A stretch of DNA of 64,000 bases from an uncultured Bacteroidales bacterium. GTDB taxonomy: Bacteria > Bacteroidota > Bacteroidia > Bacteroidales > UBA4417. The number at the start of each line of letters is the position of its first letter. Position 1 is the stretch's first letter. The notes below the pieces were generated by a model. It worked only from the letters and a program-made list of their open reading frames with translations, did no database searches and was not told the DNA's origin. A program made the translations under genes and the position numbers. Shown here in pieces: positions 1 through 64,000 of the stretch. The stretch covers positions 1 through 64,000 of the forward strand of contig CAIRMR010000173.1 in assembly GCA_903879715.1 (NCBI GenBank), in the 5' to 3' direction.

Positions 1-938
1 CGACTTACACTCCCGCTGCCGGTGAAACTGGCGCTATTGAATTTAAGCTAACGGCTTACGGCAGTTCAGGTTGTGGAAATATGGTAATTTCAGATATGAT
101 TACACTTAGATTCTATCCGGCCATTACAGTAAATGCAGGATACGACCAGGTTATTATTAGCGGAACTGCTACAACTCTTAATGGAACAGCTTCAGGCGCT
201 ACTGTACCATCGTACAACTGGGAACCTGCTGAATATATTCTTAATAATGGAGGATTGAAAGCTACAACTCTGGCGTTAAATACAGAAATCGTATTTACAT
301 TCACTGTTCTGGATGCAGTATCAGGCTGTACACAAAGTGATCAGGTTACCATTAGTACAGACGATATCCAAAGACCAATCGCGAATAATGATTATGATAC
401 TACCGGGCTAAATACGCCAGTTATTATCAACGTCCTTGAAAATGACAAGGATATTATTGGCCTTGGTCTTGATGTAAGCATCGTAGGCAATCCAGCAGAT
501 GGTATAGCTACACTGGATGAAAATGGTTTTATTACCTATACCCCGAGAGAAAATTTCTCAGGAAATGATACGATAACTTATAAGATTTGTGACAGAGGAA
601 CTCCTTCCAAATGTGCCACTGCACAGGTTATTATAACCACATTCGCGATCCGTGAAGATTTTGACATTTTTAACCTTGTGACACCTGATGGTGATGGCAA
701 GAATGATTACTGGCATATTGGCGGAATTGAAGAATTCCCTGATAATGAAATAACCATATTTAATCGATGGGGTACCAAAGTCAGGCAGTTCATTGGGTAC
801 AACAATGCGGATAAGCGTTGGGATGGAACCAATGATAGAAGCGCATCACTGCCTGATGGTGTTTACTTTTATATCATCAAAATAAAAGACCAGAAAAAAT
901 CTTACACAGGTTGGGTATATGTGCGTGGGAATCATTAA
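1..938 (+). CDS. T9SS type B (gliding motility-associated) C-terminal-domain protein, 5' truncated
   Basis: The reading frame is already open at base 3, so only the C-terminal part of a larger secreted protein is present. From the visible N-terminus it shows a PKD/Ig-like segment, a cadherin-like segment (roughly window residues 120-210, with the D-x-D-T-Y-x-I-C-D type strand ends) and then the type B sorting domain (CHU_C/TIGR04131 style), recognisable by VTPDGDGKND, ITIFNRWG, WDG and LPDGVYFYIIK. Such domains direct export through the type IX secretion system to the cell surface. The downstream PorE-like OmpA lipoprotein is a common neighbour of type B substrates; a PorP/SprF protein, often found between them, is absent here. 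Confidence 0.9.
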   Translation, partial: TYTPAAGETGAIEFKLTAYGSSGCGNMVISDMITLRFYPAITVNAGYDQVIISGTATTLNGTASGATVPSYNWEPAEYILNNGGLKATTLALNTEIVFTFTVLDAVSGCTQSDQVTISTDDIQRPIANNDYDTTGLNTPVIINVLENDKDIIGLGLDVSIVGNPADGIATLDENGFITYTPRENFSGNDTITYKICDRGTPSKCATAQVIITTFAIREDFDIFNLVTPDGDGKNDYWHIGGIEEFPDNEITIFNRWGTKVRQFIGYNNADKRWDGTNDRSASLPDGVYFYIIKIKDQKKSYTGWVYVRGNH

Positions 939-1033
939 AAGAAAAAAAATAAATTCAATACTATAACTTTTGCTTACCAGGTTGATTAACTGTATAATAA
1001 TTTACGAATCAAAGAAAAATTAAAATAATAAAA

Positions 1034-3061
1034 ATGAAAAGGTTTATTTTTTTATTGACAATTGGTATACTATTCCAGGTACTGATGAGTTGCCAACCTA
1101 TATACAAGGCACAAAAACAAATGGGCAAGTATAACTACTCAGGAGCTGTTGTGACATTAAAAAAAGCGGCGGAAAAAGAGAAAACGCATAATGCGGCTCT
1201 TCCTCTGCTGGCTGATTGTTACCGTTTGCAGCATGATATTATAAATGCAAAGGCAGCCTATGCGCAAGCAGTGACTATACCCGGCGCAAAACCTGAAACC
1301 TATTTCTATTATGCTCAGACCCTGCAGTCGACCGGCAATTATGAAAAAGCAAGGGAAATGTATCTGAAATACGCACAGATGAATCCTTCAGATTCCAGGG
1401 GATCATTGTTTGCAGCTCATTGTGACAGCGTGCTAGGTCCGTGGAAAATGATAAAACCAGTTTACGATGTTACACTTACCAATAATGTGAACACTACCGA
1501 AAGTGATTTCGGACCTGCTTTTTATGATGGAAAACTTGTTTTTGCGTCCGACTTTACCAGCGTTGCAGGTGAAGGAAAAAAATATGGCTGGACTGGCCGG
1601 GGATACTTAAATCTAATAAAATCAGAACCCGTTACTGCCGGAGACTTTTGGGGCGAAATGGAAAAAACATCAGAATTTGAAAATAAATTTAACCAGCCTT
1701 ATCACGATGGACCTGCGACTTTCAGCGCCGAAGGAAATACCATCTATTTTACACGATCCTTCTTTGGTAAGGCCAAACGCAAGGGCATTTACAAAACAAA
1801 CCTGCTCAAAATCTATTATTCAACAAAAACCGATGGAACCTGGGGTGAAATCATGCCATTCTTCTTAAACAGCAAGGATTTCTCTGTAGGTCATCCTTCT
1901 CTTTCAGCTGATGGACAAACGCTGTACTTTGTCAGCGATATGCCCGGCGGACAAGGGGGAACCGATATCTGGATGTGCAAGCGCGAAGGTGAAAAATGGG
2001 GACCGCCCGGTAACCTTGGAAAAACTGTGAATACTTCCGAAAATGAGATGTTCCCATCAATGCATGGCGACGGAGTTTTGTTCTTTGCCAGTAATGGACA
2101 CCCAGGTTATGGAGCGCTCGATATTTTTAGAACAAAAACCGAAAGCGGGTTATGGACTATACCTGAAAACCTTCATCCTCCAATTAACAGTTCATTCGAT
2201 GATTTTGCGATCGCTTTTGCCCCTGGCGATAAAAACGGGTTCTTTTCATCAAACCGGCCTGAAGGCGTAGGAAGCGATGATATTTATGCATTCCGGGATG
2301 CAGAGCCAATGCCGGTTTTACCAGCGTATATTACTGGTTTGGTGCGGGATAAAACTACCATGCAACCTTTGGCTGGCGCAACCGTTTTCCTGTACAATCC
2401 ATCTTCAGGAAACGTAAGGGTTCTCAAAACCGGTGCTGATGGTATATATAAAGCTGAAGTTAATAAACCGACCGATTTCCTTGTAAAAGCTATGATGCCC
2501 GATTATATAGCAGATTGCAGTCCGTTCGCTATAGCCGAAGTTAAACCCGGCACAACCACTTCCGCTCCACGTGACCTGTTACTCGACAAACTAACAGTCA
2601 ATAAAACATTCAGTATGCAGAACATTTATTACGATTTCGATAAATCGAACATCCGCGAAGATGCCAAACCAGAACTCGATAAACTGGTACTTTTCATGAA
2701 CGAAAACCAAGTAAATGTTGAACTAGGTTCACATACCGACTGTCGTGGATCAGCTGCCTACAATGATAAACTGTCGCAGAAACGCGCCGATGCTGCCGTA
2801 ATATATATTGTCAGTAAGGGTATAGAAAAAAGCCGCGTCACAGCCAAAGGGTATGGTGAGCAACAACTTACCAACAAATGTGCTGATGGTGTAGCCTGCT
2901 CCTCAGCTGAACACCAGGCTAACCGACGAACCGAATTTAAAATTACAGGCTTAACTGTATCAGTAAGCGTTCCTGATCAGTTCGATCCCGCAAAATATGC
3001 TGAAGGCCAGGAATTCAACGATAAACTGCTGCCTCTGGATTTCTTTGGCAAATGCAAATAA
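1034..3061 (+). CDS. PorE-like OmpA-family lipoprotein (TPR, WD40-like, OmpA)
   Basis: The protein has 675 residues. It starts with a lipoprotein signal peptide whose lipobox ends LMSC (Cys20). TPR-like helices follow (about 30-130), then PD40/WD40-like propeller repeats (about 150-430, with SADGQTLYFVSD and SPMHGDG-like blades), a carboxypeptidase-regulatory-like beta sandwich (about 435-525) and a C-terminal OmpA peptidoglycan-binding domain (about 540-650, YYDFDKSNI and HTDCRGS). This is the architecture of the T9SS component PorE and its paralogs, which bridge the outer-membrane machinery to peptidoglycan. It sits 95 bp after a type B substrate. Whether it is the true PorE or one of the substrate-linked paralogs cannot be decided here. 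Confidence 0.85.
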   Translation: MKRFIFLLTIGILFQVLMSCQPIYKAQKQMGKYNYSGAVVTLKKAAEKEKTHNAALPLLADCYRLQHDIINAKAAYAQAVTIPGAKPETYFYYAQTLQSTGNYEKAREMYLKYAQMNPSDSRGSLFAAHCDSVLGPWKMIKPVYDVTLTNNVNTTESDFGPAFYDGKLVFASDFTSVAGEGKKYGWTGRGYLNLIKSEPVTAGDFWGEMEKTSEFENKFNQPYHDGPATFSAEGNTIYFTRSFFGKAKRKGIYKTNLLKIYYSTKTDGTWGEIMPFFLNSKDFSVGHPSLSADGQTLYFVSDMPGGQGGTDIWMCKREGEKWGPPGNLGKTVNTSENEMFPSMHGDGVLFFASNGHPGYGALDIFRTKTESGLWTIPENLHPPINSSFDDFAIAFAPGDKNGFFSSNRPEGVGSDDIYAFRDAEPMPVLPAYITGLVRDKTTMQPLAGATVFLYNPSSGNVRVLKTGADGIYKAEVNKPTDFLVKAMMPDYIADCSPFAIAEVKPGTTTSAPRDLLLDKLTVNKTFSMQNIYYDFDKSNIREDAKPELDKLVLFMNENQVNVELGSHTDCRGSAAYNDKLSQKRADAAVIYIVSKGIEKSRVTAKGYGEQQLTNKCADGVACSSAEHQANRRTEFKITGLTVSVSVPDQFDPAKYAEGQEFNDKLLPLDFFGKCK

Positions 3062-3093
3062 AATACGCTGACTAATTTCTTATCAAACCAAGT

Positions 3094-3119
3094 AAAAAGC
3101 CATGTTCGCATGGCTTTTT
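3094..3119 (+). terminator. Intrinsic terminator after the OmpA lipoprotein gene
   Basis: A perfect 11-bp stem (AAAAAGCCATG / CATGGCTTTTT) closes a TTCG tetraloop, and the right arm supplies the T-run. It lies 33 bp after the stop codon. Confidence 0.85.
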
Positions 3120-3140
3120 CATTTATTAATTAAAGCGAAA

Positions 3141-3171
3141 TTTATTTGGAGGCAACTATTAGTTATATTTG
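3141..3171 (+). promoter_or_regulatory. Bacteroidota-type promoter for the small membrane protein
   Basis: A perfect -7 box TATATTTG (3164-3171) is preceded after 19 bp by a weak -33 box TTTA (3141-3144). The predicted transcript start lies about 50 bases before the ATG at 3226. Confidence 0.45.
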
Positions 3172-3225
3172 TAAATCCTTGTTAAGCAGTTAAAGATTAC
3201 GAAAAATCTGTAAAAATTCACTCAA

Positions 3226-3699
3226 ATGGAAGAAAATAAAAATATTTCATCTACTGATACGCCAACCGAAATTCCACAACTTACTCCCGAATCCATCACT
3301 TACCTGTTGAAGGCCGCTAAATGGGGTAAATTCCTTGCCATTCTTGGTTTTATCGTAGCTGGTTTGATGATTGCAGGCGGATTCGCGATGAGTTTCGTTT
3401 TAAATAAAGTATCCGGAGCTGATGAGTTGGTTCCGCTAAATCTGCCATTCTCAACCGTGTTTATTTCCATAATCTATATTATAATTGCAGGTATTTATTT
3501 AATCCCGGTTATTTTCCTGAACACGTTTTCAAATAATTCCATTAAAGCAGTAAATCTTTCGAGTACTGAAAACATGACCAAATCAATAAGAAATCTTAAA
3601 AATCTATTTGTCTTTATTGGTATTTCTACTGTTGTACTTCTTGGTTTATATACTCTGATTCTGATAGTTGCAGGAACAGCTGCTGTTTTTAGTTTTTAG
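3226..3699 (+). CDS. Small multi-pass membrane protein, DUF5362-like
   Basis: This 157-residue protein has a polar N-terminus followed by four hydrophobic segments (about 36-56, 78-103 and 126-155, with the first possibly forming a hairpin). Its layout resembles the uncharacterised DUF5362 family of Bacteroidota membrane proteins; I recognise this by general pattern only. It has its own promoter and is bracketed by a terminator upstream, so it is probably monocistronic. No catalytic motif is visible and I assign no function. Confidence 0.65.
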   Translation: MEENKNISSTDTPTEIPQLTPESITYLLKAAKWGKFLAILGFIVAGLMIAGGFAMSFVLNKVSGADELVPLNLPFSTVFISIIYIIIAGIYLIPVIFLNTFSNNSIKAVNLSSTENMTKSIRNLKNLFVFIGISTVVLLGLYTLILIVAGTAAVFSF

Positions 3700-3804
3700 A
3701 CGAATCTTTTTGTTCAGCAGTTTGAGCTATAAATGGATGTTAGATTATGAAGTTTTAAAAAACAACCAACTAAACGTTATTTGTGTTAAAAATGACAAAA
3801 AAAA

Positions 3805-5529
3805 ATGAACAGGAAAGCATTGTTGGTATTTTTAGCAGGATTTTATTCCATTATAGTTTTTGGACAGCAATTCAAAATTGAAGCAGAAAAATTCTCAGCA
3901 CAAAATAATTCATTTCTAAATCCTATTCTTCCCGGAGGATATCCCGACCCATCAATCTGCAGGGTAGGAGATGAATTTTATATTGTAAATTCATCTTTTG
4001 AGTATTTCCCCGGACTTCCGATTCATAAAAGCAAAGACCTTGTTAACTGGGAACTTGTTGCTTATGGATTGCACCGCAAAGATCAGTGCAGCGAACTTGT
4101 TAATCTGGTTGATGTACAATCGGATGGCGGAATACATGCCCCGACTCTCAGATATCATAATAATACTTTTTACATTATTACCACCAATGTTTATAATAAC
4201 CGCCTGAAGAAACAAACTGAGTTTGTCAATTTTATAATTACAGCCAGAAATATTGATGGCCCCTGGTCAGAACCTCATGTATTGGACGGTGCACCCGGTA
4301 TAGATCCGGATATCTTTTTTGATGACGACGGTAAAGTTTGGTACGCAGGAACACATTCGCCGGATATACCCAACTTTCCGGGTGAAGGAGAAATTTGGTT
4401 ACAGGAAATAGACCTGAAAAACTGGAAACTAAGCGGTGAACGCAGTTTTCTTTGGCGGGGAGCCTGCAGCGGGGTATGGGCTGAGGGCCCTCATATCTAC
4501 AAAAAAGATAACCGGTATTATTTAATGTTAGCTGAAGGAGGTACAAGTTTTAACCATGCTATGATGATTGCAGTCAGTGATCAGATAAGAGGGCCATACA
4601 TTCCAAATGAGCGAAATCCGATACTCACCACAAGAAATCTTTCTTACGATAATTGGGTTGTTAGTACAGGTCATGCCGACCTGGTTGAGTTAAACGATGG
4701 AAGGTGGTTAATGGTTGCTCTAGGTGTTAGGGGCGATTTAGAAAGAGGTTCAAATATGGGTCGGGAAACGCATCTTATTCCGGTACAATGGGAAAGAGAA
4801 CCATTTGACTGGAAGAAGATCAAATACGAGTGGCCTGTATGTGCTCCAAAAACAGGAAAAGTTGAACGTGTTAACCCTCTTCCTTTTAATAATATGCCGC
4901 AATTCAGGAATGATGCGTTTTCTGACAATTTTGACTCAAAAACCCTGAAATCGGATTGGAATTTCAGACGTGTCCCAAAAGATGGAACATATAGTTTAAC
5001 TGATCATTCCGGATACCTGCGCCTATTCGCTAAACCTGATACAATTCGAGAAAGAGAAAGTTGCAGTTTGATTGGCTTTCGCCAGAAAGAAAGTGATTTT
5101 GAATACAGTGTACGAATGGTTTATAATCCAAAAACGGATGGCTCGGAATCTGGCATCAGTCTTTTCCAGAAGGACGATAACTTTTTCACATTTACCTTGA
5201 TCTGGAAAAACGGAAAATCCACACTACAGCTAAAACTTGCTGAACCAGCTAAGAAGCCTGTAATTATAGAGAATAAAACTCTTGATGATTATACAGGAGA
5301 GATTATTTTCAAAGTAGAATCAAAAGACAACAAGTACAATTTTATGTACTCTGTCAATAACAGTGAAACGTTTACAATTTTTAATACCACAAAGGCAAAT
5401 CTGATGCTGAGCAAAGGTTATACGGGTGCTTATCTGGGTATTTACTGCACAAGCAATGGAAAGCAAGGAAAAGATTTTGCTGATTTTGATTGGGTATATT
5501 ATAAAGATTATCAACGAATTGTCGATTAG
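3805..5529 (+). CDS. Secreted glycoside hydrolase family 43 (beta-xylosidase/arabinofuranosidase type)
   Basis: The 574-residue protein has a signal peptide cleaved near FGQQ. The five-bladed GH43 catalytic domain spans about 38-340: YPDPS carries the general base Asp48, GIDPDIFFD the pKa-modulating Asp167, and WAEGPH the general acid Glu227. A C-terminal concanavalin-like beta sandwich (about 370-570) matches the GH43_C2 accessory domain of beta-xylosidases. It therefore probably removes xylose or arabinose from plant-type hemicellulose oligosaccharides in the periplasm or at the surface. No SusC/SusD pair is adjacent, so it is not in a classical polysaccharide utilisation locus. Substrate specificity is inferred from family only. 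Confidence 0.9.
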   Translation: MNRKALLVFLAGFYSIIVFGQQFKIEAEKFSAQNNSFLNPILPGGYPDPSICRVGDEFYIVNSSFEYFPGLPIHKSKDLVNWELVAYGLHRKDQCSELVNLVDVQSDGGIHAPTLRYHNNTFYIITTNVYNNRLKKQTEFVNFIITARNIDGPWSEPHVLDGAPGIDPDIFFDDDGKVWYAGTHSPDIPNFPGEGEIWLQEIDLKNWKLSGERSFLWRGACSGVWAEGPHIYKKDNRYYLMLAEGGTSFNHAMMIAVSDQIRGPYIPNERNPILTTRNLSYDNWVVSTGHADLVELNDGRWLMVALGVRGDLERGSNMGRETHLIPVQWEREPFDWKKIKYEWPVCAPKTGKVERVNPLPFNNMPQFRNDAFSDNFDSKTLKSDWNFRRVPKDGTYSLTDHSGYLRLFAKPDTIRERESCSLIGFRQKESDFEYSVRMVYNPKTDGSESGISLFQKDDNFFTFTLIWKNGKSTLQLKLAEPAKKPVIIENKTLDDYTGEIIFKVESKDNKYNFMYSVNNSETFTIFNTTKANLMLSKGYTGAYLGIYCTSNGKQGKDFADFDWVYYKDYQRIVD

Positions 5530-5555
5530 CCAAATCTTTTTGACTTATTTTTATT

Positions 5556-5594
5556 AACTCCCCGGAAAGTCATTATTCAAGGGGAGTTGCTTTT
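5556..5594 (+). terminator. Hairpin terminator after the GH43 gene
   Basis: An 8-bp stem AACTCCCC (5556-5563) / GGGGAGTT (5581-5588) with a 17-base loop is followed by a short T-run (5591-5594), 26 bp after the GH43 stop codon. Confidence 0.6.
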
Positions 5595-5618
5595 ATATCA
5601 GAGAACAGAGTATTTTTG
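5587..5618 (+). promoter_or_regulatory. Promoter of the TonB-dependent receptor gene
   Basis: A perfect -7 box TATTTTTG (5611-5618) lies 21 bp downstream of a partial -33 box TTG (5587-5589). The predicted start leaves a leader of about 50 bases to the ATG at 5674, too short for a cobalamin riboswitch. Confidence 0.5.
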
Positions 5619-5673
5619 CAGACTTAAAAAAAAGGGCTCTTCGATCATTCAATTCAGATACCACACACACATA

Positions 5674-7659
5674 ATGCTAAAATACAAAAACATACAAGTC
5701 CTTCTTTTAATCCAATTAGTTTCCTTAAGTCTTCTCAGTAAAGGGATAGCTCAGTCAATAAGCGATTCTTCAATCAGCAAACAAATAACCCTGGATCAAC
5801 TGATAATTACTGCCGACCGTACACCTGTCATGTTCGAACAATTGAAGCGCAGCATCCAGGTTATCAGCAAAAAGGAAATAGAACAAATGCCTGTCCGAAA
5901 TATTTCAGAACTGATTAGCTACGCCATGAATACAGATGTCCGTAGCCGTGGATCTTTCGGAATGCAGGCCGATATCAATATCAGGGGTGGATCTTTCGAC
6001 CAGACTCTTATTTTGCTCAATGGCATGAATATCAGCGACCCACAAACAGGCCACCACAATATGGATATACCTGTTGACCTGGCAAGCATCAACCGGATTG
6101 AGATTCTGAAAGGCCCGGGAGCGCGTGTATTCGGACCAAATGCGTTTAATGGTGTAATTAATATTATTACCAACCAAAAAGTTGATGATCAGCTGTCTGT
6201 TTCAGCTATGGGCGGCCAGTTTGGGCTCTACAGTTTATCCGCATCACTTATCAAGAGCATTGGAAAATCAACGCATAATCTGCAAATCAGCAAATCGAGT
6301 TCTGAAGGATTTGCTGACAATACTGACTTTAAGACTCTGAATTTATTTTACAGCGGAACTGCCGGCAAAACTCAAAAACTTGAATACCAGGCTGCCTGTA
6401 TGGAAAAAGCTTTTGGCGCCAACAGTTTTTATACGCCCAAATATCCTGACCAATACGAATCAACTAAAACAGTCTTTGCCTCTATCAGATACAAAACCGG
6501 TTTCAAGGGATTTTCACCTTTAGTATATTTCAGGCGACATTACGATGAATTCCGTCTGTTCCGCAATGCCGTGCCATCATGGTATACCACTCATAATTAT
6601 CATTATACGGATGTTGTCGGTTCCAATGCAAATATTTATTTCGCTACAGGAAATCACGGCAAATTATCTGTCGGATATGATGTAAGGCATGAGCTAATCC
6701 GTAGTAATAAACTCGGAGATTCACTCACTGATCCCATACCGGTAAAAGGTGTTGATAATGCTTTTTACACCCTCGGCAAAGCCAGGACTTCGGCTGGCTT
6801 ATTTGTTGAAGAGTCCATAAATCTCAATAAATTATCAGTTTCAGCCGGTCTTTTGGCTAGCTACCTGAGTGCGCTGCCGGGTAGAGTTGCCTTGTATCCA
6901 GGCGTTGATGCGGCATTCCAACTTAACAAAAACTTCAGAATTTATGGAACGGCCAACAGAACGCTCAGGCTGCCTACTTTCACAGATCTATATTATAATG
7001 ACCCTACGAGCAAAGGCGATCCGAATCTAAAACCTGAAGAGGCTATTTCGATTGAAGCCGGCCTGAAATTTAATAAACCTGGGATTATTGCCAGCGCAGC
7101 AGTGTTTAAACGTTATGGTAAGAATATGATTGATTGGATAAAACTCCAGGACCTTGATCCCTGGCAAGCAATGAATGTTACAAATAATAATGTGGCTGGT
7201 TTTGAATCCAGTATTACTTTAAAAATTGAAGAATTTTCAGGAAATAAATCCTTTATAAAAACTATTACCATTAATTATGCGTATCTGAAGGCTAACAAAT
7301 CAAGTGAACAATTTATGTCGCGATATGTACTTGATATACTTAAGCATAAGGCTGATCTACTGATTTATCATCAGATTTGGCGGAACTTTTCAGCTTCATG
7401 GGCTTTCAGCTACCAGGATCGGGAAGGTGGATACTTGAAATATGTAAACACTGGTTCTGAAACTACGGAAACGTCGTATTCTCCTTTCTTACAAATGGAT
7501 CTCCAACTTAATTATGCTCACAAAAACTGGATGATATTTGCCGAAGCCACAAACCTGCTTGATACTAAATATGTTGATTATGGAAATGTGCCTCAGCCTG
7601 GCAGATGGATCAGAACCGGAATCAGATTTAACACTCAGCTAAAAAACCATAAAGGCTAG
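5674..7659 (+). CDS. TonB-dependent outer-membrane receptor, BtuB/siderophore-like
   Basis: The ATG at 5674 gives 661 residues and a clean signal peptide (ends GIAQS); an upstream TTG would prepend 29 residues lying over the promoter. A plug domain (about 55-165, with INIRGGSFDQTLILLNG and RIEILKGPGARVFGPNAFNGVINI) precedes a 22-strand barrel that ends in an aromatic strand with the TonB_dep_Rec signature (LLDTKYVDYGNVPQPGRW). It imports a scarce ligand across the outer membrane using TonB energy. No carboxypeptidase-like N-terminal domain, SusD partner or ligand-specific neighbour is present, so the substrate is unknown; the compact size fits vitamin or siderophore receptors better than glycan receptors. 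Confidence 0.85.
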   Translation: MLKYKNIQVLLLIQLVSLSLLSKGIAQSISDSSISKQITLDQLIITADRTPVMFEQLKRSIQVISKKEIEQMPVRNISELISYAMNTDVRSRGSFGMQADINIRGGSFDQTLILLNGMNISDPQTGHHNMDIPVDLASINRIEILKGPGARVFGPNAFNGVINIITNQKVDDQLSVSAMGGQFGLYSLSASLIKSIGKSTHNLQISKSSSEGFADNTDFKTLNLFYSGTAGKTQKLEYQAACMEKAFGANSFYTPKYPDQYESTKTVFASIRYKTGFKGFSPLVYFRRHYDEFRLFRNAVPSWYTTHNYHYTDVVGSNANIYFATGNHGKLSVGYDVRHELIRSNKLGDSLTDPIPVKGVDNAFYTLGKARTSAGLFVEESINLNKLSVSAGLLASYLSALPGRVALYPGVDAAFQLNKNFRIYGTANRTLRLPTFTDLYYNDPTSKGDPNLKPEEAISIEAGLKFNKPGIIASAAVFKRYGKNMIDWIKLQDLDPWQAMNVTNNNVAGFESSITLKIEEFSGNKSFIKTITINYAYLKANKSSEQFMSRYVLDILKHKADLLIYHQIWRNFSASWAFSYQDREGGYLKYVNTGSETTETSYSPFLQMDLQLNYAHKNWMIFAEATNLLDTKYVDYGNVPQPGRWIRTGIRFNTQLKNHKG

Positions 7660-7790
7660 TAGAATCAATCAATGGCAGAAGGTTCTTCCCGTAAATTATC
7701 TGGATTGTATCCTTTAATTCTCTGATCCTAACTCTATTGAGACACCTTTAAATTTTATAATTCACCTGTTATTCATCGGGAAAATTTCCT

Positions 7791-7798
7791 TAGGTTTG
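7791..7798 (+). promoter_or_regulatory. -7 promoter box of the phosphohexomutase gene
   Basis: TAGGTTTG matches the Bacteroidota -7 consensus TAnnTTTG perfectly. The -33 region is poor (TGTT, 20 bp upstream). The predicted leader is about 40 bases. Confidence 0.4.
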
Positions 7799-7845
7799 TA
7801 TGAATAAAACACCTTCAGCAACAAAACACATAAAACATTCATATC

Positions 7846-9594
7846 ATGGCAAATACAACAATTGACCCCGCAATTTTAAAGAGAGCTCAAGCCTGGCTTA
7901 ATGACAATAATATTGATGACGAAACCAAGAGCCGCATCAGTACTATGATTGATAATAATCCTGCCGAACTGGCCGAGAGTTTCTATTGCGATCTTGAATT
8001 TGGCACCGGCGGCTTGCGCGGAATTATGGGTGATGGCACCAACCGTATGAATAAATACACGGTAGGAATGGCCACCCAAGGATTGGCGAACTACCTGAAA
8101 AAAGTTTTTGCGAAGGATAATGAAATACGCCTTGCCATCGCCCACGATTCGCGAAATAAGAGTGATTATTTTGCAAAAATTGCTGCTGATGTATTATCTG
8201 CTAATGGAATTACTGTTTTCCTTTTCGAGCATCTGCGCCCGACACCTGAACTTTCATTTGCGGTTCGTTATTTGCATTGCCACAGCGGAATTGTAATTAC
8301 CGCTTCGCACAACCCAAAAGAATATAACGGGTACAAGGTATATTGGAATGACGGCGCACAACTGGTTCCGCCCCACGATGATAATGTTATTATTGAAGTT
8401 AAGAAAATTGCTTCAATTGCTGAAGTTAACTTTGCCGGTGACACAATGAAAATCAATATGATAGGCGAATCTATTGACAAAGAATTCCTGAAAGTTTCAA
8501 AAAGCTATTCGCTGGCTCCTGAAGTTATTGCGCCTCAAAAGGATATGAAAATTGTTTATACTCCTTTGCATGGAACAGGAATTACTCTTGTACCCCAGGC
8601 GCTTAAAAATTACGGTTTCCAGAATATTCACCTTGTTGAAGAACAGGCAATCTCTGATGGGAATTTTCCAACCATAGTTTCTCCTAATCCGGAAGAAAAA
8701 GCCGCAATGAAAATGGCAATGGATAAAGCACTTGCCATCAATGCCGACCTGGTGCTGGCAACAGATCCGGATGCTGACCGCATTGGCGTTGGAGTAAAAG
8801 ACCTGGATGGAAATTACATTCTACTGAATGGAAATCAGACTGCGGCCCTCCTCACCTACTACCTGGTTAAACAATGGCAGGCAAAAGGAAAGCTAACAGG
8901 TAACGAATATATCGTTAAAACTATTGTTACAACTGAACTGATAGGAGATATCGCAAAAAGTGCCGGAGTCGAATATTTTGATTGTCTCACAGGATTTAAA
9001 TGGATTGCTGAAGTAATCCGAAATATGGAAGGCAAGAAAACCTTTATCGGAGGTGGCGAAGAAAGCTATGGCTATATGATCGGTGACTTTGTTCGCGATA
9101 AAGATGCGGTTACAGCGTGCTGTATTTTCGCCGAATGCGCTGCATGGGCTGCCAGCAAAGGAAAAAGCCTCTACGAACTTTTGCTCGATATTTACCTGGA
9201 ATATGGTCTGTATAAAGAAAACCTGGTAAATGTGGTAAGAAAAGGCATGAGCGGCCAGGCCGAAATCAAAGCTATGATGGAAGGTTACAGAGTCAATCCT
9301 CCAAAGGAAATTGCCGGTTCAAAAGTAAAACTGATGAACGATTTCGCGCTTAGCCAGACAACCGATATTCATACCGGGAAAATTTCACCTATCGAACTTC
9401 CGAAAAGCGATGTGCTGCAGTTCTTCCTCGAAGATGGCAGTAAAATTTCCATGCGCCCTTCAGGAACGGAACCAAAAATCAAATTCTATTTCAGCGTCAG
9501 AACTGATCTGAAGGCAGTTGCTGATTTCAAACAAGTGGAAGCTAAACTTGATGGCCGCATCGAAGAGATTATTGTGGCTATGGGATTGAGGTAA
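7846..9594 (+). CDS. Phospho-sugar mutase (phosphoglucomutase/phosphomannomutase family)
   Basis: A 582-residue alpha-D-phosphohexomutase with all four family motifs: the phosphoserine loop TASHNPKEYNG (catalytic Ser154), the metal-binding loop DPDADR (307-312), the sugar-binding loop GGGEESYGY (402-410) and the phosphate-binding loop RPSGTEPK near the C-terminus. It interconverts hexose 1- and 6-phosphates in the cytoplasm, feeding nucleotide-sugar and glycogen metabolism. Length fits the long PgcA/PGM2-type branch rather than short PMM/GlmM enzymes. It is monocistronic, with its own -7 box upstream and a heptad-repeat hairpin downstream. Preference between glucose and mannose phosphates is not readable from the sequence. 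Confidence 0.92.
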   Translation: MANTTIDPAILKRAQAWLNDNNIDDETKSRISTMIDNNPAELAESFYCDLEFGTGGLRGIMGDGTNRMNKYTVGMATQGLANYLKKVFAKDNEIRLAIAHDSRNKSDYFAKIAADVLSANGITVFLFEHLRPTPELSFAVRYLHCHSGIVITASHNPKEYNGYKVYWNDGAQLVPPHDDNVIIEVKKIASIAEVNFAGDTMKINMIGESIDKEFLKVSKSYSLAPEVIAPQKDMKIVYTPLHGTGITLVPQALKNYGFQNIHLVEEQAISDGNFPTIVSPNPEEKAAMKMAMDKALAINADLVLATDPDADRIGVGVKDLDGNYILLNGNQTAALLTYYLVKQWQAKGKLTGNEYIVKTIVTTELIGDIAKSAGVEYFDCLTGFKWIAEVIRNMEGKKTFIGGGEESYGYMIGDFVRDKDAVTACCIFAECAAWAASKGKSLYELLLDIYLEYGLYKENLVNVVRKGMSGQAEIKAMMEGYRVNPPKEIAGSKVKLMNDFALSQTTDIHTGKISPIELPKSDVLQFFLEDGSKISMRPSGTEPKIKFYFSVRTDLKAVADFKQVEAKLDGRIEEIIVAMGLR

Positions 9595-9600
9595 AGGGTC

Positions 9601-9685
9601 GGAAGTCGGAAGTCGGAAGACGGAAGTATAGAGTCCGGAGTCGAAAGTAAATGTTGCTTCCGTCTCCGGACTTCGGTCTTCCAGC
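9601..9685 (+). repeat. Heptad-phased inverted repeat (GGAAGTC type)
   Basis: Seven consecutive 7-mers can be read without a gap: GGAAGTC, GGAAGTC, GGAAGAC, GGAAGTA, TAGAGTC, CGGAGTC, GAAAGTA (9601-9649). After a short spacer come complementary heptads TTCCGTC, TCCGGAC, TTCGGTC (9658-9678), so the element can fold into a long imperfect hairpin. It lies 6 bp after the mutase stop and may act as its terminator. Confidence 0.85.
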
Positions 9686-9740
9686 CCTTTTAATCAAAAA
9701 ACTATCATAAATATGAAGTCCACACATCCCAACCACCACC

Positions 9741-10784
9741 ATGATAATTACTGAGCAAATTGAAATCCAATCTATTGTCGTTCACAATGTTGGCAATAAA
9801 CTGAATGATGAAGGCATTCGCTTTTCAAAATCCGAATTACGGACAGATGAAAGCATAAACGAATTGTTGCTGACGTATTTCTTTTCACCCTTCAAGTCGA
9901 ATGAATATTACAACTTATACCACGAATCGGATTTAAAACTGAATGAGGTTTATTCCTACGTTTCTGATATTTTCGACACTCCGGAAGCACTTTTTGACCA
10001 ATCCGAAAACCTGGCCAAGCACCTTTACGAGCAATCCGTGCATCCAAAAGTAAAAGGCGGTGAATTGTATGTTGCGTATTTCCACGATTGCATTGTTGAT
10101 GGTGAAACCATGGATGCAGTAGGCTTGTTTAAGTCGGAAACTAAGGAAACTTTCCTTAAAGTTTATCCTAAGAACGATGGGTTTGTTGTTGAAAGCGAAG
10201 CCGGCATCAACATTCATAAACTCGATAAAGGCTGCCTTATTTTTAACACCGAACGGGATAAAGGCTACCTGGTTTCGGTTGTTGATAACCTGAACAAAGG
10301 CGGTGAAGCGCAATACTGGATTGATCATTTTCTGCACGTGCTGGCCCGAAACGACGAGTATTACCAGACTAAAAATGTGCTTAGTATGTGCAAAAAGTTT
10401 GTGGTTGAAAAATTCCCTGAGCAATTCGATGTTTCCAAGGCTGACCAGGCCGAAATGCTTAATAAATCGGTGAAATTCTTCAAGGAGAATGATACTTTCG
10501 GGATGGATGATTTTGCCAACGAAGTAATGCAGGCACCGGAAATGATCAGCAGTTTTAAATCCTACAAAACCGAATTTGAGGTGGAAAACGGTTTTCAATT
10601 GACTGATAATTTCGATATTTCTTCGGCAGCTGTTAAAAAGCAATCAAAGTTTTTCAAAAGCATAATCAAGCTTGATAAGAACTTCCATATTTATGTTCAT
10701 GGTGACAGTCAGCAAATCGAGAAAGGTTTCGACCAGGCTTCCGGAATGAATTTTTACAAGTTGTTTTTTAAGGAGGAGAGTTAA
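9741..10784 (+). CDS. Nucleoid-associated protein, NdpA/YejK (37-kDa) family
   Basis: The 347-residue protein shows the PF04245 pattern: an N-terminal IQSIVVHNVGNKLNDEGI strand-turn, a central segment with KGGELYVAYFHDC and DAVGLFKSE, and the LNKGGEAQYWIDHFL motif typical of the family. E. coli YejK binds nucleoid DNA, but a precise role in Bacteroidota is not established. It is soluble with no signal peptide. It follows the mutase gene after a heptad-repeat hairpin and faces the aconitase gene across a bidirectional terminator, so it is probably transcribed alone. Confidence 0.85.
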   Translation: MIITEQIEIQSIVVHNVGNKLNDEGIRFSKSELRTDESINELLLTYFFSPFKSNEYYNLYHESDLKLNEVYSYVSDIFDTPEALFDQSENLAKHLYEQSVHPKVKGGELYVAYFHDCIVDGETMDAVGLFKSETKETFLKVYPKNDGFVVESEAGINIHKLDKGCLIFNTERDKGYLVSVVDNLNKGGEAQYWIDHFLHVLARNDEYYQTKNVLSMCKKFVVEKFPEQFDVSKADQAEMLNKSVKFFKENDTFGMDDFANEVMQAPEMISSFKSYKTEFEVENGFQLTDNFDISSAAVKKQSKFFKSIIKLDKNFHIYVHGDSQQIEKGFDQASGMNFYKLFFKEES

Positions 10785-10824
10785 AATAACCGCCTTTGTC
10801 TGCAAAAAAATGGAACGCGGATGC

Positions 10825-10840
10825 TTCGGCAAACTCAGCA
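10825..10840. repeat. Possible degenerate copy of the TTCGACAAGCTCAG-type dispersed repeat
   Basis: TTCGGCAAACTCAGCA resembles the motif at 21190-21205 (TTCGACAAGCTCAGTG) and sits likewise between genes. The match is imperfect, so this is a tentative relation. Confidence 0.3.
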
Positions 10841-10872
10841 CAAGGTTACGCGGGAAAAACAGATTAAAAACA

Positions 10873-10910
10873 AAAGAGCCACTTCTCCTATCCCGGAAAA
10901 GTGGCTCTTT
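10873..10910. terminator. Bidirectional terminator between convergent genes
   Basis: A perfect 12-bp stem AAAGAGCCACTT (10873-10884) / AAGTGGCTCTTT (10899-10910) with a 14-base loop has A/T-rich flanks on both sides. It separates the NdpA-like gene from the convergent aconitase gene. Confidence 0.85.
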
Positions 10911-10927
10911 ATTTTGAAATAAAAAAT

Positions 10928-13189
10928 CTACAAACTCATTCTTAGCAAATTCAACGCTCCACCGGCTTTAAACCAGTCGATCTGCATTTGATTATAGGTA
11001 TGATTTACAGGAAACTGATCTGTTGTACCATCGGAATGATGCAAAACAAGGATAAGTGGTTTCCCTGGTGTAAAGGAAGTTAATCCTGTGATATCAATAC
11101 GATCATCTTCTTTTATCAGATCATAATCTGTTTTATTTGCAAAGGTAAGCGCCAGCATCCCTTGTTTTTTCAGGTTGGTTTCGTGGATACGGGCAAATGA
11201 TTTTACCAATATTGCCCGAACGCCCAAATGACGTGGCTCCATGGCGGCATGTTCGCGTGAGGAACCTTCGCCGTAGTTTTCGTCGCCAACAACTATTGAA
11301 CCTAAACCGGCAGCTTTGTAAGCCCTGGCAGTTGCCGGAACAGTATCATAATTACCATCTAACTGGTTTTTGATCAGGTTGGTCTTTTCGCTAAAAAAAT
11401 TCAACGCCCCAATCAGCATGTTATTTGAAATATTATCCAGGTGACCACGGAATTTCAACCAAGGACCAGCCATCGAAATATGATCGGTGGTACATTTTCC
11501 TTTAGCTTTGATAAGTAGCGTAAGAGCCAACAGATCAGCTCCTTTCCATGCTCCGAATGGTTCAAGCAATTGAAGCCTTTCCGAATCCGGTTTTACCGAA
11601 ATAGTTATTTCAGAACCATCAGAAGGAGGTGCCAGGTATCCGGCATCTTTTACATCAAAACCTGCAACAGGCAGTTCAATGCCTATGGGTTCATCAAGTT
11701 TAACTTTTTCACCGGCCTCGTTTACCAGACAATCAGTAAGCGGATTAAAACAAAGATCACCGGCGATAGCATAAGCGGTTACAATTTCAGGCGAAGCCAC
11801 AAAACCGTGGGTATTCGGATTACCATCGTTACGTTTTGCAAAATTCCGGTTAAAAGAAGTTATAATTGAATTCCGTCTTTCCGGATCATCCGTATGCCGT
11901 TTCCATTGACCGATACAAGGTCCGCAGGCATTAGCCATTACTACGCCGCCAATCTTTTCAAAATCAGCAAGTAAACCGTCGCGTTCAGTTGTAAAACGGA
12001 TTAATTCCGAGCCCGGTGTAATTACAAATTCAGCCTGAACTTTCAGGTTCTTTGATGTGGCTTGCCTGGCTACAGAAGCAGCACGTGTAATATCTTCGTA
12101 CGATGAGTTTGTGCATGAACCGATCAGGCCAACTTCAAGTTTCTGAGGATATCCTTTTTCCTTAACCACTTTCACGAATTCCGAAATCGGGAAAGCTGCA
12201 TCAGGCGTAAAAGGCCCGTTAACATAAGGTTCCAAGGTATTCAGATCAATTTCAATAACCTGGTCAAAATATTTGTCAGGGGAAATGTAAACATCTGCGT
12301 CAGCACGCAGGTAATCAATAATTCCATCGGCCAGGGCTGCAATTTTTTCACGGCCGGTAGCTTTCAGGTAATCGCTCATTTTGGCATCATATCCGAAAAT
12401 CGAAGTCGTTGCCCCGATTTCAGCACCCATATTACAGATAGTTCCTTTACCGGTAGCTGAAAGTGAATCGGCACCATCGCCGAAATATTCTACAATACAA
12501 CCGGTTCCGCCTTTAACAGTCAGTATTCCGGCAACTTTTAAGATAATATCTTTGGCGGATGTCCAGCCACTCAATTTCCCTGTTAATTTAATTCCTATAA
12601 GCTTTGGCATTTTCAACTCCCAGGCCATTCCTGCCATAACATCCATGGCATCGGCTCCACCAACTCCAATGGCAATCATGCCAAGTCCGCCGGCATTAAC
12701 CGTATGAGAATCAGTGCCAATCATCATTCCGCCTGGAAAAGCGTAGTTTTCAAGAATTACCTGGTGAATAATTCCGGCTCCCGGTTTCCAGAAACCAATT
12801 CCATACTTAGCCGACACAGATTCGAGGAAATCGTAAACTTCTTTATTCTGCGAAAGCGCAACATCCAAATCGGCGCTGGCACCAACCGAAGCCTGTATCA
12901 GGTGATCGCAATGTACTGTGCTGGGAACAGCGGTCCGGCTACGACCGGCTGTCATAAACTGCAAAAGAGCCATTTGCGCTGTGGCATCCTGCATAGCAAC
13001 GCGGTCAGGACCGAAATTCACATAGTCTTCTCCCCTGCCATATGGCTTTGAGGGTAATTCGTCCCAAAGGTGGCTGAAAAGAATTTTTTCGCTGAGAGTA
13101 AGCGGCCGTTTTACTGATTTACGCGCTTTTTCTATTTTGGAAGGCAGCTCTGAATATACCTTCCTGACCAGTTCAATGTCAAATAACAT
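10928..13189 (-). CDS. acn: Aconitate hydratase
   Basis: A 753-residue aconitase of the mitochondrial/AcnA-like type, converting citrate to isocitrate in the TCA cycle. The three [4Fe-4S] ligands are Cys359 ([10 protein letters not shown]), Cys422 and Cys425 ([10 protein letters not shown]). The active-site [13 protein letters not shown] loop is at about 158-170 and the swivel-domain [13 protein letters not shown] loop at about 645-657. Domains 1-3 are followed by the linker and the C-terminal swivel domain, so the protein is complete. Its promoter is back-to-back with that of the small gene at 13303. Citrate synthase and isocitrate dehydrogenase genes are not adjacent. Confidence 0.95.
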
Positions 13190-13226
13190 ATTGTATCTAT
13201 TTAAATAATTTGATGTTTTGCAACCA

Positions 13227-13258
13227 CTAAATTACAGTTTACTTTTTATTTAAACAAA
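13227..13258 (-). promoter_or_regulatory. Promoter of the aconitase gene
   Basis: On the minus strand TTTG (13255-13258) is followed after 20 bp by TAATTTAG (13227-13234), one mismatch from the -7 consensus TAnnTTTG. The predicted leader is about 30-35 bases. Confidence 0.5.
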
Positions 13259-13262
13259 CCGA

Positions 13263-13297
13263 TTTGCCTTTCGTTCGATAAAAACTGATTACTTTTG
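13263..13297 (+). promoter_or_regulatory. Promoter of the gene at 13303, possibly leaderless
   Basis: A perfect -7 box TACTTTTG (13290-13297) lies 23 bp after TTTG (13263-13266), slightly longer than the usual spacing. The predicted transcript start falls on or next to the GTG start codon at 13303. Confidence 0.4.
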
Positions 13298-13302
13298 CCA
13301 TA

Positions 13303-13866
13303 GTGAAGCAAGCAAGTCTGAAAATATCGTCGCTATTACTTTGTGGATTATTGATTTATAATTCATTAGGATATTTCCTTGTGCTAACGGTGATGCGAGT
13401 GGCAGTCCGCCAGCAAAAATGGGCTGAGCTTCGGACAATACCTGATAACCAGCTTTCGGCTTTTGTTTTTGCAACAAATAAACCAGATGCCAGGTTAAAA
13501 ATTGTGAATGACCATGAAATTGTTGTCGACGGGAAACTGTATGATATAGTCCGAAAGTCGGATGATGGAAAGCAAACCAAATATTTCTGCAAATACGATC
13601 ATGAAGAAGAAGTACTGATTGCCAAAACGCGGCTTTTTAACTCGAAAGCCCAACAGATGCCGCTTCAAAATACGGCAAGACATATTGTTGAAAAAATAAT
13701 TAAATCAGGTATTGTAAGCAACGAAACCGCCTTGATTTCTGAGAGTTCCGCATCTTTCTATTCATATTATTTACAAATCTGTTATTCTGGACCAGATATT
13801 CAAGTTTTACTGCCGCCGCCTAACAACCCGGCTAATTTTCATTTACTGATTTTTCCTGTTTCCTGA
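13303..13866 (+). CDS. Hypothetical protein with N-terminal membrane segment
   Basis: I do not recognise a family. The 187-residue protein starts at GTG 13303; an in-frame stop at 13279 limits how far upstream it could begin, and the next ATG (13393) would lose the hydrophobic segment (about 7-32) that looks like a signal anchor or signal peptide. The rest is polar, ending in a proline-rich LLPPPNNP stretch and a hydrophobic tail. It lies 99 bp upstream of a TonB-dependent receptor on the same strand, an arrangement compatible with co-transcription and an envelope role, but this is inference. Confidence 0.55.
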   Translation: MKQASLKISSLLLCGLLIYNSLGYFLVLTVMRVAVRQQKWAELRTIPDNQLSAFVFATNKPDARLKIVNDHEIVVDGKLYDIVRKSDDGKQTKYFCKYDHEEEVLIAKTRLFNSKAQQMPLQNTARHIVEKIIKSGIVSNETALISESSASFYSYYLQICYSGPDIQVLLPPPNNPANFHLLIFPVS

Positions 13867-13965
13867 TTCATTTATCTTTATAACAGGGGAAATCTGCTTT
13901 TGCAACTGTGACATTTCGGTGCTCACAGCAGCTATGTATCATATTTCATTAATACTTATTTTTCA

Positions 13966-16383
13966 ATGAAAAAGCTCATCACCTTTTTATTGTTGCTGTA
14001 TGCCGTAACATCCATCGCCCAGCATGTGCGTGTTATCAGCAAGTCAGACCTGCAACCTGTAAGTAACTGTTCCATCTATAATTCAGATAAAACTATTTCA
14101 GTTACAACTGATAATAACGGCAAGGCTGATCTTTCCAGATTTAATAATACCGACAAACTTACTTTCACTCATGTTTCATTTGTAACTGTTGAGTATAACA
14201 AATCTTACTTTACAGCTAAACTTACTGAAATTGAGCTTACGGTAGCAGTAATCAATCTGAAAGAGGTTGTTCTTTCGGCCAATAAAGTAGAAGAAAAATA
14301 CAGCGATCTTTCAACGAAAATTGATATTCTCCCAGCCCGGCAGATTCAGTTCAGTAATTCACAAAGTGCCGGTGATCTGCTTCAGCATTCCGGTAAAATC
14401 TTTGTTCAGCAAAGCCAACTTGGTGGTGGAAGCCCCGTAATACGCGGGATGGAATCGAGCCGGGTTCTTATTGTGGTTGATGGTATAAAACTGAACAATG
14501 CCATTTATCGCGCAGGCCATCTCCAGAATGTGATTACGATAGACCCCAACTCTTTAACCCGTGTAGAAGTTGTTCACGGGCCGGGTTCAGTTATCTATGG
14601 CAGCGATGCTATGGGTGGTGTAATGCACTTCTATACCCGTAATCCTATTCTTTCCGAAAGCGAAAAAGTGTATATTTCCGGTAACGCAATGATGAGGTAT
14701 TCTTCGGCAGCAAATGAATTCGCACAGAGTTATATACTCAATATCGGGGGCAAAAAACTTGCTTCCATCTTTGGCGGAAGCACAAAAAAAATAGGTGATT
14801 TGCGCGAAGGCAGCAACCGAAACAGTAAATATGGCGAATGGGGCAAGTGCCTGTACTATGCCGAACGCATTGATGGAGTTGATGTTATGACCTCGAATAG
14901 TGATCCACTGGTACAGAAAAATTCCGGGTATAATCAGTTCGATCTTTTCGGTAAAGTATTATTTAAACCCTCAAAAAATAATGCCTTGACTTTAAATATG
15001 CAGTATTCAAACTCAGGCAATATTCCACGATACGACAGGCTTTCAGAAATATCAGATGGAAAACTGAAATATGCCGAATGGTTTTATGGACCGCAAACAC
15101 GCGGACTGATTTCGCTGAAGAGTGAATGGCTAAAACCTGTAAAACTCTACGATAACATGCAGGTTTTACTGGCATACCAATATATTGGTGAAGAACGAAT
15201 CAGCCGCGGTTTTGGAAAATCAGAAACAAAACACCAGGAAGAAACCGTTCGGATTTTATCCGTGAACACCGATTTTATGAAGAAAATTTATAAAAGGAGT
15301 GAACTACGGTATGGTTTTGATGCCAATATCAACCTTGTTGATTCGAAAGCGTTCAATCAGAATGTAAATACAGGAGAAATAACGTATGATGCGGCAAGCC
15401 GATACCCTGACGGAGGCGATCAGATGGTAACTGTTTCGGGATACGCTTCAAATAACTGGGAAATTTCCGAAAAACTGATCTTCTCCCAGGGAGTTCGGTT
15501 AAGTTACGTTGGATTAGATGCTGAATATACACCTGAGATGATGGAAATTATTCAGTTCCCGATTGATACCCGTATGACCCAGGATAATACTGCATTGAAC
15601 GGAAGCCTGGGTTTGGTTTTAATGCCAGGCAAGGGCTGGAGGATAGCAACTAACCTTTCGAGTGGTTTCAGGGCACCCAACATTGATGACCTCGCTAAAA
15701 TAAACGACTCAAACAGTACTGACCAGTTGATAATTGTCCCCAACGCCGATCTGAAACCGGAGTATGCCTATAGCGCCGAACTAACGCTGGGTAAAACATT
15801 TGAGGAAAATGTTCAGCTTGAACTTACCGGCTTTTATACCCTGCTGAAAGATGCATTTGTAGCCAGGCCTTACCAGTACAATGGACAGGATTCAATTGAA
15901 TTCGATGGAAGTCTATGCGCAGTGCAGGCTTTGCAAAATGCTGAACGTGCTGTCATAGTGGGATTTGAAGGAAATGTAACAGCTAAAATAACCGATTGGT
16001 TAACTTTCCGCAGCAGCCTTACTTATACGTATGGAATTGTAAAAACAGAGAATGTTCCGCTTGATCATATTCCGCCTTTGTTCGGGTTAACTTCCTTTAA
16101 AATTGAAGCCAGCAGGTTTACAGGCGAACTTTACTCAAGATACAATGCGTGGAAACATATTGAAGATTACAGCCCAAGCGGTGAAGACAATGATGCATAT
16201 GCCACTGAAGATGGAATGCCTTCATGGTTTACGATTAATCTGCGGGCCGGTTACCAGTTTAACAGGTATTTAAACCTGCAGGCCGGTATGGAAAATATTC
16301 TTGATAAACATTACCGGAATTTTGCCAGCGGAATCAGCGCCCCCGGAAGAAATGTTTTTGTGACGCTAAGGGCAAACTTGTAA
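13966..16383 (+). CDS. TonB-dependent receptor with carboxypeptidase-regulatory-like N-terminus
   Basis: The 805-residue protein has a signal peptide (to about SIAQ19), a short CarboxypepD_reg-like beta domain (about 20-95), a plug domain (about 110-230, with SPVIRGMESSRVLIVVDGIKLNN and VEVVHGPGSVIYGSDAMGGVMHF) and a beta barrel ending in GISAPGRNVFVTLRANL. The plug wording is close to the haem/haemoglobin-like receptor group of Bacteroidota. It imports an unidentified ligand in a TonB-dependent way. No SusD-like partner follows; the small membrane-anchored protein upstream may be functionally linked. Specificity is not readable. Confidence 0.87.
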   Translation: MKKLITFLLLLYAVTSIAQHVRVISKSDLQPVSNCSIYNSDKTISVTTDNNGKADLSRFNNTDKLTFTHVSFVTVEYNKSYFTAKLTEIELTVAVINLKEVVLSANKVEEKYSDLSTKIDILPARQIQFSNSQSAGDLLQHSGKIFVQQSQLGGGSPVIRGMESSRVLIVVDGIKLNNAIYRAGHLQNVITIDPNSLTRVEVVHGPGSVIYGSDAMGGVMHFYTRNPILSESEKVYISGNAMMRYSSAANEFAQSYILNIGGKKLASIFGGSTKKIGDLREGSNRNSKYGEWGKCLYYAERIDGVDVMTSNSDPLVQKNSGYNQFDLFGKVLFKPSKNNALTLNMQYSNSGNIPRYDRLSEISDGKLKYAEWFYGPQTRGLISLKSEWLKPVKLYDNMQVLLAYQYIGEERISRGFGKSETKHQEETVRILSVNTDFMKKIYKRSELRYGFDANINLVDSKAFNQNVNTGEITYDAASRYPDGGDQMVTVSGYASNNWEISEKLIFSQGVRLSYVGLDAEYTPEMMEIIQFPIDTRMTQDNTALNGSLGLVLMPGKGWRIATNLSSGFRAPNIDDLAKINDSNSTDQLIIVPNADLKPEYAYSAELTLGKTFEENVQLELTGFYTLLKDAFVARPYQYNGQDSIEFDGSLCAVQALQNAERAVIVGFEGNVTAKITDWLTFRSSLTYTYGIVKTENVPLDHIPPLFGLTSFKIEASRFTGELYSRYNAWKHIEDYSPSGEDNDAYATEDGMPSWFTINLRAGYQFNRYLNLQAGMENILDKHYRNFASGISAPGRNVFVTLRANL

Positions 16384-16404
16384 ACATTGATAAATTGCTA
16401 AAGC

Positions 16405-16441
16405 AAATAGCCGCCGGATCTTCAGATCACGGCTGCTATTT
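16405..16441 (+). terminator. Terminator after the TonB-dependent receptor gene
   Basis: The 12-bp stem AAATAGCCGCCG / CGGCTGCTATTT has one mismatch and a 13-base loop, 21 bp after the stop codon, followed by a T-rich stretch. Confidence 0.75.
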
Positions 16442-16518
16442 ATTTTATTCTGTAAAAAAAGGATTAACACATTTTGAATTCTTAGGCTAAAGCTCTCATC
16501 AAATGGATTTCCAAATGT

Positions 16519-16538
16519 CCCCGACCTAAAGGTCGGGG
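16519..16538. repeat. GC-rich perfect palindrome (CCCCGACC hairpin)
   Basis: CCCCGACCTAAAGGTCGGGG is a perfect hairpin in an otherwise A/T-rich convergent spacer. I recall near-identical palindromes in intergenic regions of other Bacteroidota, so it is probably a dispersed repeat that may aid termination. Confidence 0.65.
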
Positions 16539-16601
16539 CAAATGATTTACTAAAAATATTCCCAGGGAAATTAATTTTGAAGTTCGCCGACTGCTAACAA
16601 A

Positions 16602-16622
16602 CCTTACTCCTTACTCCTTCCC
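16602..16622. repeat. Short heptad repeat (CCTTACT type) at a gene 3' end
   Basis: Three 7-mers CCTTACT, CCTTACT and CCTTCCC run directly into the stop codon region of the minus-strand gene at 16611. It has the same 7-bp period as the longer elements elsewhere in the window. Confidence 0.55.
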
Positions 16623-17150
16623 TCCTCTTTCTCCCGTAAACTGATCTTCCTTATTTTTAAACAATACGTTAAAAGTAGTCAGACTGCCATAAATCCTGGT
16701 TATATATTGCTCAAGATCTACTTTTTCCTCATCAGTCAGAGCGCTGGCATTAATTCGTTGCTCCATAACTCTTACCCGGTCGCGGACCATAACGATTTTA
16801 TGGAAAAAAGTTTCGATGGGAACTTCTTTTTCCTTTAAAGTTTTATCTCCCGGGTAAAGGACCATTTTGCCTCCGGTCCATTTTTGCCCAAGCGGAACGG
16901 TTTCCTGTACATCGCTGAACCGGCGTAATACCCTGACGAGGCTTTTTTCAATCTTTTCGTAGGTAACCAGATCCGAAGGAGTTTCAAGTGCTTCAAACAC
17001 ATCCAATCCATCGTAATCGCGCATAATCTGCCTTACACCATGATCGATAAAACATATTTCGTATGCATCCGAACGGATCTGCACTACCACGCCTTTACCA
17101 AATTGCGGGTGTTTAACCCGCGAACCTACTCCCAAAAGTATCTCTGACAT
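16611..17150 (-). CDS. Hypothetical protein with UvrD/PcrA C-terminal tudor-like N-terminus
   Basis: The ATG at 17150 gives 179 residues and is preferred over one at 17180, which would add ten residues of low-complexity sequence. The N-terminal segment GSRVKHPQFGKGVVVQI (about 8-24) resembles the tudor-like fold at the C-terminus of UvrD/PcrA helicases, which in those proteins contacts RNA polymerase. The remainder is helical (about 90-175), with a charged VRDRVRVMEQRI segment suggesting a coiled coil. A role in transcription-coupled DNA handling is possible but unproven. It may belong to a Bacteroidota-specific family of unknown function. Confidence 0.6.
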   Translation of the reverse strand: MSEILLGVGSRVKHPQFGKGVVVQIRSDAYEICFIDHGVRQIMRDYDGLDVFEALETPSDLVTYEKIEKSLVRVLRRFSDVQETVPLGQKWTGGKMVLYPGDKTLKEKEVPIETFFHKIVMVRDRVRVMEQRINASALTDEEKVDLEQYITRIYGSLTTFNVLFKNKEDQFTGERGGKE

Positions 17151-17314
17151 AAAAGTTAAGTTTAAATTTAAATCATGCACAAAAATAGGATTTCCGGCAA
17201 TACATTTCAGTTAGATTTGAAAATTTGAAGTCTGTTTTTCATTTCGAAAACCAAACATCTGTCGCGCCTTAAACTTTTATTCTATTTCAGTGTTTAATAA
17301 CTAAATTTATAAAA

Positions 17315-17962
17315 ATGAAAAATATAGCAATTCTTGGAACCGGAATGGTTGGTGATGCACTGGGAACTAAATTGGTTTCTCTGGGCCATAAAGTTAAGAT
17401 GGGCTCACGAACAGCAAATAATGAAAAATCTACTGCCTGGACTAAACTAAACGGTGAACTTGCCTCGAACGGAACTTTCGCTGATGCAGCCGCGTTTGGC
17501 GAAATTATTTTCAATTGTACGTCCGGACAGGTTTCGCTCGAAGCACTTCAATTAGCCGAACGTGAAAACCTGCAGGGAAAAATTCTTGTTGATGTGGCTA
17601 ATCCACTCGATTTCTCTAAAGGAATGCCTCCGTCGCTTACAGTTTGTAATACGGATTCGCTGGGCGAGGTGATTCAGCGCCAGTTTACGGATGTTAAAGT
17701 AGTTAAAACTTTAAATACCATGAACTGCCAGTTGATGACAAATCCGGGTGCTTTGAAAGATCCCGGGAATGTGTTTATCTGTGGAAATGATAATGAAGCC
17801 AAAGCAGAAGTTGAAAGTATTTTGCGCTCATTTGGCTGGGAAAAGATTATTGATCTGGGTGACATTTCTGCAGCCCGTGGAACCGAGCAGGTTCTTCCTA
17901 TTTGGGTTAGGTTAATGGGTAAACTAGGAACCGCAATGTTTAATTTCAGTATTGTTCAGTAA
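17315..17962 (+). CDS. NADP-binding oxidoreductase, F420-dependent NADP reductase-like
   Basis: This 215-residue protein begins with a Rossmann dinucleotide-binding motif GTGMVGDALGTKL (about 8-20) and a SRT segment that fits 2'-phosphate (NADP) recognition. The rest matches the F420_oxidored/NpdG-like family (PF03807 N-terminus, VDVANPLDF and KTLNTMNCQLM). Such proteins move hydride between NADP and a flavin-like or other cofactor. F420 biosynthesis genes are not seen here and are unusual in this phylum, so the physiological substrate is uncertain. It is transcribed alone and converges on coaE across a heptad-repeat hairpin. Confidence 0.75.
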   Translation: MKNIAILGTGMVGDALGTKLVSLGHKVKMGSRTANNEKSTAWTKLNGELASNGTFADAAAFGEIIFNCTSGQVSLEALQLAERENLQGKILVDVANPLDFSKGMPPSLTVCNTDSLGEVIQRQFTDVKVVKTLNTMNCQLMTNPGALKDPGNVFICGNDNEAKAEVESILRSFGWEKIIDLGDISAARGTEQVLPIWVRLMGKLGTAMFNFSIVQ

Positions 17963-17979
17963 AACCTTGATTATAAGAC

Positions 17980-18113
17980 CCAAGTCTCAAATTCCAAGTC
18001 CCAAATCCCAAGAGTTAGAATCCAAAATAAATTCAAGATTAAAATTAATGTTGCATCCTGATCCAATTTCCCTCTTCCTTGGAATTTGAATCTTGGAGTT
18101 TGGAATTTGGAAT
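17980..18113. repeat. Heptad-phased inverted repeat (CCAAGTC/CAAATTC type)
   Basis: The left arm reads CCAAGTC, TCAAATT, CCAAGTC, CCAAATC, CCAAGAG, TTAGAAT, CCAAAAT in exact 7-bp register (17980-18028). The right arm reads TTGGAAT, TTGAATC, TTGGAGT, TTGGAAT, TTGGAAT (18079-18113), complementary to the left. It fills the spacer between convergent genes and abuts the coaE stop codon. Confidence 0.88.
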
Positions 18114-18701
18114 TTACTTGTTAAGAACTTGATGTATAGCTAACACCTGTGGAATAACCATTGATATTTCATCATTCATTATTTGATAATCAGCCATTTC
18201 CAGTTTTTTATCCTGTGACCACTGATTCTGCACGCGTTCGCTAACCATTTCTTTAGTAATTCCATCACGAGCCATAACACGCTTTACACAAAGGGCCTCA
18301 GGAGCTGTAACGAGAATATTTGCATCAAATAATCTATCAAATCCACTTTCAAATAAAATCGCCGCTTCGTGTAAAACGTATTTCTGATATGTATGTTGAT
18401 GTTGATCACACCATTGCGAAAAACCCACTTCAACAAGCGGATGAATCAGGCTATTAAGAACATCAAGCTTGTTTTTATCATTAAATACAATGGCCGCAAG
18501 TGCTTTACGGTCCACCTGATTCAAGGAATTGACAACTTGCTTTCCAAATAAATCTGCTAATTGTATTTTGACCGGTTCTGATTCAAGAATTTCGCGGGCC
18601 TGTTTATCCGCATGATACACCGGAACACCAAGAATTTCAAAAATCCGCGCTACCGTAGACTTCCCTGTTCCGATATTGCCGGTTAGCCCTATGCGGATCA
18701 T
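18114..18701 (-). CDS. coaE: Dephospho-CoA kinase
   Basis: A 195-residue P-loop kinase with GNIGTGKS (8-15) and the LGVPVYHADK segment of CoaE. It phosphorylates the ribose 3'-hydroxyl of dephospho-CoA, the last step of coenzyme A synthesis. The LID region with RVMARDGITKEMV is present. Its start overlaps the stop codon of the YbbR-like gene by 4 bp, so the two are translationally coupled in the nusB-DUF1573-yajC-ybbR-coaE cluster. Confidence 0.95.
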   Translation of the reverse strand: MIRIGLTGNIGTGKSTVARIFEILGVPVYHADKQAREILESEPVKIQLADLFGKQVVNSLNQVDRKALAAIVFNDKNKLDVLNSLIHPLVEVGFSQWCDQHQHTYQKYVLHEAAILFESGFDRLFDANILVTAPEALCVKRVMARDGITKEMVSERVQNQWSQDKKLEMADYQIMNDEISMVIPQVLAIHQVLNK

Positions 18702-19702
18702 TTCGAGATAATAATATATTCAACTTCAGCAGGACTGATTTTCAGAACTCTGACTTTTTCCGGCGTTTTTATAAGAATTACCTTGAGTTTCTTCTCCTTT
18801 ATTGACGAAGGAAGGAATTCAACTTCTGCCGAAAAATCGGAGGCTGCTATATGGGGATAGGCGGATAAAGGAATCCTGCAGACAATCTCCACTTTATCAG
18901 GAAAAATCTTCACATTTTCGCCATTCCCTGAAACAAAAACCGGAACTGTATATCCGGCTTCTGTAACTTTCTCAACTTTAAGCTTAACAGTGACTGAATC
19001 GGTTGAGAATTTCAATAAACTTGCCCGATACCCTTTTTTCAATGCGACTTTTATATTAACGCTGCTATCCAGTTGGAGAAGTTGCAACTTCTTCGTGGTA
19101 ATAAAAGATAATGTGTCGATTATACTTTTAATACTCGAAACGGTAACAAACTGTGGTGTGTATGCGATGCTGTCAGTTATATCATATTGGCCGTTAAGCG
19201 AATAATCCAAATCAAGTTTAACGGGTACCTGCTTAACAAAAATCTTTGAAAACCGAAAAAAGAGAGTGTCCGGTTTTATGTATGTAATTTCTTTATCAAA
19301 TCGGATCTGGGTTCCTAACTGGTCAACTATCCCGGATGAAGGCAAATAAGCAATGTACCCATCTGCTGTCGGTCGTATTTTCAATGTTGACAGGTCAATA
19401 GTAAGTTCACGCAATTTATGCGCGTATTTTGCAGCCAGCAGCTCGAACCCCTGCGCATTCATACCCACACTTATCACGCTGTCGCCACTATGAGTAAGAA
19501 TAAGGTCCCTGGGGGCATTAATGAAAGATACATTATACTTGATTTCATCCGTATAATCTTTCATCAGCTCGATAAACAGCCACATGAGAATACTAATCAC
19601 AAGACAGACCAGAAAGACAATCAATCTGGGATGAGATCGGTGCTCTTTCCGGCCTGTTTCGCTAGGCTTTGTATTTGGTTCAATCTGGCTATCGATGGCC
19701 AT
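18698..19702 (-). CDS. YbbR-like domain membrane-anchored protein
   Basis: The 334-residue protein has a polar N-terminus, one transmembrane segment (about 27-47) and an extracytoplasmic part made of YbbR-like beta repeats. In Firmicutes the related CdaR protein regulates the diadenylate cyclase CdaA; a cyclase gene is not adjacent here. In Bacteroidota this gene typically sits between yajC and coaE, as it does here. Function in this phylum is unknown. Confidence 0.8.
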   Translation of the reverse strand: MAIDSQIEPNTKPSETGRKEHRSHPRLIVFLVCLVISILMWLFIELMKDYTDEIKYNVSFINAPRDLILTHSGDSVISVGMNAQGFELLAAKYAHKLRELTIDLSTLKIRPTADGYIAYLPSSGIVDQLGTQIRFDKEITYIKPDTLFFRFSKIFVKQVPVKLDLDYSLNGQYDITDSIAYTPQFVTVSSIKSIIDTLSFITTKKLQLLQLDSSVNIKVALKKGYRASLLKFSTDSVTVKLKVEKVTEAGYTVPVFVSGNGENVKIFPDKVEIVCRIPLSAYPHIAASDFSAEVEFLPSSIKEKKLKVILIKTPEKVRVLKISPAEVEYIIISK

Positions 19703-19803
19703 AATACTTATAAAATTGGAGGTCAGATATCAGACTGGAAATTCTCCCATCTCCATGTCGTGCCTCGCCTTGTCATTCAATTAATAAGATAAATCTGCCA
19801 ATA

Positions 19804-20145
19804 TTACTTAGCTGGTTCGCCGGTAAGCTGATCCTGCGAATCAGCAGCAACAGCCGATTTTTCAAGTTTAAGTTTTACCCCACCTTCAACTTCAATGGTA
19901 CATGTGGTTTCCTGTATTTCTACAATTTTACCATGTATGCCACCGATAGTGATAATTTTCTGTCCCTTTGAAAGACCTTCCCTGAATTTCTTCTGGTCCT
20001 TCTGCCTCTTAACCTGGGGGCGGATAAAGAAGAAATAAAATACAACAAAGATCAGAACAAGAAAAATAAGCGATTGGTACATACTACCATTCGTTGTTGA
20101 TCCAGGTTGGGCACCACTCATTAATAAGATGTTTAGTAAATTCAT
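19804..20145 (-). CDS. yajC: Preprotein translocase accessory subunit YajC
   Basis: At 113 residues it has a single transmembrane helix (about 25-44, IFLVLIFVVFYFFFIRPQ) ending in the typical FFIRPQVKRQKDQKK sequence. The soluble part has the KGQKIITIGGIHGKI segment of YajC. It associates with SecDF at the inner membrane during protein export. It is located between the DUF1573 lipoprotein and the YbbR-like gene; secDF is not in the window. Confidence 0.93.
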   Translation of the reverse strand: MNLLNILLMSGAQPGSTTNGSMYQSLIFLVLIFVVFYFFFIRPQVKRQKDQKKFREGLSKGQKIITIGGIHGKIVEIQETTCTIEVEGGVKLKLEKSAVAADSQDQLTGEPAK

Positions 20146-20195
20146 TTGTTTGATTTTTACGTGATTGATTATTAATTATTTGAATAAAAACTATT

Positions 20196-20663
20196 TTAAT
20201 TATCTATTTCACCAATTATTAAGGATTGAATCCGAAGTGTTGTAACTGCAGGCTCGGCATTTGTGTATACACTGATTGACTTGGTTTGGAGTCCATGTTT
20301 GCCTGTACTGTCGAAGCTCACATCAACCGACGACTCTTCGGCAGGTTTGATGGGTTGTTTTGGATAGGCAGAAACGGTGCATCCACACGAAGTACTTACA
20401 TTAGAAATAATAAGCATTGATTTCCCTGTATTCTTAAATTTAAAAGCAAAGGTGATTTTTTCGCCTGACTTAATTTTGCCAAAATCGTGAAAATCCTCTT
20501 TAAAACTTATCACCGGTAAGGCATTCTTATCCATTTTAGTTCCGGATGAATCCGTATTGGAAACACCGGAAAGCTTATCCGTATTACTGTTTTTCGAACC
20601 ACAGGATATAAATATCGCTGAAACAAATACAAAAAGCAATAAAACGAAAAAGTTCCTTTTCAT
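20196..20663 (-). CDS. DUF1573 lipoprotein
   Basis: A 155-residue predicted lipoprotein with lipobox ending FISC (Cys21), followed by a low-complexity linker and one DUF1573 Ig-like domain (about 48-150) containing FHDFGKIKSGEKITFAFKF and STSCGCTVSAYPKQP. The CGC cysteine pair is characteristic of the family. Function is unknown; an envelope role is likely. It lies 51 bp upstream of yajC in the same direction, in a position conserved in many Bacteroidota. Confidence 0.88.
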   Translation of the reverse strand: MKRNFFVLLLFVFVSAIFISCGSKNSNTDKLSGVSNTDSSGTKMDKNALPVISFKEDFHDFGKIKSGEKITFAFKFKNTGKSMLIISNVSTSCGCTVSAYPKQPIKPAEESSVDVSFDSTGKHGLQTKSISVYTNAEPAVTTLRIQSLIIGEIDN

Positions 20664-20718
20664 AAAAACTGTTTTTTAATCGAAAGTGCAAAAGTAACAA
20701 TTCATTGGCAGATGGCTA

Positions 20719-21159
20719 CTAAATCAGAGAAATATCACGGATAATATAGGTGTGATAGTCGCCAAGGTAAGCAAACCCGGCTTTTGTGTAAAGACCAAGC
20801 GCCTTAATATTATCCTTATGAACTTCCAATTTTATCTGCATTCCAAAGGTTTTAGCCAGTTTCAGAGATTCGTCAAGAAGCATTTTGCCGAGTCCATTCC
20901 CCTGGAAATCAGCCCTGATTCCAAAATGATGAAGATATGTCCGCCTGCCATCAACCGTAAGCCAGGAGGTTCCTATGATTATTTCAGAGCCTCTTTCTAC
21001 CAGCAGCAGAAGTTGCCCACCCAATTTTACGGTACAATTAATAATCTGGAGATCATCCCCTCGCTGAATGCCTCCAAGCCCAAGGCTTTCCCATAAAAGT
21101 TGGATTTCAGGATAATCGCTTTCAGTAAATTCGCGGATGTAAAAGCAGGGTTGCTTCAC
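20719..21159 (-). CDS. GNAT-family N-acetyltransferase
   Basis: This 146-residue protein starts at GTG 21159. It contains the GNAT acetyl-CoA pyrophosphate-binding motif QGNGLGKMLL (about 91-100) and the motif B region ALGLYTKAGF. It transfers an acetyl group to an unknown acceptor. It is inserted between nusB and the DUF1573 gene, where many relatives have no gene, and is preceded by a spacer full of repeats, so it may be a later arrival to the cluster. Confidence 0.85.
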   Translation of the reverse strand: MKQPCFYIREFTESDYPEIQLLWESLGLGGIQRGDDLQIINCTVKLGGQLLLLVERGSEIIIGTSWLTVDGRRTYLHHFGIRADFQGNGLGKMLLDESLKLAKTFGMQIKLEVHKDNIKALGLYTKAGFAYLGDYHTYIIRDISLI

Positions 21160-21183
21160 TGTTGAACCGTTAATTGATAAAAG

Positions 21184-21206
21184 TTCACTTCGACAAGCTC
21201 AGTGAA
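21184..21206. repeat. Dispersed TTCGACAAGCTCAGTG-type hairpin
   Basis: TTCACT (21184-21189) pairs with AGTGAA (21201-21206) around an 11-base loop. The core TTCGACAAGCTCAGTG is a motif I recognise from intergenic regions of many genomes in this phylum. It is adjacent to the heptad repeat that starts at 21221. Confidence 0.5.
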
Positions 21207-21220
21207 AAAACAGAAAATGG

Positions 21221-21297
21221 TAAATCGTACTTTGTGAATCCAAAATCGTACATCGTAAATCGTACATCGTAAATCGCACGTATATCACACATCGCAC
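21221..21297. repeat. Heptad-phased repeat (TAAATCG/TACATCG type)
   Basis: Eleven 7-mers are in register: TAAATCG, TACTTTG, TGAATCC, AAAATCG, TACATCG, TAAATCG, TACATCG, TAAATCG, CACGTAT, ATCACAC, ATCGCAC. Unlike the other elements it shows no clear complementary arm. It directly follows the nusB stop codon (read on the minus strand). Confidence 0.85.
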
Positions 21298-21298
21298 A

Positions 21299-22261
21299 TT
21301 ACTCCATCAATCCCCTACCCGATTTCTTAATTATCCCTTGCTCTTTGTAATCAACAATCAGTTTATCGAGTACTCCGTTAATAAATATCTTGCTTTTGGG
21401 TGAACTGTATTCTTTCGACAGTTCAATATACTCATTCAGAGTAACTTTTATAGGTATTGACGGGAATTCGATCAGTTCGGTAATGGCCATTTTAAGAAGT
21501 ATTGTATCCATAACCGCAATACGTTCCAGATCCCAGTTCGAAGCCCGTTCGCTGATCACCTTGTTCAAATCATTGCTGATTATCAGTGTTTTCTGATACA
21601 GGTGTTTGACAAATTCCATGTCTTCGCTGCCATCACTGTTGTTTTCGTCCTTCAGCAATGTAGGCAGGCTGGTATATTCATCCGCCGATTCTTTAAAACC
21701 TTTGATCGTTTTATCAACCATCATCACAGCTGTATCAAAATCTTCGGTCCAGTATATATTCCTTTCATCGAAATAACTCCTCAGGTGGTCTGATTCGGAG
21801 AACAGACGCAGAATCACCATTTCAACTACATGTTTCTCATCAGCATAGCTTACTTCCGGTTTGTTCATGTACGAAATATAGGCTTCATCCTCACGCATAA
21901 GGTTATAGAACTTCCTTATCATTTCTTCCTCATCTACCCAGTTAATTTTATAGACGGCATTACGTTTCAGGTAATCACGGTTATTTTCAAGCTGGTTGAT
22001 GAAACGGTTTTGGATAAAACGAAGGTTTGGATCTAAATCCTCTGGTGTAGGAAGCTGTTTCAGCCGGTTTTCCTCAATACGTTTCCGGGCGAAATCCGAA
22101 ATTTCAATAATAAGAGAAATCTGGTAGATATACAGTTCGTAGAGTTTGTCAAGACTGACTATCAATTGTTTCTCTCCCGCATTTATACTTTCAGGACCCT
22201 CCTGTTGAAAGGCGTAAATCGCCTGCATTACTTTTATCCGAAGAAACCTTCTGCTTAGCAT
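21299..22261 (-). CDS. nusB: Transcription antitermination protein NusB
   Basis: The ATG at 22261 gives MLSRRFLRIKVMQAIYAFQ, the usual NusB opening; the upstream alternative at 22297 adds only unconserved residues. At 320 residues it is much longer than E. coli NusB, as normal in Bacteroidota, with an extra middle region before the conserved C-terminal part (DRIAVMDTILLKMAITELIEF-like and SKEYSSPKSKIFINGVLD). It binds boxA RNA with NusE during rRNA antitermination. It heads the minus-strand cluster reaching to coaE. Confidence 0.92.
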   Translation of the reverse strand: MLSRRFLRIKVMQAIYAFQQEGPESINAGEKQLIVSLDKLYELYIYQISLIIEISDFARKRIEENRLKQLPTPEDLDPNLRFIQNRFINQLENNRDYLKRNAVYKINWVDEEEMIRKFYNLMREDEAYISYMNKPEVSYADEKHVVEMVILRLFSESDHLRSYFDERNIYWTEDFDTAVMMVDKTIKGFKESADEYTSLPTLLKDENNSDGSEDMEFVKHLYQKTLIISNDLNKVISERASNWDLERIAVMDTILLKMAITELIEFPSIPIKVTLNEYIELSKEYSSPKSKIFINGVLDKLIVDYKEQGIIKKSGRGLME

Positions 22262-22676
22262 AAAATGTAAATGAACCGTTAATGTTTGAAGCCGCAAAGG
22301 TAAGGAATTTAGAGAAACCAGAGCTGAAAATTTAACTATATCGAAATTGTTGAATTTATAATGCGTCGATTTTTAGTAACGAATTTCATCAATAAAAGGG
22401 TTTTAGACAGCTGCTATCCGGTGCTAACATTAAACCTGTTAAGCCCACGAACGGTGTTAAAGCTGCATTAAACTATTTGTATATGCAACTAAAATATTAT
22501 TTAAATAAAGGTTTTATCCTTTGAGAATTTGCTTTTTCACATTTGTTTCTAATTTTGTAATCCCCCCAGTTGCTAATTTATTTATGCAAAAGTGAAAGAC
22601 TGTTGCCAATTGAAATATAATTTCTACATTTGCGTTGAAGAAGGAGTAATTATTTAACACGTAATGTTATAAAAAG
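22262..22676. promoter_or_regulatory. Divergent intergenic region between nusB and the PUR gene
   Basis: This 415-bp spacer has no gene I can support. Toward nusB it carries the minus-strand -7 box TACCTTTG (22295-22302). Toward the PUR gene it carries two plus-strand promoter candidates: TTTG (22528-22531) - 18 bp - TAATTTTG (22550-22557), and GTTG (22602-22605) - 19 bp - TACATTTG (22625-22632). The second would give a leader of about 40 bases. Confidence 0.55.
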
Positions 22677-23024
22677 ATGGAAGAATTTGATTATTCAGAT
22701 ACAAGAGAAGATGTATTCTCAAGATCAGTGAAAGCAGGAAAACGCACATACTTTTTTGATGTTAAAAGTACCCGTGACAAGGAGTTATACATTACAATAA
22801 CCGAAAGCAAGAAGCGGTTTGATAATGCACTGGCCAAATTTGTTTACGACAAACATAAAATATTTCTCTACCAGGAAGACTTCGAAAAATTCATGCATGG
22901 CCTGCAGGATGCATATTCTTTCATAGAAACAGGCAAAGAGCCACCGGAAAGAATTTATAAAGAAGTTAAGCGACTTCTTACAGACATTGATTCTGCAAGC
23001 ACAAGCACAGAAACAACTGAATAA
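22677..23024 (+). CDS. PUR-alpha-like single-stranded nucleic acid-binding protein (DUF3276)
   Basis: The 115-residue protein matches the DUF3276/PUR family: the opening FSRSVKAGKRTYFFDVKSTRD (two halves: FSRSVKAGKRTYFFDV, KSTRD), the ITESKKRF strand and the helix KHKIFLYQEDFEKFMHGL. The Borrelia homolog binds single-stranded DNA and RNA as a dimer, and Bacteroidota genomes usually carry one. It is small, soluble and probably abundant. It has its own promoters upstream and a terminator downstream, and precedes parAB. Confidence 0.88.
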   Translation: MEEFDYSDTREDVFSRSVKAGKRTYFFDVKSTRDKELYITITESKKRFDNALAKFVYDKHKIFLYQEDFEKFMHGLQDAYSFIETGKEPPERIYKEVKRLLTDIDSASTSTETTE

Positions 23025-23059
23025 ATTATACCAAATAGAATTCATTCATGCCATTTAAG

Positions 23060-23081
23060 AAACCTGACACGTATCAGGTTT
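23060..23081 (+). terminator. Terminator after the PUR gene
   Basis: The 8-bp stem AAACCTGA / TCAGGTTT with a 6-base loop is followed by a T-run, 36 bp after the stop codon. Confidence 0.8.
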
Positions 23082-23119
23082 TTTAATTATAGTGAACGCC
23101 AAAAACTTATTAACACAGG

Positions 23120-23151
23120 TTTAAAGTGGCTATTGCTTTTTTGTACCTTTG
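23120..23151 (+). promoter_or_regulatory. Promoter of the parAB operon
   Basis: TTTA (23120-23123) and a perfect -7 box TACCTTTG (23144-23151) are separated by 20 bp. The predicted leader to the parA ATG is about 95 bases. Confidence 0.5.
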
Positions 23152-23250
23152 CCAGCTATTAAATCCATGAATTTTAGCTTTTAAAATCCTGGAATTTTAT
23201 ATCAAATCATTGGATTTAAAGACATTAACATCTAAATAACATCCTCACGA

Positions 23251-24060
23251 ATGGGTAAAATAATCTCCATTGCAAACCAGAAAGGCGGAGTCGGTAAAAC
23301 TACTACTGCCATAAACCTGGGTGCTGCTCTGGCCGTATTGGAATTTAAAACTTTAATTATTGATGCTGACCCTCAGGCAAATGCGACTTCGGGCGTTGGT
23401 TACGATCCGAAAAATATCAAGGCCAGCATCTACGAATGTATTATCGAAGAAGTTGAAGCTAAAAATATCATTCTGAGTACCGAAACACCAAACCTGTTTT
23501 TGCTGCCGGCACATATCGATCTGGTTGGCGCTGAAATAGAAATGATTAATCTTCCAAACCGTGAAATCAAAATGCGTAAAGTTGTTGAGGAACTCCGCAA
23601 CGACTACGATTTTATTCTGATTGACTGCTCACCGTCCCTGGGATTGGTTACCATAAACTCCCTGGTAGCATCCGATTCCGTAATTATTCCTGTACAATGC
23701 GAATATTTTGCGCTCGAAGGATTAGGTAAATTACTGAATACTATTAAAATAGTTCAATCCCGTTTGAATCCGAAACTAGACTTCGAAGGAATTCTGCTTA
23801 CCATGTATGATGGACGCCTGCGCCTCTCAAACCAGGTAGTGGAAGAAGTAAAGACACATTTCCAGGATATGGTTTTTAATACCATCATAGCACGAAATAC
23901 TCGTTTGGCTGAGGCTCCAAGTTTCGGGCAAACTGTTTTAATGCATGATGCTGGCAGCACAGGTTCACTGAATTACCTGAACCTGGCACGGGAAGTATTA
24001 CAGAAAAATAAAATGACCACGCTTACTCAAGAGCAAAAAGAAATAAAGGTTCAGGAATAA
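23251..24060 (+). CDS. parA: Chromosome-partitioning ATPase ParA (Soj)
   Basis: A 269-residue MinD/ParA-family ATPase with the deviant Walker A box KGGVGKTT (signature Lys11, catalytic Lys16), Walker A' FILIDCSP and Walker B-like PVQCEYFALEGL. Lacking an N-terminal helix-turn-helix, it is the chromosomal type Ib form. ATP-dependent dimers on the nucleoid drive movement of ParB-parS complexes. Its stop codon overlaps the parB start by one base. Confidence 0.95.
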   Translation: MGKIISIANQKGGVGKTTTAINLGAALAVLEFKTLIIDADPQANATSGVGYDPKNIKASIYECIIEEVEAKNIILSTETPNLFLLPAHIDLVGAEIEMINLPNREIKMRKVVEELRNDYDFILIDCSPSLGLVTINSLVASDSVIIPVQCEYFALEGLGKLLNTIKIVQSRLNPKLDFEGILLTMYDGRLRLSNQVVEEVKTHFQDMVFNTIIARNTRLAEAPSFGQTVLMHDAGSTGSLNYLNLAREVLQKNKMTTLTQEQKEIKVQE

Positions 24061-24953
24061 TGGCAATTCAAAAAAAGACAGGATTAGGACGTGGATTGAG
24101 CGCAATACTCGAAAGCCCCGAGACAGATATTACTTCGAAAGATATTTCAGGTAACTATGTGGCAGGCGCAATTGCTAATCTTCCTCTTGGTAAAATTGAG
24201 ACTAATCCCTTTCAGCCACGTGAGGATTTCGACCAGGTAGCATTAGCTGAACTTTCGCAATCTATACTGGAACAGGGTATTATCCAGCCACTTACAGTCC
24301 GGAAGATGGGATACGACAAGTATCAGTTGATTTCCGGCGAGCGCAGGTTCAGAGCAGCGAAAATGGCTGGTATTGAATCAGTTCCTTGCTACATTCGCGT
24401 GGCCAATGACGAGCAAATGCTCGAATGGGCACTGATTGAAAACATACAGCGCGAAAACCTGAATGCTATAGAAATCGCCATCAGTTACAACAGGCTTATT
24501 GAGGAATGCAGCCTTACCCAGGATGAACTCAGTAAACGTGTGGGTAAAAACAGAACTACAGTTACCAATTATATGCGGTTACTCCGGTTACCGGGCGAAG
24601 TTCAGGCTGCGCTGAGAGACGGATCAATAAGCATGGGACATGCCCGAACATTGATCAATGTTGAAGATGAAACAAAACAATTGCTGATAACACGCAAAAT
24701 TATTGCGGATGAACTTTCGGTGCGTGAAGTTGAAAAGCTAGTACGCCAACTCGATAAAGTTGTTTCGCCTGTTACCAAACTTGGTAAAATCGCTCTTCCA
24801 TTGAAGTACGAAGTAATGAAAGATTCACTACAGGAACGCCTGAGCCGCAAAATTGAACTGAACCGTACTCCAAAAGGTAAAGGAAGTATTGTTATACCTT
24901 TTACATCTGATGAAGATTTACAGGCAATTATTTCGAAGCTAGGACTTGAATAA
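24060..24953 (+). CDS. parB: Chromosome-partitioning protein ParB
   Basis: At 297 residues it has the ParB N-terminal domain with [10 protein letters not shown], the CTP-binding [12 protein letters not shown] loop and the [12 protein letters not shown] motif. A central helix-turn-helix ([20 protein letters not shown], about 161-180) recognises parS. The C-terminal dimerisation domain is complete. It loads on parS near the origin as a CTP-dependent clamp. I found no convincing full parS palindrome in this window. Confidence 0.95.
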
Positions 24954-24958
24954 CACCA

Positions 24959-25657
24959 GTGATAAACGAATTCACATACATTAATAACCAACCGGAACAA
25001 AGTCTGCCGATTTCCTTAACTAAAAAGGTTCGCTGGCTTTGTTTTGTTTTTATGCTTCTGGTGTTTTTTGCTGATTTTACCGGTAACCAAGCCCTTGCCC
25101 AGGATACTACTGTAATAATCAATAAACCGGTTCCGGTGAAACCTGAAAAAGTACATTCACCCCGAAAAGCAACTATTTTTGCGCTGGTTCTGCCAGGTTT
25201 AGGACAGGCTTATAACCATAAATACTGGAAACTTCCGCTTGTTTATGCTGGTTTTGGCACAATGATTTATTTTATAACTACTAATAATAAGTATTATAAA
25301 GAGTTTAATGCTGCTTATGAATGGGTAAATGTAACCAGCCAGATTAATTACCCGCCTACTCCTGTAAATATTTTTCATCCCATACCTGATCCGCCAAATG
25401 ATTGGGCAACAAAAGGGTATACAGCAGCTCAGCTGAAAGAAGGACGCGACTATTACCGTCGGAATCTTGAGGTTTCCTATATACTCACCGGAGTTTGGTA
25501 TATTCTTACTGTTGTGGATGCTACGGTTGACGCTCATTTCTTCGACTATAGCATTAATGATGATCTTACTCTTAGGGTCGACCCCTGGCTTCCTACCCTG
25601 GGGATGAATACATCCAAAGGAATTTCAGCAGGAATTAACCTGAGCCTGCGATTTTAA
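24959..25657 (+). CDS. DUF5683 membrane protein
   Basis: The 232-residue protein starts at GTG 24959, 5 bp after parB; an ATG at 25052 would leave a signal peptide with no positive charges, so the GTG is favoured. It has a signal sequence ending near ALAQD, then the DUF5683 region with [20 protein letters not shown] and further hydrophobic segments (about 97-110 and 175-190). Function is unknown. Its place between parB and dapB is conserved in Bacteroidota, suggesting an envelope role linked by operon rather than by mechanism. Confidence 0.82.
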
Positions 25658-25756
25658 AGGATTGTACTAAACCCTTTGTACTCAAAAAAAATAAAATTAA
25701 AAAGTTCAAACAATTAAATTAACAGTTCCTCATCAGCCTTTTCAAAAGTTATTTTT

Positions 25757-25875
25757 GCCACATATTTCAAAGATTTCGCTGATATTAATACTGGTTTCAG
25801 AAGGCTAAAAACTAAAATTAAACAAAAGTAATTTACACTATCTGTGTAATCTGCGAAATCTGTGGCATATATTTG
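25757..25875 (+). repeat. Nonamer-phased inverted-repeat element, copy 1
   Basis: The right end holds three tandem 9-mers ATCTGTGTA, ATCTGCGAA, ATCTGTGGC (25840-25866). The left end GCCACATATTTC...GATTTCGC (25757-25779) is their imperfect complement, so the whole can fold. An inverted copy is at 45243-45362, with 18 identical bases (ATCTGTGGCATATATTTG here, 25858-25875). Confidence 0.75.
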
Positions 25876-25904
25876 TAAATCAAGATTTAGACAAATTTAT
25901 CAGC

Positions 25905-25912
25905 TAAATTTG
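25905..25912 (+). promoter_or_regulatory. -7 promoter box of dapB
   Basis: TAAATTTG fits the -7 consensus perfectly; no good -33 box is seen. The leader to the ATG at 25934 would be about 15 bases. Confidence 0.35.
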
Positions 25913-25933
25913 AGCTTAATAAAACCATAATTT

Positions 25934-26647
25934 ATGAAAATCGCGCTTCTGGGATATGGAAAAATGGGACGTGAGGTCGAAAAGATCGCGCTTGAACAGG
26001 AACATTCGATAGTGCTCATAATTGACAATGAAAATGATTGGCTCGAAAAAGGTGAATTCCTAAAAGAATGTGATGTTGCCATTGAATTTACGATGCCTGC
26101 CATTGCAATAGAAAATATTCGCAGATGTTTCGATGCAAATGTTCCGATAGTTGTTGGAACCACCGGATGGTATGATCAGTTTCAGGAAATATCGGATCTC
26201 TGTGTCAGCGGCAACAAAACTTTGTTTTACTCTACCAATTTCAGCATTGGTGTAAATATCTTTTTTGATATAAACAGAAGGCTTGCCGCTCTGCTCGAAG
26301 CGTATCCCATGTATTCGCCGGCTATGGTTGAAATACATCATACTCAAAAACTGGATGCTCCAAGCGGAACAGCTATCACGCTGGCGAATGATATTATAGC
26401 CGCAAACTCACGGTTTACAAAATTTACTGAAGCTGATCCCGGACCTGGAGAAATTGCGATTCAATCCATCCGTGAAGGAAATGTTCCCGGCACTCATACC
26501 ATAACCTGGAGCTCAGAAATTGACCAGATTACCATAACCCATGAAGCCAAAGGCAGGCGCGGTTTAGCTGCCGGAGCTTTGATGGCGGCAGAATGGGTTC
26601 AGAATAAGAATGGAGTTTTTACCATGAAGGACATACTGAATATGTAA
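25934..26647 (+). CDS. dapB: 4-hydroxy-tetrahydrodipicolinate reductase
   Basis: A 237-residue DapB with the Rossmann motif GYGKMGREVE (8-17), VGTTGWYDQ, the substrate-binding EIHHTQKLDAPSGTA segment and the C-terminal SLTHEAKGR-like region (ITHEAKGRRG). It makes tetrahydrodipicolinate for lysine and diaminopimelate, hence for peptidoglycan. It follows DUF5683 after a repeat-containing spacer and precedes lepB in the usual Bacteroidota order. Confidence 0.95.
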   Translation: MKIALLGYGKMGREVEKIALEQEHSIVLIIDNENDWLEKGEFLKECDVAIEFTMPAIAIENIRRCFDANVPIVVGTTGWYDQFQEISDLCVSGNKTLFYSTNFSIGVNIFFDINRRLAALLEAYPMYSPAMVEIHHTQKLDAPSGTAITLANDIIAANSRFTKFTEADPGPGEIAIQSIREGNVPGTHTITWSSEIDQITITHEAKGRRGLAAGALMAAEWVQNKNGVFTMKDILNM

Positions 26648-26730
26648 AACCTCGGTTGAATTCTTATAAATCAGCATTTTAACACATATTAACATAAACA
26701 GGCCAAGTAGCACGTAACTTTTGGCAGACA

Positions 26731-26761
26731 TTTGCGCCTAACGTTTACTTGTGTAACTTTG
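26731..26761 (+). promoter_or_regulatory. lepB: Promoter of lepB
   Basis: This is the best promoter match in the window: TTTG (26731-26734), 19 bp, TAACTTTG (26754-26761). The predicted leader is about 87 bases. Confidence 0.65.
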
Positions 26762-26853
26762 AAAAAACTATTCCAACATAATACAGCATAGTACATTATC
26801 CTTACACATTTAAAAAACTCATACTATTAATACTTAACTAAAGAAACCCTCTT

Positions 26854-28362
26854 ATGGATCTGATGACAATTTTATTGCTTATTATCATCCTTTTCCCCAT
26901 GTTGAATTATTGGATATTCGACGATGCCGGAGTTGGCGGATACAAAGCGTTGATCCCATTTTACAACTACTACACCTGGCTAAAAGTAATCGGGAAACCA
27001 TGGTGGTGGCTTCTGATTATGCTGGTTCCTTTCATCAACTTCTTTATGATTATGTTGATGCTGGTGCAAAATGCCTTGAGTTACAGCAAACACAACCTGG
27101 GAGAACAGGCCCTTGCAGTCCTTGTTCCCTTCGCATACCTTCCTTACCTGGGTCTTTCAGAAAAAGAACATTATGTTAAACCTGAAAACAGGGTCAGAGT
27201 AAAAAAATCGCAGCTGCGCGAATGGACTGATGCCATTATTTTTGCGGTAGTGGCGGCTTCAATTATCCGTATTTTTATGATTGAAGCCTATACCATTCCT
27301 ACATCATCCATGGAAAAGTCCTTGCTCGTAGGCGATTTCCTGTTTGTAAGCAAGATGAGTTATGGCCCTAAGCTTCCCAATACCCCACTGGCTTTCCCGT
27401 TTGTGCATCATACCATGCCATTGACCCAATTTACAAAATCTTACGTTGAATGGATAAAATGGCCGTATTATCGTTTCCCGGGCTTTACAACCATAAAACA
27501 TGGCGATGTTGTGGTATTTAATTATCCTGATGGTGATACTGTTGCGCTTAAACAGCAGAATCAGAGCTATTATTCATTGATACGGCAGGTTGGGCGCGAA
27601 CGTGTGTGGAATGATAAATTCAACTTTGGTGATATTGTTGCCAGGCCAGTTGACAAACGCGAAAATTATATTAAACGTTGTATTGGCTTACCTGGCGATA
27701 CAATTCAAATAATCGACGAAGTTGTTCATATTAATGGCAAAGCTCTTGATTTCCCTGAACTTTCTCAGTTTATGTACCAGGTAAAAACCGACGGTAATCC
27801 TATCAATAAACGTTTGATTGGCAAACTCGATATCACAGAGGATGTACAGCCAACTGAAACAGGTGACCAGGTTATTACTTTAACCAATGAATCGGCCGCT
27901 AAACTAAAGGAACTTCCTAATGTTCTGTCAGTTGCGAAAATCATACAACCAAAAGGATTCTGGCAACCGTATATCTTCCCGTTCGATTCAGCTTATGCCT
28001 GGAACGTGGATAATTTTGGTCCTTTGTATATTCCTAAGGCCGGAGCTACAGTTCAACTTACACTTGCGAACCTTCCTTTATATTCACGGATTATCAACGC
28101 GTATGAGCTGAATTCACTGGATGTTAAAGATGGGAAAATATTTATAAATGGAAAAGTTACAACATCCTATACCTTCAAACTCGATTACTACTGGATGATG
28201 GGCGATAACCGCCACAATTCAGCGGACAGCCGTTTCTGGGGTTTTGTACCGGTGGATCATATTGTTGGAAAAGCTGTATTTGTATGGCTCTCGCTGGATA
28301 ACAACAAGTCGCTGTTTGATGGGAAAATCAGGTGGAGTAAGTTGTTCAGAACTATAAAATAA
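26854..28362 (+). CDS. lepB: Signal peptidase I with N-terminal membrane domain
   Basis: The 502-residue protein starts with a membrane region (about 1-110) resembling DUF5684, with YKALIPFYNYYTWLK, then a further transmembrane segment (about 128-145) and the S26 catalytic domain. The nucleophile is Ser152 (PTSSM), the general base Lys274 (YIKRCIGLPGD) and box E is GDNRHNSADSRFWG from residue 450. It cleaves signal peptides on the outer face of the inner membrane. The long insertion between the Ser and Lys boxes and the membrane extension are usual in this phylum and explain the size, nearly twice that of many bacterial LepB proteins. Confidence 0.93.
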   Translation: MDLMTILLLIIILFPMLNYWIFDDAGVGGYKALIPFYNYYTWLKVIGKPWWWLLIMLVPFINFFMIMLMLVQNALSYSKHNLGEQALAVLVPFAYLPYLGLSEKEHYVKPENRVRVKKSQLREWTDAIIFAVVAASIIRIFMIEAYTIPTSSMEKSLLVGDFLFVSKMSYGPKLPNTPLAFPFVHHTMPLTQFTKSYVEWIKWPYYRFPGFTTIKHGDVVVFNYPDGDTVALKQQNQSYYSLIRQVGRERVWNDKFNFGDIVARPVDKRENYIKRCIGLPGDTIQIIDEVVHINGKALDFPELSQFMYQVKTDGNPINKRLIGKLDITEDVQPTETGDQVITLTNESAAKLKELPNVLSVAKIIQPKGFWQPYIFPFDSAYAWNVDNFGPLYIPKAGATVQLTLANLPLYSRIINAYELNSLDVKDGKIFINGKVTTSYTFKLDYYWMMGDNRHNSADSRFWGFVPVDHIVGKAVFVWLSLDNNKSLFDGKIRWSKLFRTIK

Positions 28363-28447
28363 CAAGCTTATTTCCACAGATGCTTCGCCGAAAACATTTC
28401 ATGAGTAGCGACTTGTTTTAATAATAACAGGAGCTTTCTATAATTTA

Positions 28448-28488
28448 AACAGATCTTTTTCGTTAGCAGAAAAAGGTCTGTTTTTTTT
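28448..28488 (+). terminator. Terminator after lepB
   Basis: The 14-bp stem AACAGATCTTTTTC / GAAAAAGGTCTGTT has one mismatch, a 7-base loop and a T-run of six more bases. It lies about 85 bp after the lepB stop. Confidence 0.85.
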
Positions 28489-28526
28489 GATAGAAAATGG
28501 CTATCAATACATTACTAAAAATTTCA

Positions 28527-28534
28527 TAATTTTG
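28527..28534 (+). promoter_or_regulatory. -7 promoter box of ftsK
   Basis: TAATTTTG matches the -7 consensus; the -33 position is not convincing. The leader would be about 70 bases. Confidence 0.35.
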
Positions 28535-28609
28535 CGGTAGTGTGTTCTCTGAAAACATAAACTATCAGCTAACGCAAAACCACTTATCGATTATACCTTA
28601 TCTGAAATA

Positions 28610-31240
28610 ATGCCCCGATACACCTCAAATTCACTTCCCAAAAACACGCTTCAGGATGAGCCGTCAACCGCCACACCTGAGCCAAAGGATAAGAAAAAAG
28701 CCAGGCCGTCGAAAACGAAGCAGGAAGAAAATCTGAATCCGCAGACTTCGCGAATAGAAAAACTATCGCAGGTTGTGGGTATTTTTTCGTTACTGACTGC
28801 TTTTTTTCTTTTTATTGCTATAATTTCCTTTTTAATCAATTGGTTTACAGGTTTTTCGGATGATGATATTTCAAAAATAGGTACACGTATATTCACCGAT
28901 AATAAATTGGAAGCCAATAACCTGGGAGGCCGATTGGGAGCTGCAGCATCGAATTTGCTGGTTAAACAAGGTTTCGGAATCGGAACTCTTTTTATCCCCA
29001 TTTGGTTGTTTGTACTAGGAGTGCGGCTATCGTTAAAGCATAAAATTATAGCCTTGGGTTCCAGCCTTGGATTTATACTTCTCTCCATGGCATGGCTATC
29101 GGTTACATTGGGATTCCTATTCCGTGATTCAGCGCTTTCAATACTGGGAGGAATATCGGGCTATGAATCTTCGCTTTACCTCGAAGGCCTGATGGGAAAA
29201 TTCGGGTTGATGCTACTGCTGATATTTATTTTTGTCGCATTTTTAGTCATTGTTTTTAATTTCTCCCTTCACCAGGTTAAACACTGGATCGAAAATCGCA
29301 AAAAAGAATCCGCGGAAGGATTGGATGAAGATCTTAGTAATCAGAATCCTGAATTTACCGTTAATGCGCGAAATGCCCAGGATATTCCGGTTGACAAATA
29401 CAATACGGTTGAATTTGCCGTTAATGATTTCGATAAAGCCGTTGATCTTAATAAACAAACAGTCCAGCAACAAAAAGCTAATGGCAATGAGCCGGCTACC
29501 AATACCCAATTTGAGCCTGTATCCTTCCCTAAAACAAAACCACAAGCCAATACACAAGTTGAGTTTACTATAGAAACGCCTGAAATACCAGCTGCGGTTT
29601 CAGATAATGATTTTACAATTATTGCTCCGGTATCCCAGCCTGTTAAGCCACCATTTGTGACTGCTAATGACAAGCAGGCAGATTCTGATGTTGAGCATCA
29701 TACAATGGATACGGCGTATGATCCACATCTTGACCTGGCTACATTCAAGCTGCCGGGAATCGATTTACTGGATGAATATGGTGTAGGCACAATCAGTGTA
29801 ACAAAGGATGAACTTGAAGCCAATAAAAACCGCATTGTTTCAACGCTTGGAAACTATGGTATTCAAATTGACAAGATCAAGGCCACAATAGGACCGACGG
29901 TTACACTTTACGAAATAATTCCGGCACCAGGAGTTCGTATCTCGAAAATCAAAAACCTAGAAGACGATATTGCCCTGAGTCTTTCGGCATTGGGGATACG
30001 AATTATTGCCCCTATTCCCGGAAAAGGAACTATTGGGATTGAAGTTCCTAACCAGAATCCTGCAATAGTTGGAATGAAATCCCTGATAGCTTCGGAGAAG
30101 TTTAAAAGTAATCATTATGATCTTCCTTTTGCCATTGGAAAGACCATTCAAAATGAAGAATTCATTGCTGACCTTACCAAAATGCCGCATATCCTGATGG
30201 CCGGCGCTACCGGACAAGGGAAATCAGTTGGTCTGAATGCCATTATCACTTCGCTTTTATACAAAAAACATCCTTCGGAACTTAAATTTGTGATGGTTGA
30301 CCCTAAAAAAGTTGAACTGACCTTGTTTTCGAAAATTGAACGTCATTACCTTGCCAAGCTACCCGATTCAGAAGAAGCTATTATAACTGATACACGCAAA
30401 GTTGTAAGAACACTTAATTCGCTCAATATTGAGATGGATAACCGTTACGACCTGCTGAAAGACGCACAGGTCCGTAATATTAAGGAGTACAACACCAAGT
30501 TTATTGCCCGGAAGTTGAATCCGCTTAACGGCCATCGGTTTATGCCGTATATTGTTTTGGTCATTGATGAGTTTGCCGACTTAATTCTTACTGCGGGTAA
30601 AGAGGTTGAACATCCGATAACCAGACTTGCTCAGCTTGCCCGTGCTATTGGCATCCACCTGGTTATTGCTACTCAGCGTCCGAGTGTTAACATTATTACC
30701 GGTACAATTAAAGCCAACTTTCCTGCCCGTATTGCTTTCAGGGTTATTTCCAAAATCGACTCACGTACCATCCTTGATACCGGTGGCGCTGATCAGCTCA
30801 TCGGACGTGGTGACCTGTTAATGTCGCAGGGTGGAGATATGATACGTTTGCAATGTGCTTTTATTGATTTGCATGAAGTGGAACGCGTTACTGAGTTTAT
30901 TGGCTCCCAGCGCGGCTATCCTACAGCTTATGCTTTACCTGAATTTAATGAAGAAGAGTCAGAAATCCAGCAGGAAATGGATCCCGGCGAACGTGATGAG
31001 CTCTTTGAAGATGCTGCTTACCTTATAGTTTCAACACAACAAGGCTCAACTTCACTCTTGCAGCGAAAACTCAAATTAGGATACAATCGTGCAGGTCGTA
31101 TTATCGACCAGCTTGAGTCAGCCGGTATTGTCGGACCGTTCGAAGGAAGTAAAGCCCGCGAAGTAAAAGTTGCGACAGAGTTTGCTTTGGAACAGTTTTT
31201 GAAAGACCTGAATAGTAATAGAAAGACAGAAGAATACTAA
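28610..31240 (+). CDS. ftsK: DNA translocase FtsK/SpoIIIE
   Basis: An 876-residue protein with four N-terminal transmembrane segments (between about 50 and 210), an acidic, Gln-rich linker (about 225-365), and the alpha/beta motor domain with Walker A GATGQGKS (about 531-538) and Walker B VLVIDEFADL (about 645-654). The C-terminal winged-helix gamma domain (about 795-865) carries QGSTSLLQRKLKLGYNRAG and would read KOPS-like polarity sequences. It anchors at the septum and pumps chromosome ends during division. lolA follows 19 bp later, a pairing typical of Bacteroidota. Confidence 0.96.
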   Translation: MPRYTSNSLPKNTLQDEPSTATPEPKDKKKARPSKTKQEENLNPQTSRIEKLSQVVGIFSLLTAFFLFIAIISFLINWFTGFSDDDISKIGTRIFTDNKLEANNLGGRLGAAASNLLVKQGFGIGTLFIPIWLFVLGVRLSLKHKIIALGSSLGFILLSMAWLSVTLGFLFRDSALSILGGISGYESSLYLEGLMGKFGLMLLLIFIFVAFLVIVFNFSLHQVKHWIENRKKESAEGLDEDLSNQNPEFTVNARNAQDIPVDKYNTVEFAVNDFDKAVDLNKQTVQQQKANGNEPATNTQFEPVSFPKTKPQANTQVEFTIETPEIPAAVSDNDFTIIAPVSQPVKPPFVTANDKQADSDVEHHTMDTAYDPHLDLATFKLPGIDLLDEYGVGTISVTKDELEANKNRIVSTLGNYGIQIDKIKATIGPTVTLYEIIPAPGVRISKIKNLEDDIALSLSALGIRIIAPIPGKGTIGIEVPNQNPAIVGMKSLIASEKFKSNHYDLPFAIGKTIQNEEFIADLTKMPHILMAGATGQGKSVGLNAIITSLLYKKHPSELKFVMVDPKKVELTLFSKIERHYLAKLPDSEEAIITDTRKVVRTLNSLNIEMDNRYDLLKDAQVRNIKEYNTKFIARKLNPLNGHRFMPYIVLVIDEFADLILTAGKEVEHPITRLAQLARAIGIHLVIATQRPSVNIITGTIKANFPARIAFRVISKIDSRTILDTGGADQLIGRGDLLMSQGGDMIRLQCAFIDLHEVERVTEFIGSQRGYPTAYALPEFNEEESEIQQEMDPGERDELFEDAAYLIVSTQQGSTSLLQRKLKLGYNRAGRIIDQLESAGIVGPFEGSKAREVKVATEFALEQFLKDLNSNRKTEEY

Positions 31241-31259
31241 AATTAATAATTGACTAAAA

Positions 31260-31889
31260 ATGAAAAAACTATTGATGATTGCCTCACTGCTTGTATTTAC
31301 CATTTCCGGCTTTGCTCAGAATGACAAAAAAGCTACTGCCATACTCGATGAAGTAACTGCTAAAACAAAGTTATACAAGACGATAAAAATTGAATTTACC
31401 TATGCCATGGATAATGCCAAAGAAAAAATTCATGACAAATTTAAAGGAACATTACTTTCAAAAGGCGAGAAATACAAACTTACAGCAGCCGGGCAGGATG
31501 TGATCAGTGATGGTAAAACTATGTGGACTTACCTTAAAGAAGCTAAAGAAGTTCAGATTAACAACGCAGGTGAAGATGATGAATCATTTACCCCGACAAA
31601 ATTATTGAGTGGTTACAATAAAGACTATAAATCAAAATTCATAGCGGAAAAAGGCAATGATCAGATCATTGAACTTTACCCGCTCAAGAAAGGAAAAACA
31701 TTTACCAAAGTTCAGTTGACCATTGACAAGAACAAGAAACAGATCAGCAAATTTGTGATTTACGACCGCAGCGGCAGTACCTTTTCTTATATAGTTGATA
31801 AATTTGTTGCTGACCAGTCTATTGCTGATAATGTGTTTTCATTTAACAAAGCCGAACATCCGGGTGTGGAAATTAATGATATGAGGTAG
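31260..31889 (+). CDS. lolA: LolA-like outer-membrane lipoprotein carrier protein
   Basis: A 209-residue periplasmic protein with signal peptide (ends GFAQN), followed by the LolA fold: alternating strands and the helix-containing DAVTAKTKLYKTIKIEF-like opening (about 27-45), GTLLSKGEKYKL and SDGKTMWTYLKE. It shuttles lipoproteins from the inner to the outer membrane. It sits 19 bp after ftsK, so it is probably co-transcribed. LolCDE genes are not in the window. Confidence 0.88.
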   Translation: MKKLLMIASLLVFTISGFAQNDKKATAILDEVTAKTKLYKTIKIEFTYAMDNAKEKIHDKFKGTLLSKGEKYKLTAAGQDVISDGKTMWTYLKEAKEVQINNAGEDDESFTPTKLLSGYNKDYKSKFIAEKGNDQIIELYPLKKGKTFTKVQLTIDKNKKQISKFVIYDRSGSTFSYIVDKFVADQSIADNVFSFNKAEHPGVEINDMR

Positions 31890-31917
31890 ATTAAATGACA
31901 GAAGGTTTTAGGGATCA

Positions 31918-31973
31918 GGTGTTGGGTGTTAGGTATTAAATTCACAAATCACAATTCACAAATCTCAAATCAC
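31918..31973. repeat. Heptad-phased repeat (GGTGTTG + AAATCAC type)
   Basis: Eight 7-mers run without a gap: GGTGTTG, GGTGTTA, GGTATTA, then AATTCAC, AAATCAC, AATTCAC, AAATCTC, AAATCAC. It fills the spacer between the convergent lolA and HEAT-like genes. The two halves are only weakly complementary (GGTGTT against AATCACC). Confidence 0.87.
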
Positions 31974-31975
31974 CC

Positions 31976-32536
31976 CTACCCTTTCTTCCCCAGTTTCCGT
32001 GCCATTATATCCTTATCAATCTGGAGCATTAATTTGGTTCCAATACTCTTGAAACCAGGTGTTCCATCCGCCATCTGAAATTCAATAGTATCATATAATT
32101 CCTTGAGAATATCGGGTTCGGTTACTGAAAGTCGGTATAATATCTGGATGCAATACATTTTAACTGCTACACTTTCGGTTGTCGAAACAATCCACTCGAA
32201 TGCCATATTCATAAGTTCGCCTTCAGTACCCACAGGAAAAGGTGAACGGGCAATCATTCGTAAAGCATGGCGCTTCAGGCCATCGTGATTAAATTCGGGA
32301 AGTTTCGCGATCAGTTGAGGGAGAAAGGGCTCTACCCAGGCGGGTTTATCTTCCGAAGCTGTATCAATAATCCAGGCAGCGCGCCGTGAAACCGGCTCTT
32401 CGATGGCAAGATATATTTTCCATAGTTCACTTACCAATTCAGGGCGTTTAAGTACAATATCAGCCACAAAGTCAGTGTAAGAACGGGAATTACCCTTCAG
32501 TAATAATTCGCGAAAGTTGAATTGTTCAATTGCCAT
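31976..32536 (-). CDS. Hypothetical HEAT/ARM-repeat-like protein
   Basis: The ATG at 32536 is chosen over a TTG at 32551. The 186-residue product is all helical, with paired-helix segments such as VSRRAAWIIDTAS and LKRHALRMIARSPFP reminiscent of HEAT or ARM repeats. No signal peptide or catalytic motif is visible. Such folds usually mediate protein-protein contacts, but no partner is suggested by the neighbours. It converges with lolA and diverges from the sulfatase-family gene. Confidence 0.55.
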   Translation of the reverse strand: MAIEQFNFRELLLKGNSRSYTDFVADIVLKRPELVSELWKIYLAIEEPVSRRAAWIIDTASEDKPAWVEPFLPQLIAKLPEFNHDGLKRHALRMIARSPFPVGTEGELMNMAFEWIVSTTESVAVKMYCIQILYRLSVTEPDILKELYDTIEFQMADGTPGFKSIGTKLMLQIDKDIMARKLGKKG

Positions 32537-32670
32537 TTTAACTTGTTGCAAGAAAAAATATTTGTTTTAATACGAAACAGAGTTAGTCAAGTTATCATAA
32601 ATAACTTTAATTCTAAAGCTAGTCACGATTTTTTCATCAATTTTGCAGACTGCTCATCCATTTCGATACT

Positions 32671-34506
32671 ATGAAGAAACGAATTTCCGTATTTTTACTT
32701 TACCTTGTATCCTGGTACCTGCTTTTTGTGATGGCACGAATTGCTTTTCTTTTATATTATTTTGGAAAGGCAACACAACTATCTGCATTAGAAGTACTTA
32801 ATACCTTTATTTATGGATTCAAGCTGGATATTGCAATAGCCGCATATATAGCTATCTTACCAGCAATAGTACTAACGGTTACTTCATATTTCCAGGGCCA
32901 ATTTATAAAATACTTTTATAACATATACAGTGCCATTGTAATACTTGTCTGCTCTACAATTATTATCGGAGACCTATACATGTATGGGCATTGGGGATTC
33001 CGGATTGATGCCACTCCCCTCTTCTATATGACCAACCCGAAAGCAATGATTGCCAGCGTCAGTACTTTTACTGTTATCGGAGGCATACTGGCAGTTTTAA
33101 TGATGAGTGGATTACTGTATTTCATTTATTACAAAGTATTCGATAACAAGCTTGAATCGTTGCAAAAAAACAATAAGGATGTTTTTGTATTGTTACCGGC
33201 TACGATTTTGCTTGTTATAGTCTTACGCGGAGGTATCGGCATCGGAAGCCTGTCAACAAGTTCAGCGTATTTCTCACAAAAGCAGTATGCCAATCATTCC
33301 GCTATCAATCCGATCTGGAATCTGGGGTTTTCGCTTAGTGAATCGAATGATCTTCAACACAAGTATTTGTATTACAGCGAAAAAGAAGTTACTAATAAAC
33401 TTGCCCCGCTTAAATCCGGGAATGGAACAACAATCAACCTGTTACGAAATAATCGTCCAAATATAATTCTTATTATCACTGAAAGCCTTACGGCAAAAGC
33501 TCTGGTGGCAACCGGCGGACGACCAGGCATTATGCCAGAACTAAACAAACTGGTAAAAGAAGGTGTATTGTTTGATCAAATGTATGCCACTTCCGATCGT
33601 ACCGACAAAGGATTGGCAGCAGTAATAGCCGGTTACCCTTCGCTCCCTGGTTCCAGTCCTTTGAAATACCAGAAACTAACTGAGAAACTGGCTTTCATTC
33701 CCCAAAAACTGAAAGCAGCAAGCTATAAAAATGAATTTTATTATGGAGGCACGTTGCAGTTTGCCAACTATTTAGCATTCCTGGTGCAAGCTGGATATGA
33801 TAAAATGGTTTCGGACAAGGACTTTCCACCTGCTGATCTGAAATCAAAATGGGGCGCATTTGATCATGTTGTTTTAAACAAATGCCTGGAAGATACACCT
33901 GATAGTGATACAAAGTTCTTCAAAACGATTCTTACTTTAACCAGCCATGAACCTTTCGATACACCTGTAGCTACCGTTATTGAAGGAAATGATGATGACT
34001 CAAAATACCTTAATTCACTGCATTATACTGACGCATCCATAGGAGATTTCATTAAAAAAGCAAAAACCCGTAAATGGTGGGATAATACACTGATTATCAT
34101 CATTGCGGATCACGGAAGTACGCGACCTGGCAACTCAGAAATGTGGGAAAAATCCAAATATCATATTCCTATGATCTGGCTGGGCGGGGCATTGAATTTA
34201 CATGATACGGTTATCAGTAACATGGCTTCACAAACTGACCTTGCGGCTACATTAATGTCGCAGCTTCAACTAAATTCGGATGATTTTAAGTTCAGCAAAA
34301 ACATACTCTCGTCCAACTACATACCGTATTCCTTTTTCACTTTTACAGGCGGATTCGGATTTCAAAAACCAGATGATTTACTCATATATAATACAGTTAC
34401 TGATGCCTATTCCAAATCAGCTCAGAAAGCTGACAGCATCAATGAAAAACAGGGAAAGGCATATCTGCAATCTATTTTTATGGACTTTTACAATAAAAAT
34501 AAATAG
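32671..34506 (+). CDS. LtaS/MdoB-like membrane sulfatase-superfamily protein
   Basis: The 611-residue protein has five N-terminal transmembrane segments (about 5-195) and an extracytoplasmic sulfatase-fold domain (about 260-560). Metal-binding residues appear in IIITESL (Glu271), the catalytic threonine in DRTDKG (Thr311), and further ligands in IIIIADHGSTRP. This is the layout of LtaS-type phosphoglycerol transferases and related phosphoethanolamine transferases. It probably transfers a phospho-alcohol group to a surface glycan or lipid on the periplasmic side. A teichoic acid role is unlikely in a Gram-negative cell; the acceptor is unknown. Confidence 0.85.
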   Translation: MKKRISVFLLYLVSWYLLFVMARIAFLLYYFGKATQLSALEVLNTFIYGFKLDIAIAAYIAILPAIVLTVTSYFQGQFIKYFYNIYSAIVILVCSTIIIGDLYMYGHWGFRIDATPLFYMTNPKAMIASVSTFTVIGGILAVLMMSGLLYFIYYKVFDNKLESLQKNNKDVFVLLPATILLVIVLRGGIGIGSLSTSSAYFSQKQYANHSAINPIWNLGFSLSESNDLQHKYLYYSEKEVTNKLAPLKSGNGTTINLLRNNRPNIILIITESLTAKALVATGGRPGIMPELNKLVKEGVLFDQMYATSDRTDKGLAAVIAGYPSLPGSSPLKYQKLTEKLAFIPQKLKAASYKNEFYYGGTLQFANYLAFLVQAGYDKMVSDKDFPPADLKSKWGAFDHVVLNKCLEDTPDSDTKFFKTILTLTSHEPFDTPVATVIEGNDDDSKYLNSLHYTDASIGDFIKKAKTRKWWDNTLIIIIADHGSTRPGNSEMWEKSKYHIPMIWLGGALNLHDTVISNMASQTDLAATLMSQLQLNSDDFKFSKNILSSNYIPYSFFTFTGGFGFQKPDDLLIYNTVTDAYSKSAQKADSINEKQGKAYLQSIFMDFYNKNK

Positions 34507-34535
34507 AATATTATCTCATAATAATAAACACAAAA

Positions 34536-34575
34536 AAACCTGCTATATGAGAAAATACCTCATTCCAGCAGGTTT
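34536..34575. terminator. Bidirectional terminator between convergent genes
   Basis: AAACCTGCT (34536-34544) pairs with AGCAGGTTT (34567-34575), with an inner stem ATGAG/CTCAT. A-run upstream and T-rich sequence downstream suit both directions, between the LtaS-like gene and the glycosyltransferase gene. Confidence 0.8.
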
Positions 34576-34606
34576 GAATTTTTAATAATACGTACGTCCG
34601 TTCGTC

Positions 34607-36616
34607 TTATTTAGTAATTGGCACTTTTACCTTGCGTCCATATTTTTCGTATTCTATCTTTACAATTGTAGCAGGTTCATTATCATCGTCACCGATCTGG
34701 GATACTTTGCTGAATATCTGGGGATACTTTTCCTGGATAAATGCCATATAACGCTCCACGGTATTGATAATCATTCCATCTTTCTGAGTGGAATTACGTC
34801 GCAGGTTTGCTGTCAGAATATGTGTAACACCAGCATTTTGCAGCTGGCTGAGCAAGGAGTCGGGATAATACAGTTTTACCAGTTTGCCTTGATCTAACAA
34901 GGGTTTTAACGCACCTGCAGACGAAATATAGTTGAACCCGGCCAAATTAACCTCTTTATAGAAACTATTCCTGTCACCGGCTTCTATCTTATCAGCAAAG
35001 AAGACGGTGTCTCCCACAAAAAGCATGGCCACCATGTTTTCTTTCAACATAGCAAACAATTGAGGATTGAGCTGTTTACCACTGAAATCCGCATAGTTAA
35101 AGAGCATATATGCTGAGTCATTTTTCGTCCAGTTATTTACGAAAACATCGGTACTGTATGCTGGCAACTGCATGATTCCATAAAAGTTGCGGCCTTTCCC
35201 GTAAACAAATGAAATCGAAGGTTTACGACAAGCTACAATGGCATCTTTGGGCAGGTTCGTAGCTGCCCATTCACTTGCTTTCAGGTAGTTTTTCCAGTCG
35301 GGAGAAAGGCCACCATATTTGCCGCTGATCTTTTGATTTTCTTTTACAGCTTTTGCAGTCACAGCTATGCTTTGAAAGAAGATTAGCACCGCCAGTATGG
35401 GAACCGCAACTTGGAGCAATTTGTATTCTTTTATACTTGAAAGGTAATAAATGAAAGAGAAGATCACTAAAAGTAAGAACGGAATTGCCGGAATTATAAG
35501 TCGGTTCTGGTCCCATTTGGTCTGTAAAATCAGGAAGGAAATCAACAAGAATGCGCCGGCCAGCAATCCGGTAAAGAAAAGGTATTTGTTCTTTTTAAAA
35601 GTAATAACCAAAGAACCTATTGAAAGCAAGTAAATCAATATCGTCACCGTTGAACTGACACTCATAGCTGTAGTAACTTTCCGCAATCCTAACATAGATA
35701 CAAAATGCTTAGAAAGATACAGTTTGGAGTTATCAAGTAACCTGGTAACAAATCCCGCAAAATCTTCTTTGCCTGCCTGTGGATTATAATAGTCTTTATT
35801 CATCAAACTGGAACCCTGTGATGAAAACTGTAAACCGCCATCACTCCACAACATGTATTTGATACCCTGAAATGCAATCATTACAATTCCAAAAGCAGCA
35901 ATTGAATATAAAATGTTTTTCCATTGCCCGCGAAGTAAAAAATAACCCAACACTGCTATAACAGCTGAATATCCTGCATTTTTTGTCAAAGCAAGTGCAA
36001 GCAGACTTATTGCCAGTATTAAATGTCGTTGCATATCTTGCTTAAATGAAACTTCCTTTTCTTTATCAATAAAACCGCTAAAGAAAACCAACACCAAAAC
36101 AATTTGCATGAAAAGGTAAAAAGCCTCGTTGTAGGTCTGGCTTGCATAGTAAAGAATGAAAGAATTTACACTCAGTACCAGTAAGGTGATTACAAGCAAA
36201 GAAGAAGGTATCCTTGACCGGAAGGCTATAAAAAACAGGTAAATAAATCCCATAACAAAAATCAGGGATAAGACTTTTAGCGGAACCAGGCTGATACCAA
36301 ATATTGCTACAAATATGGATAGCACCATCGGATATAAAGGCCCCTGGAAAGCCGGGTATTTAAAGGAATGAATAAAATCAGAAGCCCTGATGATATAAAA
36401 TGAATCATCCCCTGATAAACTGACACGCGAATCAAAAAGCATCAGGCTGAAAAGAAACGTTATTCCTAAAATAACCCAGATAAGCCAACTTAGTCGTTTA
36501 TCAAAATAGGCATTCATCACCGTCAGTAAATCTTTGGATTCCGGAGATGGATTTGTTCTTTTTGCAGTCGGAGTAACAACTCCTGGATTTTTCTGATTCA
36601 CTATATCTTTTGCCAT
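34607..36616 (-). CDS. Integral membrane glycosyltransferase, PMT/ArnT-like (GT-C fold)
   Basis: A 669-residue protein with about ten to twelve hydrophobic segments between residues 35 and 430 and a C-terminal extracytoplasmic domain (about 440-669). The first loop has DSRVSLSGDDSFYIIRA, whose acidic pair fits the catalytic loop of GT-C enzymes using polyprenyl-phosphate sugars, and AFQGPLYPMVLS is typical of PMT_2-like proteins. It would transfer a sugar from an undecaprenyl-phosphate donor on the periplasmic face. Acceptor unknown. The DPM-like fusion protein divergently encoded at 36889 could supply such a donor. Confidence 0.75.
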   Translation of the reverse strand: MAKDIVNQKNPGVVTPTAKRTNPSPESKDLLTVMNAYFDKRLSWLIWVILGITFLFSLMLFDSRVSLSGDDSFYIIRASDFIHSFKYPAFQGPLYPMVLSIFVAIFGISLVPLKVLSLIFVMGFIYLFFIAFRSRIPSSLLVITLLVLSVNSFILYYASQTYNEAFYLFMQIVLVLVFFSGFIDKEKEVSFKQDMQRHLILAISLLALALTKNAGYSAVIAVLGYFLLRGQWKNILYSIAAFGIVMIAFQGIKYMLWSDGGLQFSSQGSSLMNKDYYNPQAGKEDFAGFVTRLLDNSKLYLSKHFVSMLGLRKVTTAMSVSSTVTILIYLLSIGSLVITFKKNKYLFFTGLLAGAFLLISFLILQTKWDQNRLIIPAIPFLLLVIFSFIYYLSSIKEYKLLQVAVPILAVLIFFQSIAVTAKAVKENQKISGKYGGLSPDWKNYLKASEWAATNLPKDAIVACRKPSISFVYGKGRNFYGIMQLPAYSTDVFVNNWTKNDSAYMLFNYADFSGKQLNPQLFAMLKENMVAMLFVGDTVFFADKIEAGDRNSFYKEVNLAGFNYISSAGALKPLLDQGKLVKLYYPDSLLSQLQNAGVTHILTANLRRNSTQKDGMIINTVERYMAFIQEKYPQIFSKVSQIGDDDNEPATIVKIEYEKYGRKVKVPITK

Positions 36617-36851
36617 TATATAAATTTAATTTATTGATCATGCTACTATCGTGCAAATATCAGTTTTTTTTATGAAAGTAAAATACCGCTACAACAAAAC
36701 GATAACATATAAGATTCAATTAACATATTCATCCTTCACTGCCGCAATTGTATGCCGGAAACAATTTTCGATTGATTTCAGATTTCAATATATAAATTAC
36801 ATAAATATGCTGGTGGCTAAATATGTGATGGCATAAGTGCATTATCTTTTG

Positions 36852-36859
36852 TAGATTTG
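36852..36859 (+). promoter_or_regulatory. -7 promoter box of the fusion gene
   Basis: TAGATTTG matches TAnnTTTG; no clear -33 box is present. The leader would be about 25 bases to the ATG at 36889. Confidence 0.3.
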
Positions 36860-36888
36860 CTAAAATATTGCATTTTAATCTCATTTTT

Positions 36889-38292
36889 ATGAAGAAAGAA
36901 GATATCAGGAAATTTTATGCAGAAACTGCTGCTTCGCGGAGTAAATGGGAAAAGATGAACCGTTTCTATCATAAATCCCTTGAAGCTTATATTGCTGCAA
37001 TTATTCCTGAAGGAAAAAGAGTGTTAGAGATAGGCTGCGGTAACGGTAATTTACTGCATACAACAAAGCCTTCGTACGGTGTAGGCATTGATTTTGCGCC
37101 GGCATATATTGAAACCGCAAGCAAACGTTTCCCTGATCTGATTTTTAAAGTTGATGATGTTGAAGAATTACATCTGAACGAAACGTTCGATTATATTATC
37201 CTTTCTGACCTTACCAATTGTTTATGGGATGTGCAGACTGCTTTCCATAATATCAAGAAATTATGTCACGCGCAGACCCGGATCGTAATCTCTCAATACA
37301 ATTACGTGTGGGAACCCATTTTACTTTCAGGTGAATTTTTCAGACTAAAGCTTAAACAGCCGGCACAAAACTGGTTTTCCAACGGAGATACATGTAATTT
37401 ATTGGAACTGGAAGGATACCAGGTGATTAAAATTGAACGGAAACTGATGTTTCCGAAATATATTCCTATCATTAATCTCATCTTCAACAAGTTCCTGGCC
37501 AATCTTCCCATCTTGAATCGTCTTGACCTGGTAAATCTCATTATTGCCAGGCCATTGTTAAGCGACGATCAGCAATACAGTGTTTCCATTGTTGTGCCGG
37601 CCCGTAACGAAAAGGGAAATATTGAAAATGCCATAAAACGAACACCCGCATTTGGAACCCACCAGGAATTTGTATTTATTGAAGGCCATTCAGCCGACAA
37701 TACCTATGAAGAAATGCTTAGGGTAAAAGAAGCATATCCTGACAAGGATATTAAAGTAATGAGGCAAAGCGGAAAAGGAAAAGGAAATGCCGTTCGTGAA
37801 GCTTTTGAAGCATCAAAAGGTGAAATTTTAATGATACTTGATGCAGATCTTACTATGCCTCCCGAAGAGTTACCAAAGTTTTATGATGCTTTGCGATACA
37901 ATAAAGGAGAATTTATAAATGGCAGCCGACTGGTTTACCCGATGGACAAAAACGCGATGCGGTTTCTGAACCTGTTGGGAAATAAGTTTTTTGGTATGTT
38001 TTTTACTTATTTGTTAGGACAACGGTTGAAAGATACCCTATGCGGCACCAAAGTTCTTTACAAAAAAGATTATGATCAGATTACACGTAACCGTCATTAC
38101 TTTGGCGATTTCGATCCGTTTGGTGATTTCGACCTGATTTTTGGAGCCGCCAAGCTCAATTTGAAAATTGCCGAAATTATCATTCGCTACCGTGACCGTG
38201 AATATGGAAGTACCCAGATTAACCGTTTCACTCATGGATGGTTGCTAATAAAAATGAGTGCTTTTGCAGCGAAGAAAATCAAATTTAAGTAA
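36889..38292 (+). CDS. Methyltransferase - family 2 glycosyltransferase fusion
   Basis: The ATG at 36889 (467 residues) is preferred to a TTG at 36868. Residues about 1-190 form a class I SAM methyltransferase with motif I VLEIGCGNGNLL (about 45-56) and a DYIILSDLTNCLWD motif. After a hinge, residues about 228-467 form a GT2 domain with SIVVPARNEKGNIENAI, the acidic triad-like LDADLTMPPEELP (from about 316) and GTKVLYKK, resembling dolichol-phosphate mannose synthases without membrane helices. It may charge a polyprenyl phosphate with a sugar and methylate a related substrate. The divergent GT-C gene is a plausible user of that donor. Confidence 0.82.
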   Translation: MKKEDIRKFYAETAASRSKWEKMNRFYHKSLEAYIAAIIPEGKRVLEIGCGNGNLLHTTKPSYGVGIDFAPAYIETASKRFPDLIFKVDDVEELHLNETFDYIILSDLTNCLWDVQTAFHNIKKLCHAQTRIVISQYNYVWEPILLSGEFFRLKLKQPAQNWFSNGDTCNLLELEGYQVIKIERKLMFPKYIPIINLIFNKFLANLPILNRLDLVNLIIARPLLSDDQQYSVSIVVPARNEKGNIENAIKRTPAFGTHQEFVFIEGHSADNTYEEMLRVKEAYPDKDIKVMRQSGKGKGNAVREAFEASKGEILMILDADLTMPPEELPKFYDALRYNKGEFINGSRLVYPMDKNAMRFLNLLGNKFFGMFFTYLLGQRLKDTLCGTKVLYKKDYDQITRNRHYFGDFDPFGDFDLIFGAAKLNLKIAEIIIRYRDREYGSTQINRFTHGWLLIKMSAFAAKKIKFK

Positions 38293-38368
38293 ACTATATT
38301 GCAACAATCCAAAGGCATTCTGCAACAATTTTGAAATATCGAAGTTATTAGATATAAAAGAGTCTTTC

Positions 38369-39100
38369 ATGAAAAGTAAATCAGGAGGCAAGATCCTTCC
38401 GGTATTATTAATTTTCTCATTGTTGTATTTCTATTCATGTAAACATGATCCCGAACTTACTGGCATCGTTATTCCTGTTGATACCACAGGAAACAATAAC
38501 AGTGGAACTACCGGATTGGCCTGCAGTAAGGATACGGTTTATTTCGTCCAGGCGGTTTTGCCTATGTTTCAATCCAGTTGTGCAATGAGTGGTTGCCACG
38601 ATGCCATAACCCATAAGGAAGGTCTCAGGCTTGATAGTTATGCAGGCATCATTTCAGGCGGAATAAATGTTAGCAATCCAACCAACAGCAAGATTTACAG
38701 AGTACTGGTATCCACCGGCGAAGAACAAATGCCTCCACCTCCTGCCACAGCCATGTCGAGCACTCAATTATCAATAATCTCGAAATGGATAAGCCAGGGT
38801 GCTAAAAACAACAGCTGCATCGAAAGTGCTTGTGATACCACCAACGTAAAATATTCAACCCATATAAAACTGCTTATTCAGAACAACTGCCAGGGTTGCC
38901 ATAGTGGTACCTCTCCTGGCGGTGGCATAAATCTTGCCACCTATGCAGGCGTAAAAGCTACAGCTGATAACGGGAAGTTTTTTGGCTCAATCAGTCATTT
39001 GAGTGGCTACAAAGCAATGCCACAAAATAGAAACAAATTAACTGATTGTCAGATTACTACAGTGAAAATCTGGATAAACCAGGGATCGCCGGAGAATTAG
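38369..39100 (+). CDS. c-type cytochrome-like lipoprotein with two haem motifs
   Basis: The ATG at 38369 gives 243 residues with a lipoprotein signal (YFYSC). Two similar halves follow: the first has an unusual CX4CH motif (Cys71-His77, CAMSGCH) and EQMPPPP, the second a standard CXXCH (Cys174-His178, CQGCH) and KAMPQNRN, giving candidate distal methionines. The ISKWISQGAK and VKIWINQGSP ends are typical of planctomycete-type cytochrome C domains (PSCyt1-like). It may carry electrons at the outer face of the envelope, but such domains often occur without known redox partners. It follows the fusion gene by 76 bp. Confidence 0.78.
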   Translation: MKSKSGGKILPVLLIFSLLYFYSCKHDPELTGIVIPVDTTGNNNSGTTGLACSKDTVYFVQAVLPMFQSSCAMSGCHDAITHKEGLRLDSYAGIISGGINVSNPTNSKIYRVLVSTGEEQMPPPPATAMSSTQLSIISKWISQGAKNNSCIESACDTTNVKYSTHIKLLIQNNCQGCHSGTSPGGGINLATYAGVKATADNGKFFGSISHLSGYKAMPQNRNKLTDCQITTVKIWINQGSPEN

Positions 39101-39110
39101 GAAATGGCAA

Positions 39111-39180
39111 AATAGTAAATAGAAAATAGGTTAGTAGAGTGCTGACCTATTTTCTATTTTCCTAATAACTATTTTCTACT
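39111..39180. repeat. Heptad-phased hairpin (AATAGAA type), probable bidirectional terminator
   Basis: The left arm reads AATAGTA, AATAGAA, AATAGGT, and the right arm CCTATTT, TCTATTT. The stem 39117-39134 pairs with 39142-39159 at 17 of 18 positions around a 7-base loop. It separates the convergent cytochrome and clpB genes. Confidence 0.88.
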
Positions 39181-39184
39181 TGTA

Positions 39185-41773
39185 TTAATTCGCGAATGCC
39201 AGATGCTCGTCTTTTACACTGACTACAATCTTTTTATCCTTTTTAATCTCATCAGCCAGGATCATTTTTGAAAGCTTGTTGAGAATTTCACGTTGCAAAA
39301 CACGTTTTAACGGGCGAGCTCCGTATTGAGGGTCAAAACCTTCGGTTGCCAATAATTGGATAGCATCATCCGTAACTTCTAAGTGTATGTCGTTGGCAAA
39401 AAGCATTTCTTCAATCTTTTTCAGCTGTAGACGTACGATCTGCGCTATTTCCTTTTCTGTAAGTGGTGTGAACATGATCACTTCGTCAATACGGTTCAGG
39501 AATTCGGGCCGGATGGTCTTTTTAAGCAGGTCGAGAACTTCTTCGCGGGTTTGATCCAACACTTTTTCACGGTTCGAGTCGTTGATTGTCTTAAGCTTTT
39601 CCTGAATTAACATGGAGCCTATATTGGATGTCATGATAATAATAGTATTCCTGAAATCAGCAGTACGGCCTTTATTATCGGTTAAACGTCCATCATCAAG
39701 AACCTGCAACAGGATATTAAAAACATCGGGATGCGCTTTTTCCATTTCATCAAACAAAACAACGGAATAAGGTTTACGACGAACTTTTTCGGTTAATTGT
39801 CCACCTTCATCATACCCAACATAGCCCGGAGGCGCTCCTACCAGTCGCGAAACTGAATGACGTTCCTGGTATTCGCTCATATCGATACGAACCAAGGCAT
39901 TTTCATCGTTAAACATATAATCGGCAAGAGCTTTGGCCAGTTCGGTTTTACCAACGCCAGTCGTTCCCAGGAATATAAAGGAACCCATCGGGCGTTTTGC
40001 ATCCTGCAAGCCGGCTCGGCTGCGACGAATCGCGTCCGAAATTGCCTGAATGGCTTCATCCTGGCCAATCACACGTTTATGAAGTTCGTCTTCGAGATGC
40101 AATAGTTTTTCACGTTCACTTTGCAGCATTCGCGTAACAGGAATACCGGTCCAGCGGGCAACAACTTCGGCAATTTCCTCCGAACCAATTTCCTCTTTCA
40201 CCAATGCTGAATTTACCTGCATCAGGTTCAGCTCTTTTTTAAATTGATCAAGTTTAGCAAGAGCTTCCTGGGTTTTACCATAGCGAAGTTCAGCTACCAG
40301 GCCGTAATTACCTTCACGCTCAGCCTGATCGGCTTCGAATTTATAGGCTTCGATATTTTTCTTCTGCTGTTGAATTCCATTTACGAGGTTACGTTCAGCT
40401 TCCCACTTCGACTTCAATGCTTTACGAACTTCATCAAGATTGGCAATTTCTTCGTTAAGTTGTTTTAGTTTCACTTCGTCTTTTTCGCGCTTAATTGCTT
40501 CGCGTTCAATCTCCAACTGACGGATACGTCGTTCCTTTTCATCCAGTTCTTCCGGAACCGAATTAATTTCGAGCCTGAGCTTTGCTGCAGCTTCATCAAT
40601 CAGGTCAATGGCTTTATCGGGAAGAAACCTATCGGTTATATAGCGCTGCGAAAGTTCGACAGCCGCAATAATCGCCTCATCTTTAATCCTGACCTGGTGA
40701 TGCGTTTCATAACGTTCCTTTAATCCACGAAGGATGGAAATGGCATCCAACGTATCCGGTTCGTTTACCATTACAACCTGGAAACGACGTTCAAGGGCTT
40801 TATCTTTCTCAAAATATTTCTGGTATTCACTCAATGTGGTTGCGCCAATGGCACGAAGTTCACCACGGCTAAGAGCCGGTTTTAAAATATTTGCGGCATC
40901 CATCGCTCCTTCAGAAGCTCCGGCACCAACAAGCGTATGTATTTCATCTATAAACAGAACAACATCACCATCCGAAGCGATAACATCTTTTACTACACTT
41001 TTAAGCCTTTCCTCAAATTCGCCTTTATATTTCGCGCCGGCAATCAACGAACCCATATCGAGTGAGAAAATAAGTTTATTCTTTAGGTTTTCAGGTACAT
41101 CTCCACTTACAATCCGGTGGGCAATGCCTTCTGCAATAGCCGTTTTACCAACACCAGGTTCTCCAATGAGAATAGGATTATTTTTAGTTCTTCGTGTTAG
41201 TATTGTTAGTACACGCCTGATTTCTTCATCGCGTCCGATTACCGGATCGAGTTTGCCTTTCCGGGCCAGGTCATTCAGGTTGCGGGCATATTTTGCAAGG
41301 GCGTTGTATGTATCTTCGGCCGTAGCGCTGGTAGCTGACGAACCTTTACGCAGTTCGTTGATAGCCGCTTTCATATCTTTTTCGTTGGCACCGAGTTGTT
41401 TCATTAATTTTGAAACACTGTCGTTAGATGCAAGTATTCCGAGTATGATCAGTTCAATGGTTATAAACTGATCACCAAAATCTTTCATCATGGATTCAGA
41501 TTTCTGCAATGCTTTGGAAGCATCGTTCGACAGGAATTGTTCTCCGCCCTGTACTTTGGGATACGATCCGATAATGGAGTCGATTCCTTTCTCAAAAGCA
41601 CTAAAATCAATTCCGAGTTTGTTGGTAAGGAAAAGAAGAACGTTATCATCTGCTGCCATAATACCTTTTACAAGGTGTGCAGTTTCAATGGCCTGATTTT
41701 GATTGGTCGTAGCAAGTTGTTGAGCTTGCTGAACAGCTTCCTGCGCTTTAATTGTATAATTATTGAAGTTCAT
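39185..41773 (-). CDS. clpB: ATP-dependent disaggregase ClpB
   Basis: A full-length 862-residue Hsp100: N-terminal Clp repeat domain (about 1-150), AAA+ domain 1 with Walker A GEPGVGKT (204-211), the coiled-coil middle domain (about 400-525, EELDEKERRIRQLEIEREA-like) and AAA+ domain 2 with Walker A GTTGVGKT (about 603-610). It rescues aggregated proteins with DnaK. The absence of a ClpP-binding IGF loop and the presence of the long M domain make it ClpB rather than ClpA/C. A weak -7-like TTGCTTTG is present on the minus strand near 41824; no CIRCE element was seen. Confidence 0.97.
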   Translation of the reverse strand: MNFNNYTIKAQEAVQQAQQLATTNQNQAIETAHLVKGIMAADDNVLLFLTNKLGIDFSAFEKGIDSIIGSYPKVQGGEQFLSNDASKALQKSESMMKDFGDQFITIELIILGILASNDSVSKLMKQLGANEKDMKAAINELRKGSSATSATAEDTYNALAKYARNLNDLARKGKLDPVIGRDEEIRRVLTILTRRTKNNPILIGEPGVGKTAIAEGIAHRIVSGDVPENLKNKLIFSLDMGSLIAGAKYKGEFEERLKSVVKDVIASDGDVVLFIDEIHTLVGAGASEGAMDAANILKPALSRGELRAIGATTLSEYQKYFEKDKALERRFQVVMVNEPDTLDAISILRGLKERYETHHQVRIKDEAIIAAVELSQRYITDRFLPDKAIDLIDEAAAKLRLEINSVPEELDEKERRIRQLEIEREAIKREKDEVKLKQLNEEIANLDEVRKALKSKWEAERNLVNGIQQQKKNIEAYKFEADQAEREGNYGLVAELRYGKTQEALAKLDQFKKELNLMQVNSALVKEEIGSEEIAEVVARWTGIPVTRMLQSEREKLLHLEDELHKRVIGQDEAIQAISDAIRRSRAGLQDAKRPMGSFIFLGTTGVGKTELAKALADYMFNDENALVRIDMSEYQERHSVSRLVGAPPGYVGYDEGGQLTEKVRRKPYSVVLFDEMEKAHPDVFNILLQVLDDGRLTDNKGRTADFRNTIIIMTSNIGSMLIQEKLKTINDSNREKVLDQTREEVLDLLKKTIRPEFLNRIDEVIMFTPLTEKEIAQIVRLQLKKIEEMLFANDIHLEVTDDAIQLLATEGFDPQYGARPLKRVLQREILNKLSKMILADEIKKDKKIVVSVKDEHLAFAN

Positions 41774-42024
41774 TTTTATCCGATTTATTACTCCAGTTAG
41801 TGACTCAAGAAATAAGCCAAGTGCAAAGCAATAAAAATATATGCCGTTTTGTCAATATCTTTTCATACATATATGACACACTGGCATATATTAAATTTCA
41901 ATCATGCAGAAATAACCTGCAGCATTACCTGCACGAAAACCATAAAATTTAGGAAGGGCCTTAAAAAAAGAGAGCCTGTTAACTAAACTATTTTAAGCTC
42001 AAAACATTGATAAAATCTATTTGT

Positions 42025-42819
42025 CTATATTTCCTTGATTTTATCGAAAGAAGTCTTTATTCCTTTTATCAAAGAAGAACTGAATCCCTGGTGCTCCATT
42101 TCATTTAACCCTACAATTGTGCACCCTTTGGGAGTAGTTACCCTGTCAATTAATTGTTCCGGGTGAATTTTCTCATCAAGTGTCATCCTTGCGGCACCTT
42201 TAACAGTTTGCGAAGCTATTGCCAACGCGGTTTTTGAGTCAAATCCAATTTCAATACCAGCCTGCATGGCCGCCCTGATATAGCGTAAGGCATAAGCTGT
42301 TCCACACGAGGCCATAATAGTGGCTGCATCCATCAGTTTCTCCTCAATAATCAGGGCTGTTCCTAACAGATCAAATAACGCGGCAACTTTTTGACTGGCA
42401 TCATGGCTTCCTTCAGAAAACGAAATACAAGTTGCAGATTCACCAAACTGGGCAGCAATACTTGGCATAATCCTTACAATGGAATGGAGATAGTTCGTTT
42501 TTTGCTCCAGCAAATCAACACTCAAACCGGTTACGGCTGAAACTATAGTTTTATTTGAAATATGAGGCAGGATTTCATTTAAAACAGTATCAACCTGGTA
42601 AGGTTTTATGGTTAAAAAAATAATATCAGCCTTATCAATTTCGAGTAGATTGTCAGACGAAACACGTATATTTAAATTTTCCAGGTATTTTATTTGCTGA
42701 ATATTACGCCTGGTAACCGTTATTTTGGAGCCAGCAGAGAACTTTGAAATTCCTATCGCTAAAGATACGCCTAAATTCCCGCCACCTATTATATGTATAT
42801 TCGTAGTACCGTTTTCCAT
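42025..42819 (-). CDS. proC: Pyrroline-5-carboxylate reductase
   Basis: The 264-residue protein has an N-terminal Rossmann motif GGGNLGVSLAIG (about 12-23), the IKPYQVDTVL segment and the C-terminal dimerisation region with the ProC signature TPKGCTIVGLNEME. It reduces pyrroline-5-carboxylate to proline with NADPH. No other proline gene is adjacent. It is followed by about 250 bp of A/T-rich spacer before clpB with no recognisable gene. Confidence 0.92.
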   Translation of the reverse strand: MENGTTNIHIIGGGNLGVSLAIGISKFSAGSKITVTRRNIQQIKYLENLNIRVSSDNLLEIDKADIIFLTIKPYQVDTVLNEILPHISNKTIVSAVTGLSVDLLEQKTNYLHSIVRIMPSIAAQFGESATCISFSEGSHDASQKVAALFDLLGTALIIEEKLMDAATIMASCGTAYALRYIRAAMQAGIEIGFDSKTALAIASQTVKGAARMTLDEKIHPEQLIDRVTTPKGCTIVGLNEMEHQGFSSSLIKGIKTSFDKIKEI

Positions 42820-42963
42820 ATTAATTATTGATTTTCAAATTATTACTAATCAAGAGTTTGAATTATCATACCTGAACCAATTCCTCTATCAGGTAAAACA
42901 TCTCAAATAAATTCGTTTTTGAATATACTCAGTTCTTTCTTCTGATTGCAAAGGTCGTAATTT

Positions 42964-44409
42964 TTATTGCAGGTCAACAATTTTACCTTCACTATGCCCC
43001 GGGTAGGATTGGCGGCTAAAAAAAGACCATATTACCTCACAGGCATTAATATCCATGTTCGCCCCCGTTTCAACACCGGGAACCGAATGACCACCACCAA
43101 CGATTTTATAAAATTCAATTTCCGAATCTGCTGTTTGACCCTTGTACTGATATAATATAACGGTTGAATTATCATAATTTGCAATGTCAGGTAATTGAGT
43201 TACCAGCGGAGTCCGACTGCATTTGTTATTGGTAATCCAGAAACCAATGACAGAATCGGCGGAAGGAAAGCCATCAATTTTAACAATGTTATCAGCCGTA
43301 CCATGCATATAACATAATGGAATCGGCCTGTTTAATGAATAGGTATTAAAAACATTCGCTGATATCAGACCCGCGATCGGAGCAATTGCTGCAACCCTGT
43401 CCTGAAGGCCCCGTGCCGCGAAAAAAGTCATATAGCCTCCGTTCGACATTCCACTGATATAGACTCTGCTCAGATCGATTTTGTATTTAGTGAACATGTA
43501 ATCTATCAGGTAATTCAGAAGACTCACATCATCCCATGGAAAAATATAGTGCGCATTCCATTGGTAATACGTTTCTCCGTTAAAAGTTCCGATTAAAGCC
43601 TGGGGCATAAGAAATATGAAACCTTCCCTATCTGCAACAGTTTTGTAATAGGATGATCCTATTTCATTCCATGCATTTCCGTTTGCGCCATGCAAAGAAA
43701 ATACAAGTGGCATCCAACTCGACGAATCATAAGATGAAGGCAAATAATATGCAAATTCACGCTTATATCCCTGGTATTGAATAAACCTGTGAACCAGCAC
43801 ACTTTTGTCAACAAGAATCGTTTTAAAGGTAAAGGCCAATTTCTGAGTATTTCCGGCTGAATCCCTGGCTTTAATTTGTACGGAATAAAGTGTCCCTGTA
43901 TCTAATCCATCAACCTTGCATTTCAATTCGCCAATATCACTGATTTTCAATTGATTATTAATATATATATCATAAACGACTTTACTGTTTTCAGGATCAA
44001 AGGATTCGCTCCAGGATAGTAAAACAGAGTTTTTTTGAATTGCAATTTCAGAAACAGCAAATTCCAGTGGAGCTTGATTTTTAAGTGTCGCAAATTGAAA
44101 CAACTGTTCAGCTATCTTTTTGTTATCAGCAAAAGCTTCGATTTTAGCATTATAAGAAGTGTTTTCGGAAAGGTCCTGAACTATTAACTGCCTGGTTTTT
44201 ATGTGATCAGCGATCAGGCTATCATGAATATACACATTAAATTCCGGAACAGAATCGGAATAGCCCGTAATCGATTCCCAAAAAATAGTTGCATCAGTGT
44301 TTCCAGGAAGAACGACAACCTGTATTGATTGGGGAACTTCAGGTTCGGTTGCTTTTTTACAACAGGTAAAGGTAAAAAAGATCAGAAAAAGTATACAGAT
44401 ATTTCTCAT
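42964..44409 (-). CDS. Secreted lipoprotein esterase (PHB depolymerase/feruloyl esterase-like) with two Fn3-like domains
   Basis: A 481-residue predicted lipoprotein (FTFTCC, Cys16 or Cys17). Two fibronectin-III-like domains (about 27-107 and 112-197) precede an alpha/beta-hydrolase of the Esterase_phd/LpqC type (about 205-465). The oxyanion-side FSLHGANGN starts at about 237, the nucleophile elbow is GMSNGG (Ser322), and GGGHSVPG near the C-terminus supplies the histidine. Such enzymes release ferulic or acetyl groups from hemicellulose or cleave polyhydroxyalkanoate; the GH43 gene elsewhere in the window makes a plant-polymer role attractive but not proven. Confidence 0.83.
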   Translation of the reverse strand: MRNICILFLIFFTFTCCKKATEPEVPQSIQVVVLPGNTDATIFWESITGYSDSVPEFNVYIHDSLIADHIKTRQLIVQDLSENTSYNAKIEAFADNKKIAEQLFQFATLKNQAPLEFAVSEIAIQKNSVLLSWSESFDPENSKVVYDIYINNQLKISDIGELKCKVDGLDTGTLYSVQIKARDSAGNTQKLAFTFKTILVDKSVLVHRFIQYQGYKREFAYYLPSSYDSSSWMPLVFSLHGANGNAWNEIGSSYYKTVADREGFIFLMPQALIGTFNGETYYQWNAHYIFPWDDVSLLNYLIDYMFTKYKIDLSRVYISGMSNGGYMTFFAARGLQDRVAAIAPIAGLISANVFNTYSLNRPIPLCYMHGTADNIVKIDGFPSADSVIGFWITNNKCSRTPLVTQLPDIANYDNSTVILYQYKGQTADSEIEFYKIVGGGHSVPGVETGANMDINACEVIWSFFSRQSYPGHSEGKIVDLQ

Positions 44410-44527
44410 TAAAAAAAGCAGTTATTCTCTGAACAATACTAAACGGAAGATCAACACATCAAAGTTAGCAAATATCAGCAATTACATTTATGAAATAAAT
44501 ATCAGACTACCCTACAAAATAAAAAAA

Positions 44528-44555
44528 CTGCCAGTCATACTAATAAGACTGGCAG
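44528..44555 (-). terminator. Terminator of the cold-shock gene
   Basis: The 9-bp stem CTGCCAGTC / GACTGGCAG with a 10-base loop is followed on the minus strand by a seven-T run. It lies 30 bp after the stop codon of the minus-strand gene. Confidence 0.87.
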
Positions 44556-44584
44556 CTTAAATTATCAGTAGAAAACCGGAACTG

Positions 44585-45037
44585 CTATTTAACGAGTTTT
44601 ACATTAACAGCGTTAGGACCTTTTGGGCCATCAACAACTTCAAAGGTTACTTTATTGTTTTCCTTGATAGGTTCTTCAAGCCCATTGATATGAACAAATA
44701 CGCTTTTACCGGATAATGTATCGTTAATAAAACCGTATCCCTTGGAATCGTTAAAGAAAGCAACGATACCAGTACGGATGACTTCGCCGGCACCAGGCTC
44801 AATATATTTAGGAACACCAATCTGAATGTCTTCGGCTTTGATCGCTACTCTTTTGGTTAAATCGGGAGGTGTAGAGGATATTCTTCCATATTCATCAACG
44901 TAGGCAATCATTTCATCCAGGTTATTACCATCCCTGCCATCTTTTTTGTCAAGCCTCTTTGCTTCTTTTTCTTTTCTTTTTTTCTCTTGTTTTGTGCGAT
45001 TTTCCCTTTTTCCAAAAGTTTCACGTGCTCTTGCCAT
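44585..45037 (-). CDS. Cold-shock-domain protein with basic N-terminal extension
   Basis: A 150-residue protein: a highly charged, Lys/Arg/Glu-rich N-terminus (about 1-40, likely disordered), a linker, and a C-terminal cold-shock domain (about 87-150) with RNP1 KGYGFI and RNP2 VFVHI. It should bind single-stranded RNA or DNA as an RNA chaperone. The N-terminal extension is common in Bacteroidota homologs. A minus-strand -7 box at 45130-45137 predicts a leader of about 87 bases, in keeping with leader-controlled cold-shock genes. Confidence 0.87.
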   Translation of the reverse strand: MARARETFGKRENRTKQEKKRKEKEAKRLDKKDGRDGNNLDEMIAYVDEYGRISSTPPDLTKRVAIKAEDIQIGVPKYIEPGAGEVIRTGIVAFFNDSKGYGFINDTLSGKSVFVHINGLEEPIKENNKVTFEVVDGPKGPNAVNVKLVK

Positions 45038-45129
45038 AATTTTGTTTTAAGTTATTAAACTGAATACCAACCGAATCGCATGAATTACTATACCCTGATC
45101 AAATCTTTCACATGCATGGATATCAAATG

Positions 45130-45137
45130 CAAAAGTA
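45130..45137 (-). promoter_or_regulatory. -7 promoter box of the cold-shock gene
   Basis: On the minus strand TACTTTTG fits TAnnTTTG exactly; the -33 region is not convincing. Confidence 0.4.
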
Positions 45138-45242
45138 CGCTAAACATGTGAGTAATAGAATTAAATAAATAAAATAAAACATGCGCTAATCCGAGATATT
45201 TTTTTTATTGTAACCAATCAGTTTGATTTAGGTGCTGATATC

Positions 45243-45362
45243 CAAATATATGCCACAGATTTCACAAATTTTCGCAGATAAATATGAATCACAATTATTC
45301 AAATTTCATTTATAAGCTGCTGAAAGCAGTTTATAATCTGTGTAATCTGTAGCTAATATGCC
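45243..45362 (-). repeat. Nonamer-phased inverted-repeat element, copy 2 (inverted)
   Basis: The left end CAAATATATGCCACAGAT (45243-45260) is the exact complement of the right end of copy 1 at 25858-25875. The other end has ATCTGTGTA, ATCTGTAGC (45336-45353). Length (120 bp) is nearly that of copy 1 (119 bp). Confidence 0.75.
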
Positions 45363-45862
45363 TTTTAATCCGCTGATTAGTTACTTTTTATTTAATTTTC
45401 AAGACTATTGAGAAATTCATAAGGAAGAGAATAATTATGTTATTTTTCATTCTTTTACTTAACTATTTGTTTTTTTAGCTCAATATATTATCACTTAAAA
45501 GTCAGGCAATAATTACTTTTAACACTCGGGAAAATATGATTTTGCATACCGCCTTCAAGATGTAATTTCCAAACTACATCATGAACAGGAATCGCTGTTA
45601 TCGCAGTTATTGTGATGAACAGCTTTATAATGACAAGGCAATACCCAGTGTCATATAAATAAATAATTTAAGTTTTTTGTAACGGATACAACAATCTTGA
45701 ATAAGCGGAATTCTACTTTAACTAATTTGCTCCATCAAATAAATAATAAAGTAATATATTTTTACAATTTTTTGTTGAAGATAAAGAACATTTTGTAAAT
45801 TTATCACCGGATTTCAAATGAAAGGTATCTCTCAAACATAAAATTTAACTTATATTATTCCT

Positions 45863-47212
45863 ATGAAAACAATATTGGTCATTGACGATGACAATATGAT
45901 TCTGATGATTCTGAAGCAAACACTTACAAAAGCAGGGTATCGTGTTTTTACAGTTACCAGTGGTGAAGAAGGTATTACATTGCTTGCAACATCCCAGGTT
46001 GACCTGGTGCTTACCGATTATATGATGCCTGGGATGTCAGGGATTGAAGTGCTGAATATTATTAAACATAACCAGCCCTTACTTCCTATCATCATTCTGA
46101 CCGGCCATGGAGATGTCGCTCTTACCATTAAAGCGATACAACTTGGCGCTGTTGATTTCATTGAAAAGCCAATTCATTCAAAAGAATTAATTGAAGTTAT
46201 TAAACGGACACTGGAAATCAGTGAGCAAAACATGAGTGTTTCGCAACCTTTTACGAGAGATACCCGTAAAATGATTGAGGAAAATACCCTGATCGGTAAA
46301 GTTCCGGTGATGAGGGAAATATTTAAAAATATAGGACGAATTTCCTTAAACAGAATAAATGTGCTTATCACCGGGGAAACTGGTACGGGTAAAGAACTGA
46401 TAGCAAAGTTGATACACCATAGTGGCATTACTCGCGATTTCCCATTTATAACCATTGATTGCTCCGCGCTTAATGATGACACCCTTCAGAAAGAACTATT
46501 TGGTTACGAAAAAGATGCATTTCCCGGAGCAAAGGAGAATAAGAGAGGGAAATTTGAAGCCGTTGGTGAAGGCACTATATTCCTTGATGAAATCTCGAAT
46601 CTTTCTGACAATTTTCAGGTAAAATTATTCAGAATTCTTCAGGATATGGAATTTGAAAAGCCCGGACTTACTGAACTTTTACCTTTAAAAGCAAGAATTA
46701 TTGCATCAACAAATAAAAATCTCGAACAACTTATTGCTGACAGTCGTTTTCGGGAGGAACTTTATTACAGGCTTAAAGTATTTACCATTGATCTTCCTCC
46801 TTTACGAAAACGCAAAGACGATATAAACGAGTTAACCTATTTCTTTATACAACGTTACAACCGGAAGTTGCAGAAAAATATCAACCAGATAAGTGAAGGG
46901 GTTTTTGAAAAACTAAAAAATTACGACTGGCCAGGAAATATCAGAGAATTAGAAAATTTAATTCTTCAGGCTATGATTGTTGGCCGGGGAAATGCGTTGG
47001 ATAAGGATAATATTTCAATTCCACAAAATGCGCAGACCATGGCAGGAATCTCAATAACAGAACTTACCTCATTGGACGAAGTTGAAAAAGTTTATATCAA
47101 ACTGGTTTTGACCCAGGTTAAATGGAATAAAGTTGAAGCATCGCGCGTTCTGGGTATATCCAGGCCTACCTTGAATGCTAAAATTGAGAAATACGGGATA
47201 AAAGCAAACTAA
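45863..47212 (+). CDS. Orphan NtrC-family response regulator with altered GAFTGA loop
   Basis: A 449-residue protein in three parts. The receiver domain (1-118) has the phosphoacceptor Asp52 (TDYMMPG), DDD acidic pocket (8-10) and Lys102. The AAA+ domain (about 142-370) has Walker A GETGTGKE (171-178) and Walker B TIFLDEIS (238-245). The C-terminal Fis-type helix-turn-helix (about 425-449) is VEASRVLGISRPTLNAKIEKYG. The loop that contacts sigma-54, normally GAFTGA, reads DAFPGA (218-223), so activation of sigma-54 is uncertain. No histidine kinase is adjacent. It lies directly upstream of the DUF4402/chaperone/adhesin genes and is the obvious candidate regulator. Confidence 0.92.
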   Translation: MKTILVIDDDNMILMILKQTLTKAGYRVFTVTSGEEGITLLATSQVDLVLTDYMMPGMSGIEVLNIIKHNQPLLPIIILTGHGDVALTIKAIQLGAVDFIEKPIHSKELIEVIKRTLEISEQNMSVSQPFTRDTRKMIEENTLIGKVPVMREIFKNIGRISLNRINVLITGETGTGKELIAKLIHHSGITRDFPFITIDCSALNDDTLQKELFGYEKDAFPGAKENKRGKFEAVGEGTIFLDEISNLSDNFQVKLFRILQDMEFEKPGLTELLPLKARIIASTNKNLEQLIADSRFREELYYRLKVFTIDLPPLRKRKDDINELTYFFIQRYNRKLQKNINQISEGVFEKLKNYDWPGNIRELENLILQAMIVGRGNALDKDNISIPQNAQTMAGISITELTSLDEVEKVYIKLVLTQVKWNKVEASRVLGISRPTLNAKIEKYGIKAN

Positions 47213-47676
47213 ATACTGATTCAGAAACAGATTCATTTCTTGGAGCCTTACGCTCTCATAAGTTCTTTTAAATATCGAACAAGGATTAACGATTTTTGAT
47301 TTAAGAAGCGAAATGCTGCTGACTTTATCTATCGCTGATCCTTGTTTCTTGTTTTTCCATCAAATCGTTCTCCTCAGTTTAAACGGATTCTCTGTTTCTT
47401 ATCAAAGAAGCAAATACTTTATTTTCCACTTTCAAGTTTGCGATCCTATGATCAGTATTATTGACAACCCCTACATGTAATATATATTTACATTACAAAT
47501 TAATTAATTTACATATTTCAATTTTCATAACAATCTATATATTATGCTTTTATGATCATTAATTAATTTTTTCCTAACATTGTTGTTAATTATATTACAC
47601 TTAACTCCTACCAAAGTCATTCATGTGTATTAATTTAGCCGTGCGGTTAAAGCAGTCCGTATATATCTCTTACGCA
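47213..47676. other. Intergenic region upstream of the first DUF4402-like gene
   Basis: No gene is supported here. A long-range inverted repeat (AACAAGGAT near 47278 and ATCCTTGTT near 47337) may form a terminator-like structure for the regulator transcript. The last 200 bp are very A/T-rich, as expected for a promoter region, but I see no clear consensus boxes. Confidence 0.4.
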
Positions 47677-48105
47677 ATGAAACAGACTCGGTTATTTCTA
47701 ATATTATCAATTCTGGCAGTAGCATCAGCAACAGGATTCGCCCAAACATCAGTAACAGGCCATGTTTTTGCTGAGGTAGTTGAATCAGTTAGCGCCAGCT
47801 CCTATTCACAATCGTCTGTTACCATGCAGAGAAACCAAACTGAAGGAATTGATTTCGGACAAATAGATATCAAAAGTGCAGCATCAGCTTCCTGCTCATT
47901 AATATTAGGACAAGCAATACTTACAAGTAACAACAATAAACAAATTATGATGGAAACTTCCGCTTATGGCAACCAGGGCCTGGAAGGTAACGCAATAAAC
48001 GGAAAACAATCCATCAACCTTCAATGTCTTCCCAGCGAAAGCAAGCTTGATCTGGCAGCTACCGAATATACAGGGAACATTAATATCGTACTGGCTTATA
48101 ATTAG
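47677..48105 (+). CDS. Divergent DUF4402-like secreted protein
   Basis: The ATG at 47677 gives 142 residues with a textbook signal peptide (ends GFAQ); an ATG at 47623 would add 18 residues ahead of it. The mature part resembles the neighbouring DUF4402 proteins: FAEVVESV opening, GIDFGQI in place of the usual LNFG motif, and the C-terminal strand NINIVLAYN with penultimate tyrosine. It is shorter and lacks the VGATLNV motif, so membership is likely but not certain. It is the first of the pilin-like genes downstream of the response regulator. Confidence 0.6.
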   Translation: MKQTRLFLILSILAVASATGFAQTSVTGHVFAEVVESVSASSYSQSSVTMQRNQTEGIDFGQIDIKSAASASCSLILGQAILTSNNNKQIMMETSAYGNQGLEGNAINGKQSINLQCLPSESKLDLAATEYTGNINIVLAYN

Positions 48106-48404
48106 CAAATAGCTTTCAATAAAAGACAAATCCTACGCGACGCAACATTTTCCTGTTTCATTTCTTTCTTTCAAAAGATAGGAAAGAATTATAAGCATAT
48201 TTTAGATTTCTATAAAAAATCGGCACTCGAGTTCTTTAATGCATTACCAATTGCTTCTGTTTAGGGTTTTCTATTTCAGGTGACTATGCTAAGAAAATTA
48301 TGGGGTAATATCAAGTTCATTTAAAATTAAATCAATTTGATTATTTGAAACCTGGATCACAGGCTTTCTGATTCATCCTTAATTCTCTGAGAGTTTATCT
48401 CCGT

Positions 48405-48427
48405 ACTAGCCAATCGGCTAGTTTTTT
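48405..48427 (+). terminator. Intrinsic terminator upstream of the DUF4402 unit
   Basis: A perfect 7-bp stem ACTAGCC / GGCTAGT with an AATC loop is followed by a T-run (48423-48427). It lies 300 bp after the first DUF4402-like gene, whose transcript it may end. Confidence 0.8.
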
Positions 48428-48469
48428 CTCAATTTGCAATTCAGTTTGTCTCAAATTGATAACATTGTT
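48427..48469 (+). promoter_or_regulatory. Conserved far-upstream block, copy A
   Basis: About 43 bp are shared with 50671-50713, including the identical 18-mer CAAATTGATAACATTGTT (48452-48469). Both lie almost the same distance (261 and 259 bp) before a DUF4402 ATG, while the sequence in between has diverged. The position suits an activator-binding site. Confidence 0.45.
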
Positions 48470-48606
48470 CCAGCTTTATATTCTTTAAACTTCACACAAA
48501 CCTTTCCGGGAAGAATATTACCATATTTTTATATAACTGATTATATGATATTTACAAAACTTTTATGGGTTACATTTATCTTTTATCTGCTTTATATTGC
48601 AATTTA

Positions 48607-48655
48607 TGGCATAGTTTGTGAATTCTATGTTTCATCGCTCAAAACGATTTAAATC
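48607..48655 (+). promoter_or_regulatory. Sigma-54-like promoter and leader block, copy A
   Basis: TGGCATAGTTTGTGAA (48607-48622) matches the sigma-54 -24 element well, but the -12 element has GA instead of GC. It begins a block that is conserved in copy B to the start codon and contains the palindrome GATTTAAATC (48646-48655), 42 bp before the ATG. Confidence 0.35.
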
Positions 48656-48687
48656 CAACTAACAATAACTTTTAAAAACTCAAATCA

Positions 48688-49200
48688 ATGAAAAACATTA
48701 TTAAATTTTTTGCGATTGCTACAGTCGTTCTCGGTTTTGCTACATCTTCATTTGCACAGGTTTCTGCAACCGCAACTGCAACCGGAACTATTATCACACC
48801 TATTACCATAACAAATGCCGGCAATATGAATTTTGGCAATGTTGCAGTTAGTGCAGTTGCCGGAACTGTAATTCTTGCACCTGCAAGTACTCGTACAATC
48901 ACCGGTGGTGTAACTCTTCCAGCTGTTCCGGGTACTGTTGCAGCTGCTCATTTTGCTGTTACCGGTACAAGCAATTATACCTATGCTATTACTCTTCCTT
49001 CAGCTGCTACTACGGTTACATCAGGAGCTAACACAATGACGATTAATGCTTTTACAAGTAATCCAGGTACAACCGGAACTCTTAGCGCTACCGGCACTCA
49101 AACAATTGATGTAGGCGCTACACTAAATGTAGGCGCTAACCAGGCTGCCGGCACATATGTATCCTTAACACCCTTCCAGGTAACTGTTAATTATAACTAA
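48688..49200 (+). CDS. DUF4402 pilin-like secreted protein, copy A
   Basis: The 170-residue protein has a signal peptide (ends SFAQ) and a single DUF4402 beta-sandwich domain: ITITNAGNMNFGNVAV, HFAVTGTSNYTYAITLP, IDVGATLNVGANQAAGTY and the terminal strand FQVTVNYN with penultimate tyrosine, a feature shared with chaperone-usher pilins. It is rich in Thr, Ala and Gly. A paralog of identical length is at 50930; the mature parts are about four-fifths identical by eye while the signal peptides differ strongly. It is probably a surface-structure subunit; the PapD-like chaperone downstream supports this. Confidence 0.82.
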   Translation: MKNIIKFFAIATVVLGFATSSFAQVSATATATGTIITPITITNAGNMNFGNVAVSAVAGTVILAPASTRTITGGVTLPAVPGTVAAAHFAVTGTSNYTYAITLPSAATTVTSGANTMTINAFTSNPGTTGTLSATGTQTIDVGATLNVGANQAAGTYVSLTPFQVTVNYN

Positions 49201-49219
49201 CAGATTTCGAAGACATTAA

Positions 49220-49254
49220 AGGGTGTGAATGGATTTTCATTCCACCTTTTTTTT
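49220..49254 (+). terminator. Intercistronic terminator, copy A
   Basis: GGGTG-T-GAATG (49221-49231, bulged T) pairs with CATTCCACC (49238-49246) around a 6-base loop, followed by eight T. It lies between two DUF4402 genes. The equivalent stem in copy B shows a compensatory base-pair change. Confidence 0.82.
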
Positions 49255-49307
49255 ATCCTTTTATTTATCTATTATTTGCAACGCTTTATCATTACAATCT
49301 TGTAATC

Positions 49308-49823
49308 ATGTTCAGATATAAATATCCTCTCATAGTACTAGTTATTGTTTGCTTTTCATTCAAAGCTTTCAGCCAGGCCAGCGTTACGACCCAGGCCTTT
49401 GCCGAAGTGATTTCAGCATTAACAGCTACGGAGACATCACAGCTTAACTTTGGCAAATTTTCGCCCGAGGTGCAGGGAGGCCAGGTTATAGTTACTCCCG
49501 ATGGAATACGCTCCACCAATGGATCTGTAATTTTGAGCGGCGGCATAGCCAACTCTGGAATTTTTTATCTAACCGGCGCTCCTGATGCAGCATTCTCCAT
49601 ACAGCTTCCCAGCGGTCCTGCAGTACTAGTTCATCAGAATTCAAACAAAACCATGATTGTCACTAATTGGGTATCATATCCACAGGCAGGAAATGGCACG
49701 GGCATACTAACTAATGGCCAACAGTTTATTTACCTGGGAGCTACACTTAACGTAGGATCTATGATTGACAACCCGGTTGGCTTATATTCCGGTGCTTTCA
49801 ACCTGACATTTGCTTATAATTAG
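49308..49823 (+). CDS. DUF4402 pilin-like secreted protein, second type
   Basis: A 171-residue protein with signal peptide (ends AFSQ) and one DUF4402 domain: LNFGKFSPEVQGGQVIVTP, GIFYLTGAPDAAFSIQLP, YLGATLNVGSMIDNPVGLY and the terminal NLTFAYN, again with penultimate tyrosine. It differs clearly from copy A and may be a minor or tip subunit. It lies 107 bp after copy A beyond a terminator, so it would be expressed by read-through or from its own promoter. A decayed paralog is at 51551. Confidence 0.8.
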   Translation: MFRYKYPLIVLVIVCFSFKAFSQASVTTQAFAEVISALTATETSQLNFGKFSPEVQGGQVIVTPDGIRSTNGSVILSGGIANSGIFYLTGAPDAAFSIQLPSGPAVLVHQNSNKTMIVTNWVSYPQAGNGTGILTNGQQFIYLGATLNVGSMIDNPVGLYSGAFNLTFAYN

Positions 49824-50135
49824 ACCTGCTTTTCTAAACCTCCAGATAAAGTGTTGTCGCAAATTGAGATAAACATGTTTTTCAATTTTTTATATTAGAA
49901 ATAATTTCAATACTAAACAGTAGTTCGCGCTAACAGATTTCCTAAGACTCCTCAAATTCATTCAGGTAAATTGATAAATACAAATTCCGGCGTAGAATTA
50001 ATCCACTAAGTGGGTTTCCATCAGAAAAATATTCTATACTATCCAACAAGGGTAAAATAGTTGAAGTTATACTAAAAAAGAAATTTAAATATTGAAAATA
50101 CGAATTAGTGTTGGATTAATTCGTTGTTTTTGAGC

Positions 50136-50176
50136 CGTAAATTCCATCAAGGGTTAATTTCCTTGATGGTTTTACG
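50136..50176 (+). terminator. Strong hairpin, terminator-like, in the gene-free region
   Basis: The inner stem CCATCAAGG (50144-50152) / CCTTGATGG (50161-50169) is extended by CGTAAA / TTTACG (50136-50141 and 50171-50176). A short T-run follows the inner stem. It lies more than 300 bp after the nearest gene. Confidence 0.65.
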
Positions 50177-50670
50177 TTAAAAATAAGTTCCAGGGGCACT
50201 GATTTACACAAACAACAGGTTTAAATTTTCGGGCGCAGAATATTCAGTATTTTCAATCGTGAAAAAGCGATCTAAATCTGTCTTAAACTAATTACAAATT
50301 CCTGCTTCCTTTTTCACTATATTTATCATACATGGAATGTGAGTGAATATTTTCATATTTAAAATCCATATCCCTAAATTTTCCTTTTAGAATAAAGATG
50401 ATCACAAATCGAAAAACCAATAACATTCACAATTCCTCTGGACATTTTTTTCGTAAAGTGATTTTATAGCTGTAGTTCGGAATAATTACTTCAGACTTGT
50501 CCGGATATAAAGTCCGTTGGATTGCAGTAATCTGGTTAAACAATCCATAAGACATCTAGTACAATAGCATATAATGTTAATCATTCGTGAATTTATGAAA
50601 TCTCAGTCAAAGATTTTCTTAAATATATTGTTGTTGATGGACAAATTTGAAATTTAAATCTACTTCCATA

Positions 50671-50713
50671 TCTCATTTTGCGAATTCAATTGTCGCAAAT
50701 TGATAACATTGTT
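50671..50713 (+). promoter_or_regulatory. Conserved far-upstream block, copy B
   Basis: It matches 48427-48469, with the identical 18-mer CAAATTGATAACATTGTT at 50696-50713, 259 bp before the ATG at 50930. Confidence 0.45.
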
Positions 50714-50851
50714 TTAGGTACTCTCCTTTTGACGAGTCTCAAATTAACTTAAAAAAAATAAATTTTTAAATACATATTAACCTGATTATCAATTTATTGG
50801 TATTTTAAATTAATTTATTCCCATTTCAGTTTAAATTTAGCCAGGAGGTTT

Positions 50852-50899
50852 TGGCATGGTTTGTGAAATTTGAATATCATCGCTCAAACGATTTAAATC
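50852..50899 (+). promoter_or_regulatory. Sigma-54-like promoter and leader block, copy B
   Basis: TGGCATGGTTTGTGAA (50852-50867) differs by one base from copy A, and similarity between the units starts exactly here after unrelated upstream sequence. The palindrome GATTTAAATC is at 50890-50899, 40 bp before the ATG. Confidence 0.35.
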
Positions 50900-50929
50900 C
50901 AACTAAAATAACTTTAAAAACTCAAAACA

Positions 50930-51442
50930 ATGAAAAAATTATCCATCATCTTTTCGGTCATTGCTCTCTTCACAATCACATCAGTTACTGTAAATGCTCA
51001 GGTTACCGCTACTGCAACTGCAACTGGTACTATTGTAACCCCAATCGCCATCACAAATTCAGGTGATATGAATTTTGGTAATGTTGCGGTTAGCGCAACC
51101 GGCGGAACAGTTGTTCTTGATCCTGCCAGTACCCGCACAGTTACTGGAGGTGTTACTCTTCCAGCTGTTCCCGGTACTGTAACAGCAGCTCATTTTGATA
51201 TTACAGGTACAGCTGATTACACTTATTCCATTACACTTCCTTCTACAGCAACTACAGTAACATCTGGTACAAATACTATGACAGTTGATGCGTTTACCAG
51301 CAATCCTGGTTCAACTGGAACACTCAACGCAGTCGGAACACAGACCGTTGATGTTGGCGCAACTTTAAATGTATCAGCTTTACAAGCTGCCGGTACTTAT
51401 ATTTCAGGAACTCCATTTGATGTAACTGTGAACTATAACTAA
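50930..51442 (+). CDS. DUF4402 pilin-like secreted protein, copy B
   Basis: A 170-residue paralog of the protein at 48688, aligned end to end without a gap: signal peptide ending NAQ, ITNSGDMNFGNVAV, HFDITGTADYTYSITLP, VDVGATLNVSALQAAGTY and the terminal FDVTVNYN. Strong conservation of the mature part beside divergent signal peptides suggests selection on the exported domain or gene conversion. It is followed by a conserved terminator and the decayed second-type gene. Confidence 0.82.
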   Translation: MKKLSIIFSVIALFTITSVTVNAQVTATATATGTIVTPIAITNSGDMNFGNVAVSATGGTVVLDPASTRTVTGGVTLPAVPGTVTAAHFDITGTADYTYSITLPSTATTVTSGTNTMTVDAFTSNPGSTGTLNAVGTQTVDVGATLNVSALQAAGTYISGTPFDVTVNYN

Positions 51443-51463
51443 GACATATTCAAAAAGGTTAAC

Positions 51464-51497
51464 GGGTGTGAAAGGATCTTCTTTCCACCCTTTTTTT
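51464..51497 (+). terminator. Intercistronic terminator, copy B
   Basis: GGGTG-T-GAAAG (51464-51474, bulged T) pairs with CTTTCCACCC (51481-51490) around a 6-base loop, then seven T. The A73-T82 pair replaces the T-A pair of copy A and a G-C pair replaces a G-U pair, so the structure is conserved by covariation. Confidence 0.85.
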
Positions 51498-51550
51498 ATG
51501 TATATTTCTCAATCATTTGCCTTTTCCTCAACTATTTTAGTCCACAATTC

Positions 51551-52059
51551 ATGTCCAGATACTTACTACTACTTCTTCTGACTATTTCTTTATCCTTCAA
51601 GACTTTCAGTCAGGCGAGTAATACCGCACGGGCTTTTGACGAAGTAATACCGGCATTAACCGCAATGGAAACATCTCAGCATAACTTTGGCAAGTTTTCG
51701 CCCGAAGTACAAGGTGGCCAGGTAATTGTTACTCCTGATGGAATTCGTTCGACAAGTGGATCTGTGTTTTGCGTGGAGGAATTACCAAATCGGGTATTTG
51801 TTATTTAACCGGCGCACCCGACGCGTCATTTTCCTTTCAACTTCCCAGCGGACCTGCATATCTTGTTCATCAAAATTCAAGTAAAACTATGATTGTCAGC
51901 AACTGGGTTTCATATCCGCATGCAGGAAATGGTACCGGAATATAGGGAAATGGCCAGTGATTCGTATACCTCTGAGCAACACTAAATGTTTGATCAATGC
52001 TTGATAATCCTGTGGGACTTTATTCAGGCGCTTTTATCCTGACATTTGCGTGCAATTAA
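51551..52059 (+). pseudogene. Decayed DUF4402 gene, paralog of 49308
   Basis: The first 72 codons match the gene at 49308 (HNFGKFSPEVQGGQVIVTP is intact). A one-base deletion near 51768 (GTGTTTTGCG against GTAATTTTGAGCG) shifts the frame and gives a stop at 51806. In the corrected frame homology resumes (YLTGAPDASFSFQLPSGPA) and continues to the last strand ILTFACN, but four in-frame stops follow (one TAG and three TGA near 51945-51995). The penultimate tyrosine codon has also become cysteine. The gene is therefore dead unless read in short form. Confidence 0.88.
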
Positions 52060-52207
52060 GCAATAAAAAAGCCTTTTTTAGAAAACGATACAAATAAGCA
52101 GTGTTTTTTTTTGAAAAAGCATATTACATTATTACTTTATGGCTATTAACACTATATAACTCTCTGCGCTTCACTCCGACGGCTTGTACAACTAGACATT
52201 AAAAGGC

Positions 52208-52225
52208 CGGGGCAATAAGGCCCCG
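52208..52225. repeat. GC-rich hairpin upstream of the chaperone gene
   Basis: CGGGGC (52208-52213) pairs with GCCCCG (52220-52225). It lacks a T-run and resembles a partial form of the CCCCGACC palindrome at 16519. It may terminate or separate transcripts before the chaperone. Confidence 0.45.
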
Positions 52226-52266
52226 AGTCAATAAATTATGTAAGTTTGAAGAAAAATTCAACAGCC

Positions 52267-53124
52267 ATGACAACAACCGGAATGAAAAGAAAAACCTTTA
52301 GCATTTACCTTCTGACAATCCTTTTTGCCTTAGTTTTATCCACAAATAAATCTGAAGCACAAGGCAATTTATTAATTACTCCTCGCAGAGTTGTTTTTGA
52401 AGGTAATAAGCTTTCACAGGAACTTACCCTTGCCAACACAGGAGCAGATACAGCAAAGTATACTGTTTCGTTTGTTCAATACAAGATGACAGAAGATGGA
52501 AGTTTTATACAGATAGAACAACCAGAAGAAGGTCAACTATTTGCTGACAAATTCCTGAGATTTTTCCCACGCTCAGTAACTCTTCCGCCAAACGGATCAC
52601 AGGTTATACGTATGCAATACCGGAAAATGCCGGATATGCAAAACGGGGAATATCGCTCGCACGTTTATTTCAGAGCTGTTCCTACAGAAAAACCATTGGG
52701 TGATGAACAGGTTAGTACGGATACAACTTCAATCGGAATTAAACTCGTGCCAATATTTGGGATCAGCATACCCGTAATTATCCGCAATGGAGATTTACAG
52801 GTTAAAGTTGACCTTACCACCATAAACCTTGATTTAAAAAGTGATACTGTTCCAAATTTAACAGTAACATTCGAACGCGCGGGCGACAAATCAGTTTATG
52901 GTGATTTATCCGTTTTGTGGGCTCCAGTCCAGGGAGACCCTGTTGAAGTTGGTGTTGTGCGTGGCATTGCGGTATATACGCCTAATAAAGTGCGAAAGTT
53001 CAGAATGCAATTACGCAATGTTCCAGGTGTTGATTATTCAAAAGGGAAACTGTTGGTTAAATTCCAGGCACCAAATGACGGGAAAGCTGAAATCTATGCT
53101 GACAAGGAATTTCTGCTTAAGTAG
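52267..53124 (+). CDS. PapD-like periplasmic chaperone
   Basis: The ATG at 52267 (285 residues; 52282 is also possible) precedes a signal peptide ending SEAQ. Two Ig-like domains follow: the first (about 32-155) has ITPRRVVFEGNKLSQELTL, whose early arginine and alternating strand suit donor-strand capping of pilin subunits, and FFPRSVTLPPNGSQVIRMQY, the conserved F1-G1 region of PapD chaperones. The second domain (about 170-285) is more divergent. It probably holds DUF4402 subunits in the periplasm. No usher gene is visible on either side. It starts 108 bp before the giant surface protein. Confidence 0.8.
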   Translation: MTTTGMKRKTFSIYLLTILFALVLSTNKSEAQGNLLITPRRVVFEGNKLSQELTLANTGADTAKYTVSFVQYKMTEDGSFIQIEQPEEGQLFADKFLRFFPRSVTLPPNGSQVIRMQYRKMPDMQNGEYRSHVYFRAVPTEKPLGDEQVSTDTTSIGIKLVPIFGISIPVIIRNGDLQVKVDLTTINLDLKSDTVPNLTVTFERAGDKSVYGDLSVLWAPVQGDPVEVGVVRGIAVYTPNKVRKFRMQLRNVPGVDYSKGKLLVKFQAPNDGKAEIYADKEFLLK

Positions 53125-53232
53125 CAACTATTTTTTATATAATGCTGGCCTTTAAAAGAATTCGGCCGACTCTCAGACTCAGAAATGATAAATTCAGTTA
53201 CTTGTAAACTGTAGAATATTCTAGATGTACCT

Positions 53233-56200
53233 ATGAAAATAAAACTATTCACTCGCAAGCAAAATTTCCAGACGATATTGGGTATCGCTGTTTTACTTGT
53301 TTTAACGGGGATTAGTAAGTTGGGGTGGGGACAGACTGTGGGCGATTACCAAACGAGAGCTTCTGGTTCCTGGAATGCTAATACAACCTGGCAAATGTGG
53401 AATGGTGTGGGTTGGGTTAATTGTGTTGCAGGTGATTACCCTGGTGCTTCCTCTGGAGCAGGTATAGTTACAATAACCAACAGCAGAAACGTTACAATAA
53501 CAGCAAATGTACCAAACACTATCAGTTCACTAACAATTCCTGGCGGAAACCAAATTTCCGGTATTTCATTTTCCGGTACAAACTCTTTAACAGTTACCAA
53601 TGCAACTGCAATTACATCAAATTCAGTTAATGACTATAAAAGAATAATTGTTAATGCAGGAAATTTTACCACAGGTTCTTTAGTCACAATTTCAGGAGGA
53701 GACACACAAGATGCGTATCTGGAAATTTCAACAGGAACTGTAACTGTGTTAGGAAATATTACATTAAATGCTGCATCTAACCTTAGAAACTATATATTAT
53801 TTACGGGTGCCGGCACTTTGAATATCGGCGGGAGCATGAGCGGTGGGGGCATAACCAGCACTGCTGGAGGAGGAACCAATCCCACTTCCGGTACAGTAAA
53901 CTATTATGGCAGCAGTGCTCAGAATGTAGGCGCTTACACCTACTTTAACATTACACTATCAGGAGGAAATACCAAAAGTATTCAGGGAACCACAACAATA
54001 ACTAATATCCTGGATATCCAGCAAGGCGCTCTGAATATTAACGGAAATACGCTAAACATTGCAGGCCCTGTTACCCGGGGAGGTCTGAGTGCAGGCACAA
54101 TAACGGGTAGCTCAACCAGTAATCTAAATATAACTGGTATCGGAGTATTCAACGACTTTTATTTTACCAATGCAACTGAGAACTTACTTAACCTAACTTT
54201 AAACAGAGTCGGAGCCAACATTAATTTAGGCTCTGATTTAACCCTTGCCGGCACATTGGCTCTCACAAACGGAATAATTACGGCAACAGGCAAAACAATC
54301 AGCCTTGCCAGTAATGCTGCCGCTTCGTTATCTGCCGGTTTAGGAAGCTATATTAGTGGTAGTTTATCAAGGGCAATGGCAAATGGCGGCGGCATATATA
54401 TTTTCCCGCTTGGAGCTTCTTCCTGTGGTTCTCATTGGCTTACTCTTTCGGCAGTATCAGGTACTTCTACAACAAAAGTATCTTTCGCCTGCACCGGAGC
54501 TACAACCGGAGATGCAACCATTGACTCTCCTCTTCCAATAAATATTAACTGGCATATAGAGAAAGTCAGCGGTACTTTTACGGATGCTGCGGTAAAGCTA
54601 GACGGCAGCGAAATAGATTTCACCAGTGTTGTAGCACAATCTGCATCACAAACGGGACCATACTCAAAAGTAACATCAGTCCCTGCAGCAGGAAGTATAA
54701 CCGCTGCAAGCATTGGAACAGTGACAACCGATAAATGGCTGGCTATCGGAACATCTACTTTAAAAACATACTATGCTTACCAAACAGGCGGTTGGAATAC
54801 TCCTGTAACATGGACCTTAGACCCAAGCGGAACTACCCAGGTAGGTTCCTCAATTCCCAGAGATAATGATTTTGTAATTATTTTACCCGGGCGTACAGTT
54901 ACATTACCGTCAAATATTGCAACTTCAGGACTTGATATAAGTATTGAAGAAGGCGGTTTTTTAGATCTTTCAAGCTATCAGTTTATATCCGGACTATCAA
55001 AGCTAAGCGGCCAAGGCACTTTAGCCATTTCTTCCAATATATTTCCAACACCTATTACAACCAATACTTTTATCAATGCAGGCGGCGGAACTACCGAATA
55101 TAGAACATCAATCAATTTGCCATCGCAGTCTACTTATAATAATCTTACAATTAATGCGAGTGGAATAACCGTAACACAAACCATGGATCTTTTGCTGAAT
55201 GGAAACCTGCTCGTAAAAAACGGTACATTCAGGATTAACGATAATACGGCCCGAAGGTTGCATCTTACAGTTAACAAAGATGTTACTGTTAACACAGGTG
55301 CTTTTATAACTGTAGGTACAGGTGCAACTAACACAACGACTAATCCTTTAAATATAATAGGGGGAACTGCGCCATTTATCGACTATTATGATCAGCAATC
55401 GCACCGGATAGTATTAAATGGCAATTTCACCAACAATGGAACGGTACGTTTTACAAACCTGACCTATCCTGTTTTTAATGCATTTCCTCCTACAACATCA
55501 GGTACAACAACAGGATTTGCAACTGTTTATTTCCAAGGGGCTTCCGATAATACCCTACTCTGTGCCGGAACAACCGACTTTTATAATTTAGTTCTTGATA
55601 AGGGGATTGATCAGACTTTCAAATTAACCATTTATACATCGGGTTCATCGTATGCCAACTTTCGTTTGTTTGGGGCTAATGTGGCAGGTGGCGACGGGGG
55701 TGGAATCAATCCTAATCTGAAAAAAGCCTTGTGGATACGAACGGGTACATTAGTTTTAGAAGGTTTAACTATGATTCCTTCACTCACTGAAGGAAATGCT
55801 TCAGAGGGAGGAGCAACCCCGAATTCAGACTTTTATATTCCAGCAAATGGCGCACTAATACTCAATGGAACGGATGTAGTAGTTTTAACAACAGCCGACG
55901 ATTATCGTGAAGTAAATCTGGCATACGCAACTGCTGCACCAAACAGTGTGTCCATGGGAATTACAGCTGGCGCAACGGGATGTGCACTTTCACTGTACGG
56001 CAAACTACAAGTTGACAACGGCTATCTTTCGACCCGTGAATCGGGAGGTATTATCACATCAAGTGTTTCACCTGGTCAGTTTATCCTTAACAATGGTACT
56101 GTTGATGCAAAGCAATTCCTGGGATCTACGGGATCTGCTTCCTACCAGCAAAATGGAGGGGGGTTAATTCTCAGGGGGCGTTTTCAGCGCACATTTGTCT

Positions 56201-59200
56201 ACAGCTCTGTTGCAAATTTAACCGATGTTTCCTCTTCTACTTTAAGTAATGTGAGAGCAACAAGTGGTATTTCGGCTACATTCGGAACCTTTAACATGAA
56301 CAACACAAGCAACGTTTTTGCTATGTCGGGCGGAACAATACGCATTTACGATGTTTGTGGCGATGGAACAAGTGCCGCGCAGCAAAAAGCTTTTGATGTT
56401 TTATCATCTACTTCAAACAGTAATGTTACAGGAGGAACAATCGAAATGATGCCTGTCACAGGTTCGGCACCTGCCACGGATTCACCATTTTTCCTGATTA
56501 CTTCAAACGCGAAGCTGGGTAATTTAATTATTAACCGTAGCAGCAGCACTTCGGTTGTACAGTTAAATACCTACCCATTGGTATTACTCAATAATCTCAC
56601 ACTCACTTCAGGATCATTGTCGGCAAATAATATTGATGTTACTGTTGCCGGTAACATTACCATTCAAAATGGAACAACCTATACAACCGGAACTAATACT
56701 ACTATCTTAAATGGTTTATCAACTCAAACATTTACAGTAAACCTGGCAACGGCCTTTTCATTAAACATACTTTCCATTGACAAACCTGCTGGAAGTATCG
56801 TAAACTTTGCGGGGACGCAAACTGTTATCAATATTAATGACAATTTCATGTTGGCACTAGGAACACTTAACGACAACGGCAATACAATTAATGTCTACAA
56901 AAATGTGTTCAATTCAGGTTTGCATGCAGGCACAGGTAAAATTGCATTTGTTGGCACAACAGCTCAGACTATTGATGGAAATGGAATTTTCAACAATGTG
57001 GAATTAAATAACAATACAGCTGTAACTGCTCCAGTGTCGTTGACCGCAAACATGACAATTAATGGGGTGCTCACTTTTTCGCGGGATAAACTCTTTAACA
57101 TCGGAATCTATAATCTAACGCTGAATTCATCTGCTTCAATAGTAAATGGCAGTTCAACACGATATGTCCAGACATCCGGCAATTCAGGCGATGGGGGTCT
57201 TACAAAAGTATTTTCAGCAACCACTGCTTTTATTTTCCCGGTAGGAGCACCTTCGACAAGTCACGTTGGGATTCCTAAATGGACCCCGGCAACCATAGGG
57301 TTTAACACTGCCCCTACTACCTTCGGTTCCATAACCGTAATCCCTGTTGGGTACGAACATCCGGCTACTACGGTTAATAATCAAAGTTTATCTTATTTCT
57401 GGAGAGTAAAATCTACCGGTTTCGTTGGAATTCCTATCAATTCCGTGACCCATACATTTACTTATGAGCAAACGGATGTAGCAGGCATTGAAACCAATTA
57501 TATTCCTTCTGTATATAACCAGACAGCCTATACCTGGAATAATGGAATAGCTGCAAATATTAACACAGTAACTAATACGATTAGTGATTGGTTATCACCT
57601 ACTAACAGTACTAATTTTCTGGATGGAGATTATACAGCAGGAGATAATATTACTGGTGGAGGCACCTTTGGATCGCCGCGAAAATTTTTCAGTATAGCCA
57701 GCGCTGCATGGAATGTAAATACAACCTGGTCATATACATCAGGAGGTACATCAGTTCCAGCCGGAACAACAGAAGAAGTCAATTATCCCGGGCCCAATAG
57801 TATTGTAATTATTGAAAACAATAAAACGGTCACACTAACGGCGAACCAAAGATGTGCCAGTCTTCAAATTGCAGCAGGGTCTGTACTCGATATCTACACA
57901 TATTCCGGTAGTGTTTTTAGTATGGTGTTAAATCATCCTTCCGGGAATGGCCTTTTTAGGGTAACTACTGCTGTAACTGTTGCCAATGTGCCGAAATTAT
58001 TTTCATTCCCAAATAACAGCGACTTTTCAGATTTCAATAACAACCAGGGAACCACTGAGTTCTATGATATTGATGGTGCTGTTGGTGCCCTTTATATATT
58101 ACCTTCGAATGTAACAACATATGGTAATCTTATGGTCACAGCTAAAGGCGGGGACAATATCGTTCTGCCGAATAATACTTTAACAACTATCAACGGCAAT
58201 TTAACCTGTGGCGGTGATAATACGCAAGCCTGGATCACAATGAGTTGGAATACAACCGGAAGTCCATATTATTCAGGAACTTATAACCCAACTGTTGAAA
58301 AAACCGTACATGTAACAGGAGATATGTTTATCAATAATGGTACCTTTCTATTTCTGGATGATCAGGCACCACAACATTTAATTGTTGATGGAAATGTTAC
58401 AATTGCACCGACTGCCGTTTTTGATACTTACAATAACTACCCTATTAACAATGGCACTGCTGTCAGATTAAATTCTTTTACTATTGGTGGTAGTTTTATT
58501 AATAACAGTAATGTTAACCCCAGTGCAAGGTTTATTAATGGAAATAATTATGTAAATCTGACATTTTGGGGAAACACTAACGAATTAATTACGAGCACAG
58601 GTGGCGCAGCGCCCAATACCATTTTCAATAATGTTACCATCAACAAAGGAAAATCACAGGCTACAACTCTCACTTGTGATATTGGAGGCACTCTCTCAAC
58701 ACCAACTGACAACTGGCTGACATTGCAGAACGGCACTTTTAAGTATATGCGTAACGTGAATACAGATTTCACGGTTAGTACTGTTACTCCATTTACAATT
58801 CCTGTTACTGCAGCCTTCCATTCGGAATATACGACTGCGAATAAAATACTTTTTGCAAATAGTGCGTCCAATACCAACGATGTATTTTTAAATGGAAAGC
58901 TAAAGGTGGTTTGGGGGAATGTCTATATCGGACCAACAAACAACATTACAAACAATAATAACGATATTGAGTACTCAGGAAGCGGCGCATCCGAAATTGA
59001 AATCACGGGTGGCAACCTCTTCGTAAATGGCCAGATAAGACAGAATGCTTCTTCAACCGCAGGAATACTAACGTATAAGCAGTCTGGAGGAAATGTTACT
59101 ATTAACGGAAATGCGGCTAATACTACCAATGCAAAACTCGAAATCTTAAATTCAGGCGAGTTCACCATGTCGGCTGGTACGTTAACAATTTTAAGGGGCG

Positions 59201-62200
59201 GTGGAGGAAGCAGTTTTGGGGATTTATTCCTTCGCCCCGCTACAGGTTCGGTTACCGGAGGGGATATCATATTTAGCAATAATTTAAGTGGTAACAACCA
59301 GCAATATCTTTTGGATGCAACCCTACCGTTAAACAACCTTATAATTACCGGCCAAACCATTGCAACCGTTTCATCAGCAACCGTAAAGCTAATGGTGAAT
59401 CCGCTGGTTTTAAACGGAAATCTTACCCTTACCAATTCGCAAAGTATATTAGATGTTAATTCAGTTTACAATTTACCCCTTACTGTAAAAGGTGACTTCA
59501 CAAATAATGGTATATATAACCATTATAATAACCTTACCAATTTCAGCGGAGGTACTCAGACACTATCAGGCACTGCTGCTACCGATTTCTACGATTTGAA
59601 TGTCAACCCGGTAACTAAATTAACACTTAGCAAAGATGTAACTGTTTTTGACGATTTAATCTTAGGGAATGGTACTTTAGAGTGTACTACCTTTCTGGTA
59701 AATGTAAAAGGCAATATAACAAATAATGCTACATATACTAATTCCAATACCACCAGTGGAGTTATACTAAATGGGAGTTCGTTGCAGCGCTTATCAGGAA
59801 CCGGCACATTCGGTCAGCTGGAATTAAATAATACTGCAGGTGCTGTAATAGAAAACAGCATAACCTTAACTAAAGACCTGGTTCTCAATAATGGCATTTT
59901 CGATATAACTGAATACTTGTTGACATTAGGGCAAAACAGCAGTATTGTACCTAAAGGAACCGCTTTCAGTACCACAAAAATGATAACTTCTGATGGTGTA
60001 TGGAGTAACGTGGGAATCATGAAAGTATTTGGAACTCCGTTAGCTACCACTTTTATCTATCCATTGGGAACTCCCGGTAAATATACACCAGCTGTATTTA
60101 CCATAACAGCCAATGGGGCAGTAGGTTCTATACGTGTTAATAATATAAATAGCCGGCATCCGGCAGTTATAGATCCGGCAAATGTTTTGAAATATTACTG
60201 GGAAACTGAAAGCATCGGGATTTCAGGTTTCTCAGGCAATTTGATGCTGTATTATTATGCAAGTGACGTTGCAGGTGGTCCTGAAAGCAGTTACATCGCG
60301 GCTCAATTGCTTACACCCGGCACCAACTGGAGTAAGGCAGCTACAGGACCGGGAACAGACAATGTGAATGAGACTAATCATACTATCACTTTTAATTACA
60401 ATAATTCGAGCAATCTGACAGGCCAATATACTGCCGGAAATGATGCAGCAATACCTACTATTGTGCCTCAATACACCAGTAATAGGGATGGAAACTGGAC
60501 TGATAATACTATTTGGGACTATTCGGGCCCATTACCTGCTTATCCTTGTCCGGTTGGCGGCCCTAACGGATTTATTGTAACAGTAGATCATGTGGTTACA
60601 GCCAATGCAAATTATTGTTTTGCTTATAAAACAACCATAAACAACAAACTCAAAGCTGTATCTCCCTATTATGGCCATAACTTTGGATCAGTCTACGGCG
60701 ATGGCACTTTATACCTCGAAAGCTTCGTTTTCCCTGCCGGAAGGTACTCTGCATTTATTGATTGCGCAGGCAACAGCACTATTGAATATGGCGGTACCGG
60801 CAATTATGATATTAATGCAACTCTTTATTCCTCCACTCCCCGCATACTGTTATCCGGTACAGGAACCCGAATATTGCCCGATAAGGACCTGATCATCTGC
60901 AAACAATTGAAGATAGATGATGGGAATTTAGGTTCACTCACTTTAGACAACAGCATTAATAACCGCAAGCTTACTATTAATGGAACTTTTGAACGATATA
61001 ACAACGGAATATTTAATTGCGGAACAGGTTCAACAGCTGTGGTATCTTTCGAAGGTTCAGTTGCCCAAACTTTAGGTGGCCCGCTCGGTAATTTTTCAGG
61101 GACCAGCGCTTTTAATGATTTTGAGATAAACAATATCTCCGGGCTTTCAATAAACACCAATGGAAATGTAGAAGTAAATGGTAATTTGCTGCTCACCAAC
61201 GGAATAATATCCACTACAAGCACGAATAAACTAACAGTTACCAACTTTTCTGTTTCATGTGTGATACCAAATGGCGGGAGTGCAACTTCTTATATTGACG
61301 GGCCGTTTATTAAAAAACTAAACCAGGGAGATCCCCTTTTCAAATTTCCTGTAGGTAAGAAAGCTTTTGGATTGGGTAACAATTTATCGTTGCGGGCAAC
61401 TCAAACTGGCACACTATTATGGGTTGTTGAATATTTTAATCCTAACATTTATCCAAGTTTTTCTGCACCATTAACTGCTGTAAATACAAAAGAATATTGG
61501 AATGTCAGCGGTGTTCCAGGTACGAGTCAGGCATATATAGATATGAGCTGGAATAATGAAAGTGATTTAACTCCTTTGATGACACAAAATGGACTATCGG
61601 ATATGCGGGTTGCAGAGCATAATGGAACGGACTGGATTGAAATAGCATCAGAAACCGTTAGTGGAAGTGATAATTATAATGGAAGTGTTGAAACATCAAA
61701 CCGCACCATAATTCAATCCGGTTCAAGAAACTATACTGTTGCCTGTGTAAATACACCCAAGCCAAGAATAAAAATGTCTCCTTCAGGTGCTGTTTGCGGT
61801 ACTGGTGGCATACCTGTAATCTTAACAACGACTCTCCCAATTGTTGCGCCATATACAATTGATTATTCCGAGAATGGAGTCGCAAAATCAATTTCTCCGG
61901 CCTCCTTTCCAGCTACAATACCTACTCTGGCTGCAGGCGGAGTATATCAATTAACCGGGTTTACGTATAACTATCCTGTCGGCTCATTACAAACCGGTGT
62001 ATTTGACAAAACCCCGGTTACCACTTTTGCTATACCAACTACCTCAGCAGCTGGTATTGATCAATCTCTTTGCGGAGCAACAAGTGCGACTTTAGCCGCG
62101 AATACACCAATTTCGGGTATTGGATTATGGAGCATTGTTAGCGGCTCAGGAGGAACTGTAGTAACTCCAACAATACCCTCAAGTTTGTTCGACGGAACAA

Positions 62201-64000
62201 ATGGCTCAACATACGTTCTGCGTTGGACTATCAGCAATGGAGCATGTATTTCTTCGGATGATGTTACAATTTCATTCCCCCTTTTAGCGGCACAACCATC
62301 CGGATTTACAGTAAGTTCACTGACAGTTTGCCAGGGAAGCACAGGAGTTATATATTCGGTTCCCAACGATCCGTCAGTAACTTATAATTGGAGTTACAGT
62401 GGTACCGGAGCTACAATAAATGGTACGTCAAACTCAGTAACTGTCGATTATAATACCACTGCAACAGCAGGCAATCTGAGTGTTACTGCTACCAATAGTT
62501 GTAATACAAGTGCAGCAAGGAACATTGCAATTTCAGTGAATTTAGTAGGTCAATGGTTAGGTGGGACATCTGGCTCCTTAAACGATTGGAATACAGCATC
62601 CAACTGGTCATGTGGCTATATCCCTGACCTGACCGTAAATGTTCAGGTTCCAAATGTCCTCAATAAACCAATACTCAGCACTGGAGCAATCGGAGCAGTT
62701 AAGGATATAGTGATAGCTGCCGGTTCATCCGTGACGATTACAGGCAACACACTCCAAATTGCAGGAGGTATAACAAATAGCGGAACTTTCACTACCACAG
62801 CAGGAACCATTGAAATGAAAGGGACTTCAGCACAAACTATTGACGCAAATGTATTTGCAGGCAATTCCATTGAAGGATTGAGAGTCAATAATCCGGCAGG
62901 GGTTACATTGCAAGGCCCGCTTAACGTCACAGGAGTAGTGAATGCAATTAGTGGTAACCTAATTTCGAGTGGGAATTTAACACTCATTTCTTCAGTAACA
63001 CAAACTGCGCTTATTGATGGTACAGGCACCGGAGCAATTACAGGTAATGTAACCATGCAACGTTATCTGCCCTCAGGCTATGGATACAAATACCTGAGTT
63101 CACCTTTCCAGGCAGCTACGGTTAACGAACTTGCCGATGATGTTGACCTCCTGGCTTCGTTTCCAAACCTGTATGTTTATGACGAAGACAATCACAGAGA
63201 TTCATCCGGCGTTTCTATTTATACAACAGGCTGGACAACGTATGTAACAACTACGAATCTTTTATTACCAATGAAAGGTTACGCTGCCAATCTTGGTAGT
63301 TCGGCAGCTGCTAAAACTGTTGCCATTACGGGAGTAGTTAACAACAATATTGCCACTACACAAACTCTTTATAACCACAACAGGTCTTTTACATTAGGAT
63401 TTAACCTGGCAGGAAATCCATACCCATCCCCTATCGACTGGAATGCATCTGCTGGCTGGACAAAAACGAATATTGACAATGCTTTGTACTTTTTTGATAA
63501 TGGTACAACAAATCAGTATACCGGCTCATATAGTACCTATGTGAACGGAGTATCCAGTAATAGCATTGCCGGAAATATCGTGTCTTCGATGCAGGGATTT
63601 TTTATCCATGTTTCCGATGGAACATTCCCTGTAACTGCCTCATTAGGAATGGACAACCGCGTGCGGGTTAACAACTTGACACCAGCATTCCACAAATCGT
63701 CTTACGAATCGCTCCAACCCCTTGTACGGATAAATGCAGCTTTCGAAAACGCAAAATTATCAGATCCGGCTGTTTTATATTTTGACGATCTGGCCTTAAC
63801 TTCATTCGATAAACAGTTAGATGCGTTAAAACTGCTGAACACCGATGAGAGTGTACCTAACTTATATGCTGTTACACCAAACTCCGAAAGACTTTCAATC
63901 AGTGCAATACCCTATCCGGTTGATAGTATAAGTAAATATCCACTGGGCATAAAAACAGAGAAAGAGGATTGGGTTCTGATGTCAGCTTCACAAATTGAGA
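53233..64000 (+). CDS. Giant modular secreted surface protein, 3' truncated by the window
   Basis: The ATG at 53233 opens a frame with no stop to the window end, more than 3,589 residues. A signal peptide ends near GWGQT. Five modules each begin with a W-N-x-x-T-x-W motif (Trp at 47, 521, 1493, 2422, 3119); the first four end in an F-x-[FY]-P-[LV]-G motif (about 389-394, 1333-1338, 2274-2279, 2703-2708). Between are Asn/Thr/Gly-rich beta-helix-like repeats (LTLTNGII, LNNGIF, LNGNLTLTNSQ). Residues about 2840-3100 look like Ig/PKD-like domains, and the region from 3270 on resembles that preceding T9SS sorting domains (LAGNPYPSPIDW). It is probably a T9SS-exported adhesin; the sorting domain itself would lie outside the window. 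Confidence 0.85.
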   Translation, partial: MKIKLFTRKQNFQTILGIAVLLVLTGISKLGWGQTVGDYQTRASGSWNANTTWQMWNGVGWVNCVAGDYPGASSGAGIVTITNSRNVTITANVPNTISSLTIPGGNQISGISFSGTNSLTVTNATAITSNSVNDYKRIIVNAGNFTTGSLVTISGGDTQDAYLEISTGTVTVLGNITLNAASNLRNYILFTGAGTLNIGGSMSGGGITSTAGGGTNPTSGTVNYYGSSAQNVGAYTYFNITLSGGNTKSIQGTTTITNILDIQQGALNINGNTLNIAGPVTRGGLSAGTITGSSTSNLNITGIGVFNDFYFTNATENLLNLTLNRVGANINLGSDLTLAGTLALTNGIITATGKTISLASNAAASLSAGLGSYISGSLSRAMANGGGIYIFPLGASSCGSHWLTLSAVSGTSTTKVSFACTGATTGDATIDSPLPININWHIEKVSGTFTDAAVKLDGSEIDFTSVVAQSASQTGPYSKVTSVPAAGSITAASIGTVTTDKWLAIGTSTLKTYYAYQTGGWNTPVTWTLDPSGTTQVGSSIPRDNDFVIILPGRTVTLPSNIATSGLDISIEEGGFLDLSSYQFISGLSKLSGQGTLAISSNIFPTPITTNTFINAGGGTTEYRTSINLPSQSTYNNLTINASGITVTQTMDLLLNGNLLVKNGTFRINDNTARRLHLTVNKDVTVNTGAFITVGTGATNTTTNPLNIIGGTAPFIDYYDQQSHRIVLNGNFTNNGTVRFTNLTYPVFNAFPPTTSGTTTGFATVYFQGASDNTLLCAGTTDFYNLVLDKGIDQTFKLTIYTSGSSYANFRLFGANVAGGDGGGINPNLKKALWIRTGTLVLEGLTMIPSLTEGNASEGGATPNSDFYIPANGALILNGTDVVVLTTADDYREVNLAYATAAPNSVSMGITAGATGCALSLYGKLQVDNGYLSTRESGGIITSSVSPGQFILNNGTVDAKQFLGSTGSASYQQNGGGLILRGRFQRTFVYSSVANLTDVSSSTLSNVRATSGISATFGTFNMNNTSNVFAMSGGTIRIYDVCGDGTSAAQQKAFDVLSSTSNSNVTGGTIEMMPVTGSAPATDSPFFLITSNAKLGNLIINRSSSTSVVQLNTYPLVLLNNLTLTSGSLSANNIDVTVAGNITIQNGTTYTTGTNTTILNGLSTQTFTVNLATAFSLNILSIDKPAGSIVNFAGTQTVININDNFMLALGTLNDNGNTINVYKNVFNSGLHAGTGKIAFVGTTAQTIDGNGIFNNVELNNNTAVTAPVSLTANMTINGVLTFSRDKLFNIGIYNLTLNSSASIVNGSSTRYVQTSGNSGDGGLTKVFSATTAFIFPVGAPSTSHVGIPKWTPATIGFNTAPTTFGSITVIPVGYEHPATTVNNQSLSYFWRVKSTGFVGIPINSVTHTFTYEQTDVAGIETNYIPSVYNQTAYTWNNGIAANINTVTNTISDWLSPTNSTNFLDGDYTAGDNITGGGTFGSPRKFFSIASAAWNVNTTWSYTSGGTSVPAGTTEEVNYPGPNSIVIIENNKTVTLTANQRCASLQIAAGSVLDIYTYSGSVFSMVLNHPSGNGLFRVTTAVTVANVPKLFSFPNNSDFSDFNNNQGTTEFYDIDGAVGALYILPSNVTTYGNLMVTAKGGDNIVLPNNTLTTINGNLTCGGDNTQAWITMSWNTTGSPYYSGTYNPTVEKTVHVTGDMFINNGTFLFLDDQAPQHLIVDGNVTIAPTAVFDTYNNYPINNGTAVRLNSFTIGGSFINNSNVNPSARFINGNNYVNLTFWGNTNELITSTGGAAPNTIFNNVTINKGKSQATTLTCDIGGTLSTPTDNWLTLQNGTFKYMRNVNTDFTVSTVTPFTIPVTAAFHSEYTTANKILFANSASNTNDVFLNGKLKVVWGNVYIGPTNNITNNNNDIEYSGSGASEIEITGGNLFVNGQIRQNASSTAGILTYKQSGGNVTINGNAANTTNAKLEILNSGEFTMSAGTLTILRGGGGSSFGDLFLRPATGSVTGGDIIFSNNLSGNNQQYLLDATLPLNNLIITGQTIATVSSATVKLMVNPLVLNGNLTLTNSQSILDVNSVYNLPLTVKGDFTNNGIYNHYNNLTNFSGGTQTLSGTAATDFYDLNVNPVTKLTLSKDVTVFDDLILGNGTLECTTFLVNVKGNITNNATYTNSNTTSGVILNGSSLQRLSGTGTFGQLELNNTAGAVIENSITLTKDLVLNNGIFDITEYLLTLGQNSSIVPKGTAFSTTKMITSDGVWSNVGIMKVFGTPLATTFIYPLGTPGKYTPAVFTITANGAVGSIRVNNINSRHPAVIDPANVLKYYWETESIGISGFSGNLMLYYYASDVAGGPESSYIAAQLLTPGTNWSKAATGPGTDNVNETNHTITFNYNNSSNLTGQYTAGNDAAIPTIVPQYTSNRDGNWTDNTIWDYSGPLPAYPCPVGGPNGFIVTVDHVVTANANYCFAYKTTINNKLKAVSPYYGHNFGSVYGDGTLYLESFVFPAGRYSAFIDCAGNSTIEYGGTGNYDINATLYSSTPRILLSGTGTRILPDKDLIICKQLKIDDGNLGSLTLDNSINNRKLTINGTFERYNNGIFNCGTGSTAVVSFEGSVAQTLGGPLGNFSGTSAFNDFEINNISGLSINTNGNVEVNGNLLLTNGIISTTSTNKLTVTNFSVSCVIPNGGSATSYIDGPFIKKLNQGDPLFKFPVGKKAFGLGNNLSLRATQTGTLLWVVEYFNPNIYPSFSAPLTAVNTKEYWNVSGVPGTSQAYIDMSWNNESDLTPLMTQNGLSDMRVAEHNGTDWIEIASETVSGSDNYNGSVETSNRTIIQSGSRNYTVACVNTPKPRIKMSPSGAVCGTGGIPVILTTTLPIVAPYTIDYSENGVAKSISPASFPATIPTLAAGGVYQLTGFTYNYPVGSLQTGVFDKTPVTTFAIPTTSAAGIDQSLCGATSATLAANTPISGIGLWSIVSGSGGTVVTPTIPSSLFDGTNGSTYVLRWTISNGACISSDDVTISFPLLAAQPSGFTVSSLTVCQGSTGVIYSVPNDPSVTYNWSYSGTGATINGTSNSVTVDYNTTATAGNLSVTATNSCNTSAARNIAISVNLVGQWLGGTSGSLNDWNTASNWSCGYIPDLTVNVQVPNVLNKPILSTGAIGAVKDIVIAAGSSVTITGNTLQIAGGITNSGTFTTTAGTIEMKGTSAQTIDANVFAGNSIEGLRVNNPAGVTLQGPLNVTGVVNAISGNLISSGNLTLISSVTQTALIDGTGTGAITGNVTMQRYLPSGYGYKYLSSPFQAATVNELADDVDLLASFPNLYVYDEDNHRDSSGVSIYTTGWTTYVTTTNLLLPMKGYAANLGSSAAAKTVAITGVVNNNIATTQTLYNHNRSFTLGFNLAGNPYPSPIDWNASAGWTKTNIDNALYFFDNGTTNQYTGSYSTYVNGVSSNSIAGNIVSSMQGFFIHVSDGTFPVTASLGMDNRVRVNNLTPAFHKSSYESLQPLVRINAAFENAKLSDPAVLYFDDLALTSFDKQLDALKLLNTDESVPNLYAVTPNSERLSISAIPYPVDSISKYPLGIKTEKEDWVLMSASQIE

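Follow-up and report, generated by a model that had tools for sequence, protein, structure and literature searches.

A probable chaperone-usher pilus operon with DUF4402 pilins in a divergent branch within Bacteroidota

How pilin-like proteins of the DUF4402 family might reach the cell surface is the question raised by a gene cluster at the end of the window, the 64,000-nt stretch of DNA analysed here, which forms the start of a 91,523-base contig from an uncultured Bacteroidales bacterium. The first-pass annotation assigned a regulator, DUF4402 genes, a PapD-like chaperone and a giant protein to a surface-appendage locus in which no usher was visible, and offered two ways out, namely export of the subunits by T9SS or an unrecognised pore, or an usher lying outside the window. 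The cluster continues beyond the window edge, and the second option proved right, with the gene of a 1478-aa usher at contig positions 64927-69363. The reported lack of an usher holds within the window and ends 927 nt past its edge, and because the usher starts there, export of the pilins by T9SS or by an unrecognised pore becomes unnecessary. The locus is read here as the full operon for a chaperone-usher pilus with DUF4402 pilins, from a divergent Bacteroidota branch (probability about 0.87), pilus assembly being predicted from the genes.

The chaperone-usher pathway is known from Escherichia coli and its kin. In the accessible portions of the sources cited here, the archaic class is placed in Proteobacteria, Cyanobacteria and Deinococcus-Thermus, with the other two classes being proteobacterial (PMC4654587), the archaic pathway is likewise assigned to proteobacteria and cyanobacteria and to certain further groups, Deinococcota for example (PMC10104325), and the usher family is listed without Bacteroidetes (PMC4827864). 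The available part of one source describes P. gingivalis as lacking reported ushers or fimbrial chaperones and has its fimbrial proteins processed by signal peptidase II (PMC4789730). Similarly, in the excerpts at hand, type V pili are described in Bacteroidota with protease-mediated assembly (PMC8551831), fimbria assembly in the phylum is called poorly known (PMC5789003), and one survey excluded chaperone-usher systems (PMC4793230). DUF4402 is not mentioned in the open-access literature searched, and no chaperone-usher system of this type in Bacteroidota appears in the titles and abstract openings of the open-access matches listed, a scope that has subscription journals mostly, and bioRxiv preprints as well, outside it.

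Layout of the cluster and its regulator

The cluster comprises the following features (contig coordinates, identical to window coordinates up to 64,000):

45863-47212, + strand: NtrC-family response regulator with the Pfam domains Response_reg, Sigma54_activat and HTH_8 (receiver, sigma54-activating AAA+, Fis-type HTH)
47623-48105, + strand: P160, a secreted 160-aa protein ending LAYN, in a position shared with relatives in other loci
48688-49200, + strand: D1, DUF4402 pilin (predicted), ending NYN (PF14352, E 6e-29)
49308-49823, + strand: D2, DUF4402 pilin (predicted), ending AYN (PF14352, E 5.2e-25)
50930-51442, + strand: D3, DUF4402 pilin (predicted), a duplicate of D1, ending NYN (PF14352, E 3.4e-30)
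51551-52058, + strand: broken D2 duplicate (pseudogene), a repeat of 49333-49822 at 75-76% identity
52246-53124, + strand: PapD-like periplasmic chaperone (predicted; PapD_N, E 0.0018, sub-cut-off; fn3_5, E 3.4e-6)
53233-64401, + strand: giant adhesin of 3722 aa with a PKD-like domain and a T9SS type A C-terminal sorting domain (TIGR04183), running past the window edge
64398-64922, + strand: D5, DUF4402 subunit with a short N-terminal extension (PF14352, E 8.4e-18), past the window
64927-69363, + strand: usher of 1478 aa, assigned by fold and profile comparison, past the window

The NtrC-type assignment of the regulator is borne out by its three Pfam domains, and the giant protein by an open reading frame that starts at 53233 and, followed to contig position 64401, is 3722 aa long. 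The stop of the adhesin gene overlaps the start of D5 by 4 nt and the usher starts 4 nt past D5, so that adhesin, D5 and usher very probably share a transcript. The genome has six DUF4402 matches, every one of them inside this cluster, and a single copy of the usher gene. An Rfam scan of the window at the gathering threshold gave no matches.

Part of the cluster arose by a segmental duplication over 48427-52058, which takes in D1, D2 and the stretch ahead of them, in copies spaced 2236-2245 nt apart and 75-82% identical. Two duplicated DUF4402 units had been described here, and the duplication itself stands, but the second downstream copy at 51551-52058 is a pseudogene, in which an 85-aa open reading frame is followed by stops, four of them in frame within the DUF4402 profile match. 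The first small gene (47623-48105) had also been called DUF4402-like, a label that is not upheld by Pfam or NCBIfam, neither of which has a match to P160 at E<=0.01. Other loci have relatives of P160 at the corresponding place, 17 of 19 of them with a YN ending, which makes a divergent minor pilin a possible reading of this protein.

The regulator at the head of the cluster has relatives scoring at least 495 bits in 12 of 112 usher loci (L042 and L091 among the 112 being one contig), the next score being 313 bits, and these lie either 6.3-8.3 kb upstream of the usher on the same strand or, on the opposite strand, no more than 0.3 kb downstream of it. Each locus spans only about 20 kb, and such nearness is therefore partly a matter of construction. 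The sigma54 site has the motif TGGCACN5TTGCW. Its strict form, with at most one mismatch, has no match in the window, and a looser form occurs upstream of 3/53 D-type genes, 0/19 P160-type genes and 3/915 other open reading frames, and before none of the four window genes tested. With no convincing sigma54 site, it is position that links the regulator to the operon, which on that basis it probably regulates.

The usher and its divergence

The 1478-aa protein consists of a signal peptide, an N-terminal domain, a barrel with a plug-like insert, C-terminal domains, a linker and four SPOR domains, and it is an usher by its predicted fold. It is identified by fold together with profile comparison, and membership by the standard profile fails. 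A Pfam scan of the protein finds no usher domain and returns SPOR, weak matches of Ig-like type toward the C-terminus and some fainter ones, and a genome-wide search with the standard usher profile PF00577 has no match up to E 10. Similarly, PF00577 matches none of 33 usher cores at E<=0.01 and reaches its cut-off in 0/395 genomes of the phylum and 0/295 genomes of the same order. Sub-cut-off matches occur in 4/395 phylum genomes, all within members of the new usher family, and in 2/295 genomes of the same-order sample, one inside a distant family member (G032) and the other in a genome without this usher (G263). A conventional usher directly downstream had been named as grounds for refuting the usher-less view, and this holds by half: an usher does lie there, but it escapes the standard usher profile. 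The failure of that profile would explain why such ushers were missed.

Profile comparison brings the relationship out. An hhalign comparison of 33 aligned usher cores with FimD, SfmD, HtrE, YehB and YraJ, five ushers of E. coli K-12, gave 89.6% over 484 columns, against 2.65% for a control with the reversed K-12 alignment. The plug and its flanks alone gave 83%, and in the 54 columns that directly follow the plug the identity is 26%. By eye, an usher-like stretch ('NVPYTFMPKGEMQYTIAGA') can be seen after the plug. The barrel with plug alone gave 45%. The N-terminal domain (0.1%) and the C-terminal domains (1.6%) show no profile similarity to those of FimD. In addition, HMMER profiles of the usher, chaperone and pilin matched no usher, chaperone or pilin chain among the PDB sequences.

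The fold was predicted with AlphaFold2 on the core of a 96%-identical relative (L073) from a 70-row alignment, drawn from the best 80 of 356 usher-relative loci after 10 were removed by hand as truncated, near-duplicate or not needed. The model has a mean pLDDT of 82.1 and a pTM of 0.64, the plug-like insert being at low confidence. Foldseek against the PDB places FimD or PapC in all of rows 1-18 (E 3.6e-25 to 2.4e-12), and in VIA rows 1-15 are ushers with Z 17.1-20.4, the first non-usher barrel following at Z 15.0. The best VIA row is 7lhh_C (Z 20.4, 534 aligned, rmsd 7.1), and the usher pore row 2vqi_B aligns 375 residues at rmsd 4.2 (Z 20.2). By hand count, about 25 strands lie between residues 174 and 623 of the model, outside an insert at 291-344, in agreement with the roughly 24 strands of an usher barrel. 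The domain ahead of the barrel covers model residues 16-134, and the VIA usher rows begin at residue 156 or later.

As a side observation, residues 33-110 of the 841-aa core, within the N-terminal domain, weakly match a copper amine oxidase N-terminal domain rather than an usher N-domain; this match is found in 5/33 usher members at E<=0.01 and is sub-cut-off in the member shown.

A new usher profile is supplied with this analysis, which is able to find members in the phylum that the standard profile misses. Near-full-length members, spanning at least 700 of its 824 positions, were counted by hand in 57/395 phylum genomes; at E<=1e-3 the profile has matches in 119/395 genomes, many of them only to the C-terminal Ig-like part or to a fragment. 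A more distant usher clade (L066-L070, 23-28% identity) is accompanied by small secreted subunits of a different kind, a few of them with YN at the end, and four of its five loci hold a weakly matching chaperone. One genome carries two usher loci of differing branches (L054 and L070), and L096 has two D5-usher pairs in tandem.

Pilins, chaperone and gene linkage across the phylum

The DUF4402 proteins had been taken for pilins of the chaperone-usher type on account of their NYN and AYN endings, which D1 and D3 (NYN) and D2 (AYN) indeed carry, and structure prediction agrees with that view. D3 (50930-51442), modelled from an alignment with 62 other proteins, reached a pLDDT of 92.7. The first 21 Foldseek rows for this model come from chaperone-usher pilus entries, but at poor E (best 0.021). 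VIA gives 50 rows, of which 48 show subunits of chaperone-usher systems or the pilin domains of tip adhesins (Z 5.6-7.5), with Fim, Pap, Csu, Caf, CFA and comparable types represented, and the remaining two are a phage neck protein and intimin. Z values below 8 can reflect a common arrangement, and the persuasive point for D3 is the uniform identity of its matches. Most VIA matches start at model residues 33-38 and leave residues 24-36 (QVTATATATGTIV) as an N-terminal extension, so that the model combines a pilin-type Ig-like fold with such an extension, at middling Z. An hhalign comparison of the DUF4402 pilins with K-12 pilins fails (10%).

Subunit types differ at both ends. YN closes 41/53 D-type subunits, and D5-type subunits end in QE (47/84) or QQ (20/84). 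The predicted mature N-terminal extension has a median of 27 residues in D-type (47/53 measured), 25 in D2 (24/27) and 19 in D5 (81/84) subunits, lengths that were taken heuristically from the first cleavage-like site, with no signal-peptide program behind the figures. By this heuristic the mature N-terminus of the D5 type is about 6-8 residues shorter than in the D and D2 types, and it is proline-rich in the 12 printed examples. Such a short extension would let D5 accept a strand without being able to donate one, as a tip subunit would, and D5 may be the tip subunit. Pfam detects no domain besides DUF4402 in the four intact DUF4402 proteins, and NCBIfam finds no T9SS tail on those at 48688 and 49308 or on D5. 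When the precursors were inspected by eye with the lipobox motif in mind, no typical lipobox was seen, D2 and D5 each having one Cys after Val/Ile in the hydrophobic stretch of the signal. Taken together with the gene context, DUF4402 is best understood as the pilin of a divergent chaperone-usher pathway in which strand exchange is predicted.

The proposed PapD-like chaperone remains a probable assignment, with a PapD_N match (E 0.0018) that is under the curated cut-off and with a match to a profile of five K-12 chaperones (hhalign 82.4% over 110 columns, signal peptide included). Its better Pfam match is to the Ig-type domain fn3_5, above cut-off, and among 22 chaperone relatives at E<=0.01 fn3_5 is found in 12/22 and PapD_N in 9/22. 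The anchor residues of PapD-like chaperones are Arg8 and Lys112. In the alignment, FimC Arg8 is paired with an Arg invariant in 22/22 chaperone relatives, and Lys112 falls outside the aligned part. Since the second anchor residue cannot be placed and the chaperone is known from sequence, gene position carries much of this assignment. The true start of the chaperone may be an internal ATG.

Gene linkage was assessed by co-occurrence in other Bacteroidota genomes, as had been advised, and the DUF4402, chaperone and usher families do co-occur in a recurring order. The usher core is present in 40/295 same-order genomes (G154 and G196 being marginal at E ~1e-3), and DUF4402 is above cut-off in 35/295, all 35 of which have the usher. 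A further three of 38 DUF4402 genomes are sub-cut-off (G219, G241 and G267), and none of these has the usher. The five genomes with an usher and no DUF4402 comprise two marginal matches, one with a contig end close upstream and two distant members. The chaperone profile matches in 36/295 genomes, 34/36 with the usher, and the other two (G007 and G204) are weak matches. Fisher tests gave 2e-40 for usher and DUF4402 and 5e-36 for usher and chaperone, values that both ignore relatedness. The genes for subunit, chaperone and usher thus cluster and co-occur.

A pattern search of genome contigs returned 360 matches, of which 356 encode a usher relative, and by our own reading the record titles of the best 80 of these 356 are all Bacteroidota, with the named strains Chitinophaga ginsengisegetis (DSM 18108, L137) and Daejeonella oryzae (DSM 19973, L144), both culturable, and Seramator thermalis among them. 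Gene order was tallied in these best-80 loci only, near-duplicates such as L101/L102 still included and unlabelled open reading frames below 100 aa ignored, and the locus sets are partly the same contigs (L042/L091, L045/L113, L048/L106). Directly upstream of the usher, 69 of 79 loci have a DUF4402-type gene, 7 a P160-type gene and 3 another gene. A chaperone precedes the usher-adjacent gene in 30/31 testable loci, adjoining it in 8 and lying behind large open reading frames in 22; only 31 loci are testable because many end inside the giant open reading frame. A pilin-type gene stands before the chaperone in 25/26 loci, and in the remaining locus the chaperone is split into two open reading frames. 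This recurrence of the grouping across the phylum supports the earlier view of one surface-appendage locus.

In seven loci (L131, L132, L135, L136, L141, L146 and L150) a lone P160-type gene precedes the usher and no chaperone was recognised nearby. A glycosyltransferase-like gene lies alongside on the opposite strand in the six P160-usher loci inspected; this gene, of about 270-300 aa, was considered as a hidden chaperone and rejected, being glycosyltransferase-like by eye in all 6 loci.

SPOR tail, T9SS adhesin and competing explanations

With its usher barrel carrying a plug-like insert and following domains (by fold), its pilin-type Ig fold, its probable PapD-like chaperone with an equivalent of FimC Arg8 and its compact operon, the locus shares the frame of the classical FimC-FimD and PapD-PapC systems. 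Unlike in the classical pathway, PF00577 is blind to this usher, whose N- and C-terminal domains are unrelated by profile, the pilins are DUF4402 proteins, many ushers carry a SPOR tail and a T9SS adhesin lies inside the operon. As for the archaic (sigma) Csu/CupE pathway, CsuA/B is among the best VIA rows for the DUF4402 model (7zl4_A, Z 7.3; 6fm5, Z 7.2), tied with PapG and FimG; this likeness concerns the pilins, and the accessible text of the two accounts quoted above places the archaic pathway in other phyla (PMC4654587; PMC10104325). Architecture, fold and gene linkage put the locus in the chaperone-usher pathway, as a diverged branch whose pilins form a new family. The SPOR tail and the embedded T9SS adhesin are two additions unseen in the open-access papers searched.

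The tail of this usher holds four SPOR copies (PF05036, E 2.8e-44) and has sub-cut-off RlpA and FtsN matches in NCBIfam. SPOR was found by Pfam (E<=0.001) in 42/67 complete ushers, a set left from 70 ushers after one without a matching open reading frame and two truncated ones; in 54/67 of these the tail reached 60 residues or more and was scanned, and 13 with a tail below 60 aa were counted as SPOR-less unscanned. At septa, SPOR domains bind peptidoglycan from which the stem peptides have been removed. In FtsN and RlpA, which share them with the usher tail, they belong to division or wall proteins, whereas here they sit on an outer-membrane usher. The C-terminal domains of FimD face the periplasm, and given both properties the tail would most simply tether the pore to the wall.

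A sorting domain on the adhesin is recognised by TIGR04183 in a scan of its last 100 aa (E 9.5e-8; score 31.9 bits, cut-off 23); the whole 3722 aa give no NCBIfam match at E<=0.01 and a sub-cut-off Pfam match (E 0.0028). The genome encodes SprA (SprA_N, E 2.2e-152), so that the adhesin has both the sorting domain and the secretion system expected of a T9SS substrate. In addition, the open reading frame directly upstream of the usher-adjacent DUF4402 gene carries a T9SS type A sorting domain in 58/58 loci by NCBIfam and 54/58 by Pfam, the 58 being those where this frame is not a chaperone, usher or DUF4402 gene. An adhesin with a T9SS sorting domain in the operon and sprA in the genome mean that one operon feeds two export machines, and T9SS is relevant to the giant adhesin and not needed for the pilins.

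A mechanism can be outlined from the observed gene content and order, the usher and pilin folds, the sorting domain, the 4-nt overlap and SprA. The Ig-like DUF4402 subunits would be exported by Sec, each with an N-terminal extension usable as a donor strand. Most members of the D1/D2 type also have a last strand, at the C-terminus, that closes with Tyr-Asn. The PapD-like chaperone would lend a strand to each pilin and hand it to the usher, D5 probably capping the fibre as its tip and D1, D2 and D3 polymerising behind it. The four SPOR domains, expected in the periplasm, probably hold the assembly platform on the peptidoglycan, with division sites as a possible place, if they act as the SPOR family does. 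The giant adhesin would be co-produced, leave by T9SS and decorate or complement the pilus. The fuller picture of a deep Bacteroidota chaperone-usher branch, with a SPOR-fastened usher, possibly division-site-steered assembly and an operon that couples a usher-built DUF4402 fibre to an associating T9SS adhesin, is offered tentatively, at somewhat less than an even chance.

Several other explanations compete with the pilus reading or with parts of it. An appendage without an usher, whose DUF4402 subunits exit by T9SS or an unknown pore, would draw on the presence of SprA and on the sorting domain of the adhesin, but an usher-fold gene ends the cluster and is linked to DUF4402 across genomes, and the intact DUF4402 proteins have no other Pfam domain (all four) and no NCBIfam T9SS tail (the three scanned), which leaves this explanation very improbable. 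Even further from the evidence is a type V pilus of the FimA/Mfa1 kind. Such pili have been described in the phylum and resemble the present system in being surface fibres, here predicted from genes, of the same phylum; in the accessible text, however, their assembly is protease-mediated (PMC8551831), whereas a chaperone and an usher lie in this cluster, both unreported in P. gingivalis, where signal peptidase II processes the fimbrial proteins (PMC4789730, in part); the DUF4402 precursors, which on inspection by eye have no typical lipobox, do not suit such a step.

An usher-derived barrel might also export single, non-polymerising surface proteins rather than pili, a reading consistent with the lack of a known filament and with the lone P160-type gene beside the usher in 7/79 loci (from the best 80 of 356). 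It is improbable in view of the extra pilin-type gene, besides the usher-adjacent one, in 25/26 loci readable past the chaperone, and of the long D1/D2 and short D5 extensions, as a tipped fibre would need. The pilus reading could be correct and the T9SS adhesin unrelated, merely sharing the operon, as is suggested by the 8/31 testable loci in which the chaperone adjoins the usher-adjacent DUF4402 gene with no adhesin between. Against this stand the sorting domain on the non-chaperone gene before D5 (58/58 by NCBIfam, 54/58 by Pfam) and the 4-nt overlap with D5 in this cluster, and an unrelated adhesin is accordingly unlikely, though a serious alternative for that part of the scheme.

The chaperone-usher reading proposes a function, that of a pilin, for DUF4402, and it raises two testable questions, whether a secretion pore is positioned by its SPOR domains and whether export by T9SS and export by the chaperone-usher route work together. 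On the remainder of the contig, the gene after the usher resembles an inorganic pyrophosphatase as read by eye, and, similarly by eye, positions 79-91 kb hold a gene set like that of an iron-only hydrogenase/NADH dehydrogenase, accompanied by kinase and phosphatase genes.
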